Shown: positions 1 through 64,000 of the stretch, one piece after another | How the letters are laid out: each line of letters opens with the position of its first letter | How positions within the stretch are numbered: the stretch's first letter is position 1 | Assembly (NCBI RefSeq): GCF_052324685.1 | Contig: NC_135228.1 | Coordinates: 8,369,886-8,433,885 of the forward strand | Source of the DNA: Brachyhypopomus gauderio | Lineage: Eukaryota > Chordata > Actinopteri > Gymnotiformes > Hypopomidae | Reading direction: 5' to 3' | Length of the DNA: 64,000 nt | The notes under the pieces: generated by a model | Told to the model about the DNA's origin: nothing | The model's input: the letters and a program-made list of their open reading frames with translations, nothing else | Databases searched by the model: none | Translations under genes and position numbers: made by a program

Positions 1-245
1 AAAAACGTTGCTTGATCTCATGAGTCTTAATTTCTGCAGCGGCATTTGGATGGTAGGGTCAGAATTTGGCGTCAACAACATGAAAGCATGATGAAGCGCC
101 ATGTCATAAAGTGTGAATCATCTCAGACTGGTTTCTTGACCACAACAATGAGTTCATTGAATGTGGTGGAACCGACAATGCCGACAAATCTGAAGGCTAA
201 AGGGGGTCCAACCTGGTACTAGCAAGGTGTACCTAATAAAGTGGC
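1..245 (+). mobile_element. Tc1/mariner-like transposon relic (3' part)
   Basis: The stretch matches, with internal deletions, the 3' half of a common teleost Tc1-like transposase gene: a block around the second catalytic region (about 1-100), a block ending in a stop, then the family 3' tail around 205-245 (GGTGTACCTAATAAAGTGGCC). The reading frame is lost, so it is a dead internally deleted copy, cut by the left edge. A fragment of the same family lies in reverse at 60005-60240. The family call is from memory of fish Tc1 elements. Confidence 0.7.
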
Positions 246-1145
246 CTATAAGTGTATGCAATCAAAGGAGGACATCGTAATAATGAAGAGCAGCAACACT
301 CAGTGCTTTGATACTAGGCGAAGGCTTGAATATCCCCACCTATTCTGTATACTGCATACTACTATATACTGTATACTATATACTTCATGCTCACTAACTA
401 GTGACTGTTAGTTTTAAATATGCAGTTATCACACACCATGCATCTTCAAACAGACAATAACATACTAGAAACCAGACAGAGAATGAAAACTAGAGAATTA
501 GTGAGCATTCTGGTTTTACAAACTAAATATTAAAATCTCATTATAAACCAGAAAGCTGTAGTTAAAATATGTGCCACCACTAAATACCCCCCACCACCAC
601 CCCTCAACTAACAAAATATAATAAAATTAACTTATTATCTATAATTATGGATAATTATGACTATGGGTGAAAAATACCACGTTTTCAATATATAACAATG
701 TGTATATATATCTTTGCATTGTGATTACTGCCAACTTACATGTTGCTGTACACCGTGGCCCTAGAGGAACTTTGTTCCATCGCTGTGTACTTGTCACAAT
801 GACAATGACAAAGATGAATCTAATCTAATCTACTCTACCTACTTTACTTGGACTGGTCAAGCTATCTCCATACAATTCAGACAATGAGAGAAAAAATGTT
901 TCTGGTCAGACCACTAGTTGATCTGACAGTTTGCACTGTTGGTTGGGTGAATGGCATGGATGTGAGCTATCACATAATATTCTATGAATCACTGACATAG
1001 GCTAATATTCTTACTGGCCAGACCTTCTCTGTGGCAGTTCTTACAACCTGATGTGAATAAATAACAGACAAGATAACATTTTGTATGAACTTTTGAGACA
1101 TTTTGGAAGGTGCTGAATTTAAATGTATGAAACAGCCCTTGACAG

Positions 1146-1193
<48 letters not shown>
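1146..1193. repeat. (TG)n microsatellite
   Basis: Uninterrupted TG dinucleotide run followed by a short TATATA. Open reading frames on both strands here are dipeptide-repeat artefacts. Confidence 0.95.
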
Positions 1194-1197
<4 letters not shown>

Positions 1198-1571
1198 CTT
1201 TTCTACAGACACTTCTTGCCAGTCCTTTTGAAGTTGACATGATGCTGCTCCTCCAGCACTTTTGCAACAGTAGTATTTGCTATAAACCAGGGTGCTCCAG
1301 GCCCGCCCTTCTACAAGTCTACATAAGAAGGCTTGGTGATCACAACCTTTCACAGACTCTGTAATCACACTGCAGCATGTGCAGAAAATTTTGCTTCACC
1401 TCAGATGGAGAGCAACCTGAACCTGAATGATTCAACATCAAAATATATATTTAATAATTTGGTGAATATTCAACCTTCAGATTATCTGGCTTGGAGAAAG
1501 CCGATGTGTGTACTTGTTAAAAGTGGTTACATAAACAATTTAAAGGGTACAAAATGAAGCATGGTTTACAC

Positions 1572-2680
1572 TCAAATGCTACTACTCTGAGTGGGGGCAG
1601 AATTAGTTGTGCAAGTGTTAGTCTCATTGGTGGAATCAGATGTGTAGGTGTTACTTTTCTTGGAGAACTTAAGCGCACTGAAAGACACTTTCATTCTATT
1701 GGCTGTACGCTCACTACGACATATTAGAATGTTCTTCACATGCTCTCTGAAGTCACCAGAGATGAAATAGTACACAAATGGGTCCACACAGCTGTTGAGG
1801 CTGGACAGGCACAGGGTGACGATGTAGAAGCCATAACCATTGTTCTGAATACTGGCAGCCATTAGAGAGTAATGGACCATCAGCATGATGTTACTGGGAG
1901 TGAAACACACCAGGAACATCACCAGTACAATGATGATGAGGATGATTGCCTTCTTCCTCTTTTCTCTGACACTTTCATCTGGCCTGGAACTGCTCAGCGC
2001 ACGAAACATCAACATGTATGTTACTATACATATGAGAGTGGGAACTACATATCCCAAAATGGCCATTGTCAGGAAGTAGCCAACAGGGATGCTTGATTGG
2101 CTAGGGCGAGTGACATCATGGCAGGTGACAATGTTGAGGTTGATGACATTAACAGTCTGGTCATACAGATAGAGGGGCACAGTGATGAGCCAGACGGTGA
2201 ACCACACACACACCGACACACACACTGCTGCCCGGTTATTCCTCTTCTGCTGGGAAAATGGGTGCACTATTGCCCAATATCGCTGCACACTGATACATGC
2301 TATAAAAATGGTGGAACAGTACATATTGCCATAGAAAAATGCAACCAGGACTTTACACATAGGCTCCCCAAAGATCCAGTTATTGCCATTGAAGTGATAG
2401 GCAATCTTCAGTGGCAGCCAGATGATGAAGAGCAGATCGGCCAGCGCCAGATTCGCTAATAGGATAGATGCAGGGTGCTTCTTTTTCATCCTGAAGATGA
2501 AGACCCAGATGGCCATAGCGTTGGTGGGCAACCCCACAATGAAGATGATGATGTAAACAACAGGGAGGAAGACTGTGGTAAGACTGCTGTCCAGCACATT
2601 CGTGGCAATGAGGGGCACCTTAAGTCCTTGTGCAGTCTCCTCACCAACAAACCCTCGGTCTACCACAGTGTCCCGGGAAC
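1572..2680 (-). CDS. f2rl1: Protease-activated receptor 2-like GPCR, exon 2 (main coding exon)
   Basis: Class A GPCR of the PAR family, switched on at the cell surface when a trypsin-like protease cuts the N-terminus and exposes a tethered ligand. The exon starts after a good acceptor (TTGCTCCAG at 2681-2689) and runs to a stop, about 369 residues; with exon 1 (4334-4400) the protein is about 391 residues, close to mammalian PAR2 (about 397). Near the start VVDR is followed by GFVGEE, a candidate cleavage site and ligand. TM1 (TTVFLPVVYIIIFIVGLP), a QRYWAIVHP motif in place of DRY, the PAR hallmark TCHDV in extracellular loop 2, CFTPSN in TM6 and DPFVYY in TM7 all match PAR2. The C-tail is Ser/Thr-rich. 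No disruption is visible. Family is certain; which fish PAR2 paralogue is not. Confidence 0.93.
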
Positions 2681-2698
2681 CTGGAGCAAGGGAGGAGG

Positions 2699-2790
2699 CA
2701 CAAGGGATCAGCTCACACAAGAGGAACAAAGGATCAGCTCACACAAGAGGAACAAAGGATCAGCTCACACAAGAGGCACAAGGGATCTGA
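2699..2790. repeat. 26-bp minisatellite next to the PAR2 exon 2 acceptor
   Basis: About three and a half head-to-tail copies of a unit close to GATCAGCTCACACAAGAGGA plus 6 bases, with few differences. It lies in the intron within about 20-110 bases of the splice acceptor at 2681, in the branch-point region. Confidence 0.85.
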
Positions 2791-3590
2791 TCACATTGGA
2801 ATGTCAGGATGCAACAGTACACAAGCAGTGACTCTGAAAACACACAAACAAACACCACTGTACTGTTTGCACTTACTGAAACTTATACCTGCCTTGGAAG
2901 TTAGACATATATGTGGAGTCAAAGTAAAAGTAAAATTTCTTAAATTACAGAATTCAAAAATATAGCAGAGAAAACCAGATGCTTATAAATAAGTAAAACA
3001 TCATCACAATTTATAAACAATTTACTTTATTATAAGTCACTGCATGACATAAATGCAGAATTAATTTTCCCTGTTAATTCTAGAATGTTTGACAATTCTT
3101 TGTGATTCAAACGCTTCTCTACTTAGCTCTATTTTCATCATGCTCATACCAGTTCCTTTTGAATACCAAAAGAAGCAGATCAGAAAATGTCTCCTAATGG
3201 TTCAGAACACATATGCTTTCAAAACTGTTGCAGTTTCTATAGGACATGATAGTGTTGGAAATGAGTTTTAGAAGCTTTAGGAGGTTGTTATGAGAGTTTA
3301 AGAGTAGGGAAAGTGACAGCCAAAAAAGCCACCCTAACCTTAACTCTAGTCTGGTGATGTTCTGACGGACAGGTTCAACTAAAAATGTGTAGTGTTATGG
3401 ATTAGAATGTTCCATTTAAAGATAAAATATTTTCCTGCCAAAAAATGGAGAAATGCTACTGCAAGCTCAGATCCAAAATGGAGAATGCAGGAAGGTTGAA
3501 TGCAAGTGGTGTAAAACAGAGCTTCTCAGTTTCACAGCAGTCTACTGTAATGGCCACCTATAGGATTTCCCAATACGCAATGTAACAACT
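2791..3590. other. PAR2-like intron 1 sequence
   Basis: AT-rich intron between exons 1 and 2 of the minus-strand PAR2-like gene. Only short chance ORFs; no clear feature seen. Confidence 0.5.
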
Positions 3591-3975
3591 TCAGTTCATT
3601 CAGCTCAAATCAGAATGCAGCTGCCAAAGTTCTCACCAGCAAAATTTGAGAAGACATCACTCGCATTCTTAAATCCTTACTGGATACCAATATATTACAC
3701 AATTGACTTTAAAGTGTTATTACTGTCTATAAACCCTTAAATGTGGGAGGACCAGCACATGTATCTGATATGCTGCAGTGTTATGAGTCAGACAGAACTT
3801 TCAGATCATTAGATACTACTCAGTTAGGCCCACACAAAGTATAGACAATGCATGAAGAGACAGAGTTTAGGCTTTATGCGGTTTTCAAATGGAACCAGTT
3901 GTTAGAGGATATTAGATGAGCCCAGACACTCTAAACAGTCTTATTTGACCTGGTTTTGTGATCAGGTTAAACTGC
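3591..3975 (+). mobile_element. Degraded L2-type LINE, reverse transcriptase C-terminal remnant
   Basis: Conceptual translation, with several stops and frameshifts, follows the familiar end of fish L2-clade reverse transcriptases: a QNAAA motif, then LKSLL, a VYKPLN motif, ISDML-like and a CYE-S-RT-RS motif. It sits inside the PAR2-like intron. Old and inactive. Confidence 0.6.
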
Positions 3976-4333
3976 TTCCTCAGATCCTGCAGCACTGCAT
4001 GTTCAAGGGTGCCCTTTTCTTTTTCTACTTTTTAACTTTTTAAATTGACACTCAGTTTATTCTACGAAGACATGCAGCTAATGTTGCCTGAAGGTCAGAC
4101 AGTTTAGGGGACATACCAAAAACAACAACATGGAAACGTGTGTCTTACTGACAATTTAAGGCTCTAACGTGTGGAAAAGTACTTTGACTCCACTGGCAGT
4201 TCCTCCGAACTAATGCTAAACCAACGTTTAAGGTTTGATTCTTTTCAATTATGGTTTACATCTTGTTTGCTTTACTCCACCTACACATAATGTAAAAACA
4301 ATGCTGCGTCAAAGAAGGCGGTAAAAATCTTAC

Positions 4334-4400
4334 CTTGTGTGGTCACACTGACGCCGATTAAAACGACAAAAATGTGAATCTTAAATAATTTGTGGTTCAT
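4334..4400 (-). CDS. f2rl1: PAR2-like GPCR, exon 1 (signal peptide)
   Basis: A short exon too small for ordinary ORF calling. An ATG at 4400 opens 22 codons beginning MNHKLFKIHIFVVLIGV: a basic N-terminus then a hydrophobic core, as in a signal peptide. The exon ends in CAAG followed by a GTAAGA donor (4333 downward). It ends in phase 1, and exon 2 begins with two bases that complete a Gly codon, so the two join without a frame break across a 1653-bp intron. Mammalian PAR2 likewise has its signal peptide alone in exon 1. This is inferred from splice sites and hydrophobicity; no transcript was seen. Confidence 0.72.
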
Positions 4401-6545
4401 GGTAAAACGCTGTCCGATGAACAAGTCTATTTATGACTATTTGAAATCACACCTAAAAGTTTAGTTATGCAGCTTTGACGATTACAATAGCTATATCGAA
4501 ACAATTGCGCTTCGAATAGCATCACTACTGAGGTAAATGATAAGGAGTGCTGTCACGTAATCTGCCCCACCTCGTTTACAGCGCGTCTGTCAGGTTTTCC
4601 TTTTCAGTGTCAATGCGAGCAAAGAACTTTGCACAAAACAACAATATGTAACAAAACAACAATTACGATATGAAGTTAATGTTTTATAAGTTAGCAATTA
4701 TAGAAATGTTAATTAGGCTGATTTTAGGCTCGCGTCTTAAAGTTTTATTTAGAAAGGGAGGGAGGGGGAGAGAAAAAACTTAGACTTTGGACCTGAGCTG
4801 AGAACCGTGAAGACAGTGCTGGACTATATAAAAAGATTCCTGTTGAGCAACTGCATACGATATGTAGAGAGATGTTAAACTGCACTTCATTGTACAGGGT
4901 TTCCAGAGAGAGGACGCACGGACGGATCATCAGCTGTGCAAGCAACGTGGTTACAGGCAACGCAAATTTTAGAACAATGAGTACTAACAATATTATTTCA
5001 AAAATTAAATACAGTTGTGATTACTGTGTGCTCAAAAATGATTTGAAAGACCGCTAGTTCACTAGCTAGGTAATTTGCCAGACTTAGGGTGTGATAGTTT
5101 ATAGTAAGTTTTACTATCATCATAAATTATTATTATCATTATCCTGATTGTTATTGTTATTATTATTCCTATAAAGTGCTGCTCAAGAGAGCTCAAAAAT
5201 CTATTTGCTTTCTTGTCGTCAAATGTATGTCCTCCATTAACGCATGTCCATCATATTTGAAATACTGTAGATTTTGTTTTGAATCTCTGAAACAATCACG
5301 CCACTAGGGGTCAATATAATGGCTTTTTATAATATGAAGAAGAATTATAGGAAACAAAACGAGGTACTGCTCCTTAGTCATCTAAATTAAAAAAGACTGA
5401 CTGAACTGGCCAAGTTGGAATTTGTGTGTATGGTGGGGAGATTCTTCAAGTCATGCGACATTATTTATGCTTTGTTTGCTTGGACAGCTTACATAGATTT
5501 ATGAGCTCTTGCATGAACATACATAAGAGGGAAGCTCAGAGCCAGAGACAAAACTTCAAAGCAATAAATATGTCAGGTCTGGGATTTAATGTCAAGACAG
5601 TAAAGTAGCATGTTGGTAAGCCTAAGTCTTAAATTAAAAATGCAATGCATAGTGGATTCTAATACAAAGCTTTATTTGGTTTTGTCAGTTGTGAATGGTT
5701 TGAAAGATAGCTGTCTGCTGGGCTGGTCTAACACCGGAACTGCTGCAAATGTCCTGAGAAGGGTCTTGGGCCACAGAACTCATTTTGGGGTCTGTATTTT
5801 CTCTTTTAGAAATGTCATATTTTCTTTAGAGTTGCTGCAATTGTCTGCTGTTGCATTTCAAGGAACCATTTCAAGAAATGGTCCTCATCTGTAAAAGTAC
5901 ACTGTAGCTACATCTAATGACAGTGCTGTCAATCTAGTTAAAAGCATGCACATTCCTGGTACTAGTGACATGGATAGATCACCTGTATAGTAAAGGGAGC
6001 ACAGTGGAGCATGTGAACTCTGGACAAGGCCTGATGCCTCTCACGTGATAAATAGTTAATTTCAAAAACTTTTCTGAAAGTCATCAAAACCAATAGTTTC
6101 TTTTCACATCTCTTAGTTCTGCTTAGTTCCACCAACCACCCATAACAACCTTTTCAGCTGAACAACACAAAACATCTCTAATGTGACTGCATTTATAAAT
6201 TGTTATTGAAAATACTTACAAATACAGCAAAAATGGATATACATATCCCTACATAAGTCCATATGCATAAACAGAATATGCCATTTTCAAAAAGAGGCTA
6301 TACATCTACAAAGTGTAACGTTGCAGGTGTTGGGTAATCAGAAGGTGGGCATAATTGCTAAGAGCAGTCTTTATCCAACATGATTTTATATTTAACATCA
6401 ACATCTTCACTTAACAGATGACAAAAAGACAACACAGGAATGATAAGGCATGATGACAAAGCTAATTAAATTAATAAAACAAATGATAAACCATATATGT
6501 AAGGGTAGTAAAACAGAAAACCACACAATCAAATGAATGAACATA
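4401..6545. other. Upstream region of the PAR2-like gene; no gene recognised
   Basis: The bases just to the right of exon 1 should hold the minus-strand promoter and 5' UTR, but no clear TATA or other element could be assigned. The rest is AT-rich with short unconserved ORFs. Confidence 0.4.
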
Positions 6546-7096
6546 CAGGTGCATCTCAATTAATTAGAACATCATCAAAAATGTATTTCTTTCAGTAATT
6601 CAATACAAAAAGTGAAATGCATGTATTGTATAGATTATGACAGAGTGATCTATTTCAGGTATTTATTTCTGTTAGTGTTGATTATGACAACCCAAAAGTC
6701 ATCATTTCAGAAAATTAGAATGATTAACACAAAATGCCGGCAAATTATTCCTAAGTATTTAAATGGTCCCTTAGTTCAGTTGGCTACACAATAATGGTGA
6801 AGACTGCTGACTTGACAGATGTCCAGAAGGCAGCCACTGACACTACACAAGGAGGGTATGCCACAAAAGGACATTGCTAAAGTAGCTGGCTAATCACAGA
6901 GTGTTGTATCCAAACTTATAATGGAAAGCTAAGTGTAAGAAAAAAGTGTAGTAGAAAAAGGTGCACAAGCAACCAGGATAACCACAGCCTTAAAGAAAGA
7001 AAAGGCCATTCAAAAATTCAAGCAGCTTGAGGTCTAGTGTAAAGTTTCCACAATCAGTGATGGTTTGGGGAGCCATGCCATCTGCTGGTATAGCCA

Positions 7097-7478
7097 TGTC
7101 ATTGTTATGGTTAGCTCCACTCCTCATGTCATTCTTACTTTGTTTTGTTTCTCCATGTGTTCCTGTTTTGGTTTCCCTATCATGTGTTTCCCTATCATGC
7201 CTCTGTCATTTGTTACTCCGCCTCCTCATAATTGTTTTCAGCTGTATCTTGTTTGGTTCTTGGTTTAGTCTGTGTATTTAACTCCTGTGTTTGGTCATTT
7301 GCTTTATCAGTTATTGTGTTTGTAAGTACTTCAATGTTTTCCATTTGCTATGCCTGTGTGTTTTCAGTTAGTGTTGTTATGGTTAGTGTTATTTTGGTTT
7401 GTCTATGTTCTATGTTTCTTTGCTTAAATCACCTAAACATCCGCACTTGCATCCAGCCTCCAACCACCCAATGTTACA
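7097..7478 (+). mobile_element. Probable solo LTR inside the Tc1 remnant
   Basis: A T-rich block beginning TGTCATTGTTATGG and ending AATGTTACA, separating two pieces of the Tc1-like transposase. The ends look like LTR termini, and a 'catctgctggt' motif occurs on both sides of the insert. No exact 5-bp target duplication was found at these ends, so the borders are approximate. Confidence 0.45.
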
Positions 7479-7637
7479 GTCATCTGCTGGTGTATGTCTG
7501 CTGTGTTATAGCAAGACCAGTGTCAGTGCGGCCATCTACCAGGAATTTTTAGAGCACTTCATGCTTCCCTTTGCCCACAAGCTTTTTGGAGATAGAAATT
7601 TCATTTTCCAGCAGGACTGCCAAAAATACCAATACCT

Positions 7638-8839
7638 GGGGGGTATTCCAGAAAGCGGGTTTAACAAATTCTAAACTCAGTTGTTTTACCCCGACCTGAC
7701 ATACAGAAGGGTGCGATATTATATATATATATCTCCACATTCATAATACTGTATTGAGTTTTTAAAATTATTTTTAATTGAACATTTACTAATTCCAGGA
7801 TGGCTGCAATGTACAATACCACACATGCCATTATTATGTGGCACGTCCTGTCAGGGGTAACTCTGAGCCCATTCAGGCACTGGAACCTGGCCTTAAGGAT
7901 TCCTAGGGTCATTTCAATTCTTGCTCTGGTTTTGCTGTGGACCTGATTGTAGTGGGACTGTGGTCCAGATGCAGGATCTGAATAGGGAGTCATGAGGTAG
8001 GGCAGGGAGGGATACCCTCTGTCTCCTTGAAGTAGGCTGTCATAGTGTCCTATAATTACACTAGGGATTGCAATGATTTAACTATTACACTGCATGTGAA
8101 CAACTAGCAAAACTACTGCAGGCCTACCCTGTTCAGATTTGTTGTACAGTGTGGAACCATACACAGATCCTGGCCATCTGGCTTCAACATTTGTGATGAG
8201 GTGGGAAGCATCACAAATGATCTTGATGGGGAAGAGAACAGACAGTTACAATAGCTACATTATTTTTGTTACCATTAAAGATTAGTACATTATTCATTAA
8301 GTGTTATAAAGGTTAGTACCTGTACATTAATGCTATGGATGGATTTTCTGTTTAAGCCTTCATGTTCTGATGGTGCTGTACTAGGTAGCCTATGTGGGTT
8401 CCATCAATGCAGCCAATGACACTAGGAAATTAAATAGAATGAAGTTCGTTATATATTGCTTGTCCTTTGCTTATTTTATTTATTGTCTGTGTTAACACGC
8501 AACTAGAGATAATTCAACATCGAAATTAGGATGCAATTTCATTCTATTGGCTGTGCCAATCGAAATATTATAATGCCAGACATACTTTTCAAACAGATCG
8601 ACATACAGTAGCTTTGCTGAAAGGTTCCGCAACTCCTACACTATAAAGAAAACTTCCACTAGCAAAAAAACAAAGAGAAAACTGAGGGCTGATCCGCGAT
8701 GCGTAATATTTGCTATAGCAACTGACAACAAGTTTGTTTTAACCCGCTTTCTGGAACAGAAAACTCCGGGTTTTAGTGAACTCAAGAGTTAACATACCCT
8801 GAGTTAAACATTTAACCCGCTTTCTGCAATAACTCCTGG
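7638..8839 (-). mobile_element. PIF/Harbinger transposon with decayed HARBI1-like nuclease
   Basis: Terminal inverted repeats: the left end GGGGTATTCCAGAAAGCGGG is mirrored near 8820 (AACCCGCTTTCTGCAATAAC), with another internal copy near 8745. On the minus strand the translation shows HARBI1 nuclease motifs in order: CIDGTHIGYL (about 8390), a WPGS block (about 8160), GDRGYP (about 8020), then RIEMTLGILKARF, carrying the expected third acidic residue (about 7890). Stops and gaps break it. It is inserted in the surrounding Tc1-like element. Confidence 0.72.
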
Positions 8840-9079
8840 TTTAATAACAGTATCCCTCTGCTTGATTGGCCAGCAAACTCACCTGACCTAAACCCTATTT
8901 GAAAATCTATGGGGTATTGTCAAAAGCAAAATGAGAGACACCAGCAATACAGATGAGCTGAAGGCTGCTATCAAAACTACCTGAGCTTCCATAACACTTC
9001 AGCAGTGTCACAGGCTGATTGCCTTCATGCCACGCCGCATTGGTGCAGTAATTCGTGCAAAAGGATCACTGACCAAGAC

Positions 9080-10340
9080 ATGATTAACATGGAGGGCAGA
9101 GCATCAGGTACAGACAAGGGCACAGAGCAAGCTGGGAACCAAGGGAACTGCAAGCCAGATGTGGTTAGCATTAAGTGTGTCTCAGTCCCCAAAGTACAGT
9201 AGGAGTCTACTGAGCTTTTCTCTCCCTGAAGCAGTCCACACAGACTTAAGTCCCCTCCAGAAGTTCCAGGAACGGGCAGGGTGGCCTTAGGAGGACCCAC
9301 ATGGGCCTGAGGAATAGGAGTTGACCCACCCAGGGTCACCCCTTCCGGGTCACAGGAACTGGAGTTGACCCATCCTGGGTTACAGGAACTGGAGCTGACC
9401 CATCGTGGTGTAGCGGATATATTGAATAATTATGAATTATTACCTTCCTGATTGCTCAAGAACCAATGTATTGATTACAAAAACTTTGAATATTGATTGT
9501 TGAATCAGTCTCATTACTGAAGAGTAAAGTTCTGAATCCACGCAGTGACCTAATACCATCGACCAAAATATGTATTTAACACCATGACCAGATTAATGAA
9601 TACATGTTCAAATTCCTCAAATTCAAAGTGAGGTATGTAGAACGAAATCAGAGAGAGCACAGAAACCCCAGACAGGCTAATGAAGAGAGCTAGATATTCC
9701 AAATGTTATGGAGAGAGAGGATTCTACAGAATCAGACAATTCAGTGCTGGCACCCCAGGCAACATGTACAGTAATGACGGCTTACTTGGGTTTTGAAAGG
9801 GATACCCATCTGTAGGCGGTCAACTGTCAAATTTTCAAAGGTCGGTCTTGGAGCGCAGATTCCGGCCTTGCAGCTGGCTCTGACATGACTCGGAAACCTT
9901 TCAAGTTCAGTTCTCAGACGTTTACTGAGCCGGCCTAGTTCAGGCTGCACCCAACTTCCTTGGTTAGTGAAGTCTGCACAGGATGTCACAGCGGTGGCTC
10001 ACAGGTGCTCAGTCAAATTTTCATCTGCATTTATCTTGATGTTGCCTACACTGGACATTAACTAAAGTCGATATCTGCTGGCCGAGCAGCATTAACTTTA
10101 AGTTAAGTCACACAAGCCAAACAACTCCAACAAGCCTAACAAGACTTTCCCATGAAGTAGTAAATGTTGACATGAATTGTATCAGGCAGTAAAGGCTGCT
10201 GTTTAATTCATAGAACAATGCTAAAGTCATGTTCCAGCATTTCATATGCCACATAACCATGTAATCCTGCAGTGTCATTAATGTAGGCCTATGTGTCTTA
10301 ACATCAGACTCCAGATCTTCTTTCTCTCTCTCTTCTTTCT
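9080..10340. other. Repeat-rich region, no gene recognised
   Basis: Around 9310-9410 a GGAACTGGAGTTGACCCA-type phrase is repeated imperfectly. The rest carries only short ORFs. Origin not recognised. Confidence 0.35.
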
Positions 10341-10346
10341 AACCAG

Positions 10347-10545
10347 GTACCACTGCAGACTTTTTTGTTACAGTATCTTTTGAGTTCCCTCAAGGTGCTT
10401 GATATGCAGGATGTCAATGAGGGCACTGAGGACATAAATGTGACTCACTGTCTTAAATTTGCTGGACTCACCACAGTTTTTTTCCGTTATTTACATCAAC
10501 ATCTTCACTGTGGGGTTGCCCACCAACACTACCCAATTCAATCCA
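10347..10545 (+). pseudogene. PAR2-like receptor fragment (exon 2 start through TM1)
   Basis: Follows a pyrimidine-rich stretch and the acceptor TTTCTAACCAG at about 10336-10346, in the same position as in the intact PAR2-like genes. About 10473-10530 encodes, across a small deletion, LTTVF then VIYINIFTVGLPTNT, matching TM1 of the copies at 2.7 and 16.8 kb. An in-frame TGA lies earlier (about 10402), and similarity is lost after TM1. A relic in the opposite orientation to the two intact PAR2-like genes. Confidence 0.7.
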
Positions 10546-10933
10546 AATAAACATGGCTCAGTCACAAATCCAACTTCTATGCTGGTAGCAACCCATGTGG
10601 ATATGCAGTGTAAAGATTCAGAGGCTGTCTCCCATCAACTACGTACCAGGAATCCAGGAGTCTATCTGTTCCCCACATGAATTTGATGGAGAGGGTACAG
10701 TGGAGGGATTTATTCGACAGAGCACTGCTTTTGTAATATTTCCTTGGCCCAGAACCGCAAAAAATCCTTAAGGTTTTTGGTGCTGTACTTGGAGGATTAG
10801 ACTCTACAATGAGCAGATATTCTCATGTCTGCGTTTTTTTTCTGATCTGGTCCCCATCTCCATGGCCCAAGCACCCCTGGGTACCTTCTCCACTGCTACA
10901 ACACCCCTGGATCTCCATTTCCCTAGCACACAT

Positions 10934-11085
10934 GGATGCAAGTTCTATGGCTGCAGCACCCCTGGACACCATCTCCATGGTTGCAGCACCCCTGGACACC
11001 ATCTCTATGGCTGCAGCACCCCTGGACACCATCTCCATGGTTGCAGCACCCTTGGACACCATCTCCATGGCTGCAGCATCCCTGG
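10934..11085. repeat. 30-bp minisatellite, about five copies
   Basis: Tandem unit close to ATGGCTGCAGCACCCCTGGA plus CACCATCTCC. The unit is a multiple of three, so long ORFs run through it in several frames on both strands. These are repeat artefacts. Confidence 0.9.
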
Positions 11086-11156
11086 GAGCCATATCCATAC
11101 CCCCAGCACCCATTGATGCCAGTACCCATGCCGATTTCCGTGATCCAGTATAGCGG

Positions 11157-11980
11157 ATAAGGCAGAAGATTGTCTAATTCCTTGCTCTGAGGGCCTACAG
11201 GCCACAACCACAGGACATGCATCGGATCATAAGTCATAAGTCTCTGGTCTCCACTAAATGGTTTATTTTACTAACTTTGGCTGGGGGATGCTGAAGTCAC
11301 GAGCACAGGATGGACCACTACCCATTAAATTGAGAAACTAATCTTATCTGGACTTACCACAGCTGCATTAAGTAAGTTCCAGTATTCAGCAGTGTAACTG
11401 ACCAATACGTTTACTACGATCACTCCCCTAAAAGTTGCTTAAATAATGCTCCACATGGGGAATTAGAGAGCTCAGGGGGATGAAAGCTACAACATTGCTA
11501 CCGGTCCCAGCCTCCGGAGTGGTGTGGAACCAAGGCCAGAACATCGCTACCGGTTCCATCCAAGAAAGATCCATTTAAGCCTTTCAAGATTAAATAAGTA
11601 CTTTGAACTACGTTGTTTTATGTCGTTTTAGTCAAATTTGCTCTCATTCATTTCGCCTCTTTGTTTTACTTTCATTTCACTCAGTTAACTCTAATTTTCC
11701 ATGCAAACAACACATAGATATTAACTGGTAAAATCTTGGTTGCTAGCTAAAATATAGTAGTATGTGCTGCTGCTAGCGCACTGATGTCACCAGATGTGGG
11801 AAATAGTCCTGATTGGTTAGAAATGCAATGTCACCTCCCCTAAGTGCTGCTGCTTCTCATTACATTACCATTATGGAATACATTCTGCTTTCCATTGTAC
11901 CACTTCAAAATCTTGATAATCTTAAGGGTGTAATGTTCCAGTAAAGTAGGCTAGACACAAATGCAAACTAGTAGTTTGTT
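11157..11980. other. Intergenic, unidentified repeat-like sequence
   Basis: A phrase near 11190 (CTTGCTCTGAGGGCCTACAGG) recurs in reverse complement near 52150-52180, so part of this is probably a dispersed repeat. No coding evidence. Confidence 0.35.
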
Positions 11981-11982
11981 CT

Positions 11983-12310
11983 AGTGATGGGACAAACGAC
12001 ACTGGTGCATCAGCACTGTGCCTCGTGAACAAGAGTGAAACCCCGTATTGGTGCGTGTATTGATTTAAACAAAAATCACGTGACCGATACAGGAAGTGTA
12101 TCGTTTGGATGTGCCACGCCAAATTGTGTTCATAAGGAAACAAACTGTATTGCGGATTTGTTGGATGGAGTTTTGCTGTTGCTTTTGGATTTTGTATTTT
12201 TGCCCTCACGGATCATGGATCGAACCAGGAAGTTTTCCACTGTCTGGAATGCATTTTGTCTATTAACACTTTCATTAATGAAAATCTATACACAAGTTGC
12301 ATATTTTAGC
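11983..12310 (+). mobile_element. Possible hAT relic
   Basis: Begins with a hAT-like terminus (TAGTGATGGGACAAACGACAC). Near 12215 a short reading frame, RKFSTVWNAF, resembles the start of a BED zinc finger in hAT transposases. The rest is absent. Weak call. Confidence 0.3.
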
Positions 12311-12831
12311 TGAATTTTATTAGACAAACTTGCTATATTTTACAGAGTTAGTTACACAAGGTTTTAAGCAAATTTTGGACTCTTCTTAAGAACTGAACTC
12401 TGCAAACAAATTGAGCAAATGAAATTATAAAATGATGAGATATTTTAAGTAAACGAATGTGGAGTAAATATTTCAGAAGTTGATGTGTTTTCAGGATGCT
12501 TTTCAAAATTATGTTCATTTTGTTTACCTGCAATGATATAACTACTACAAGGGTCACTATTGAGTGACCAACACAGTGGTTAATCAGTTCAATTTGTTTG
12601 CCTAGACTATAAGCTGATAATGTGCATGCCATTAAAACACATACAATATAGCATTCTGTATATTGGGTCTTTAATCTCAAACATGCAAATGAGATCTAAA
12701 TGAATAAATATCAAACCTTTGAAACATGTTTTTTAAGTACCAAAAATGTAGTCATACCAAGTAAACAGAAACACCCTTTCACATAGCAATAAAGTGCATA
12801 TATTGTACAGTGTGTCAACCTGCATGCACAA

Positions 12832-13315
12832 CAGATGTGGACATTCCAGGTTCAGAGAGTAAAACTCCTTCCCAGGATTTTACGCAAGCTTGCTGGATTT
12901 TCTAATTAGTGCAAACCAGGTAATTAGTGGAATCAACACAATCCAGGAAGCCTGAGCAAAATCTTGGTGAGGACACTTTTACTTTCTGTCATGGTATGGG
13001 GGTTCCCCCTGCTGCTCGCCCCCGTCCACAGCGGCAGTTGTCCTTTTGTTGTTGCGTTGTGTTCATCCCTCAGGTGGGCGGGGCCAATTAGCAAGCCCCC
13101 ACCTGATGGTCGTTTGTCTATATATGTCTTGTCTTTGTACTAGTTGACTGCTGGTTATTATATCCTTAATTTGGATCATGTCACGGGTTTTTGGTTTGTG
13201 CACCTCATTCATGAAATCCTCCTTTTCCTGAGACTTGAGCATGATTGCTTCCTTTTTATTTCGCACACCCTGCCCGTCACACTTTCTGAACCTGGAATAT
13301 CCACCTCTGAAGCAC
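12832..13315. mobile_element. MITE split by a solo LTR
   Basis: Terminal inverted repeats: GTGGACATTCCAGGTTCAG at about 12837 and CTGAACCTGGAATATCCAC at about 13288. A second, unsplit copy of the family lies at about 63742-63902. Within this copy the solo LTR 12987-13281 sits between two CTTTC duplications. Confidence 0.75.
12987..13281 (+). mobile_element. Solo LTR (family A), 295 bp
   Basis: Starts TGTCATGG, ends CCCGTCACA, and is flanked by a perfect 5-bp duplication CTTTC (12982-12986 and 13282-13286). A TATATA box and an ATTAAA-like sequence are inside. Other members: 39996-40291, truncated 23655-23906, and reversed copies at 17225-17420 and 17807-18097. Confidence 0.88.
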
Positions 13316-13319
13316 AAGG

Positions 13320-14110
13320 ACAAATTCTGCATGTAACACCTGCAAAATGGATCCTGACCATTTGGGTAAAGTGGAAGTGCCTCCCCAGATTAGCCGCATT
13401 TATATTTGAACACAAATTCTGGGATCCATAAATTGTTTTAATGACTAATCAGTTCACCAAAAGGTCTGGACTGCATGGCTAATTACAGTATGCCACAGAC
13501 TTTTCCACCAAACCCCTGGGGAATGTTACTACACTCATTACACAATACATTTTCCACGTTCTTCACAGTTGAAGAGGTAGAGGCATGGGTTCATCTCAAG
13601 CAAGATTAAACCCAATGAGAGTTAAATTAATTAAAAAAAATTATTTATATATTAACAATTTGGCATGGTTCCTAGCATAGCTTTTTGTTATCATCATCAT
13701 CTTCATCATCATCCAAAGCATGACTTAATTATTGTAAAATTAAGTAAGTAATTGGAACTGTGATAAACTCATATAAAATGAATGAAATGAGCCAAAATTA
13801 CATTACAAACATTTAATCACATGTAAATTCTTGTGGACAGTTTCTGTTAGTCCAGTAATCACCTCCATGGGAAAAGTTCACCCAGGGATGTCAGTGTTCC
13901 ATGATCCAACGCACCAGCCAGTGCCCACACTCATCACTACAGCCAGTTTGAGGCCATATGTGGCAAATTCAGTCAACAAAATATTTTCCATGCAGTTAAT
14001 CTTAAATTCAGATGAAGGATAATTCTCTTTCACCAATCACTTCCCACAACTCAGCCTATACCAAAGACACAGTAGCACGCACCCACGCAGACTACACCTT
14101 AAAGAAACAG
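13320..14110. other. Intergenic, AT-rich
   Basis: No gene seen. The inverted-duplication arm begins at about 14115. Confidence 0.4.
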
Positions 14111-14114
14111 GTAT

Positions 14115-16470
14115 TTTAAAGATTTAAAACAGGTATAATCAGGTTTTAGAACAAGTTGACTGGGTGTTACACAGAAGTGTATTTGTGCTACAGACTCTGC
14201 CCACTGCACATAAACGAAAAAGGGCAGACAAATGGATTAAGGGAACACTTACAATAAGTGCTTACCAACATTAATAATACTTTTGTTAACAGCCTGTGGG
14301 GTACTACATCAATAATCATCCATATTAAAGTAGTTTGCACATTAGTTTAAAACCATCATCATGTCATGCAGTTATTAACATCAAATGCTATATTGATAAT
14401 GGTTATTTAATATTAAAATAACATACCAGTTGCAATTGCACTGGAGACAATTACACTACAGCTGTACACAGACAACAGTCATTAATTTGTTCACTCCTGT
14501 TCTCATATACTACATATGAAAAAAGTGATTCAATAAACAAATCTCACATGATAGTTTAATTAATAACACAGAAGCTGTGGTAGGTAGTAACTAGACATAT
14601 TTTACTCACTCATGTTTACTCCGGTAAAACTTTGATGGACTTCTAGAGCCATCCATACACACACAACCCCACACCCAATGTCCACAGCACATCTCATGCA
14701 TCTCATGTAACTTGGCCAGGATCACTTCAATTAAAAGTCCATTTACCGGTCTTTTTGGTGCCATGTTGCATATATAGCGGCTATAACATGTAAATGTACA
14801 GCCCCGCACTGACCATTCCTAATTGCCTCGTGATTGGAGCTCATACAAATCAGAATGATAACCACATTGGTAAGACGTACAATTAGAGCAAGTGAAAAAC
14901 TATTGTGTGTGTGTTGCTTAGAATCAACCTGTCAGCTGGCTTCAACCAGGAATCGACCAGTACAGGATATTGTTTCTTTTTAAAAAGTGGTTCTCATCCA
15001 ATCAACACAGTAATCATAGAGATAATAATATATTAAATTAAATCTTATGCCATATGCAAAACAGCAGCCAGCAGTAAATCACGTTTTTCCACCAGATTTT
15101 GTGGCAGGAGAACGTTAATAAAGTAAAACACTGCTGAAGCTACCAGCCATGCTGGTCGGCTCCAGTGCCTCCTTCTCACCTGTGTGACACGGGCCTTCAA
15201 TCAACAAAGCACAAACAACACACTAACTGAAGAGGGTTTTGGAGTCAGGCGTCATTTTGTCAAAAAATCCAAAGGAATTAAACTTTATTAACCGATCAAT
15301 GGAATACAACAGGTTACTAACAAGAACCTAGCTCCCACTCAAGCACACAAAACCCCCAGTGCATGCATGTACCTGTCTCCATAAGAGTCTCTTAATGGGC
15401 CAGATCACCTTGGGTGTCTACCTGCATGTCCATTTGGGAATTAGCTCAGGCTGTCAGTAGTAGTCCCTACATATGTAGTGTTCTGACATACGTAATCCAA
15501 AAAACAGAGTCCTGGCAAAGCATAGTGAGACATTGAAGTTGCATTGGTTATTTCTGGTAAGGTTTCTATGTTTCTTAATTTAGTTCTTAATTTTAATTTT
15601 ATAGTAAACAAGATGATACTTGAGATGATGATACACATTATGCAATAATAAAATGTTTAACATCTCTAAAAATTCATACTAAATTACTAAATACTTTAGT
15701 TTGCACGTGGCAGTTGGAGAAAAATGCATGTTGTACTCAAACATTCATTCTGTTTTAGCTCTCGTCTCAGCTTCCAAACTCATCCCATTACATGGGGAAG
15801 CTGTCTGGTGTTTGTTACATGGTCGTATTAGAAATCATCAAATCTGTCACCCTCTTCCTCTCAGCTGTGCGCTCACTACGACACATCAGTGTGTTCTTCA
15901 CCTGTTTCCGGAACTCCTTTGAGATTAAATAGTACACAAATGGGTCCAGACAGCTGTTGAGGCTGGATAGGCACAGAGTGAATATGTAGATGCTATAACT
16001 AATATCAGCGTTAAGTCCACTAGCTAGATGAGACCAAGACACTATTAACACAATGTTACTGGGAGTAAAACATACCAGGAACATCACCAGCACAGTAGTA
16101 ATGAGAATGATGGCCTTCCTTTTTTTCTCTCCATTTGTTCCTTTCTGACCTTCTGAGGACATGCTGGAACTCCTGAAGTAGAACAACATTTTCACAGATG
16201 TCACTGTACACACCACACTGGGAACTACATATCCCACAATGCCCATAGTCAAGAAGTAGCTAATTGGGTAGTGTAATTTGTTGGCATCATGGACATCACT
16301 GCAGGTACGTATTTTTGTTTCATTAAGATCAACATTAAGTGTGTGGTCATACAAATAGAGGGGCACAGTGATGAGCCAGACGGTGAACCACACACACACC
16401 GACACACACACTGCTACCCGGTTATTCCTCTTCTGCTGGGAAAATGGGTGCACTATTGCCCAATAGCGCT
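14115..16470. repeat. Inverted duplication, left outer block
   Basis: Matches 37808-39662 in reverse complement. The shared order is: PAR2-like coding sequence, its 3' flank (AGACAGCTTCCCCA near 15800 and 38495), a block ending in an LTR-like piece (about 15190 and 39150), and a block about 14115-14400 against 39420-39662 (CAGCCTGTGGGGTACTACAT and its near-identical mirror). Similarity stops at about 14115. Confidence 0.8.
15187..15471 (+). mobile_element. Possible LTR-like element
   Basis: Block starting TGTGACACGGGCCTTCAATC and ending GTAGTCCCTACA, with TG...CA ends. The right arm keeps only a mirrored remnant (about 39100-39165). No clear target duplication found. Confidence 0.35.
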
Positions 16471-16869
16471 GCACACTGATACATGCTATAAAAATGGCAG
16501 AGCAGTACATATTGCCATAGAAAAATACAACCAACATTTTACACAGAGGCTCCCCAAAGATCCAGTTATTGCCGTTGAAGTGATAGGCAATCTTCAGTGG
16601 CAGCCAGATGATGAAGAGCAGATCGGCCAGTGCCAGATTCACTAATAGGATGGATGCTGGGTGCTTCTTCTTTGTTCTGAAGATGAAGACCCAGATGGCC
16701 AAAGTGTTGGTGGGCAACCCCACAATGAAGATGATGATGTAAACGACTGGGAGGAAGACTGTGGTCAGGTTGCTGCACAGAATATTCATGGCAGTTGAAG
16801 ACACCTGAAACTCCTTTGTGGTGTTTCCCACTTCGGAAAAACCAGCTCTTCCCCACACTGTATCATTCT
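15815..16869 (-). CDS. f2rl1: Second PAR2-like GPCR, main coding exon
   Basis: Paralogue of the 1572-2680 gene with the same exon structure: acceptor ACTCACAACAG then two bases (AG) completing a phase-1 codon, then NDTVWGRAGFSEV. The Arg followed by AGFSEV is a candidate cleavage site and tethered ligand. TM1-TM7 are intact, with QRYWAIVHP, CFTPSN and DPFVYY. In extracellular loop 2 the PAR signature CHDV reads CSDV: the disulphide Cys is kept and the His is Ser. The C-tail is shorter than in the first copy. Exon 1 was not confirmed; a phase-compatible candidate lies near 22903. The gene lies in the left arm of the inverted duplication, its broken mirror copy at 37808-38479. The symbol is family level only. 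Confidence 0.9.
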
Positions 16870-17224
16870 CTGTTGTGAGTAAAAGATGGTTTTGGATCAA
16901 TATTATGGATTACAACCGTGCTGCTTTCTTCATTCTTAAAGTGAACCAAGATGTTTAGAATTTAGATTTAGTTTACATAGCTGTTCTGGTGAGTTCTGTA
17001 CTGACTATGGAGTCTTGCTTAAAGCTCTTAATCTTAACATCCAGACCATTTTAGCCACTTTTCATAGTTGATTCAGGCCTTATAGAAATATCTCGGAGTG
17101 TCTGAAGCTCAGCTGGTGGAAGCTGTTATTCTATAACTTCTAAACTGAAATAGTGTTCCAGAGAATATTATAATGCAAACTTTGTGCATTTTAATTAAAG
17201 AACAATAAAATGTTTAATTCATAC

Positions 17225-17420
17225 AGGTGAATGAGTGCAAAAAAAAAGAAGGAAGGGATCATGCCAGTCTCAGTGAAAATCGAGGATTTAATAAATAAAG
17301 TGCACCAATGCAAAACATATGACGTAATCTAAATAAGGATACAATAACCAGCAGACTACTGGTACAAAGACATGACATAGCCTATATAGACAAACAATCC
17401 TCAGGTGTTGTGCCTCACCT
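17225..17420 (-). mobile_element. Truncated LTR of family A
   Basis: Reverse-complement match to the 3' half of the 12987-13281 LTR (TGCAAAACATATGACGTAAT, ACTGGTACAAAGACATGACA). Left of the AT microsatellite. Confidence 0.6.
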
Positions 17421-17474
17421 GAACAAAACACACTCATGCACACACCCACACACATTAATGTGGAATCTTACACA

Positions 17475-17476
<2 letters not shown>

Positions 17477-17561
<85 letters not shown>
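17477..17561. repeat. (AT)n microsatellite
   Basis: Long uninterrupted AT dinucleotide run; the 'YIYIYI' ORFs here are artefacts. Confidence 0.95.
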
Positions 17562-17562
<1 letters not shown>

Positions 17563-17806
17563 ACTGCCCCCCCTCAAAATTTCTTTATGGGGGAGCCCCC
17601 CTGTGGGACTTTACATTAAACATAGGCAGTCATGTGCTTAAGTCACCATTGTGTTACATAAAGTGCTCCAGTCAAACAAACATAAAAACACAGCGGGATG
17701 AGCGGTTACTGGCTCAACTCCACCTCTGATTCAAATGACATTTACGACAAAAATGTCACGCAAACAAACACCACAAGACATGACCATGAAAGTAGGCTGG
17801 TTATTC

Positions 17807-18097
17807 TGTTACGGGAGAGGGAGTGCAAAAAACAAAGGATGCAATCACACCAGTCTTACAGAAAAGGGAGTATTTAATGAATAAAGTGCACCAATGCAAA
17901 ACCCGTGACATAATCCAAATTATTGATACAATAACCAACAGTCAACTGGTACAAAGACACAACATATATTGACAGACAAATGACCCTCAGGTGTTAGGTT
18001 CCCTAATGGGCCACACCCACCTGAGGGATGAACACAACAACTGACTGACAAGGGCAGCTGACAGGGGCGGCTAGCAGGGGGCCTCTGTAACATGACA
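17807..18097 (-). mobile_element. LTR of family A, reversed
   Basis: Plus-strand ends TGTTACGGGAG and AACATGACA. The interior is the reverse complement of the 12987-13281 family (ACTGGTACAAAGACA, CCCTCAGGTGTTAGG). Flanking five-mers (TATTC and GACAG) do not match, so no target duplication was confirmed. Confidence 0.65.
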
Positions 18098-18269
18098 GAC
18101 AGGCATTGGCCTGACTAAAAAGTATAATTTTAGTAAGCACTTTTTAATATTTTATGTGTGAAGTTGGCATGTCACCTAACCTGATTTTCATTATTATACT
18201 GTGTCAATGTGATTGTGGTTGTCCGAGATCCTATTTAGAAGTTCAGACCACACATTTAGACATGCGTCT

Positions 18270-18605
18270 GCTTTTCCATCCATCCATCCATCCATCCATT
18301 ATTTGTACCGCTTAATCCCATTAGACGGGGTCAGAGGGGGGCTGGAACCAATCCAAGCATCTCCAGGCAAATGCAGGGTACACCATGGGCAGGTCACACG
18401 CATTCATGCACTCACACCCACAGACAATTTAGAGTGATCAATCAACCTACCATGCATGTGGACTGTGGGAGGAGACCAGAGTACCTGGAGAAAACCCACA
18501 CAGGCAAAGGGAGAACATGCAACTCCACACAGAGCAGCCCAGACCGAGAATCAAACCCAGACTGCCTTGCTGTGAGGCTACACCACCATGCCACCCAAGT
18601 CCGAT
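18270..18605 (+). repeat. Dispersed teleost repeat with (TCCA)n head
   Basis: Begins with CCATCCATCCATCCATCCAT, then follows a widespread fish repeat tail: GGACTGTGGGAGGAGACCAG, GAGAAAACCCACACAGGCAA, GAACATGCAACTCCACACAG. The same tail occurs at 42890-43025. Probably a LINE-derived 3' tail; exact family not assigned. Confidence 0.65.
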
Positions 18606-18619
18606 TTTGAAAGTTTGAA

Positions 18620-19248
18620 AATAGCACTAAATACTTTACTGAAAAGGAGGAAAAAAAGCTGTCAATGTTGTTTCAGGTTGTGTGAATACTTAATCTCCCA
18701 ATAAAAATCATATGGCCCTGGCTCCTTTCTTACACATTTTTCACATATGCTGCTTGTCATGCACTTACTACTTGTACACATGTACATCTGATGTAACTTA
18801 CTTAGAATCATCATGAAAAACCTCATCATGTTAGAATCATCATGAAAAACCTGAAAATTAGTCTCTTCTTCCTGCATCTCTAGAGATTAAGCTTCACTAT
18901 AAGACTTCCAATATAAACTAGTGGTGTAAAATCTACAACATAAATGTAGTGTAAGTGTAATGCAGGGGAGTAAATATGCACAGTTAGCGCTTATCACACA
19001 TACACTAAACACTCATGGAGCGAGACGCAGATATGAGGTAGAATTAACATAGACAGAGCGATAATGATGACATCGACACAAAGGAAGTACATATATAAAC
19101 AAGACTGGACGTAGTACACATGCCCAGTGGGAGGAGACAGGGGCTGTATTGTGTACTCATAAGTAGATATGAGTAAAAAACGTAACATTTTGTAATATGC
19201 TTAAAAACAATTACTTGATATTTTCTGTGCTGTCGGTGCTGTTTGATT
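18620..19248. other. Intergenic, no feature recognised
   Basis: AT-rich sequence with a short local duplication (TTAGAATCATCATGAAAAACCT, twice near 18805-18850). No gene seen. Confidence 0.4.
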
Positions 19249-19250
19249 TA

Positions 19251-20865
19251 CACTACCGTTCAAAAAGTTTGGGGTCACTTAGAAATGTTCTTATTTTTGA
19301 AAGAAAAGCAGTTTTTTTTTTTCAATTTAGCTAACATTAAATGCATCAAAAATACACTTTATACATTATTAATGTGGTAAATGACTATTCTAGCTGTAAA
19401 CGTCTGGTTTTTAATGCAATATCTACATAGATGTATGGAGACCCATTTCCAACAACCATCACTCCAGTGTTCTAATGGTACATTGTGTTTGCTAACTGTG
19501 TAAGGAGGCTATTGGATATTTAGAAAATCCTTGAAAACCCTTGTGCAAGTAGGTTAGCACAGCTGAAAACAGTTTTGCTGATTAGAGAAGCTATAATACT
19601 GACCTTCTTTTAAGCTAGTTGAGAATCTGGAGCATTACAATTGTTGGTTCGATTAAACTCACAAAATGGCCAGAAAAAGACAACTTTCAATTGAAACTCG
19701 ACAGTCTATTCTTGTTCTGAGAAATGAAGGCTATTCCATGTGAGACATTGCCAAGAAACTGAAGATTTCCTACAATGGTGTGCACTACTCCCTTCAGAGG
19801 TGAGCACAGACAGGCTCTAACCAGAGTAAAAGGAGAAGTGGAAGGCCCCGCTGCACAACTGAGCAAGAAGACAAGTACATTAGAGTCTCAAGTTTGAGAA
19901 ATCGACACCTCACAGGTCCTCAACTGGCAGCTTCATTAAATAGTACCCGCAAAACGCCAGTGTTAACGTCAACAGTGAAGAGGTGACTCCGGGATGCTGG
20001 CCTTCAGGGCAGAGTGGCAAAGAAAAAGCCATATCTGAGACTGGCTAATAAAAGAAAAAGATTAATATGGGCAAAAGAACACAGACATTGGACAGAGGAA
20101 GATTGGGAAAAAAAGTGTTATGGACAGACGAATCAAAGTTTGAGGTGTTTGGATCACACAGATGAACATTTGTGAGACGCAGAACAACTGAAAAGATGCT
20201 GGATGAGTGCCTGACACCTTCTGTCAAACATGGTGGAGGTAATGTGATGGTCTGGGGTTGCTTTGGTGCTGGTAAAGTGGGAGATTTGTACAAGGTAAAA
20301 GGGATTTTGAATAAGGAAGGCTATCACTCCATTTTGCAACACCATGCCATACCCTGTGGACAGCGTTTGATTGGAGCCAATTTCATCCTGCAACAGGACA
20401 ATGACCCAAAGCACACCTCCAAATTATGCACAAACTATTTAGAGAAGAAGCAGGCAGCTGGTGTTTTATCGGTAATGGAGTGGCCAGTGCAGTCACCAGA
20501 TCTCAACCCCATTGAGCTGTTGTGGGAGCAGCTTGACCGTATGGTACAAAGAAAGTGCCCATCAACCCAATCAAACTTGTGGGAGCGGCTTCTGAAAGCA
20601 TGGGGTGAAATTTCTCCAGATTACCTCAGCCAATTAACAGCTAGAATGCCAAAGGTCTGCAATGCTGTAATTGCTGCTAAGGGAGCATTCTTTGACGAAA
20701 GCAAAGTTTAAAGTAGAAAATTATTTCAAAAAAAAAAAAAAAAACATTATTTCTACCTTGTCAATGTCTGGACTATATTTCTATTCATTTTGCAACTCAT
20801 TTCATAAATAAAAGTATGAGATTTCAGGGAAAACACAAAATGGTCTAAACTTTTGAACGGTAGTG
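19251..20865 (+). mobile_element. Tc1-like transposon, near full length, inactive
   Basis: Ends CACTACCGTTCAAAAAGTTT and its mirror near 20840-20865 are terminal inverted repeats, flanked by TA on both sides (19249-19250 and 20866-20867), as expected for Tc1/mariner. Confidence 0.9.
19664..20711 (+). pseudogene. Tc1-like transposase, disrupted
   Basis: Starts MARKRQLSIETRQSILVLRN with a paired-like helix-turn-helix region, followed by in-frame stops near 19741, 19801 and 19984, a frameshift in a poly-A run near 20108, and another stop near 20161. The last 179 codons (20172-20711) are open. The catalytic triad positions are recognisable: TDES (D), QQDNDPKH (D) and NPIE (E). The cut-and-paste transposase cannot be made as a whole. 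Confidence 0.9.
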
Positions 20866-21234
20866 TATATATTATAAATCATCAGAAAATCATTACCATT
20901 AACGTAGATTTAAAAAGCAGTAATCATATGTAACCGTATAAACAGAAACAAGAATGGTAATTTTACTGGATCAGTGGTAATATTGAATCATTAGATCAAT
21001 AGAATTATGCACATTTTGTACATTAGCTTATTGATGTGTGCAACCACTTATATAGGAGAGGCAGGAAGCAGATGTAGCAGCAGGAAAGAAATCACTGGTG
21101 AGTGGTCTTAAAAGCATATAGAAAAGACTTCTGGGTTAACAGTTATTACAGAAAGACAAGCCAACACAGGATCCTTAAGTGTGGAAGAAACAAGGCAAAT
21201 TGCTCCTTCAACCTTCCTATTTCAACCACTCCGC

Positions 21235-22560
21235 AGGCTAGCCCACAGCACTTGGAAGGGAAGGCTTTCCCATTTGAGGTGGAGGACCAGCTGGCTGGCT
21301 TCCAGTCGGACTTTTCTGACCTGCTGGTCGGAAAGAGAGACCTCTCCTCAGCTCACCAGCACACCCAGAGACACCCCAGCTCTGGTCTGCGCCTCCAGCA
21401 TGGCTTCCTCCTCCACCTCTAGCAGAAAGCGATGGAGGACGGAGGTGATCTCTCTGGAGGTTCCAGTCCTGGTCCTGTGAGGGTTCACCTCATACTTGGA
21501 GGAGTTGTAGCACTCAGAGGAGGACTGTTTGCAACTAGGGGAGTCCATCCACCAAAACCTGAGGAGGCATACCCCTGGACCAAGATCTTTGAGGATCCGT
21601 ACCCCTGGGGCAGTGCCTCCCTCCCCATGCCCTGATAGGTGTGTGAGGCCTCAGGCTTAGAGGTAGAGGAAAAGGAGGATCCAACCAGCTGTCCAGCTGC
21701 CAGTGCGTGCTGTCCTATAGACAGTGCACATCCCCCAGAGACTCCTGTGGACAGTACATGCCTTGCAGTTTGTAGTGCACGACCACCAGCAAGTGCATGA
21801 CCACCAACTGCCCCTGAGGATGGTGCACAGGGATCCAGCAAGTGGCTACTCCAGCAGGTCTGTGACCCACATGCACTCTGGGGTTCTGGCATGGCATCCT
21901 GGAAACTATGTTTGTACCCATCTCTGTCCCTGTGTTAACTCCTGTTTTTGTGTCTACCTCTGTTTCCCTTTGTATCCTTGCCCCTACCCATATTATGCCT
22001 GTTCCTGTGTTCATCCTGTCTCTGTCTACCCCTGGTAGGTTGGTCCATGGGTGCGCTCTCCCTAGGGGAGGCTGCTCCTGGCAGTGCCCTGGTTTCTGGG
22101 GCTGGACTGCACATTCCGCCCCTTACTCTGTTGTGAATATGTATACGTTCATATGTTCATCGCTTGTCTTTGTATTGTATCGAGTCCCAGTGAAAACACA
22201 TTGCATGTTATAAGAGCTCTCGTCTCTGTATCCTGCTTTGCCTCACTTGTCACAACCAGGTTTTGTTGTTTTTATATTAATTATGAAGGATCACTAGGCA
22301 GTTATTATAAGTCAGTGATGGGATTCATTGAAGTAAAAAAAAAAAAAAAAAAAAACAGACAGAGACATTCCAGAACTGAACAACCCATACAGACACAGCT
22401 GATGCTGTAAATGTCCATGTGGTTACAGTGGTTTTTGCTCTAAGACCATAGATTTGATGTATTTTAAGAAAATGTTACAAAATGTACAAATATAATTTAT
22501 TAATTTACTACATGTAGTCTAGAACCACAAAAATGTTTAGCGTGTTTTAAGTTTCTTGAA
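21235..22560. mobile_element. Unidentified insertion in the left arm, LTR-like end
   Basis: GC-richer block present only in this arm. ORFs in several frames are low complexity. The right side (about 22140-22250) resembles an LTR end (CTCACTTGTCACA). An A-rich run lies at 22338-22358. The family was not recognised. Confidence 0.4.
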
Positions 22561-22902
22561 ACTATCAAAGGATAAGATTTTTTTAAAGGACTACAGATGT
22601 GTACTTGTGAATTATATTTAATAATTTATAATACCATTAAAACATGTAGATTAAGCATAACAACAAAATAACAAAACCATTGTTTACAAAACCATACTGG
22701 AAACTTTCCAGGTTCATGATTCCAGTCATAAAAAAGATTATCTTCTTGAGCATCTATCTATGTATCTATTTAGACAAAATATGATATGGGTTCAGAGGTT
22801 GTTTGCTTTAATCGGACAACAATCATTACTGTTTAAAATAGCATAAAAAATGTCTATACCTTTCTATAATGTCTAGCACTTCAATAGCTCAGCTAAAACT
22901 TA

Positions 22903-22943
22903 CCTTTTAATGCATTCTTACTCATGTTTAAATCCATCTTCAT
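22903..22943 (-). other. Candidate short 5' exon (mirror of 33371-33411)
   Basis: On the minus strand ATGAAGATGGATTTAAACAT starts 13 codons (MKMDLNMSKNALK) plus one base, then a GTAAGTTTTAG donor. Both arms of the inverted duplication keep the ATG, a 13-codon frame and the donor. It ends in phase 1, the phase used by the PAR exon 2 at 16869 on the same strand. It lacks the hydrophobic core of a signal peptide, so linking it to the PAR gene is only a suggestion. Confidence 0.35.
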
Positions 22944-23177
22944 CCAAATCCTGATTTTTGTAGGCTGTACTGATCAACTGGAGTGAATTTAATTTCGGAT
23001 TCTGGCTGCGTGAGTTTGTGCTTCGCTGTATCTTCTCCCTGTTTTCAAGGAGATCTTAACAGCAAGCATAGATGTGCTAGAGTGTGTTGACATCCAACCA
23101 AGTGAAGATAGCCCAGATTTGTACTATAGGAGGAAGTGATGGGAGTGACCTGAGTCACATGGATAGTGTGTCTTACC

Positions 23178-23646
23178 CAGTTATGGCTTAGTTACCTTGA
23201 AAAAGTAATCTGATTACTGATTACTACTTTAAAAAGTAACATTACTACGTTACATTACTACGTTAGATTACAAGTTACTTCAGTAGTTCCATTCAGCAGC
23301 AAAATTAGTTTTTCCAATAGGCTACTCACTTTATTGGAAGTGCATTTTTAACAGTAACAATGTATCTCTTGACATTTAAATAATGTATCTCCTGAGATTA
23401 CGTTTGTGTCGCTGCGCTGTATTATTTGTAAATGTATTTGTGAACGTAATACAAGCGAACTATTCAGTCAGACAGCTATTTGTTGTGAAACAAAATACAA
23501 TTACAATTTCAAGCATTTTAAAGCACTTTTCAAACCTGGAACACAATGCAACATAAAAATTTGTCAGGTAAATTTTCCTTTCCCTGTTTTTGAGGGGTAT
23601 GTCTTTACACTACCACATATCGGTTACGCAGAACACTGCAAAGAAT
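23178..23646 (+). mobile_element. Truncated hAT-type element (same family as 62190-63200)
   Basis: Left end CAGTTATGGCTTAGTTACCT and interior (TTACATTACTACGTTAGATT, CCTGTTTTTGAGGGGTATGT) match the complete copy at 62190-63200. The right part is replaced by a truncated family A LTR at about 23655. Confidence 0.75.
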
Positions 23647-23654
23647 GACGTTCA

Positions 23655-23906
23655 CAGCTGCAGTTGTCCTGTTATTGTTGCGTTGTGTTCGTCCCTCAGG
23701 TGGGTGGGTGATCCCCTTCACCTGACGGTCGTTTGTCTGTCTATATATGTCTTGTCTTTGTTCCAGTTGATTGCTGGTTATTATATCCTTAATTTAGATT
23801 GTGTCACGGTTCTTTGGTTTGCGCACGTTATCATTAAACCCTCCTTTTTCCCTGAGACTTGGCGTGATCGCTTCGTTTTTATTTTGCACTCCCTGCCCGT
23901 CACAGA
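23655..23906 (+). mobile_element. 5'-truncated LTR of family A
   Basis: Matches 12987-13281 from CAGCTGCAGTTGTCCTG onward and ends CCCGTCACA. Confidence 0.75.
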
Positions 23907-24079
23907 CAAGATGATGGTTCATCTTGCCTAAAATGTACCACTCCTTTAATCAATCCACTGATTAGACATGTAGGACAACATGTATAGATAAATGAAATAG
24001 AACTTCAACCTGTGGACTATGGGCCCCCAAAAAAAGCCAGCCAAAAGTTGCTTCATTTCTGTTTTGCAAAGTAAAAATT

Positions 24080-24150
<71 letters not shown>
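24080..24150. repeat. (AT)n microsatellite
   Basis: AT dinucleotide run just left of the Gypsy element. Confidence 0.95.
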
Positions 24151-24155
<5 letters not shown>

Positions 24156-24520
24156 TTCAACAAACCTAATTACTGTCACGGTAGGTCAGCTTGGACGCCA
24201 CCAGAGGGCGCACACACACCCCCTCTATCACACGCACGCCCACAACCACACGGAGCACACCCTCTCAGTTCCGGACACTCCTACCATCCCAATCACCAGA
24301 GTACTGACACCTGTCACATAATCAGGTGTGGGGTGTATTGATTCCCACAGGAATCCCGCAGCTGTCCAGTGCTGCGCATTCAGCCTGCACCCTTGCCTTG
24401 CACCGTGGAAGAGACCTGCTCTGTTGTCAAGCTTTTGGAACTCTGTTTTTTATTCTTTGTTATCTCTTTGTTGGCATTTCCGTTCGTGTTTATTCTGCCT
24501 TTGTGGCCTGAGTATTTAAG

Positions 24521-25420
24521 TTGACCGTTATGGAGAATAAAACCAGTCACCCTCAGCCTCTGCCTCCTGCTGTTTCTGTCCCAGCATCACAGAATGCGCA
24601 GCCTGTAGCAGCAGGAGCAGAGGAGCTGTCTCCGGTTGAGATCCTGGCATTGCAAGGTAGGACAATAGGAAAACAACAACAGGAGATAGAAGAGATGAGA
24701 AACCTCATGCATCTTATGTCTAGCTGTCTGCAGAGCCTTACTTCCCAGGCGAAGGATTCTTCATCACCCGAACTAGAAGAGGAGAAGGCCCACATTGCGC
24801 CACCGGAGCCCTATGGTGGAGACCCCGATAAATGTGAGGGATTCCTGTTGCAGTGTGGACTCTACTTCACATATCGCTCGAGGTTGAGCGATAACGCGAT
24901 GGTCGCATACGTGATTTCACGCCTGACCAGCAAGGCTTTGAACTGGGGGGCAGCCCTGATGAAAAGCGAGTCACCCCTCCTGTCTGCTTTGTTGCAGAGT
25001 TGCGAGAGGTGTTCCATCATCCTCGGCAGGGCAGTACCTGTGGACAGAGCCTTCTGAAACTGCGGCAAGGGATGCGCCCTGCTGAGGAGTATGCCTTGGA
25101 CTTTTGCACTTTGGCGGCCAGCACCGGCTGGAATGACGCCGCCTTAGTGGACATTTTTGTAGCCAGCTTGCGACACGAGTTGCGGGCCGGGTTAGCTTGC
25201 AGACAGGAGGGGCAGAGCTTCAACCAGGTAGTCCGGTTGGCCGTTACCTATGGCTGCCTCATTCAGGAGAGAGGCGTTCGCATGCCGCAAAGCCCAGCTC
25301 CCAGGAACCCCTCACAGGCAAGTCCTAAGTATAGCCAGACTGTGGAGCCCATGCAGATTGGGGAGACGGCAGCAGCCAAGAAGCCCGCTCACCCGAGCGG
25401 TGGCAGAGCTCAGGTGAGTA
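24521..25420 (+). pseudogene. Gypsy gag-like ORF, frameshifted
   Basis: Begins MTVMENKTSHPQPLP, with a coiled-coil-like stretch (GRTIGKQQQEIEEMRN), then a capsid-like region in a second frame (MRPAEEYALDF, ASTGWNDAALVDIF). A frame change occurs near 25000-25050. No clear zinc knuckle was seen. Confidence 0.75.
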
Positions 25421-25439
25421 ACTCGACTGGAAAATTGCT

Positions 25440-27246
25440 CTCCGTTCAAGGGCTGGCTTGTGGGGGTTTTTGCCCTAGTGGACTCTGGAGCATCGGGCAA
25501 GTTGATGGACTGGACCCTGGTGGAGTGCCTCTCAAGCTTCTGGAAGAACCGAGGCGTGTGCATGCACTGGATGGCCGGCCTGTGGTGGGGGGGGGGGGGT
25601 TGGGTGATACAGTACCACACAGCGTACCTCCGTCTCACGATCCAAGGTCACACAGAGCACATTTCATTTTTTTATTTTGTTATATTATTGTATCACACTC
25701 GGTTTGCCCTGGCTCCGTTTTCACAGCCCTCATATAAAGTGGTCTTCTGGTCACACACACCGTCCCTGGGACTGCACCATCACCATGAAGGAAGGCACTA
25801 CCCCCCCAAAAGCAGATCATGAACCAGTATGAACCAGTATGTCAGGGAGGCCTTAGCGCAGGGTTACATCACTCTATCCACCTCACCCGCCTCAGCCAGC
25901 GTTTTCTTCGTAAAGAAGGACAGTGGTCTGAGGCCGTGCGTAGATTATTGAGGGCTCAATGCCCTCTTGGTGGGCTACTCCTACCCTCTTCCTCTGGTGC
26001 CGTCGGCGCTGGAGCAGTTGCGGGCAGCGAGGGTGTTCACCAAGCTTGATCTGCGCAGCGCCTACAACCTCATCCGGGTCCGGGAGGAGGATGAATGGAA
26101 GACGGCGTTTAGTACGTCCACTGGAGGTCTTGCCTTACGGCTTGGTGTCGGCACCGTCGTTTTTCCAGGCGTTCATAGACGAGGTCCTGCATGAGTATTT
26201 GAATAAATGCGTTGTCGTTTATATTGATGACATCCTCATTTATTCACCCTCCATGGACCGACATGTACAAGACATGCGTGCTGTACTGGGCACTCTCCTG
26301 TGCAATAGGGTCTATTGTAAGCTTGAGAAGTGCGAGTTTCACCTCACCGAGGTAAGCTTCCTTGGTTACATCATTAGGCCAGGTTCGGAACACATGCATC
26401 CCGGCAAGGTGGAGGCAGTGATGGGATGGAGCAAGCCTCACACACGGCGCAAACTTCAGCGTTTCCTAGGTTTCGCGAACTTTTATAGGCGTTTCATTCG
26501 GTTATATAGCGAGGCCTCTTACTGATCTACTGCGTGGGGGAGTTAAGCGGCTACAGAGGAACATTGCGGCGGAGAGGGCTTTTGAGGAGTTGAAAAGAGC
26601 ATTCGCTTCAGCTCCAGTCTTACATCAGCCCGACCCAAGCAAGCCCTTCATCGTCGAGGTAGACACTTCGGATATGGTAGTGGGTACAGCTCTCCCAAGC
26701 CGATCGCCTTTTTCCCTAAGAAGCTCAGCTCCGCCGGTGAGAAGAACAGAGCCGATGCCCTCTTTCTGTCTTTTCCCGAGAGCAGGGAGTCCACGGAGGA
26801 AGAACCGATACTCCCAGCAGAATGCTTCCTCAGTGCTGTGGAGTGGGAGATCGACAGGGCGATCTCCGCGGCCAACCCGAATCCCAGTGTCCTCCTCACC
26901 GCAGGTATGTTCCCCCGGCACAGCAAACTCCTATTATCAGATGGGCTCATACGTCTCTTGGCACAGGACATCCCGGGTCCACGTGAACTTCACAAGTGCT
27001 GGGAGCCCGCTACTGGTGGCCAGGCATGCACCGAGACATCATGCGTCATGTTGCCTTGTGCGCAGAGTGCGCACGGAGCAAAGTGCCGTGCACCCCTCCT
27101 GCTGGTAAGCTACTGCCGCTTCCTATTCCCAAGCAGCCCTGGACGCACATAGCTGTGGACTTACTTTGTCACTGACCTATCTGTGTCTGAAGGTAACAAC
27201 ACCATCCTGACCATCATAGATTGGTTCTCCAAGATGGTGAAGTTCA
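25440..27246 (+). pseudogene. Gypsy pol: protease, reverse transcriptase, RNase H, integrase start (broken)
   Basis: A protease active-site motif (ALVDSGASG) lies near 25472, reverse transcriptase fingers near 25900-26120 ([13 protein letters not shown]), and the catalytic YIDD box near 26220 after a frameshift at about 26130. The thumb (GFANFYRRFI) ends at a stop near 26523. RNase H-like sequence (FIVEVDTSDMVVG) follows in another frame near 26650, then fragments of integrase. Several frameshifts make it non-functional. Confidence 0.85.
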
Positions 27247-27965
27247 TAGCACTTCCAGGGTTGCCAACAGCGTGGGTGCTTTTTTGTTTGTTCGTTGCCG
27301 TAAACCCGAGCCGAACTCTCTACCATACGTTAGTTTGCTACAAGAAATGACCAGTACCCACTTCTACGGCAGACAGACCCTACTAAACCTGGAAACTCGG
27401 AGTAAACACGGAGTAAACTATCGGTCAATCTGCGAGCAAGGCCATTAGCATCAGGCCTGCTAAGGTCCACGGTGTTTCTGAGGCCTGCTGTACGGAGGAG
27501 AGCTCCTTGCAAGCGGTGCGTGAGGAGCCGGAAGTGTGGAAAAAGAGCCGGAGTCCGTGCTTTGCTAATGGCTAACTCCAGCCTGCCGTGCAATCTATTC
27601 TCCTCGCGAACGTCTGCTCCCTGGAAAATAAACTGGACTACCTACGGATTCAGCGAACAACCCAGCACGAGTTCAGAGACTGCTGTGTGTTCGTTTTCAC
27701 AGCGACGTAGCTAACAAGCTCCATTCCGGACTCCGCCATTCAGATGGACGGCCTGAACTACTTTCGTGCCGACCGCGACGCAGAGCTGTCCGGTAAGACC
27801 CGCGGAGGGGAGCTGTGTGTCTACATCAACACAGAATGGTGTAGAAATGCTACGCTGGTTTCCAGCTACTGTTCTCTGCTGGTGGAGTTTGCTGTCTTTA
27901 GAGCCAGACCGTTTTATCTGCCGAAGGAACTGAACACTGTTTACATCGTAGCGGTGTATGTAGCA

Positions 27966-28215
27966 CAGGGGTGCTCATTACGTTGAACGCGATCGACCGG
28001 TCGATCGCGAAGGAATGTGCGTAGATCGCGTCACATAAAATAGTAGTAGATGAATCGCACATCTGCACTGACGGTTGTAGCCAATCTGCAATCCACTCAA
28101 CAAATTACGTTCGCCCCCCCCGCTCAACAAATTACGTTCGCCGCCACCCCGGTAGATCTTTCTGACTTGGTCATCTTATAAGTAGCTCGCAAGCTGAAAA
28201 CTGTGGGCACCCCTG
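27966..28215. mobile_element. Non-autonomous hAT-type element, 250 bp
   Basis: Termini CAGGGGTGCTCA and TGGGCACCCCTG are inverted repeats. They are flanked by an 8-bp duplication ATGTAGCA (27958-27965 and 28216-28223). It interrupts the LINE endonuclease region. Confidence 0.88.
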
Positions 28216-28999
28216 ATGTAGCACCTAATGCAAAGGCCAACGCTGCTCTGAGTGAGCTGTATAGCACTATCAGCACACTCCAAACTCACACCCTGATGGA
28301 CTGTTTATTGTTGCTGGAGACTTCAATCACAGTAACCTGAAGGCTCTGCTGCCCAACTTCCACCAGCACGTGGACTTTCCAACCCAGGGGCTAACATGCT
28401 GGATCTGGTCTACACAAATATCCCTGGAGCCTACAGAGCATAGCCCCGCCCCCACTATGGCTACTCTGACCACATCTCTGTTATGCTCATCCCAGCATAC
28501 AGACAGCTCATCAGACGCACCAAATCAGAACTGAAGCAAGTGACAACCTGGCCTCCAGGAGCCACCTCTGCTCTTCAGGACTGTTTTGAGCGCACTGACT
28601 GGGACATGTTCAGAGAAGCTGCTACATCTGATGCCTCCATCAATCTGGAGGAGTACACAGAGTCAGAGACTGGCTACATCAGCAAGTGCATTGATGATGT
28701 TACTGTCTCCAAAACCATCACAACATTCCCCAAGCAGAAGCCGTGGATGACTCCAGAGGTGCGTAGGCTGCTGAGAACCAGGGACAAGGCCTTCAAGTCA
28801 GGGGACATGGTAGGCCTCAGAACAGCTAGAGCCAAGCTGGGGTATCAGAGAGGCAAAGCGCACTTACGCAAAGAAAATCCACGCCCACTTCCAGGACACT
28901 GCTGACACTCGGCGCATGTGGCAGGGCATCCAGGCCATCAAGAACTACAAGCCAACTCCACCTGCCTGTAACATTGATGCCTCCCTTCCAGATGCGCTG

Positions 29000-29240
29000 C
29001 ATCATTTTAATTTTTTTTGCTACTATTAGAGATTGTCTGCGGTTGGTAGCGGTCTTCCCACTTAGCAATCGACACTCGCTTAGCAACCCACCCCCAAGCT
29101 CAACAACTTTCGTTCGTCGCCCCCCCGACCCCGCGCAACAACTTTCGTTTGATTGAACTGTATCAATCTGGTAGCCCTCCGCAATAATTGGTATCTAAGA
29201 AGTAGCTCCCAGTTTCAAAAAGGTTGGTGACCCCTGCTGT
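29000..29240. mobile_element. Related hAT fragment
   Basis: Shares internal phrases with 27966-28215 (CAACAACTTTCGTT, TAAGAAGTAGCTC) and ends GGTTGGTGACCCCTG. The left end is not clear. It replaces part of the LINE reverse transcriptase region. Confidence 0.6.
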
Positions 29241-29269
29241 ACTGCAAAGTACAGCTCAAATCACATTGT

Positions 29270-29888
29270 CAAGTTCACTGATGACACAACCATAGTTGGC
29301 CTCATCAGCAAGAACGATGAGTCAGCATACAGGGGGGAGGTTCAGTGGCTAACAGACTGGTGCAGGACCAACAACCTATCCCTAAATGTGGATAAAACCA
29401 AAGAGATGGTTGTTGACTTCAGAAGAACACCAGGTGACCACCACCCGCTGAACATCAACGGCTCTGCTGTGGAGATTGTGAAGAACACCAAGTTCCTCGG
29501 TGTCCACATAGCAGAGAACCTCACCTGGTCCCTCAACACCAGCTCCATAACAAAGAAAGCCCAGCAGCGCCTCTACTTCCTGCGGAGACTGAGGAAAGCA
29601 CACCTTCCACCTCCCATCCTCACCATGTTCTACAGAGGGACTGTAGAGAACATCCTGAGCACCTGCATTACCGTCTGGTTCAGGAGCTGCAACATCTCGG
29701 AGCGCAAGACCCTACAGCGGATAGTGAGGACAGCTGTGAAGATCATTGGAGTCTCTCTCCCCTCCATCAGTGACATCTACACCACATGCTGCATCCGAAA
29801 ATCCACCAACATTGTGGAAGACCCATCCCACCCATCACACAGTCTCTTCACTCTGATGCCATCCGGCAAAAGATACAGGAGCATCTGA
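29270..29888 (+). pseudogene. LINE reverse transcriptase, C-terminal part
   Basis: Open for about 200 codons: [45 protein letters not shown], then TLMPSGKRYRSI. These are the thumb and C-terminal motifs of fish LINE reverse transcriptases. The YADD-type catalytic core lies in the missing part; only TDDTT remains at the left. Confidence 0.85.
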
Positions 29889-30357
29889 GCCTCCACTTCC
29901 AGACTCTTTAACAGCTTCATCCACCAGGCAGTCAGGCTCCTCAACTCTCAAAGACGGAACTGACACACACCAACACTGATCTGACCCCACACATGCACAA
30001 AAAGACTGCACTGAACCCCCCACAGAACCACTGTGTTCATGTTCCATATGACACAGTATATCACTCATCTCTGACACCACTCAGACCACATTGCACTGTA
30101 CCAGCACTTTACACCATCATGTCTGTCAATTGTCTCTGGCCTGTTGTATTTATTGTATTTATTGTAGTGTTTTGTTGTGAGATTGCCCCATACTGCACAT
30201 TTTGCACATTGTACTGTTACCCTGTCGCACTTTAAGTTGTCTGTTGTACTGTTGATTTGTGTTGCACCACGGTTCCGGAGGAACAAAATTTCATAACACT
30301 GTGTACCTGTACTCGGATGTAATGACAATAAAAATCCACTTGACTTGACTTGACTTG

Positions 30358-31170
30358 AGACAGCAGAGGCGCTGTTCCGCGAGGTGTTTCGCCTGTATAG
30401 ACTGCCGGAGGACATTGTATCCGATCAAGGACCACAATTCACCTCCTGGGTTTGGAGGGAGTTCCTCGCCAAGCTGAACATCACGGTCAGTCTGACATCC
30501 ATGATGTAGAACGCGCAAACCAAGAGCTGGGACGATTCCTGCACGCTTATTGCAGCGAGTACCCCGACACCTGGAGTTCGCTACTCACCTGGGCTGAGTA
30601 TGTTCAGAACTCCTTGGTTCAGTCCAGCACTGGAGTAACACCTTTTGAATGTGTTCTAGGGAGACAGCCGGCTCTATATCCCTGGAACGCTGCCACATCT
30701 GCCCAACCAATAGTGGAAGAATGGTGCAAGAGAAGTGAACGCTTGTGGGCAGTTACTCACCGTAAGCTGCAGGCGGCTGTGAGATGCTTTAAAGCGAAAG
30801 AGGATCGTCAGAAGAGTGAAGCCCCTGAGTACAGGGTAGGGGATAAGGTATGTGTATCGACCAGTGATTGCAGTCTCGGACCGAGAGGTAAGCTGGCGGA
30901 CCGCTACGCGGGTCTCTACATCATCGCTAGACATATCAACCCTGTTACCTACCAGCTACGCCTGCCGGGGGACAGAAGAGTATCCAGTGCGTTCCATGTG
31001 TCAGCCCTGAAGCCTTTCCAGGAGGGTCCTCTGAGTGCTGAGGCAAGACCGGGACCGCCTTCTCCATTACAGCTGTTGGACGGACCTGCTTACCATGTTC
31101 GGAGGTTACTGAACTCTCAGCGTAGGGGAGGAGCACTCCAATACCTGGTTGACTGGTATTGGAATTTTAA
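30358..31170 (+). pseudogene. Gypsy integrase C-terminal half, continued after the LINE
   Basis: Resumes with [17 protein letters not shown] then [12 protein letters not shown], the second integrase Asp region, with a frameshift near 30470-30500. The remainder is open: EYVQNSLVQSSTGVTPFECV, a GPR-type region near 30880, and a chromodomain start (YHVRRLLNSQRRGGALQYLV) cut off after LVDWYW. No 3' LTR follows. Confidence 0.85.
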
Positions 31171-31179
31171 ATGAACATG

Positions 31180-31945
31180 TGCTGGCAAAATAATGACACG
31201 TTGACAGTAGACAAATAATAATAATAATAATAATAACAATAATACACATGTGGATATACACACACAGTACATACATAAAACAGAGGAGCAAAGCCATATA
31301 ATGAGATTAGAACTATAGATTCATTTAAAATTATATTGATTCTACAGGGCCTATGCTGACTTTTACTTTGCAAAAGTTTGGTCATTCTCCTGTAGAGAAA
31401 TTAGTTTGTTTGTTCAGCACCGAAAGCTAGTGTTTCCTGTATGTAGTTAACGTATGTGTAGCCGCTTTACGTGAATGTCACCTCCTCACAGGTGCATTGC
31501 TAAATTGCCAGTCATGTTGAGTGTGAGTGAAGTTTTCGTTGAATCAGCGCATAATGTCATGCACAGAAAATTTCAGGATGCATGGCTTGAAATGACATTC
31601 AGTCTTTTAAATTTGCATTGTATTAACATCGATTTGGAAAACATATTCAGGGGTAACAGTAGGTAAATGCTGCCAGGTGCAGTCCTTGAATTTGAGGACG
31701 TTGGTCTTGTAAAGTCATTTAAAAGTCATTTAAAACTGACAACGAACACAGACAAAACGCACACTTATATTCTGAGGTGTATTTCTTCTGTAGCAAGGCT
31801 GTGATGATGAATGAAGAGGTCTAAGCCAGTCTTATTTGTCAATAATAAGTTTATTACAAAAAATAATGGCATCAAATCAAGCACCTGGGTCTTGCTTGAG
31901 AGAGGTCTCGGTCAAATGTGAATCTTCCTCTCTCAAACAGTCTTA
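31180..31945. other. Intergenic
   Basis: Contains a (TAA)n run (31214-31235). No gene seen. Confidence 0.4.
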
Positions 31946-31950
31946 CTTAT

Positions 31951-32450
31951 TGTAACGTTGCATACGCAACGGGGCGAGGAGACGGACACAAACGCTGAGA
32001 TGAGCGAGATTTATTCATGGGAATACCGAACTCGGAGTCGTATATACAGGCAGGGGTCATAACGTGCAGGCTATCCAGACATGAAACGTAAACAGGCATG
32101 ATCACAGACAAGGGAAACAACGAGGCAGGCTAACAACGGAAGGGCAGGCAAAACTCACGGAGGACGGGTAAACCAAAACGCAAACAACACGGCAGAACTC
32201 ACGGCAAACAGGAACAGACCAACAGCATGAACAAACTGGAATGACAAAACCACGGATACCAGACTGGGGAATGACGGGACTTAAAACAATGACATTAAAC
32301 GAGGGGCAGGTGACGGTAATAACAAGGGGCGTGGTAATAAACAAGGAATGACGAAGACAAACGAGCGGGGCAGGAGAGACAGGCACGGAAACACAGACAC
32401 AAGGGGACCCGGAGTGACAGCCAAGGGAGGGGGCGAGGCCATACGTGACA
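31951..32450 (-). mobile_element. Solo LTR (family B), 500 bp, reversed
   Basis: Plus-strand ends TGTAACGTTGCATACGC and GCCATACGTGACA. A perfect 5-bp duplication CTTAT flanks it (31946-31950 and 32451-32455). It shares its 3' part (in reverse) with the LTR at 52385-52813, and another copy begins at the right edge (63982). Confidence 0.9.
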
Positions 32451-32459
32451 CTTATATAG

Positions 32460-33160
32460 GTCAGTGGTTCATACAAAGCTGGGGCCCCACATCATTTCAT
32501 TTCCATTTGAAACAGAGACAATGTAATGAAGAAAGGTCTTAATTTTTTTACTGAATAGATGCAGAAAGAATCCTCAATTATTTAGACCAAACCAGAGATA
32601 GTAAGGGGGGCCACTAGACATTTTGACCTTCTTTCTCTAACCAGCTCACTCATATCTACAAGAGAACAAAATTTCAGATATTCTTACATTTAAACCCAGA
32701 TCACTACATAAAGTACTACATAGGCCAAAGACTCTACCATACACAAACGACAAAAACAAACAAGTGTAACACATAACGACAATGAGATGAAGGTCAGGTG
32801 ATCCGAATGTTGCACCCTTAAATGAAACCCACATATATTATCGATTTTGTGCAACTTTATTTGACAAAACCCACGGAAATGTATGTAAGGATGTGTCTAA
32901 AATAAATGTAAGGGGCTGTGTGCATTTGGCATTTTCCTTTGGGGTATATCTAAGCACTACACGATTTACAGAATACACACTAAGATACATACCGAAATGA
33001 CCAAACATAGACAAACATACAGCCATGCCACATAGAGCAGTCAGGGGCTGTACCATGACTGTTGGTGACTATATGTAATGATACAGTACATGTAGTTATT
33101 TTTCCAAATAATTTACATATATCTGTAACATCTGCAATGTGACTATGCAATTATGTTACA
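32460..33160. other. Intergenic
   Basis: No coding or repeat identity recognised. Confidence 0.4.
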
Positions 33161-33164
33161 CCAT

Positions 33165-34060
33165 TCATGTGACTTAGGTTACTCCCATCACTTCCTGCTA
33201 TCTTCACTGGGTTGTATGTCAACACACTCTAGCACGTCTGTGCTTGTAGCCTGTTCAGATCTCTTTGAAACCAGAGTTAAGACGAAGTGGAGACTCATAC
33301 AGTCAGAATCAGAAAGTAAATCCACTCCAGATGATCAGTACCAACTACATCAGAAATCTGGATTTAGATGAAGATGGATTTAAACAAGACTAATAATTCA
33401 TTTAATGGTAAGTTTTAGCTTTGCTATGGAAAGTTATAGACATTAAGGAAAGGTATAGAAATTAAAAATGCTATTATAGATGCAGATGCTAAAGAATAAT
33501 TTAAAAAAAATTTTTTATCATGGACCTGGAAAGTTTCCAGTATGGTTTTGTAATGAACAACTTTGTAATTAACAACTGTTGACTGATAAATCATCAAACA
33601 AACACTTGAACTACATGTTGGTTAAATGGTTATACCAGTCACATACACCAGTCTTATGCTAAATATACATATTTTGTTTGTCTTATTGCAAATCATTAAA
33701 TATAATTCATAAATACACATCTGTAGCCTTAAAAAAAGTAACATCTTATTCCTTGATGCAGAATGGTTGAAATAGGCAGGTTGGAGCATCAATTCACCTT
33801 CTTTCTTCCACACTTATGCACCCTGTGTTGACTCATCTTTCTGGGATAATTGATAACTCAGAAGTCTTCCCTAAGTGTTTTTAATAACACCACTCACAAA
33901 TGATTTATCTCCTCACTGTGGAAGCTGATACAATATCTACTTCCTGCCTCTGTTACATTAGTGGTTGCACACACCAATAAGCTAATGTGTAAAATGAGCA
34001 TAATTTTATTAATCTAATGACTTAAATGTGCAGTTTTTCATGATGAAGTAAGTTACAAGA
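33165..34060. repeat. Inverted duplication, right inner block
   Basis: Reverse-complement partner of 20950-23170 without the 1.3 kb insert. Conserved islands include ATGTCAACACACTCTAGCAC (33219), TGGAAAGTTTCCAGTATGGT (33529) and GTTGCACACACCAATAAGCT (33964). Confidence 0.8.
33371..33411 (+). other. Candidate short 5' exon (mirror of 22903-22943)
   Basis: ATGAAGATGGATTTAAACAA opens MKMDLNKTNNSFN plus one base, then a GTAAGTTTTAG donor. It is conserved with the left arm despite divergence of the flanks. A possible N-glycosylation site (NKT) appears only here. No downstream partner exon is assured; the mirrored PAR2 exon at 37808 has lost its 5' half. Confidence 0.35.
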
Positions 34061-34128
34061 TCGACACTACTTATTACAAGTAGTAAGTGCATGAAAAACA
34101 GCATATGTGAGGTAAGAAAGGTATTTAA

Positions 34129-34264
34129 TGCTATTTTCAAATTTATTTAGTGCTATTTTCAAACTTTCAGAAATCAGACTCATGACTGTGTGTGTCTGTG
34201 TGGAGTAGGTTTGAGAAAAATGTATGTATGTGTGTTTGTGGAGTGGGTATGAGAGATGTATGTA

Positions 34265-34327
<63 letters not shown>

Positions 34328-34510
34328 AGTGGGTATGAGAGAGATGAAGCTGTGTGTCAGTGTGATGTGTGTGAGGGAGATGTATGTGTGTGCGCGTCTG
34401 TTTGGAGTGCGTATGAGAGAGATGAATTTGTGTGTGTGTGTGTGTGTGAGGGAGATGTATGTATGCGTGTGTCTGTGTGGAGTGGGTATGAGAGAGATGA
34501 ATGTGTGTGT
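34129..34510. repeat. (TG)n microsatellite and degenerate TG-rich repeat
   Basis: A pure TG run at 34268-34326, followed by about 60-80-base degenerate repeats of a GGAGTGGGTATGAGAGAGATG phrase. ORFs here are artefacts. Confidence 0.9.
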
Positions 34511-35830
34511 GCTTGTCATTTGTTTGGTGTTTTGGTTATTCCTGAGTGTATGGTTTAGACTCAGTGTATTTTCTCTATTCAGTGCCTCATAAGCGTCTCC
34601 CCAGTCTCAGTTGGTTGTGTGTCCCTTTGTTCCAGCCCCAATAATATGAGTCCTGTATGTCCAATATGCCTCTGCTCTCTCCACACTTGGGTCAGCCACC
34701 CACTTCTCTCGAGTAATGTTACACCAGGATCTGTGTATAAGCTCAATATTCTAAACATCTTGGTTCTTCTTATGAAAGATCAACAGGTTCGTAATTCATA
34801 ATATTGTTGCAAAACCTTCTTATACTCTTGACAGAAGAATATAAAATAGATATGAGAGTTGCTCTCCTTGGACTGGAACAAACCTCACAACAGTCTCTTT
34901 CTACGGCTCTGGACCTGCAGTTTTAGACCTGCAGTTCTAGACGTGCTGTAGTTTTAGACATGCGCCACCTAGCGGCTCGGAATGTAGCTAACGACAGCCA
35001 ACTGCAGTTCTAGACCAGCAGTTCCAATGCATGCCGTAGGCTCGGGGGCTTGTATATTGTAATAATCCATTGTATAAAGAGTTTATTTGTTAAATATGCC
35101 CATTGATTCTCAATTGTTTTAGCCAAATCTCTAACATTTGACAAGTTTTAAACGATAATGTACACCATATTTTGTATTTAAATAGAAGTAGTACGCCTCA
35201 TTTTCCCTGTTCTTTTAGGGAGTTTTGATTAATTTTGTCATTTACACACACAGCTTGTCTCCTGAAGAGATTTTATTTTTAATTAAACTACTGGATTACT
35301 GGCATAGGCTATTTTGTATTAAAAATCAGCAAAAATTGCATAATGTCCGGATGCTTTCAGTGAGTAAGCATACGTTTCCAGAATGTTAGGAGTGATTTAT
35401 TTTACTCGTATACGTTCATAGGCCCTTTTCACAACAAAACGGAAATACGTCACCGCCGGGTAAAACAAGTTCCGGTACTCGCAGAAGATAGTTGTTGTCA
35501 ATTCACCTCAGCATGGAGCGTGTGTTTACTTCATCCCTGTCGTCGCTGCCGAGACTGAATTTTAAATACGTTTCCAGTATCGTTGGAGAACATTCAACAA
35601 CGAACTGTTCCAAGTTAAATAGAGGCTACAAATTGTTTGTAGAATAATTTATTCACTTATACCAGGGTAAGCTAACACCAGCTAGCACTAGCTAGGTAAC
35701 TATTATTTAAGGTATAGCTGGTTCCATTAGTCATCCTACGGAGTGGTAAAACAGTCTATATTATTATGATATATATTATAATATTACAAATGATACTGAC
35801 AGCTTTAGTTAACAATATCTAGCTAGGTTA

Positions 35831-36166
35831 AGCTGGGCGTACACTGTGCGATTTTTGGCCCATTTTCAGCCGATTTTTCACTCGTGCGACTATTTTTGCG
35901 ATCGGGCTGAGTTTCGGCTCAATCGCGTGTCGTGCATCGTATAGTTTACACGGGTAAACAAGGAGCGATTCACACCTCACGACCAATTCCCGATCAGAAA
36001 TCGCAGCGTCGCAAGAATATCAAACATGTTTGAAATTCAAATCGCTCCTCGTGAGAGTATCGCACTGTTGAAGCAGCTCCACGAGCCGACTCTCCCTGCG
36101 ATTTAGTCGTAGTTTGAGCTGGAGCTGAGTACACGATTTAAAATATCGTACAGTGTACGCCCAGCT
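35831..36166. mobile_element. MITE inside the fold-back element
   Basis: Inverted ends AGCTGGGCGTACACTGTGCG and TACAGTGTACGCCCAGCT, flanked by TTA on both sides (35828-35830 and 36167-36169), as in Harbinger-type MITEs. A partial, inverted piece of the same MITE lies at 36618-36666 in the right arm. Confidence 0.75.
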
Positions 36167-36459
36167 TTAGCAAGCCAAGGGACGTCAGCTATTGATTGTT
36201 TGGTTTACATCAGTATCAATAAAGTTCATGACACACACCAAGTTATTACGTGTTATTGTTTATTCAGTGTCCAATATAGTCGACAGCAAAGTGATGGTCA
36301 GAGCTGGATGCTATCGAGCAGAGCTGGATGCTAGCGGATCACAGCTAGTTTCAGAGCCGTTTCAGTGGAACAGTTGCTGTCCGCATTTGAAAGAGCAAAT
36401 TCTCGACTAGTAGATGTTCGTGGTGTACTGCCAGCCGAGAGCTTGCTCTTTTCTAGCTA

Positions 36460-36612
36460 GATGCTATCGGATCACGGCTAGAAGCTAGCGAACCGGGGCT
36501 AGAAGCTATCGGATCGGGGCTAGAAGCTATCGGATCACGGCTAGAAGCTATCGGATCACGGCTAGAAGCTATCGGATCACGGCTAGAAGCTATCGGATCA
36601 CGGCTAGAAGCT
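36460..36612. repeat. 21-bp minisatellite, about seven copies
   Basis: Unit GGCTAGAAGCTATCGGATCAC repeated head to tail in the loop of the fold-back element. Each unit is 7 codons, giving an artefactual repeat ORF on the minus strand. Confidence 0.9.
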
Positions 36613-37109
36613 ACCAAACCGAAACTCAGCCCGATCGCAAAAATAGTCAAATCGCACAGTGTACGCCCAGCTTAACCTAGCTAGATATTGTTAACTAAAG
36701 CTGTCAGTATCATTTGTAATATTATAATATATATCATAATAATATAGACTGTTTTACCACTCCGTAGGATGACTAATGGAACCAGCTATACCTTAAATAA
36801 TAGTTACCTAGCTAGTGCTAGCTGGTGTTAGCTTACCCTGGTATAAGTGAATAAATTATTCTACAAACAATTTGTAGCCTCTATTTAACTTGGAACCGTT
36901 CGTTGTTGAATGTTCTCCAACGATACTGGAAACGTATTTAAAATTCAGTCTCGGCAGCGACGACAGGGATGAAGTAAACACACGCTCCATGCTGAGGTGA
37001 ATTGACAACAACTATCTTCTGCGAGTACCGGAACTTGTTTTACCCGGCGGTGACGTATTTCCGTTTTGTTGTGAAAAGGGCCTATTGGCATGCAACTAGC
37101 AAATATTAT

Positions 37110-37340
37110 GTGATACTTGGGGTTTTTCGCTCACACGCCACACATCCAATTTCTCACGCCGAAAAAAAAATCTAGTTTATTTACCTCTGATCCATATCTA
37201 TGATTCAATGAGTTACCAGTTCGCTCTGGCGCAAACACTGGCGATCGATCGATCGCAATATAATACTTAATTTTTGTCCATTTTACGTTCGCCATCAAAG
37301 TAGCTACTAGCCATAATAGGTAGCCAGAACTAACGAACCA
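37110..37340. repeat. Dispersed repeat shared with 50530-50740
   Basis: Phrases CTCACGCC, AAAAAAATCTAGTTTATTTACCTC and ATGATTCAATGAGTTACCAG recur in the same order at 50590-50690. Family not recognised. Confidence 0.55.
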
Positions 37341-37659
37341 AGACACACTAACGCTTGCCAGATTCATCCTTCATGACATAAACATTACGATAACCCAAAA
37401 ATGACCTTCAGACATTATCATATATCTATCATATATTATTGTTGCTTATAAATATCATTATTCCATCTGCTCCCGCGACATACTAAAACACTATCTGGAT
37501 ATTACGTTACATACATCTAAAACTACGGCACGTCTAGAACTGCAGGTCTAAAACTGCGGTTGGCTCTCCGGGTGTGCAATTGGATGATGTAGGGAGATCT
37601 ATCGAGATCTGTTACTTCTCACTAGCCTGGGCAGCGGTCCGCTCGCATTACTGTTAGTA

Positions 37660-37807
37660 TATCAATATATAGTAACGCACCGCTTTTAATGACCAGTAAC
37701 GTCAACGGCGTTGTAACGACAGGAAAATTAATTATATTATCCCGTTACTAACAAAATGACGCCGTTACCTAACGCCGTTATTTTTAACGGCGTTATTCGC
37801 AACACTG
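37660..37807. mobile_element. hAT-like terminal region abutting the PAR2 pseudogene
   Basis: Repeated TAACGGCGTTA-type palindromes ending GCAACACTG, a typical hAT right end. The next base (37808) is already PAR2 exon 2 sequence. The matching left end was not found. Confidence 0.55.
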
Positions 37808-38479
37808 CTATTGGGTAATAGTGCACCCATTTTCCCAGCAGAAGAGGAATAACCGGGCCGCAGTGTGTGTGTCGTTGTGTGTGTGTCTCTGTGCCCCTCT
37901 ATCTGTATGACCAGACTGTTAATGTTGTGCTTAACGAAACAAATGTAGTCACCTGGGATGATCTCCATTATGTCAATCAATCACACTTCCTTATTAGTTA
38001 CTTCTTGACTATGGGCATTGTGGGATATGTAGTTCCCTGTGTGGTGTGTACAGTGGCATATGTGAGGATTTTCCTCTATTTCAGGCGTTCCAGAATGTCC
38101 TCAGAAGGACAAGACGGAACACAAGGCCAAAATAAAAGGAAGGCCATCATTCTCATGACTACTGTGCTGGTGATGTTCCTGGTATGTTTTACTCCCAGTA
38201 ACATCATGTCAATAGTGTCTTGCTCTCGTCTAGCTAGTGGACTTAACGCTGACGTTGGTTATGGCTTCTACACTATTACTCTATGCCTATCCAGCCTCAA
38301 CAGCTGTCTGGACCCATTTGTGTACTATTTAATTAATCTCAAAGGAGTTCCATAAACAGGTGAAGAACACACTGATGTGTCGTAGTGAGCACACAGCTGA
38401 GAGGAAGAGGGTGAAACATTTCATGTTATCTCAGAGGAAGAGGGTAGCAGATTTAAAGTTGTCTAACACAACCAAGTAA
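37808..38479 (+). pseudogene. PAR2-like receptor pseudogene, 5'-truncated and frameshifted
   Basis: Starts abruptly within the QRYWAIVHP motif (here YWVIVHPF), so the N-terminus and TM1-TM3 are missing. A roughly 15-base deletion shortens TM4. The loop-2 signature TCHDV reads TWDDL, losing the disulphide Cys. TM5-TM7 are open to DPFVYY, then a 4-base duplication (TTAATTAA near 38330) shifts the frame to a stop at about 38355. The C-tail (KEF, QVKNTLMCRS) continues in another frame to TAA at 38479. It is the mirror of the intact copy at 15815-16869. Confidence 0.92.
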
Positions 38480-39662
38480 CAAACACCAGACAGCTTCCCC
38501 ACAGAAAGCAACACTTGCTATGGGCCACTTCATACAGTAATTGAATATTTAGAGATGTACAATTGGATTATTATGACTGCCATCTCCAACTAGTTTACAA
38601 TAAAATTTAAATTAAGGAGCACAGAAATCTTAATAGCAGTAGATGTTACATAACCAGTAGATACAGATACAGTTTAACAGACATTGTATATTAAACATTT
38701 TAGTGATGTACATGAAGTTGCAGAGAAACAAGATGTTTTGGCCAAAGGTCCTTCATCAATTGTACATTTTCTTAAATTTGCTTAAATTGTACATTTTCTT
38801 CTTGTATTATGATATGAGTTGTTACAATTCAGTGTAAAAAACTCGCTAACACAGGTAACTCATTTAGTTAACAAAATTTGCTAGTTCAAAACTGCTACAC
38901 CACATAGTACCGAGAGGATCTGTGCGGTCTGGTATATAGTCTTTTATGTAGTGGCGATGTCACATCAGTGATGTCATGGGTTGTTGAATCCTCTTTGGGT
39001 TATGGAAAGCAGTGATTGTTTTCCTCTATTTCAATGCAACTTTACCAACCTCTGTCTCTCCATACTTTGCAAGGATTTTTTGGATTATATAAGTCAGTAG
39101 CTAGTGTTAGTGTTGTGTTGTGTTGTTAGTGCTTTGTTGATTGAAGGCACGTGTCACACTGGTGAGAGGGAGGCCCATCAAAGTTTGCCAGAGTGAACAT
39201 GACATGTGTGAGTAAATGTGTCTGGTTTCTACCTACCACAGCTTTTGTGTTATCTAAACTATCATGTGACATTGTTTATTGAATTACATTTTTATAATGA
39301 GTATATGAACAAAGGAATGAACAAATTAATGAATGTAACTGTCATTTTAATATTAGCTAACCATTATTATATAGCCTTTGATGTTAACAACTGCATAACG
39401 TGATGGTCAGAATTGACTCATTTCTGATGATGGTCAGAAACTAATGTGCAAACTACTTTAATATGGATGATTATTGATGTAGTAGCCCACAGGCTGTTAA
39501 CAAAAGCATTATTAGTGTTGGTAAGCACTTATCGTAAGTGTTCCCTTAATCCATTTGTCTGCCCTTTTTCTTTTCTGTGGCTGCAGCACAAATACACTTC
39601 TGTGTAATAACCAGTCAACTTGTTCTAAAGCCTGATTATACCTGTTTTAAATCCTTTAAAAC
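37808..39662. repeat. Inverted duplication, right outer block
   Basis: Reverse-complement partner of 14115-16470, with the PAR2 pseudogene at its left end and the best conserved non-coding island at 39420-39662. Similarity ends at about 39662 (CTGTTTTAAATCCTTTAAAAC). Confidence 0.8.
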
Positions 39663-39995
39663 GGATGTGGCGCTGCGTAAATATCTATGTTCTAATCTGT
39701 GTTTTTATGAATGAGGAGATCCCTGTGTTGTCAAGGCTGAAGATGGTCAGGGACAAGAATGAGTGCTGTACAGACACCTGTTTCTTCCTTGTGGATTTCT
39801 GCCCATCAGTCAGGAATACCAGCAAGCAGAATCTGCTGGTGGAGAAAATGGACCAGTCACATGCAGCAAAGAGGGAAAAGTATCTGAGAAAAGCAACCCT
39901 AAAATAACTCTTACTCCTAAAGATCTGGTGTTCCATTCTACACTGGAAAGTGGAATCAGTTCGAGCTCAGAGTGAACTTTTATCTTGTGACCACT

Positions 39996-40291
39996 GTCAC
40001 GTTGTGGGGGGGCCCCCTACCGGTCGCCCCCGGTTACAGCGGCAGCGGTCCTGTTTTTGGTCACGTGATGTTCGTTCCTCAGGTGGGCGGGACCCGTGAT
40101 CCGTCTCACCTGAGGGTCGTTTGTTCGTCTATATATGTCTTGTCTTTGTACCAGTTGACTGCTGGTTATTATTTCCTTCATTTGGAACAATGCACAGGTT
40201 TTTGGTTTGCACACTTTCTATTAAACCATCCTCTTTCCCTGAGACTTGGCGTGATCGCTTCCTTTTTGAGTTGCTCACCCTGCCCGTCACA
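39996..40291 (+). mobile_element. Solo LTR (family A), 296 bp
   Basis: Starts TGTCACGTTGTGG, ends CCCGTCACA, and is flanked by ACCAC on both sides (39991-39995 and 40292-40296). Same orientation and structure as 12987-13281. Confidence 0.9.
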
Positions 40292-40518
40292 ACCACAGCT
40301 TTCATTTAAAGTATCTGATAAGGACGTCAACGTTCAGCACATCCACTGGCAAGACCATTTTCTAGGTGCTTTTATGGAATTGTCTTTGTACAAGCATGTA
40401 ACCAGGATACAAAATACAGGTTAAATGGAACCCAATAATAATGTCCACACACACAGTATATACAGTGAATAAAATAATAAAAAAAATCCAGCAATCACAA
40501 TGTATGATTTTTTAATAA

Positions 40519-40524
40519 TTTATT
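40519..40524 (-). promoter_or_regulatory. Possible poly(A) signal of the F2R-like gene
   Basis: AATAAA on the minus strand (TTTATT here), about 290 bases past the stop codon at 40812. Confidence 0.3.
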
Positions 40525-40811
40525 TGTGTTACTGCTGCAAATGAGTATTAGAGGATTATATTTTGTGGTTACCTGTTGTGGTTATATGCATTGCCCCACC
40601 AGCAGTTTCAGTATGCTTTGTGGGAAACTGTGCTTCTCAGATTCTAAATGTGACAAATTGCTGACATATTGTACACTTGACAGAATAACAAGGAAACATT
40701 TCGTTCTCTTCATGGAGATGATGATTACAGGTCTTATTTGATTCCTTGTGTTATAGAGGAAACTTGTACCCTAACACCACCCCAAAACCTTTTTCACACT
40801 TTTCTCCACCC

Positions 40812-42040
40812 TCATCGGCTGCTCTGCGTTGAGCTGCTGGGCGTGTGATGGGTTGTAGGGGCCTGCTCTCCTCTCCTCCACCACATGGTGATGCTGATCT
40901 GGTGTCTGCACTGTGAAGAGCCGTAGTAGTAGAGCAGCGGGTCCAGGCAGGCGCTGACGCTGCCCATGCACACCGCCAGCATGTACGCAGCGTACGACCT
41001 GTCGCCTGCTTCATCTCTCCCTCCTGCTGTCTGCTGCACACAGTGCATCAGCAGGATCACATTCGTCGGCGCAAAGCACGCCACAAACTCCACCGCCACA
41101 GCGATTGTCATGGCAACAGCTCTCTTCCTTTTTCTCGACAGCGACGACCACGTCGACGATCCGTGGAGGGACTTTTTTGGCCGGAGAGCGCGGATGACGA
41201 TGCCGTAGCAGGTGGCCGTCACAGCCAGAGGCAGGAGGAAAAAGACGCAAGCGAGGGAGGAAAACAGCCACAGGTAGCGGGGGTCATGTGGCTCCAACGC
41301 GTCGTGACAGGTGATGCCCACCTGTGCAATCTGCATCGTCTGCTGCATGGTCAGCAGAGGCGCCGCCCCAATCAGGGCCAGCAGCCACGCCACCCCACAC
41401 ACCAGAGCCGCGCTGCGTGGTCCACGCCACCGCATGGAGGCGACGGGGAGTGCCAGGGCAAACGCACGGTCCACGGCCATGCACATTATTAGCAGTGCGG
41501 AGGAGTTCATGTAGCCGTAAAACGCAGCAGTAACTGCGCGGCAAGCCGCCTCTCCAAACGGCCAGTCGGACCCGTGAGCGTAATAGAGCACCTTCAGCGG
41601 CAGCAGCAGACCGAACAGCAGGTCGGACAGCGCCAGCTGAGACATGAACACTGTCGCTGGCTTCTTCCGTGGGACGCGGCATGAAAACACCACGAACGCT
41701 ACAGCATTCAGAGGCACACTGCTGAGGAAGACGAGGGTGTAGATGGTGGGGATGAAGTAAGAGGCCAAGGGTCCCCGGAGGAAGAGTGTCATCTGATCTG
41801 AGATTCGGAGCACAGTAACATTATAGATGGCTGGACTCAGGTTGGAGCTGTTGTACATCCGTAACCGACTATGCAGAGACATGCGACCTCGCTGATCCTG
41901 AAGAAAGATACTGTTCCCTTTTCGTGGGTTTTGACCTTTGTGGTCCAACCTGGACTCCTCGTCCCGGGAAGCATAGTCGAGGGGCTCATAGGTGACAGCC
42001 TCTGTCTGTCTGTACACTGCAAAGCCGCGTGGGTTACTGC
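40812..42040 (-). CDS. f2r: PAR1/F2R-like thrombin receptor, main coding exon
   Basis: Fourth PAR-type receptor of the window and clearly not PAR2. The exon starts after acceptor TTTCTACGCAG with two bases then SNPRGFAVYRQTEAVTYEPL, about 408 residues to the stop. SNPR followed by GFAVYR is the candidate cleavage site and tethered ligand, and YEPLDYASRDEE occupies the place of the acidic hirudin-like thrombin-binding segment of PAR1 (YEPFWEDEE). TM2-TM7 match PAR1: GSDWPFGEAACR, TCHDA in loop 2, CFAPTN in TM6, and CMGSVSACLDPLLYYY in TM7. DRY reads DRAF. GC content is clearly higher than in the flanks. The signal-peptide exon 1 was not found. Expected role: thrombin sensing by G-protein signalling. 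PAR3 is a less likely alternative. Confidence 0.88.
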
Positions 42041-42059
42041 CTGCGTAGAAATTAGATTT

Positions 42060-42530
42060 GTGAGTCAGCCATGTTTATTTAGAATGAATTAGATATGCAA
42101 TGTGGTTCTGTTGTTTACAGGACAGACACTATGCCCAAGAGTTTGAAACTGGAGACCTTACTAAGCCCTGGAGAGAGAGGTCAAAACAATCAACTTATCA
42201 ACCAATCATTATGTCTAAACATGCATAAATGGCAGATTACAAAGAAAACTGGATACTTAACATCAAATAAGAATCTGTACAATCATAATCAAGATCCCTT
42301 GACAATCTGTACCATTCAGAAATCATTTTATTAAATCTGTAATATATCCTTATCTCTAATAAATATGTAATAAATCTGTAATAAATATGTTGGCAGTTTC
42401 AAAAGGCACCTAAAAAACAAACAACCCCTTTGATGTTGTGGTTGTGTCTTAGCTTGCTTCCTGCCTTGCCATCATATTCCTGTAAATTCTGTCTGGCTTC
42501 TACATTTCTTATCAGTTTTGTTTTCTTTTT
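42060..42530. other. Intergenic or F2R-like intron 1
   Basis: No candidate signal-peptide exon with a phase-1 donor was recognised on the minus strand. Confidence 0.35.
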
Positions 42531-42534
42531 GAGT

Positions 42535-43035
42535 TGAATGAATGAATGTTCAATTTATATAGCGCCTTTCAAGATACCCAAGGTTGATTTACAATTTAAA
42601 CACAGGTACAATTCTTACATGACCAATCACACACCAGCAAGAAGCAACAGCCAATTGCACACAGCGTACTCTCTACCGGAAGCCACAGCCCCCTGGGGGA
42701 CTGAATGGGGTGCAGGAAGGGGAGAGAGGACAGACCCTAGTGACAGAGCACCATCCACCACTGGGCATACAAGCACAGACACTCAGACATCTGCTTTTTA
42801 TTGAACAGAGACACACAGTTGCACACTTGGGAAGAATTTGTCAGGGAATCAGGGAATGCCAATTTACCTAATCTCCATGTTTTTGGACTGTGGGAGGAAA
42901 CCGGAGACCCCGGAGGAAACCCACACAGACTCAGGGAGAACATGGAAACTCCACTCAGATAGGGACTTGAACACAAGACCCCAGTGCTGAGAGGCAAACG
43001 TGCTAACCACCAAGCCACCGTGTTGCCCACTGTGT
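42535..43035. repeat. Dispersed teleost repeat
   Basis: Begins with CAATTTATATAGCGCCTTTC, a phrase common in fish repeats, and ends with the same tail as 18270-18605 (GGACTGTGGGAGGAAACCGG, GAACATGGAAACTCCACTCA, ACCACCAAGCCACCGTG). Confidence 0.65.
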
Positions 43036-43039
43036 TGTG

Positions 43040-44715
43040 TTCTTGTTGTATTTATGTTACTTTCTAGTTTTGTGACTTTGATTCCCAGCTCATTTCAAAC
43101 AATTACATGATTAACAAGTTCAGATTTGCCCCAAATTGACATTGTTCAAATCAAAACATGAGTCCTGTTTTATTCTGTTTTTTTTTTTTCTTCCAATCTT
43201 ATAAAACATTTTTCCAAATGCCATACAGATGCATGAATCCTATGACAGGGTAAAACTTGTCTGTGTTGTATTGGGATATATTAAACAGTAAGACCTTTTT
43301 TAACATAAAAATGTTTAATAAAACAGTAACAAAATGTGATTAATGTAAAACATTAATATTTTTCTGATATACAAATGTTTTTAATCATATTCATTCAGTT
43401 CATAATAGTTTTACAGTTTGTTGAATAAAGAATGTACGAGATCTTAAATTGTGCAGATAATCACCTGTTAATCATCTGTTATAACTACCACCATTACCTA
43501 CATTAAATTCTCTTTACACCTTATATGGATAAATAACTATTTTATTGAGGAAGCCTGTACATAGCAATCACAAAGGAATTTATTGATAAACCTGGTTTGC
43601 CCTAATTGGGTGGTTGATTACTCATTCAAATAATTGAGTGTAGGGCCACAGTGTCAAAAATCTTTCCAAAACAGATCCCAGATTTGAAGCTAACGACTGT
43701 GTTGAAGCACTGAATAACTGGAACTGTAGGAAAAATTAAATTTTTCTAGCTAAGACTTTTTATGTGCATTAAATAACTATTGTGTAAGATTTTAGACCAT
43801 CCATGCAAACCATTATGTATAGAGTTAGGGACATATTCACAGGTTTTGAGTTTCAATACTAATGACATCTAGGAGCAAAAGTTTTAATGTATCTACATAC
43901 CATTAGAAGAGTCTGAAACAGCATGCTGAACCAGTACCAAAAGCAGAAAAACACAGATTTCCATTACTGCTTCTTGTTAGTAGTAGTTCAAGACTTTCCT
44001 ATACCAAATAAAATTGTACAAAAAAAAAAACGGACACAAACCAGCGTTTCTGGACCACTAACATCACACACAGAGTAGCTTGTTTACATCCAAGTGATTT
44101 GCGCTGTGTGGTCTGTTCCAGGCATCGCAGGGAAGTCTCATGCAAAAGGAAGTACATTCCAGTGTAGTGACGTAAAGTACAAGCCATTGGGTGGAGGTCT
44201 GAAAGGGCATGAGAATGGACCACCTTATTACCACCCTTATATACGGCATGTATATTCTTAAAATATATATATTCTGTATATGTATTGTAGCAGCCCTTGA
44301 AAATGGGTGCTAAAATTTTTGTTTTGTTGGACTTCAAGTACAAATCATCTTCTTGAAAACTATAAGAAAGAAAACATACAAGAAAGATACCTATAGTTTT
44401 CACACATTCGAGGAAGTAGACAGATACACAAATATAACCGATACACTTAATTCTACATACCTCGTTCCACATATCAAGGGTGCAGTATGTTTTAATTATC
44501 TCAAGGCATGAACAAGTTCCCTTAGGGTTTTTGTTTTTACACCTGCTTTGTTTTATGGTGAATTGTACAAAAAAAAAAAAAAAGATCTTTCCGGAAGCGA
44601 AATGAGAAAAAACAGGACCTCTGGCCTCCCATGCCGCTGTGACAACCTCTTCACTCCTAAAGAAATAAATAATGCAGTGACGCACTGAATGGTAATTTAC
44701 ATGCATATTCCTAAA

Positions 44716-44779
<64 letters not shown>

Positions 44780-45430
44780 ATATATATATACACAGATATA
44801 TAGGGGAGACTGGGTATGGTTGTAACACTTTTTGATTCAGAACCTGTAACTGAATTTTAGAGCTATAGATCTCAAACTTATACAAAGAGTACACACATTT
44901 GTTTACTACAAATGGACCAAACTCAGAACTCAATTCAAATATCACAGCCCTCGTGAGTTGATATCAAATACATGCTGTTCCTTTGTTACAACCTACCTCA
45001 GAACCAAGTGCATTTCTCAAAACAGTGAGTGTAAACTGCAAAATTCAATGAAATACCTGCAAAAGCACATACTTCACTCAAAATTCTTTGTTTTTGCCTC
45101 AAAAGCAAGGTCAGTTAATTTGTCAGTGCCATCAGAATACCTAGTCTGTGTGCCACTGCCTATGAACAAGGCAGGCAAAATATTTAGTCATGTTGTCAGT
45201 GCCACTACAAAAATTATGGAATCACCAGTCTCTGAGGATGTTCCTTCAGTTGTTTAATTTTGTAGAAAAAAAGATCACAGACATGACAAAAAACTAAAGG
45301 AATTTCAAATGGCAACTTTCTGGCTTTAAGAAACACTAAAAGAAATCAAGAAAAATAATTGTGGTTGCCAGTAACAGTTAGATTTTTAGAACAAGCACCG
45401 GGAATAAATTATGGACGTCTCTGGTGAGAT
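43040..45430. other. Intergenic, AT-rich; (TA)n at 44718-44795
   Basis: No supported gene. A 264-codon minus-strand ORF (43999-44793) crosses a TA microsatellite and A-runs and has no recognised motif. Confidence 0.45.
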
Positions 45431-45436
45431 CTTTTG

Positions 45437-45735
45437 ACATCAATTGATATCTCTGGTGGTTAGGGAACTAGTCTTGTGACCAGAGGGTCCTGGGTTCAAT
45501 TCCCAGGTCCGAGGCCATGACTGAGGTGCCCTTGAGCAAAATGCCTAACACCAACTACTCCCTGGGCGCCGGGCTAGGGCTGCCCACCGCTCTGTGCAGG
45601 TGTGCACCACAGCCCCCTAGTAATCACTAGTGTGTGTGTGTGTGTGTGTGTGTCAACTGCACAGATGGGTAAATGCAGAGCACAAATTTTGACTGAGGTG
45701 AAAATCACCATTGACAAATATGGCACATTTACATT
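45437..45735 (+). mobile_element. tRNA-derived SINE
   Basis: The head has RNA polymerase III-like boxes: TGGTTAGGGAACTAG (A-box-like) and GGTTCAATTCC (B box). The body (CCTTGAGCAAAATGCCTAAC, CTGCCCACCGCTCTGTGCAG) and the tail (GGGTAAATGCAGAGCACAAA) match a widespread fish SINE type. A TG run lies inside. Confidence 0.8.
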
Positions 45736-46497
45736 TTTACATTTACATTATATTATTGCTTAAGAGGAACCATATTTGTGTGAATCTATGTGTAAATCTA
45801 TGCTCCTAGTCAGTGTTACATTCCAATTAATTTATATAGCTGGTGGCATGGCTCTCAGACTCAAAATAAAAATGTAATCAGACAAAAATGTAGTAGTACA
45901 AGACACTGTAGCAAACAAAATTTGATCCCAGTGAAATGCACAAGTAATGTAAACTATGTTGATTGACCACATCAAGTCTTCAAAGTCTCCACACTAAATG
46001 TCTGCACACTCAAAAACAAGTCTTTTATAATAGCTTGTTAATTGAAGATTATTGTCTGGACTTTCTTTTTTTAACAGAGACTTGGCTTGATAGCAATGGA
46101 GCAATGGTGCTTAATGAAGCTTCCCCTCCCAATTTTAACTATTTTAATGTCTCTAGAGTAAATAAGAAAGGTGGTGGTGTTGCACGTTTCTACCATAAAG
46201 CATTCCGCTGTAAGCAGATCTCATTAGGGAAACATCCTACGTTTGAATATCTGGCAGAACAACTCAACAGTACTTATCCAGTTCTATTGATTGTTATCTA
46301 TCATCCTCCCAGACTACATACAGACTTTCTCAAAGATTTTGCAGAAATGCTTTCTATGATTTTGATTATGTTTTAATTACTGGGGATTTTAATATTCACA
46401 TGGATATATCCACAAATCCAAACATTTCAGAATTCATGAGGATGCTTAACTTTTTTGATCTCATAAACATATATCAGGTCCAACTCATAGGTACGGC

Positions 46498-48074
46498 CAG
46501 GGCCGGCCCTTCCATTAGGCGACATAGGCAAATGCTAGGGGCGCCGTCTGTCCAGGGGGGCGCTCGCGTGCATGCGTTTTTTTTGTTTTTTTTTTTTTTT
46601 TTTACAAATGAACAATTAATAAATGTGAAAACAAGCAAAGACCACAATCATAATTTCATTTTTTAATAATATTAGTCTTTTATAATATACCCTCCCGCGC
46701 GCGCTCTGCGCACCTCGTTACTGTTTCTCTGTGGGGGGGGGAAAAGACACCACAGAGTGAGTGACATCTCCTCGAAAAGACGTCAAAAAGGCAGAAGTCC
46801 TCTGGTGCCCAGGGTAGAAAAAGGAGAAAAGTGGAGGAAGAAAGGCGGCAAAAAACAGGTAATAATGGTAATATGTGGTGAATTAACACTATACCATTGG
46901 CGAACCGTCAGGGACTTCAACGCCTTCTCTGAAGGTTAATTGATCTTAAAAAGGATGCTTTATCTATTATATGTAATATATGTTAAAAACGCTTCACCAA
47001 TAATTTGTATTTTTCCCTATAAATCGGCTTTCAAATCCACTTTTCGTACTTGTGCTGGAAAAAAAACTTAGTGCTTGTAACGTTTGTGACGGGCAGGCAT
47101 GACGCACTTGCAGAATTTAAAGGGTTTTAATGAAAAGAGAGACAAACACGACTAACCACAGAAGGCAGAGGGAGCTAGGCTAACGACAGGGAGGTAACAC
47201 CAACGACACGGGTAAGTTAAACTACAGAGAACGTAAACGCAAAAACCACAATGGACCTAGAACTACGAAACATATATGAGGGGAGGTATACAATGAGGGG
47301 AGCGATGATGCTGGGACAACAACAGCGTAGACTAAGAACTAAACAGACAAGGAATATAAACTACAAGAGATTACCTAAGACGAGTAACAAACACGAAGTA
47401 AACACAAGCATGAAACACGGGGGGGAACCAAACCAACACACAAAGACTAGAAACAAAACAGAGAGGTTACAAGGGCAAAGGCATGAACAGAAATCAAGGT
47501 ACAACTGAGGAACAAGGAGGAACTTACGTACAGGGAATGACCGACAAGGGAATGAAACACTCGGGGTTCTTTATACACAGAGACAAGACGGTGAAACGAG
47601 ACTCAGGTGTGTGGGCACTAACGAGGGGGCGTGACAGACAGAGGGAGGAACGAATGGGAGCGGGGAGCTAGGCGGGACCAGGGAGGAGGGAGGGGCTGGA
47701 CGTGACAGTGCTGAAATAAAAAATCAACCAATTAGAATATTTCACGTTGTTTCTAGGTAAAAGAAAGAAAGGCCCTCCCCCAGGAACTTCTGTTTATCTG
47801 TCACATACGCCTGCCTTTTACATTGAGAGCTTTTATTATAGATTGGCAGTTTTATCAACCAATCATATTATCCAATTAGAATTGTTATGTAAAATAGTTT
47901 TTAAATATTTTTGTGCAACACCTTTATATTTATTGCTTGTTATATGGTAATATTTAAGTCATTTGCTTTTTATTTGTTTCTTTAATAGTGACACAATCAA
48001 GCCAATGATTGATGATGCAGTGGGCACCAACCAAAATCTCGCCTAGGGCACCACATTGGTCAGGGCCGGCTCTG
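46498..48074. mobile_element. Non-autonomous hAT-type element, 1577 bp, inside the LINE
   Basis: Ends CAGGGCCGGCCC and GGGCCGGCTCTG, flanked by a perfect 8-bp duplication GGTACGGC (46490-46497 and 48075-48082). Removing the element and one duplication brings the LINE endonuclease frame back together. No transposase was recognised. A solo LTR (47076-47707) is nested in it. Confidence 0.9.
47076..47707 (-). mobile_element. Solo LTR, 632 bp, inside the hAT element
   Basis: Plus-strand ends TGTAACGTTTGTGACGGG and GGACGTGACA. A perfect 5-bp duplication GTGCT flanks it (47071-47075 and 47708-47712). ORFs inside are not retroviral. Confidence 0.88.
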
Positions 48075-48848
48075 GGTACGGCTACACTTTAGACTTGATC
48101 TTTTCTAAATACATAGATAATAATAATACTGAAATTACTGACGTTGCAATCTCTGTTCATTTTGGTGTCTTTTTTAATATGTCATTATCTATTAGAACAG
48201 TCGATGAAAAGCGCACAATCTCAGCGTTATCTCAGCATTATTTCCAGTGACATGGGCTTCTCGGACATGATACAGTTTCTCCCTCCCCTCTCAGAAGATG
48301 GAAATGAGTTAGTTCAAACATTCAAATACAGAGATAGGAACTGATGGTGTGGCACCAAATGTAACTAAAATTATATCTGGAAGAAAACAACATTGCAGAA
48401 TTACCACAGTAAAGTGAAATCAGCATGAAAAAACTACTTAATCGATTCATCTAATAATAACTCAGCTGCCCTGTTCAGAAATATAGACCGGCTAGTAAAC
48501 ATCATTTCTCATGTCTTCCCTGAATCCGTTTCAGTTGAAAAATGTGATGAATTTGTAATATTTTTAGGGACAAGATTATTATTATAAGGCAGAACATACC
48601 AACAAGCACTAATAGACCATCAACCCTGATATCAGTTACTTAGCCTAACTGCAATATGTCTTATTTCCAAGAAGTTGACATGGTAACACTATTTGATATG
48701 ATTTCATCACTAAAATCCTCTACATGTGAACTGGACCCTTTACCAACATGCTTTTTCAAGCAGGTTCTGAGCTCATTATCTAACGAAGTTCTAATGATTG
48801 TTAACCAGCAACTGGGAGAATTCCCTAATAAAATCTCAGTGCTTTTTT

Positions 48849-49311
48849 GGTAACACTTTACATTAAGTGTTTACTTACTCAGCGTAATGCATTAGTTAAC
48901 ATGAACAACACATTAACAATAATTAACTAACGTTAAGTAAACATGTAACAGTTGTGGTTCCTGTTTTGGCTTTTTGTTGCTTACGCCTTTTAGTGCGACC
49001 TTAAATGAATTTATTACATTGTACTGATTTAACTACTTAAATAATGGGTAACTTGGAAATATCCAGAATCTATCAGCATAGGAACTGAAGAGTGTCCATA
49101 CTGTTTTTAGCTCTTTATTCCATTTTGCTCCAAACTAAAACACTAAAGCTCTAAAAAAGGTGCGAGCAACAAAGAGCTAAAACAGGAGCCGCAACTGTTA
49201 CATGTTTACTTAACATTAGTTAATTATTGTTAATGTGTTACTTCATGTGTTGTTCATGTTAACTAATGAATTACTTCACGTTAATAAGTAAACACCATGT
49301 AAAGTGTTACC
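48849..49311. mobile_element. Palindromic MITE, 463 bp, inside the LINE
   Basis: Long inverted ends: GGTAACACTTTACAT and its mirror ATGTAAAGTGTTACC, with further mirrored inner blocks (AACATGTAACAGTTG near 48940 and its mirror near 49195). Flanked by CTTTTTT on both sides (48842-48848 and 49312-49318). It interrupts the LINE reverse transcriptase. Superfamily not assigned. Confidence 0.82.
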
Positions 49312-49984
49312 CTTTTTTCTGCTAGATTTAAATGCAGCTTTTGACACTGTTGATCATGAAATACTTCTTGATTGACTACAGAGCTGGGTAGGCCTTAGTG
49401 GCTTAGTCTTAGAATAGTTTAAATTGTATCTAATTGGGCACAATTACTATGTTGCATTAGGTACCTCTTCCTCCACATATCAAAAATAACTTGTGGCGTC
49501 CCCCAAGGATCAATTCTTGGGCCTTTACTGTTCAACCTTTATATGCTTCAGTTACCACATATCATTAACAAACATGGTATTAGTTATCATCAATATGCAG
49601 ATAACACTCAACTTTACTTTTCTCTAGAACCTAAAGCCCTAAAATCAATTAGCTCACTGTGTGAGTGCATAGGTGATAGACGTGGATGTCTGACAATTTT
49701 CTGCAATTAAATAAAGAGAAGACAGAGGTTCTTGTTCTTGGTAGTGATTCACAAAGTCTGGTTAGGACTATAACACCCCATAAGGTGCATTAAAACACCT
49801 CTTTAGCTCTGAGCGCCCAAAACATGTAATAACATCTCAAATCGGTTGTACCCGAAAAAAGGCACAAGTCAGAAACAGATCAAAACCCTACTGTGCAACG
49901 CCTTGGCAAAGAGGACCGCGTGGTGAACTGAAAACAACACACCACAGGCCACCGTACCAGGAGCAAAAACTCCTTAAAAAGGGA

Positions 49985-50115
49985 ATTCAATTATGGACGT
50001 AGTTGTCCCATCGTCACATGGAAGCAGCACGTCTTCCATCTCGTCTTCTTGCTCGCCCTCTGGTGGACAATCTGCAAGTAAACCCACTAGTACAAACAAA
50101 AAGAAAACCAGGCAC
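49985..50115. repeat. About 115-bp direct repeat, copy 1
   Basis: GTCCCATCGTCACATGGAAG ... TCGTCTTCTTGCTCGCCCTC ... AAACAAAAAGAAAACCAGGC, repeated with few changes at 51550-51662. Confidence 0.8.
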
Positions 50116-50189
50116 GCAACACCCCCACCCATAAAAAGTCAAGGGCTTCTAAACCCGAGACAATGCAGATAGGCTTCACACTTGGGTAA

Positions 50190-50550
50190 CTCACTCAAGA
50201 CACGATTCATTAGTCGCTGAAAGGTTGCAGGCATGTTTTTCATGCCAAAAGCCATGACCGTTATCTGGTGTAACAAATGCAGATATATCCGATGCATGGA
50301 CCGTTAACGGGACCTGCCAATAACCCTTTAAAAGGTCTAGTTTACTCATGTATGTGGCTGAGCCTATTCTGTCTACACAATCGTCCACTCGTGGCAAAAG
50401 AAAAGCATCTGACAGAGTAATAGCATTTACCTTGCGATAATCGGTGCAAAAATGAGATGTACCATCGGGTTTAGGAACGAGGATACAGGGCGAACTCCAT
50501 GGACTGGTACTTGGGTACTTACGCTTCCAGGGTTGCCAACTCTCACGCAT
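50190..50550 (-). pseudogene. Ty3/Gypsy reverse transcriptase fragment
   Basis: Minus-strand frame SPWSSPCILVPKPDGT, then DYRKVNAITL, DAFLLPRVDD and FTKLDL-like SKLDLLKGYWQVPL: the fingers and palm start of Gypsy reverse transcriptase. The catalytic YxDD is absent. It is cut on the right by another repeat at about 50530. Confidence 0.85.
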
Positions 50551-50740
50551 TGAGCGTGAGACACACGCATTTGACTGTTTTCACACGCTCTCACGCCACA
50601 CTTCCGATATCTCACGCCAAAAAAAAATATCCAGTTTATTTACCTCAGATCCACATATATGATTCAATACGTTACTAGTTCGCTAACTCTGGCACCATCC
50701 ACCGGCGATATAACACTGAAGCTGTGTCCATTTTACGATC
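50530..50740. repeat. Dispersed repeat (same family as 37110-37340)
   Basis: Starts GGTTGCCAACTCTCACGCA and shares the ATTCAATACGTTACTAGTTC block with 37200. It interrupts the Gypsy fragment. Confidence 0.55.
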
Positions 50741-50744
50741 CCGT

Positions 50745-51150
50745 ACCTTGAACTAATTGATCAACACCACAATAAGGGCTTTCAGACAACGTTAAATCCC
50801 TTCTAAAAGAAATGACTGTGCAGCACCAGTATCTCGTAACACTGTCACTGGGCACTTTGTTTCTACCTGACCTGGAATAGAAACCATCCCACTGGTCAGA
50901 AAAAGTAGAAAAGAGTCATCGACACCATTAAATGACTATTAAATGACCTGATTTTTGACAATAAAAACATACTCGAGTCTCAGAGCCCTTAAAATTGTCC
51001 ATCTCTTTCTCTCTCTTCTTGCTCACAGAGCGAGGTCTTTCATCATCAAGATTTCGTCTGTGGTGTCTACCCTTACAGATCTATTAAAGAAGTCTTGTGG
51101 TTTTTTGGTCATCAGACTGTCAGCATGCATTTGACGCCGTAAGAGCTACT
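50745..51150. other. Unassigned sequence between oppositely oriented Gypsy fragments
   Basis: No motif recognised. May hold decayed Gypsy protease or linker sequence. Confidence 0.3.
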
Positions 51151-51159
51151 TTGTTGTTC

Positions 51160-51560
51160 GCCTGTGATTGCTGCTCCTAATTTTGAGCGTCCGTTCAAAT
51201 CGGAGGTTGACGCTAGTAAGTCAGGTGCAGGTGCGGTGTTGCTGCAGGAAGACGACTCCGGCATAGACCATCCGGTTTGCTTTTATTTGAAGACATTCAC
51301 TCATTATCAGTTGAATTATTCTATTTAGAAAGAAACTCTTGCTCTACTGTTAGCATTAAAACATTTTGATGTGTATGTTGGTTACAGCGTCAAACCCCTT
51401 ATTGTGTTTTCTGATCACAATCCCCTGGTGTTTTTAAATCGTATGTATAATACCAACCAATGACTAATGCGTTGGGCCTTGTTCTTACAAGAATACAATA
51501 TGGATGTGCATCACAAACGAGGGTCCCAAAACACGGTAGCGGATGCAGTCGTCCCATCAT
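51160..51560 (+). pseudogene. Ty3/Gypsy RNase H fragment
   Basis: Frame with EVDASKSGAGAVLLQ, the first RNase H Asp region, then KETLALLLALKHFDVYV and a SDHNPLVFL motif, with two in-frame stops (near 51329 and 51460). It ends at HHKRGSQNTVADA, where Gypsy RNase H normally ends. Confidence 0.85.
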
Positions 51561-51662
51561 CACATGGAAGTAGCACTTGTCTTCCATCTCGTCTTCTTAC
51601 TCACCCTCTGGTGGACAACTTGCAAGAAAACCCGCTAGCACAAACAAAAAGAAAACCAGGCA
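51550..51662. repeat. About 115-bp direct repeat, copy 2
   Basis: Partner of 49985-50115, beginning directly after the RNase H frame. Confidence 0.8.
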
Positions 51663-51664
51663 GG

Positions 51665-52283
51665 TAACAGCACACACTAATATCTGGTAATACACAAGTC
51701 TAAAAATCCATAGCACATGCATATAAGCATATGATTCACAATAATGCATGGGAGATGTAAATCATTGTACACTGAGTGGTACTTGGACTGGACCTATTAA
51801 AACCTAATACATGAGAGGTCCTAAATGGTGCATTTATATCAACTATAGATCACTTAATGTTCAGATGGTACAGACACAGGATTAAACCTAGGTATCAACT
51901 TCAGTCCAGAGTTCTTGATCATACACTGGTAGGGAAACATCAGTTGAATAAGACCCGAGAGCCTTAACTCCTTCATTGATGATTGATTTTTTAAGCGCTT
52001 TGTGACAACATGTGTAGTGAAAAGCGCTATATCAATATATTTGATTTGATTTGATGATAGGGGTGCTTCATCAAGTGAGTGATTTTCATTTCATGCTGCC
52101 GGACCCTTTAAGGGACCAGAGATGGTTAGTGAGTCAACTTTATGACACTTCCTGATATTGTGGCCTCTAGGCCCTCAGAGCAAGGGATTAGAAAATCTAA
52201 GGGTATGGATTTAGGTAGGTGAGTGTAGCAATTGCGTGACAGTGTTTTCCGTTTTGAATATTTTGTCTAATAAAAAGAACTGT
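51665..52283. other. Intergenic, with LINE-tail-like repeat
   Basis: Around 51980-52050 AGCGCTTTGTGACAACATGT and a (TTGATTTGAT)n run resemble a fish LINE tail. A block near 52150 matches 11190 in reverse. Confidence 0.4.
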
Positions 52284-52291
52284 GTTTAATG

Positions 52292-53099
52292 CAGGGATGG
52301 GCAACTGGCGGCCCGCAAATAGATCAATAATAATTACATTTTTTAATTAAAAGAAAAAAACCCAATAGAGCAGGTTTTTGTTCTTGTCACGTAGGGCTAC
52401 GCCCCCCTCTCCCGTGTCGGTGTTGTTCCTTGCCCGGTTATGCCGCCCTGCGTGTCTGTTGCCCTGGTTTCCCTCTGTCTGCCACGCCTGTGTCGTCATT
52501 GTGTTCAGTTGTGTCTAGTTTAGTCCTGTGTACTTGTATCTCTGTGTTTCACCCGTTGTCGGTTATTTGTGGTTTGTTTGGTTTTGTGGATTATCTGTCA
52601 TAGCTGTTCTGGTATTTTCCGTCTCCGTTGTGTTTCTCCGTTGTGAATGGCCCTCCTGTTACGACTCCTGCCTGTCCTGTTTACCACTTGGACGGCTCTC
52701 CCGTTTTGACCCGTGCCTGTACAAACGACTTCGCCTATGGAATTCCCCTTATTAAATCTCGCTCTTCTCAGCGTTTGTGTCCGCCTCCTCGCTCCGCAGC
52801 GCGCTACGCGTTAGTTCTTTGATATGAAGGAGTTCAAATTCCTTTTTGCACTTTTTTATTAAGCAAATGTTTTGTCTTTGTTGCTTATTAAGGACATGTT
52901 AATGCATTTATATGCAGAAAATAGATGTATGTTGGTGCAATAAACATACAGATCTGAATTAATTTAAAATGTGTTCTTATTGAGAATCATTTGTATTGTC
53001 TTTCATATCCAATTATTTGAAGTGTGTGGTCATGTGGCCCTCCAATAATAGTGCTGAAAATTTTTTGGCCCTCTTTATCATGGAAGTTGCCCATCCCTA
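52292..53099. mobile_element. hAT-type element split by a solo LTR
   Basis: Ends CAGGGATGGGCAACT and AGTTGCCCATCCCTA, flanked by an 8-bp duplication GTTTAATG (52284-52291 and 53100-53107). Without the LTR the element is about 375 bp. The final base is A where G is expected. Confidence 0.85.
52385..52813 (+). mobile_element. Solo LTR (family B), 429 bp
   Basis: Starts TGTCACGTAGGGCTACGCCC, ends CTACGCGTTA, with GTTCT on both sides (52380-52384 and 52814-52818). Same family as 31951-32450, and as the block beginning at 63982. Confidence 0.85.
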
Positions 53100-53109
53100 G
53101 TTTAATGTT

Positions 53110-55560
53110 TTGCAAAAAGTGTGTTAAAGAATTTCTAAATGAGTGCCATGAATGTGCTTAAGGTTTAAGGTTTAATAAAAAAATTGTGCTATAAGGACCA
53201 TTTTTTGGATCTTAGCAGCTGCAAAAAACTGTAAAGGTTTGACAAGGCCAACTTATTTTTTAGTGTTAGCTTGACAAAGTTATCATTCTGTTGATAAATG
53301 CTGATTGTTGATATCCAGCACTTGAACATGCAGTTGTAAAAAGTGATCAATTTTATTGCTCCCACATCAGTCCTGTCCATTAAATCATCTTTTATTAGCA
53401 AAAATGAAAACAAAAAAACATGAACAGAATAAAACCAACATCCAAGTCAACAGTCATTTAAAAGATGTGCTCTTTAATCTCGACATACATAATACATCAA
53501 AGTCATACCAGCCAAAAAAGTGAATCCAAAAGTTCTTTATTATATACACATCTCAAAGAACACAAAAAACGGATGCTTCAGACAACAAAACCATTTCCTG
53601 TTTGAAGCTTTAGTTTAGCTTTAGCATGTGTCTCGTTCATCTTAATCCTAACCCTAAACCCAATCATAGATCTTAATCCTGCTTTAGTCAGTGTGGGTGG
53701 ATACATTTTTTCAACATCTATACTGATTTACACGCATACAGTTAAGAAAGAGGCATTCGACTTTTTTACTGAGGGATCTGAAGAGAGAGCTCTGCAGTCT
53801 TTGAACACAAAGCAGACACGTGCTTAGCAAGATGTCCTTTAAGGCACCTTCAACTGTGAGTTTGCAATACTCTGGTGGTCTGGTGGAAGCCAATAATGGC
53901 TCTCAATAACTCCTCAGACATTTCAGACTAAACTACTCAGACTAAACTACTAAATTCCTGCATCAAGACAACAGAAGCCATGGTAGTCACACAGCATCTT
54001 TCTTGTTCTGAAAAAAAGAGTAGGCCAGTTGGGGGGGGGGGGGGGGGGGGTGGATGGCGATGGCGGTGGGGGTGTAAAGGACAAGCAGGAAAGGCGAGGA
54101 ACTGCAGCCCTGAGTCAGGAACACAAAATATTGGGTTTTGTCGGGTAACATTTAATTGGCTGAGATTTATGCTCGGACTCTAATAAATCCAATACTTACA
54201 ATACATTGTAATTATAACTACTACAATGCTCTCTGCCTCAAGTAATCATTTAGATCATCTACTGGGCTATCAGTGGAGGACACAGTCAGATTAAGGCATC
54301 AGTCATCAGTAGTGTTTGGGCTTGGAATGATGAACATGCCACAAAGAATATTTTAATGCTAAAATCACCTCGTGGGATTATAATTAGGGATGTAAGATCA
54401 CTGTTTAAATTACACTTTAAACTTTTTGAATATAATAAAATCTGATTTGCCCAGTTCCCCCACCAAATGTAACAGGTCCCATTACTCTTCTGCACTCCAA
54501 ACTTATGCCATTCAAAGATCCAGAATTCCCACAGTCCCTCGACTGAACAGTGAACTGAGTTCCTGATCCTTACAGCCCAATGCTCTTTTCACCAAGCATA
54601 ACCCCATTCACAGCCACCAGTCCTCACACTGATGCACTGAACCTCTTTTCCCAGCCCATAGTACTCATACAACAGGATAGCTACAAGCAGACATCAAGGA
54701 CAGCTGACTCCAGCATAATTTGGGTTGGGGTTAGTTGTTAGGTTAATCTCACTAGCTCAGTTTAGTGTTCAGCTTGTGTTTGCAATGCAAATATGGTGAA
54801 AACATCCCATGTTTGGGAAAATAATCCCTAAGCCCTTACAGACTTCAGTAGGTTTCAGGGTTGTGTTATACTTTGTTTCAGGTATATAGTTTGTAGTGGG
54901 TTGAATGTAATCTGCACAGTAGTGTGACCTATGCAGTGGATGCAAGATGCTTTGTTTTACACTTATTAAAGGATCTGTAATATTCGTAATGTGTACTGAC
55001 AGCACAAATAGTTTGGATTCATTAGTGAAATCAAATATTACAGTTAGTTACTAATCAGCCTTAAGGAAGGAGTCAGTCTTAAGGACGTCTTAAGGAAGGA
55101 GTCAGTCTTAAGGACATCTTAAGGAAGGAGTCAGTCTTAAGGAAGGAGTCAGTCATGGATGCTGCAACAATGACCAAGCTTGAATTATGCCCCTGCTACT
55201 TCTAACGAATGAATTACTGATACTTTACACATTCTTTTTTGCTGAGTGACAATGATGAGTCCTGGGCTGCTAGAAAGCTTCTCACCAAATAGCCTACATA
55301 ATTGGTGTGGTTGAAATGGGAACCATTAGTCTGGTTGTTGAGATAAATGCCAACGTAATTACCTTGTATATGATCTTTCAGCTTTCATCATTGTATTGTG
55401 TAAAGATAAACAGTGGCATGACTTTGCCACCATTCCTGTCATCCACAGGGAACACGTGAATGCACACAGAGCATTAGTTTACACCCTACATACACACACA
55501 CACAGCAGATCTTTCAGGCCAGCAAAGAGCACAGTCCTTTAAAAAACAAATTGGCTCTTG
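53110..55560. other. Intergenic region between the LTR/hAT nest and dennd1a
   Basis: Poly-G run at 54032-54050. About 28-bp units (TTAAGGAAGGAGTCAGTC...) repeat three to four times at 55060-55150. No supported gene. Confidence 0.45.
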
Positions 55561-55564
55561 ATGG

Positions 55565-55570
55565 TTTATT
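55565..55570 (-). promoter_or_regulatory. Possible dennd1a poly(A) signal
   Basis: AATAAA on the minus strand (TTTATT here), about 55 bases past the stop codon at 55624. If used, the 3' UTR is very short. Confidence 0.35.
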
Positions 55571-55623
55571 AGACAAGTGCTGTCCCTCATTGGTCAATAG
55601 CAATAGGTGCCATATGGATGGAC

Positions 55624-56541
55624 CTAGTCAAAAGTCTCCCACCTCCTGCGCAAGTCCTCCACTTTTTTTTTAGGGGGTGTGGCTGTAACAATAGGTACTG
55701 CTGCCATGGTAAGAAGATCACCGAAGGGCTCGTTGGTTGCATCTGTAGGGTTGGTGGGGGGCAAAGCCTGGGTTATGAAAGATGGAGCTGGGGAATCTAA
55801 CAGGCTAGACAGAGAGCTACTGCTGCTGGAGGTTGGCAGGGCTCTGTTGACTGGCCATGGCCCACTGATCTGGGTTCCTCCTGTAGGGGAATGGTGACCA
55901 AATACTGAGAAGGGGTGGGGTGGGGTGTGGGAGTAAGCAGTGGTGTGGGAAGGCGTGTAGTTGGAGCTGAAAGGATTGCCTGGAGCAACTGTGTTGTAGT
56001 GTCTCTGAAGTGGATAGTGGGGGGATTGTGCGAATGGATTGAGGGAGAGTTGGGGGTGGAATGGACGCACGGCAGGCTGTGGGGGAAGGGGTGGTTTAGA
56101 GGGCTCTTCTGCTCCACTCAGAGGGTCCAGCAAACTCAGAAGGTCAGGATCTGCTCCTGTGTTGGGTGGGAGGGGTTGCAGCAGAGGGGACATGTTAAGT
56201 GCCTGTCGGAACTCCTTTCCCCCAACACTCATGCTCACCTCTTTCTCATCCTGCCTCAGTCCTTGTAGAAGGGTCACTGCTGGGGAAAGCACTGCTCCTG
56301 GTTCTGGTGTTTTGCGTCCTTGAGGGCGAGGTATAGTTATGCTCCCCTCTGCACTGGCAACCGAGCCCTCCTGACTGGGTGGTTGGGTCTCTGGAGGCTC
56401 TAGGGGTGGCACAGACAGTGGCCTATCACAGCGTGCAGACTCTTGGCCAGAAAGCGCTGTGGTATCTGGCCCCTTCCACAGCTTGTTGCAGCTGGAGTGT
56501 TTCAGAGCTGGGAGCGTCCAAGTGCGTTCATCACCACTACA
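55624..56541 (-). CDS. dennd1a: dennd1a (connecdenn 1), last exon
   Basis: DENND1A is a Rab35 guanine-nucleotide exchange factor that binds clathrin and AP-2 on endocytic vesicles. This exon encodes the C-terminal tail. It starts after acceptor TCTTGTAG with CSGDERTW, then NKLWKGPD (human NKLW). The stretch SITIPRPQGRKTPE is nearly identical to human DENND1A and decides the assignment. Then come DPDLLSLLDPL (clathrin-box-like), two NPF motifs (NPFAQ, NPFSS), EPFGDLL, and a C-terminal RRRWETFD, equivalent to human KQWETFE, with a WxxF AP-2 ear motif. The tail is rich in Pro and Ser. The reading frame is open from the acceptor to the stop and joins the upstream exon in phase 0. The DENN domain itself lies beyond the window. 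Confidence 0.93.
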   Translation of the reverse strand, partial: CSGDERTWTLPALKHSSCNKLWKGPDTTALSGQESARCDRPLSVPPLEPPETQPPSQEGSVASAEGSITIPRPQGRKTPEPGAVLSPAVTLLQGLRQDEKEVSMSVGGKEFRQALNMSPLLQPLPPNTGADPDLLSLLDPLSGAEEPSKPPLPPQPAVRPFHPQLSLNPFAQSPHYPLQRHYNTVAPGNPFSSNYTPSHTTAYSHTPPHPFSVFGHHSPTGGTQISGPWPVNRALPTSSSSSSLSSLLDSPAPSFITQALPPTNPTDATNEPFGDLLTMAAVPIVTATPPKKKVEDLRRRWETFD

Positions 56542-56650
56542 CTACAAGACACACAAATACACACTTAGATGTTTTACATGTATGTGCACTTCATACATCC
56601 AGTGAACTCTTTGAACTTTTAAATGTAGAGATGAAGGTAAGCTGGAGAAC

Positions 56651-56933
56651 CTTGTAGCTGATGCTGGTATGATGCTCTTCTGGTTCACAGACTAAGCGCA
56701 GCTCCTCCAGGCTTCGTGCTGTGCTGAGCAGGGTGTGAGTGTTGGTTTTGGTATGTACAGAATGTGTGGGCTCCCTCTGCTGGTTGCTGAAAGAACCTTC
56801 CAACAAACTCATCTCGGACAATCTTTCTTGTACAGGGCTAGGTGGGGCCGTGTTACCCTGGAAACACATTGCTGCAACCTCTTTTCCCTCCTCCACAAAT
56901 TCAGCCTCTTTCAAAGACCTGTAAGGTTGAGGC
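56651..56933 (-). CDS. dennd1a: dennd1a, penultimate exon
   Basis: Starts after acceptor TGTGTGTCAG with one base that completes a Gln codon, then PQPYRSLKEAEFVEEG, matching human PQPYRALRESD. Downstream SARSLEEL-type sequence (ARSLEELRLV) corresponds to human AKSLEDLR. The exon is 283 bases and ends in phase 0 at TACAAG followed by GTTCTC, a weak-looking donor. It matches a disordered linker of the adaptor tail. Confidence 0.88.
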
Positions 56934-58184
56934 CTGACACACAAAAACACACACACAAAAACACACAATTTAATAATGGTCAACATCTGCAGTGATGAAA
57001 CAATATTGCCTTGCATGAATCCACCTGTTCTAACTCCACTGAAGCCATTTTTTTGTGTATTGTCAGTCAAGAAAAAAAAAAAAAACACTGGCATGAAGAT
57101 TACAAAAAACAAAAAACCATTTTGTTTAACTGCAAGACAACAGACTACATGTTTACCAGTGCGTCTATAGGGCTCTCGAGCCATGTGATGGCTTCACGAG
57201 CACTCGCAGCACGATCAGTTCTTCACTAGATTCAACTCAGGATGTTCAACTTTCACTACGTTTAGTGATTTGGGTGAATTGTTCTGCCTAACATCACTGC
57301 TCCTGGACAAAAGAGGATTCCAACTGAGCCAAGCAAACCTGTCTTGCCCCCATTGCCTGTGAATTTATGACCTTGGGCAAAAATCATCCTATGTGTACTG
57401 AACACAGGAGTGTTAAACTACAGTATTTCTTGACTATCTAGAAAGCAGTTTACTGCCATACTCTGCTCTGACCACACCCCATACATTTACCTGCTTCAGA
57501 GTCTACACTCAAGAGGGCTGGAGAGTTATCCCAGTACCAGCCGTGAAGGACCTTACTAAATTGATTCTCCTGATTTGGCTCCAGCATATATGGAGGACTT
57601 ACAACCTCAGGTGGTCAGTCAGATTTAAGAGTATGTCCCTTTGTCTTGCACACAAATGTCCTCTCTTTTTCTCAGTCATGGAAAGTAAAGGGTGATTGTG
57701 TTGATTCACCTGTGATCAAATGTGTTTTATGGATTTCTAGCCCTGTGCCTCATATCACTGACTCTCATTAGAAGAGGTGATTAAAAGGTGACTGCCCCTC
57801 AGTTAGGGGCTGTAGTTAAGGGAAATACTCTAAAATGGGCAAATATGAATCCCAGTTTGTTCTCCCAGCTGCATAGCCAAAAATGTAATCTCCACCAAAT
57901 CAAGCATCATCTGGCCTCTAAGGTTTCAATCTAGTCAAAGAATCTGTCCATGATGCATTTTCTTAACCAGCTTTCACCTTTCGAGACTGCTTATATGAAA
58001 GGATTTTGTCACATCCAAGACTGACTGAATCATTAGACCACACAACTTTGAATCTTTCTGCTACCAAATTCCCAGTCAAACCAGATTCTCCAACCTTGTT
58101 GCCATCTGAATGACTCCATGACTTTTAAGCTCTATTAGCTAAGAAAGAAAGAGGTGGACACAATGTGATTGGTTCAGAGGCAGA
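56934..58184. other. dennd1a intron
   Basis: No exon or named repeat recognised with confidence. A short minus-strand frame near 57180 is followed by a GTAAAC, but nothing supports its use. Confidence 0.5.
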
Positions 58185-58326
58185 TTATGGAAGAGACCAT
58201 TCGAAGGGTGTAGAGAGCAGGAAGTGGTCAGGAAAAGTGGAGACCGAGTCGTCGTCTTGCGAGAGCTCATCACCAGAGGAGTCTTCACACAGAAACACAG
58301 TGTAGTGACGCATAGGGCGCATATAG
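58185..58326 (-). CDS. dennd1a: dennd1a candidate alternative last exon
   Basis: After a (CT)n tract and an acceptor CTCTAG, the minus strand opens a frame with one base that fits the phase-2 end of the exon at 59201. It encodes YMRPMRHYTVFLCE, then an acidic stretch DSSGDELSQDDD, then FPDHFLLSTPFEWSLP and a stop. A transcript using it would end here and lack the NPF and WETF endocytic motifs. The phase match and low-entropy acidic composition favour a real exon; no transcript or homologue was checked. Confidence 0.45.
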
Positions 58327-58327
58327 C

Positions 58328-58404
<77 letters not shown>
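58328..58404. repeat. (GA)n microsatellite
   Basis: Pure GA run on the plus strand, (CT)n on the dennd1a strand, ending at the acceptor of the candidate alternative exon. Confidence 0.95.
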
Positions 58405-58407
<3 letters not shown>

Positions 58408-59190
58408 TGCAGTACACACACACACACATGCATGCATGCATGCATGTACACGCGCACGCAAAAACACATACAAACAACAAGCATTGAGTATAAGCACATA
58501 GCATGAAACATGAATAAAGATACAGACCAATCCAAGAGGGAAAGAGAGAAAAAGACAAAGAAAACACTGTGAGACAATCATGAACAATCAAACATCTATT
58601 ATTAATTATATAAAATAGTGAATTTTATGAATTAAAGAGCTAATATCTAATAGTTCCATTTAGATCAAATCAATGTGATTACATTGATTCAAATTACATT
58701 TCGTAATAATAATTACATTGAAATTACAAATTTTATTACAAAATTTTTTACTTCTTTTTTTTATAGCACCACTCTATAAACCAATTTTGTTGTAAAAAAT
58801 TGTTGAGAAAATTTATAGATTGAATGTTCATAGATATTTTACAATAACTTATAATCTAGTTTTTAAGCAAAATGCAACTGTGAAATGGCAGTAAAGCTTT
58901 AGGCATTTGTCTGATATTAAAGTCAGTGCTATGGCTTCTCCTACAATCTGTACTTCAGGATCAAACTAAACCAATCAGAAGCTGGTAGCAGCAGTTTTTA
59001 GCGCATGTTTTGTGGTATTAAGAACAAGAACACCCGTTCAAAATAGAAAACAAACATGTGCTTTGACACTATTTTCAACTGAAGGAGTCTCTAAGCTACA
59101 AATGTAAACCTGTTGAGGTCTGAGAAAATACTGTGTGAGCGAGTGCATTCTGCACAATGCATGTGTGTGTGTGTGTGTGTGTGTGTGTGC
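58405..59190. other. dennd1a intron
   Basis: Contains short CA and GCAT repeats (58418-58445). A TG run lies at 59161-59189, just downstream of the next exon's donor. No gene seen. Confidence 0.5.
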
Positions 59191-59200
59191 TCTGTCTTAC

Positions 59201-59271
59201 TGTTCAGGACTGCCCTCCAATCCCACATTGCTGCGTGGTCTCTTTGACACTAATGGCCGAGGGGGGCGAGC
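59201..59271 (-). CDS. dennd1a: dennd1a, antepenultimate exon
   Basis: A 71-base exon too short for routine ORF calling. After acceptor TTGTCTGTAG it encodes ARPPRPLVSKRPRSN and GLEGSPEQ, against human VRPPRPHVVKRPKSN and an EGRR...SPEQ segment. It ends in CA before GTAAGA, and the next exon begins with G to complete Gln, exactly as needed. CA/TG microsatellites crowd both sides. Confidence 0.88.
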
Positions 59272-59589
59272 CTACAGACAAGCAATTGTACCAAACACAC
59301 ACCCATACACCACACACCCATACACCACACACACACACACACCCACACACACACACCCACCCACCCCCCACAAAAAAACAAGTTAGGACAGATTCATAAC
59401 AACTTATAATAACATAAAACAAAGCAGAATATGTGTGTGCAGTGAAGAAAAAAATTAGAAGTGTAAAGGTCTTTTGTGCAATGAAAGGTTAGACAAAGCA
59501 AAAGCTGGCCAGTCCACCAGTCTGAATATGAGCAGTAAAAAGGGAACAACTGCATTTCCCCTCCAGCTTCAACACACCAATCCAAACAC

Positions 59590-60000
59590 AGTGGGGGGAA
59601 AAGGTATTTAGTCAGTCACCAATTGCACAAGTTCTCCCACTTAAAAATATGAGAGAGGCCTGTAAGTGACATTATAGGTAGACCACAACTATGAGAGAGA
59701 AAATGAAAAAAAAGAAACTAAGAAAAACACATTGTCTGATTTTTAAATACCAGTAATTTATTAGCAAATTATGGTGGAAAATAAAGTATTTGGTTACCTA
59801 CAAACAAGCAAGATTTCTGGCTGTCACAGACCTGTAACTCCTCTGTCCTCCACTCATTACCTGTATTAATGGCACCTGTTTGAACTTATCAGTATAAAGA
59901 CACCTGCCCACAACCTCAGTCACACTCCAAACTCCACTATGGTGAAGACCAAAGAGTTGGACACCAGAAACAAAATTGTAGACCAGGCAGTGTTTTCCCA
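59590..60000 (+). mobile_element. Tc1-like element fragment (left end)
   Basis: Begins AGTGGGGGGAAAAGGTATTTAG, a fish Tc1-type terminal repeat, and near 59938 starts a transposase-like frame (MVKTKEL). It stops at about 60000, where a different Tc1 fragment begins. Confidence 0.6.
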
Positions 60001-60004
60001 ACGA

Positions 60005-60240
60005 CCCAATTTTGGAGAGCCTGTATGAATTGTGGCCTCAGTTTCCTGTTCTGGCACCCGGTGTGGTCTTCTGCTGCTGTAGCCCATCCGTCTCAAGGTT
60101 TGATGTGTTGCAAGTTCATAGATGCTCTTCTGCATGCCTCGGTTGTAACGACTGGTTATTTGAGTTACTATTGCTGTTCTATCAGCTCAAACCAGTCTGG
60201 CCATACTCTATGTTGTAGTACAGGTGTAGCAAAGAAAGTG
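60005..60240 (-). mobile_element. Tc1-like transposase fragment, reversed
   Basis: On the minus strand the frame reads MQKSIYELATHQTLRRMGYS then SSRRPHRVP: the paired-like DNA-binding region of the same Tc1 family as 1-245. Truncated at both ends. Confidence 0.7.
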
Positions 60241-60391
60241 GCTGGTGAGTGCGAGTGTCATTATATATGTGTGTGTGTGTGTGTATGTGTGTATTTCCTT
60301 ATTATTAATCAGACTTAAAGAACAAGTACATATGCATTTCAACACAGCCTCAGAGTGCTAAAGACAATACTATAGTGTTGACTACATACAT

Positions 60392-60714
60392 TGTCACATT
60401 ACAGCCCCTGACCCCTGCCTTTTGGGCATATGCTTACGTTGTCTATGTCTAGTCATCTGTGTCTGTGGAACTCCATGGGTGTGGTTGTATCTGAGTGTGT
60501 TCGGTCTCACCTGTGGCTCGTCTCGTGAACACTTGGGGCTTATGTGGTTTGTCTATTTAATATGCGTTCACGCAGTGTCCCGTGCTCGTCTTATACGTTC
60601 ATGTGTGTAAGTGTTCACGTGTGCTGTCTGCGCTTTCATTTGTTAAATAAAGTGCCGTTTGTACTGCAAGATAGGACTCCGTGCCTTGTCCTTATCTCGC
60701 ACCCCAGCGTCACA
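60392..60714 (+). mobile_element. Probable solo LTR, 323 bp
   Basis: Starts TGTCACATTACAGCC, ends CCAGCGTCACA, with an AATAAA and a TATTTAA-type promoter inside. Flanking five-mers (TACAT and TATTT) do not match fully, so the target duplication is unconfirmed. Confidence 0.6.
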
Positions 60715-60719
60715 TATTT

Positions 60720-61230
60720 ATATATCATCAAAACCAATACAAACACACAATAATGCACAAAGGCAGAACAAGATTAATGAAATACATTGGATTTTAAATT
60801 ATTTAAATTAAAGAAAACAAATAATTAAAAACGTTTTTTCATTCATACCATATGGCACCACTGTTTCAATGTACCAGGCCTCGCTCTGTAGATGGCTCTC
60901 TTTATTGCCACTCCTTTAGTTTGATTTAGTATTTCTAGACCCATAAAACAGTGACAATCTGAAACATGCGGTGAAAAATGTGGCAGTGACAGTAAAGGTG
61001 GTATATTGTGATGTGTGTCATTACTTGGATATGAAATTACTGAATTATTGCACAGTTCTACTCTAAATGACCCAAAATATGTATAAAGGGAGTAGGTGAT
61101 TCACATGGTTCCCACAGAATTGAGACTGTGTCTGTGCCCCGGGGTTAAATTCAATCATAAGAAAATAGTCCATCCTAAGATTTTAACTAATTTTCAAACT
61201 TTAAAAAAAAAATAAAAAAAATCAAAGGAG
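60720..61230. other. dennd1a intron or intergenic, no feature recognised
   Basis: AT-rich. No further dennd1a exon was found on the minus strand here. Confidence 0.4.
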
Positions 61231-61235
61231 AGGTG

Positions 61236-61700
61236 GAACAGAGGCTCCGGACAATGAGGACTTTCATAATAAGCATTGCATCTGACAAAGATTTCCCAAC
61301 TCAGGAAAGAACTACGGAGCCAGTATAGGGAAGTTGCTGGGAGAGAAACGCAGTGGGAAACTCACGTGTCCTGAGGAAGACATACACCGCTACCTCAGTA
61401 ACAGCTACAGTGACGACATGAGAGAGCAAGATCTTGGCCATTGTGCAGCTCTTATATGTCCACCTGAACCCAGCACCCTGTTCAACATCAATGAACCCAC
61501 CCTCAAGGAGGTCAGAGAGGTCATCAAAGCTGGCAGAACAGCGTCAGCACCAGGCCCCAGTGGAGTACCATATAAGGTCTTTAAGAACTGCCCAAGTTTT
61601 TTTGGAACGTCTCTGGAAGATCTACACAGTAATATGGAGGAAGGAGAAGGTACCTCAGCAGTGGAGATATGCCTTTCACTGCTATGACTGTATCTCCATA
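61236..61700 (+). mobile_element. Non-LTR retrotransposon reverse transcriptase fragment (R2-like type)
   Basis: About 115 codons with EEDIHRYLSNSYSDD and SAPGPSGVPYKVFKNCP, the finger region of fish non-LTR reverse transcriptases of R2/NeSL-like type, followed by a frameshift into WRKEKVPQQWRYA. The catalytic core is missing. Confidence 0.72.
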
Positions 61701-61704
61701 GCCA

Positions 61705-62181
61705 CGATATACTATTATTGATAATCAAGGAGTCTAGGATACTTAAGAATAAGGATTACATAGAGACACATTATGTATCTGTCCAATTATTGCCAGAAGA
61801 GAATGGATTCAGCCCCTGAGTGTTAGTTCCTCTCAAGAATTCTTCTTCATGAGTTTTTTTTCCTAAGAGTTTTTACATAATTCTGCATTGTTTAATATGA
61901 CTGTTCTCAGAGAACACAAAAAGATTCACAACTCAAACTTCTAACCAGTATTGTAGTACTCAAATTGACTATATAATAAGATTGGTATATAATACTAATT
62001 TAAAGTATGTCTCAGAAATTTTGGTTCAGATAATGAAAATGTGACAACAGATGTAATTGACAAAGAAACCCCAGCTGTTAACATCCCAGAAGACTCCCTA
62101 CCAGAGAAAATCCCTTAGCTATTAACCAAATACAATACTCACCACAAGGCACAAATGCACTTATGAACTATTAATTTTATT
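61705..62181. other. Intergenic or intronic, no feature recognised
   Basis: No coding sequence or repeat identified. Confidence 0.4.
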
Positions 62182-62189
62182 ATTATGAA

Positions 62190-63200
62190 CAGTGATGCTT
62201 AGTTACCTTGAAAATGTAATCCGATTACTGATTACTCCTTTTAAAAGTAACTTAGTTACATTACTGAGTACTTGATTTTAAAAGTAACTACATTAGATTA
62301 CAAGTTACTTTAGTAGTTACATTCAGCAGCAACATAAATTTTTCCCATACTCACTTAATTGAAGTGCATTTTTAACAGTAAGAATGTATTGAAGCAGGTT
62401 CAGTAACGGAGGCAGAAACTGCTTAATCCAAAAACTTCGAGGAGGGAAACTTTATTGATAACGCAACTGAACAATAACACTGTTCGCTCTCCCCTCTTCC
62501 CCACTAGCCTGCTGCACCCCTGGCGCATGCAGGCACCGCCCCCCCAGAGTCACTTAAAGGGCTAAGACTCCTTGAGTGGCCAGGTGCCTGTCCATTAGGG
62601 AATTCGCTGTGAGTAGTAATCGCTACAGTATCTCCTGACATTAAGTTTGTGTAGCTGCGCGGTATTATTTGTAAATTTATTTGTAAACGTAATACAAGCG
62701 AACTGTTCAGTCAGACAGCTATTTGTTGTGAAACGAAATACCATTACAATTTCAAGTATTTTAAAGTAGGCTACGTTATTCAAAATTCCAGCACTTTTCA
62801 AACGTGGAACACAATGCAACATTAAAATTCTTCAGGTAAATGTTCCTTCCCCTGTTTTTGAGGGGTGTTTCTTTATACTACCACATATAGTTACGGGAGG
62901 ACACTGCAAAAAATGACTTGTGAAACGTGCTCGCGCTCTCACAGGGTCGCAAGCAGCGTGTGGAGTCGAGCGCTACGGTCAGACGTAAAAGTAGAACTGA
63001 GCCAAGAAGAAAGCAAAAATATATATTTTTACTAGGGAAAATAAAAATATTAACGCACAGTTACTTGGATAAGTAACTTTAATCTGATTACTGGACTGGA
63101 AATAGTTATTTTTAACGCGTTATATTACTCGTTACTGAAAAAAGTGGGAAGATTAGAGTAACGCGTTACTAAGTAACTAGTAGCGTTACTGACATCACTG
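62190..63200. mobile_element. hAT-type element, 1011 bp, complete, non-autonomous
   Basis: Ends CAGTGATG and CATCACTG, flanked by a perfect 8-bp duplication ATTATGAA (62182-62189 and 63201-63208). Subterminal regions are full of TAACGCGTTA and AAGTAAC-type palindromes. No transposase frame. A solo LTR (62390-62627) is nested in it. Sister copy, truncated: 23178-23646. Confidence 0.92.
62390..62627. mobile_element. Solo LTR-like insertion, 238 bp
   Basis: Starts TGAAGCAGG, ends TCGCTACA, flanked by GTAT (62386-62389 and 62628-62631). The sister hAT copy at 23178 lacks it, which proves it is an insertion. Confidence 0.82.
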
Positions 63201-63209
63201 ATTATGAAT

Positions 63210-63740
63210 CCACAAGCTTATAGAAAGCGACTAGGTGACTAGGTTAACTGCATTTGCACCAGTTTGTGCTTCAGTCTTCTGATGATATGGAATACTTTAT
63301 GCTGCTACAGTGGTTTCATGTCTGCAAGGGGTATCATATTCCTCTCAGTCTGCCAATGACTAAAAGCTATCTCCGAACTTTGCCTTCCTAAGCACTTGTA
63401 CATATTCTTTGTCACTGGCTGAGTCAACTTGCTTCTACCTCTGTCCTTGCATAGATAGCCAAGTATCTGAGTGCTGTCCATCAAACTTCAAATCTCTAAC
63501 TTGCTGCTGAGTCTCTCATTTAAGAGAGTGAAAATGTATATACACTGCTGCCTGAAGGCTTCTGAAGCCTGAAGAAATAATAAAGGCAACAAACAAAACA
63601 CTAAATATACATTGTTTATTTAAAGTGTTTCCTGAAACAAAAACTCAGATGTATGGAGCACATGGATGTTTTCAGTCAATAACTTGGGGCACCTCCATTT
63701 GTCAGCACAACAGAGTTACCCACTAATCACTCTTATGCAG
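63210..63740. other. Intergenic or intronic, no feature recognised
   Basis: No coding sequence found. Confidence 0.4.
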
Positions 63741-63741
63741 A

Positions 63742-63902
63742 GATGGACGTTCCAGGTTCAGAAAGTTAAAATCCTCACCAAGACTTTGCTCAGGCTTCCT
63801 GGATTGTGTTGATTCCACAAATTTTCCCTGGCTTGCACTAATTAGAAAATCCAGCAAACTTCAGTAAAATCCTGAGTCTGAACCTGGAATGTCCACCTCT
63901 GC
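63742..63902. mobile_element. MITE, intact copy of the family at 12832-13315
   Basis: Inverted ends ACGTTCCAGGTTCAG and CTGAACCTGGAATGTCCACC around about 160 bases that match the 12.8 kb copy in reverse. Confidence 0.75.
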
Positions 63903-63981
63903 TCTTAATATCTGTTACAGTGATTTTTGCTCCTTCCTTCAGACAGAACTCATGGGTATCAGGTTCTAATACAGCATCTCT

Positions 63982-64000
63982 GTCACGTAGGGCTACGCCC
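63982..64000 (+). mobile_element. Start of a family B LTR, cut by the window edge
   Basis: TGTCACGTAGGGCTACGCCC is identical to the first bases of the LTR at 52385. Confidence 0.7.

Follow-up and report, generated by a model that had tools for sequence, protein, structure and literature searches.

Receptor genes and relics in the window

The 64,000-nucleotide stretch of Brachyhypopomus gauderio contig NC_135228.1 analyzed here (hereafter, the window) carries a cluster of protease-activated receptor genes: two PAR2-like genes with intact main coding exons (copies A and B), a PAR2-like pseudogene (copy C), a PAR2-like relic comprising TM1 only, and a PAR1-like exon (Table 1). TM1–TM7 labels were set by eye on an alignment to human PAR2 rather than computed. 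PAR2-type genes have an exon 1 that encodes a signal peptide and is followed by a phase-1 intron, and a CHD motif in extracellular loop 2 is a hallmark of the receptor. Copy A displays the latter, with a loop 2 sequence, TCHDV, the same as that of human PAR2. It matches Pfam 7tm_1, its top PDB match is human PAR2 (E 4.8e-124), before PAR1 and PAR4, and its N-terminus presents GFVGEE, a candidate tethered ligand, after an arginine (DR/GFVGEE). The candidate exon 1 of copy A was ranked second in our scan and suits the two-exon, phase-1 gene plan; the top-ranked candidate, 7831-7705, overlaps a DDE transposase frame.

Copy B likewise matches 7tm_1 (E 2.8e-53) and has human PAR2 as its top PDB chain (E 2e-100), before PAR1 and PAR4. 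Here the candidate arginine is followed by AGFSEV (GR/AGFSEV), for which we know of no match, and extracellular loop 2 reads TCSDV, such that the CHD motif is absent. The candidate upstream exon of copy B is phase 1 and without a signal peptide; the exon scan yielded no convincing signal-peptide exon for this copy, and (TG)n candidates in arm 2 were rejected as simple repeats.

Copy C is broken. Its protein homology (tblastn) is spread over three frames to about 38518, about 290-400 bp around TM1–TM3 are missing and their place is occupied by mobile DNA, and two frame-shifting indels—a 17-bp deletion in TM4 and a 4-bp insertion at TM7—interrupt the remainder. A 16-bp remnant lies at 34881-34896 (a weak match, E 0.59), and loop 2 is translated as TWDDL. 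The DNA in the gap contains a 21-bp tandem repeat (36456-36613) as well as inverted arms (35418-35854/37085-36649; 437 bp, 99.8% identical), and we read it as a mobile-element complex, inferring the element type. A first-pass annotation of the window had proposed that one PAR2-like gene is intact and another broken, as the open frame of copy B and the lesions of copy C bear out.

The PAR1-like neighbor, whose loop 2 translates as TCHDA, flanks this group. At 10467-10531 the TM1 relic is 85% identical in DNA to both A (67 columns) and B (66 columns), and it has a protein match over 10444-10531 with E 0.01. Copy A and the relic were compared as a possible second inverted pair: the minus strand shows the TM1 match only, and the plus strand two short matches of 46 and 23 bp. 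Copy A, the relic and the tract common to A and B were all absent from the first-pass annotation.

Table 1. Coordinates of features in the window
Feature	Position	Strand	Remarks
Copy A, PAR2-like receptor, main coding exon	1572..2680	-	Intact; direct orientation to B; acceptor CTCCAG
Copy A candidate exon 1	4334..4400	-	22 codons; hydrophobic, signal-peptide-like stretch; phase-1 donor AAG/GTAAGA; predicted
PAR2-like relic, TM1 only	10444..10531	+	Orientation opposite to A and B
Arm 1, with intact copy B	14114..23169	-	13 ordered inverted matches to 39661-33158
Stretch in arm 1, no arm 2 counterpart	14639..15166		528 bp
Copy B, PAR2-like receptor, main coding exon	15815..16869	-	Uninterrupted frame; acceptor CAACAG 16875-16870
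Copy B tract common to copy A	16355..16804	-	A codons 41-190 = 2618-2169, TM1–TM4; limits approximate
Tc1/mariner-type (presumed) transposon in arm 1	19249..20867	+	DDE_3 (Pfam); TIRs 19249-19270/20867-20847
Stretch in arm 1, no arm 2 counterpart	21236..22563		1328 bp; arm 1 insertion or arm 2 loss
Copy B candidate upstream exon	22904..22943	-	13 codons + one base; GTAAGT donor, phase 1; from arm alignment; predicted
Decayed Gypsy-type retrotransposon pieces, spacer	24512..31174	+	Pfam
LINE-type piece inside Gypsy stretch	28444..29888	+	Pfam, partly by look
Arm 2, with broken copy C	33158..39661	+	Ordered inverted matches to arm 1
Arm 2 counterpart of copy B candidate exon	33368..33407	+	Open; GTAAGT donor; predicted
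Copy C, PAR2-like pseudogene	34835..38518	+	Exon start kept from 34835; end approximate; alignments, tblastn
DNA in copy C gap	34897..37806		Outer limits approximate
PAR1-like receptor exon	40812..42074	-	Open frame; top PDB chain human PAR1, E 6.2e-69

Inverted arms and mobile DNA

Copies B and C sit in two arms that mirror one another. BLASTN (word 7, E<=0.001) of 12.0-24.5 kb against 31.0-42.5 kb returned 16 inverted matches, 13 of which form the best ordered chain, with centers at 25.9-28.2 kb. Two matches off the chain (17246-17407 and 17807-18034, against 40.1-40.3 kb) are a repeat with further copies in the window, and the third (18611-18640) overlaps a chained match. In direct orientation the same arm segments gave only two matches, both of that dispersed repeat, and an arm reversed without complementing gave none. 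Four other segments of ~11.5 kb, which overlap one another, yielded 0, 0, 0 and 2 inverted and 0, 0, 1 and 5 direct matches, in chains of at most two, while 50 shuffles of 10-mer blocks averaged 0.02 matches. Collinear mirrored blocks with a common center, as expected of an inverted segmental duplication, are thus what the window contains.

Much of this had been anticipated. The first-pass annotation had paired 14115-16470 with 37808-39662 and 20950-23170 with 33165-34060, placed a near-common center at about 27-28 kb with mirrored order, and proposed one palindromic duplication rather than scattered repeats. Within the window, the chain and the direct-orientation control uphold the center, order and single duplication, and whole-window self-BLASTN on the minus strand recovers both pairs: 14114-14638/39661-39175 (75.5% identity with gaps), 15830-16467/38431-37807 (85.5%), 20988-21235/34020-33757 (78.0%), and 22834-23169/33478-33158 (76.5%). 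Where the duplication had been called large, the inverted arms stand and their size needs qualification, since a good part of that length lies in stretches found in only one arm, some of them mobile DNA. The duplicated unit was probably one gene and its flanks, a few kilobases in all, and was lengthened by insertions of mobile DNA.

The arms are considerably diverged. Across nine mostly non-coding blocks, 202/1439 ungapped sites differ (~14%; K2P 0.156), a figure that may understate the true divergence because BLAST preferentially recovers the more similar blocks. Besides the main coding block the chain holds 12 blocks, of which 15483-15546, 15586-15615 and 22684-22720 were left out of this count; gaps were ignored, and a few coding bases are included (15815-15846 and 16865-16869). 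Nowhere do the arms share long near-identity, the most alike blocks being short (93% over 56 bp; 97% over 37 bp), and among the matches listed the non-coding blocks have no third copy in the window (the best 60 of 64 on the minus strand and 60 of 68 on the plus strand).

Such divergence bears directly on the prospect that an assembly joined two haplotypes of one locus in opposite orientation. The nearly perfect 437-bp hairpin is a feature of a type that can mislead assemblers, but a 14% difference far exceeds the usual allelic difference, each arm contains long private stretches, the lesions of copy C are absent from copy B, and the window contains no N. The divergence and the large private stretches are incompatible with duplicated haplotypes, and we regard such an artefact as very improbable. 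Judged from the sequence, the arms instead derive from a single, old duplication of a PAR2-like gene in head-to-head orientation.

Whether this arrangement arose in one step is a separate matter. It is plausible, though less likely, that a direct tandem duplication was followed by inversion of one copy, which would look identical. Copies A and B share one direction, and strands alternate along the cluster (A -, relic +, B -, C +, PAR1-like -), which may mean that inversions are common at this locus. Nothing in the window, however, requires the extra inversion step, and repeats obscure the arm end points; a single inverted duplication is the reading we carry forward.

Mobile DNA occupies both arm 1 and the spacer. 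The arm 1 transposon, which we take to be of the Tc1/mariner family, carries a DDE_3 domain, and Pfam domains were found for both the Gypsy and the LINE elements previously proposed for the spacer. For the Gypsy pieces, RVT_1 and SH3_Tf2-1 score above cut-off and the gag-like DUF4939 and Retrotrans_gag below; for the LINE-type piece, 29199-29888 matches ALKBH8_N above cut-off and RVT_1 below, and 28444-28905 has no Pfam match and was assigned by look. An LTR pair was sought to date the Gypsy element and none was convincing; the spacer elements may plausibly have arrived after the duplication. Among nine further ORFs searched in Pfam (seven outside the arms and spacer, two in the spacer), four are of mobile-element type, some below cut-off, and five matched nothing. 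Pfam likewise gave no match for an exon-like frame at 55.6-56.5 kb, and Rfam returned 0 families at gathering scores.

Likeness of copies A, B and C in TM1–TM4

Copies A and B are far more alike in one part of the exon than beyond it. A silent-change scan covered 229 codons for the same residue, starting at codon 22, excluding Met and Trp, and taking codons as independent. It found changes in only 13/127 such codons within codons 41-190, with 0/2000 permutations as extreme; with the limits set at codons 49-198, 16/130 changed inside versus 39/99 outside (p 4e-6). Estimates of dS follow suit, at 0.351 for codons 41-98, 0.097 for 99-190, and 0.192 for 41-190 as a whole, against 0.92 for codons 199-365 (p 6e-8), the last being near saturation (0.77 for the 145 codons that C retains); codons 22-40 are too diverged for dS. 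The tract is bounded on both sides, since in a comparison of 1-9 kb with both arms A matches within the exon only, and the adjoining intron sequence of B matches C. Nor do A and B lie within one recent long tandem repeat, as this comparison found no A–B likeness outside the exon. Two-sided silent-site likeness beyond that of the flanks, the mark of a conversion tract, is thus present for A and B, and the pattern in these sequences points to partial gene conversion between them.

Copy C retains the end of the tract and shares the likeness, when all sites are counted. It differs from A at 4/116 sites in the tract versus 120/395 downstream (p 3e-11), and the tract difference is also lower than that between the arms (p 5e-4) or between B and C in coding sequence downstream (58/419, K2P 0.154, dN/dS 0.71; p 1e-3). 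B and C themselves differ at 9/116 tract sites, which is not significantly fewer than in the arms (p 0.066) or downstream (p 0.083), so a single older conversion, followed by later changes, may be common to both. At silent sites, with counts rounded, neither A–B (codons 41-98, p 0.12; 99-190, p 0.35) nor A–C (1/26, p 0.12) differs significantly from B–C downstream; silent sites alone give weak support and do not settle the timing of conversion relative to duplication. Private changes in the 133-column tract number five in B, four in C and none in A, which suggests, with less certainty, that A was the donor. Four of the five in B fall within the last 23/133 columns (p 0.003, for a cut picked post hoc), and the differing right ends weakly favor separate events in B and C.

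Could strong purifying selection, rather than conversion, account for the A–B likeness? TM1–TM4 of copy A looks by eye well conserved against human PAR2, GC3 is higher inside the tract than outside for both A (0.65 vs 0.59) and B (0.66 vs 0.49), and the likeness of C is clear on all sites and not on silent sites alone. Yet the A–B excess sits precisely at silent sites of same-residue codons, and pseudogene C, expected to be free of constraint, keeps a tract end far closer to A than the arms are to each other. We therefore consider selection an improbable explanation and favor conversion.

A proposed history and its parallels

Taken on its sequence, the cluster very probably records a single inverted duplication of a PAR2-like gene, decay of one product, and exchange of TM1–TM4 with a neighbor. 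A PAR2-like (F2RL1-type) gene and its flanks would have been duplicated once, head-to-head, to give B on the minus and C on the plus strand. Copy C would then have decayed, with mobile DNA replacing the TM1–TM3 region and two indels shifting the frame, as B kept its open frame. Conversion with copy A, a process we infer from the pattern observed, would explain why B and the tract end of C resemble A in TM1–TM4 and not on either side. Less certainly, at least one exchange would postdate this duplication, an earlier one would predate it, and A would be the donor. Two intact PAR2-like main exons and one pseudogene are present today.

Duplication, decay and recopying are ordinary gene-family evolution. 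Gene families are known to harbor inverted segmental duplications with later pseudogenization and ectopic gene conversion, the primate MHC being an example, and the mirrored arms, single decayed copy and patchy paralog exchange seen here conform. Unlike in those systems, the patchwork here is between A and B/C, and the arms are without long near-identity. We found no report of F2RL1 gene conversion in the text examined, where the term occurs only within a cited title on a different gene; thin subscription coverage means that this is no proof of absence.

Zebrafish provides a closer comparison, as far as the accessible portions of two reports convey. They place par2a (f2rl1.1) and par2b (f2rl1.2), along with adjoining candidate duplicates, on chromosome 21 (PMC3408399), and describe 27 PAR-like genes, most of two exons, that apparently arose by tandem duplication (PMC2793433). 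As here, PAR2-like genes cluster with Par1-resembling genes; a head-to-head pair with a dead copy and a conversion tract was not found in those portions (PMC3408399, PMC2793433). The GFVGEE of copy A is close to the tethered peptide of zebrafish PAR2-21D, GFTGEE (PMC2793433), and the AGFSEV of copy B differs.

The locus lets one trace the ways in which a receptor cluster changes, through inverted duplication, copy death, mobile-element load and piecewise conversion. A further, rather unlikely reading is that mosaic exchange made copy B a receptor of new specificity, with TM1–TM4 homogenized with A as the N-terminus, loop 2 (CHD to CSD), TM5–TM7 and tail drift; its trigger protease and ligand would then change while repeated conversion conserved the core. 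Whole-exon PAR2 trees of such fish would blend two histories, because TM1–TM4 would draw B to A and the remainder groups B with C.

The mirrored arms

The arms were examined by self-comparison of the whole window and by a sensitive search between 12.0-24.5 kb and 31.0-42.5 kb, which gave 16 inverted matches, 13 of them within a single ordered chain (14114/39661 to 23169/33158). In direct orientation the same two segments gave only two, both from a dispersed repeat that occurs several times in the window. Reversing one arm without complementing it gave none, four other segments gave 0, 0, 0 and 2 inverted and 0, 0, 1 and 5 direct matches (chains of at most two), and 50 block shuffles averaged 0.02. 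The mirrored arrangement is real and far beyond chance, and the inverted duplication claimed by the first-pass annotation is borne out. Its structure and interpretation hold, and to them we add a third PAR2-like copy, a fourth copy reduced to a short relic, and a probable conversion of part of the gene. The locus is ordinary in kind; its detail is unusually clear.

Copies B (arm 1) and C (arm 2) lie head to head, 5' sides toward the spacer and 3' sides outward. The arms look large because of private stretches: in arm 1, 2166 bp that contain a Tc1-type element bounded by terminal repeats, together with 1328-bp and 528-bp stretches without counterpart in arm 2; in arm 2, about 2.9 kb between both parts of the receptor exon, including 437-bp inverted arms of 99.8% identity, in place of about 290 bp of missing exon (the loss grows to about 400 bp when a 16-bp remnant, a weak match, is left out). 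Decayed pieces of Gypsy and LINE type lie in the spacer, some of their Pfam matches falling below cut-off; no LTR pair that could date them against the duplication was found. Several copies of a five-copy dispersed repeat lie close to arm ends. One copy of a second dispersed element starts no more than 10 bp from the point where arm 1 ends on its inner side, and so may mask the original breakpoint.

Features of the locus, with coordinates in the window
Feature	Coordinates	Remarks
Copy A main exon	1572-2680 (-)	intact
Copy B main exon	15815-16869 (-)	open frame
Copy C	34835-38518 (+)	pseudogene
Innermost block	22834-23169/33478-33158	both arms; conserved short frame, then GTAAGT donor
Candidate upstream exon	22943-22904 (B), 33368-33407 (C)	donor phase fits main exon; prediction, no signal peptide
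Tc1-type element	19249-20867	
437-bp inverted arms	35418-37085	one mismatch; between them 7.5 tandem copies of a 21-bp unit; resembles a long-TIR or foldback-type element of very recent origin
Five-copy repeat	12986-13281, 17222-17409, 17807-18102, 23654-23904, 39994-40291	both orientations
Two-copy element	23178-23649, 62190-62917	
26-bp tandem repeat	2695-2795	3.9 copies
Short relic	10444-10635	PAR2-like TM1 relic (+), then after 3 bp a 101-bp stretch
Match to the 101-bp stretch	42090-41988	80% alike; likely intron-exon edge of PAR1-like gene
PAR1-like neighbor	40812-42074	
Proline-rich frame	55624-56541 (-)	305 residues

Receptor copies and their divergence

Among solved structures, human PAR2 is the best match of both A and B, and human PAR1 that of the neighboring gene. 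Copy C carries at least three lesions: sequence around TM1-TM3 is gone, TM4 has lost 17 bp, and 4 bp are inserted at TM7. In the N-terminus of A, GFVGEE comes directly after an arginine, where B has AGFSEV; loop 2 of B reads CSD in place of CHD.

Across nine BLAST-found arm blocks, 202 of 1439 ungapped sites differ (K2P 0.156). With a neutral rate for fish of about 4e-9 per site and year, the duplication would be some 20 million years old, to an order of magnitude only. Downstream of the TM1-TM4 tract in which A and B are alike, B and C stand at K2P 0.154 and dS 0.185. There B carries 22 private changes and C 18, so B evolves about as fast as the pseudogene; their dN/dS of 0.71 would be near the expectation for one free and one constrained copy.

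Probable exchange between receptor copies

Within codons 41-190, silent changes separate A and B at 13 of 127 same-residue codons, a segment matched in none of 2000 permutations; dS is 0.192 here against 0.92 in codons 199-365 (p 6e-8). Inside the tract it is 0.351 for codons 41-98 and 0.097 for 99-190 (p 0.03), a difference that may reflect repeated exchange. Outside the exon, in its surroundings, no A-B likeness is detectable, and the intron edge of B matches that of C; the tract is thus two-ended, which a simple crossover does not explain. Support for gene conversion of A and B is good, and the lack of any A-specific change in the 133-column tract hints at A as donor.

The dead copy C differs from A at 4 of 116 tract sites but at 120 of 395 downstream (p 3e-11). 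This tract distance is below both the arm-arm distance (p 5e-4) and the downstream B-C distance (p 1e-3), pointing to an exchange that would have followed the duplication. Against that order, three comparisons with the B-C distance at silent sites alone are all non-significant (p 0.12, 0.35, 0.12), and the 9 differences between B and C in 116 tract sites are not clearly fewer than in the arms (p 0.066) or in the downstream part (p 0.083). The order of conversion relative to duplication is only moderately supported.

Known PAR clusters and neighboring sequence

The locus is a new example of PAR-gene expansion as in zebrafish, where par2a and par2b lie on chromosome 21 and candidate duplicates resembling Par1 share their 0.2-Mb region (PMC3408399). 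A second zebrafish study counted 27 PAR-like genes, apparently tandemly duplicated (PMC2793433); according to PMC3408399, a previous report of numerous PAR duplications (its reference 18, not necessarily PMC2793433) was later ascribed to database versions. The GFVGEE of A may be set beside GFTGEE, the tethered peptide of zebrafish PAR2-21D, a peptide that did not activate thrombocytes (PMC2793433). An egg activation study (PMC12173237) finds that par2a matters in zebrafish eggs, which would give such copies a plausible use.

The tandem repeat beside copy A stops some 14 bp short of the splice acceptor of the main exon, and an open frame crosses part of the repeat. The short relic and the 101-bp stretch after it could be a fused remnant of two PAR genes or a repeat common to both sites. 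The proline-rich frame, which ends KVEDLRRRWETFD, found no match in Pfam and probably represents the final exon of a different gene.
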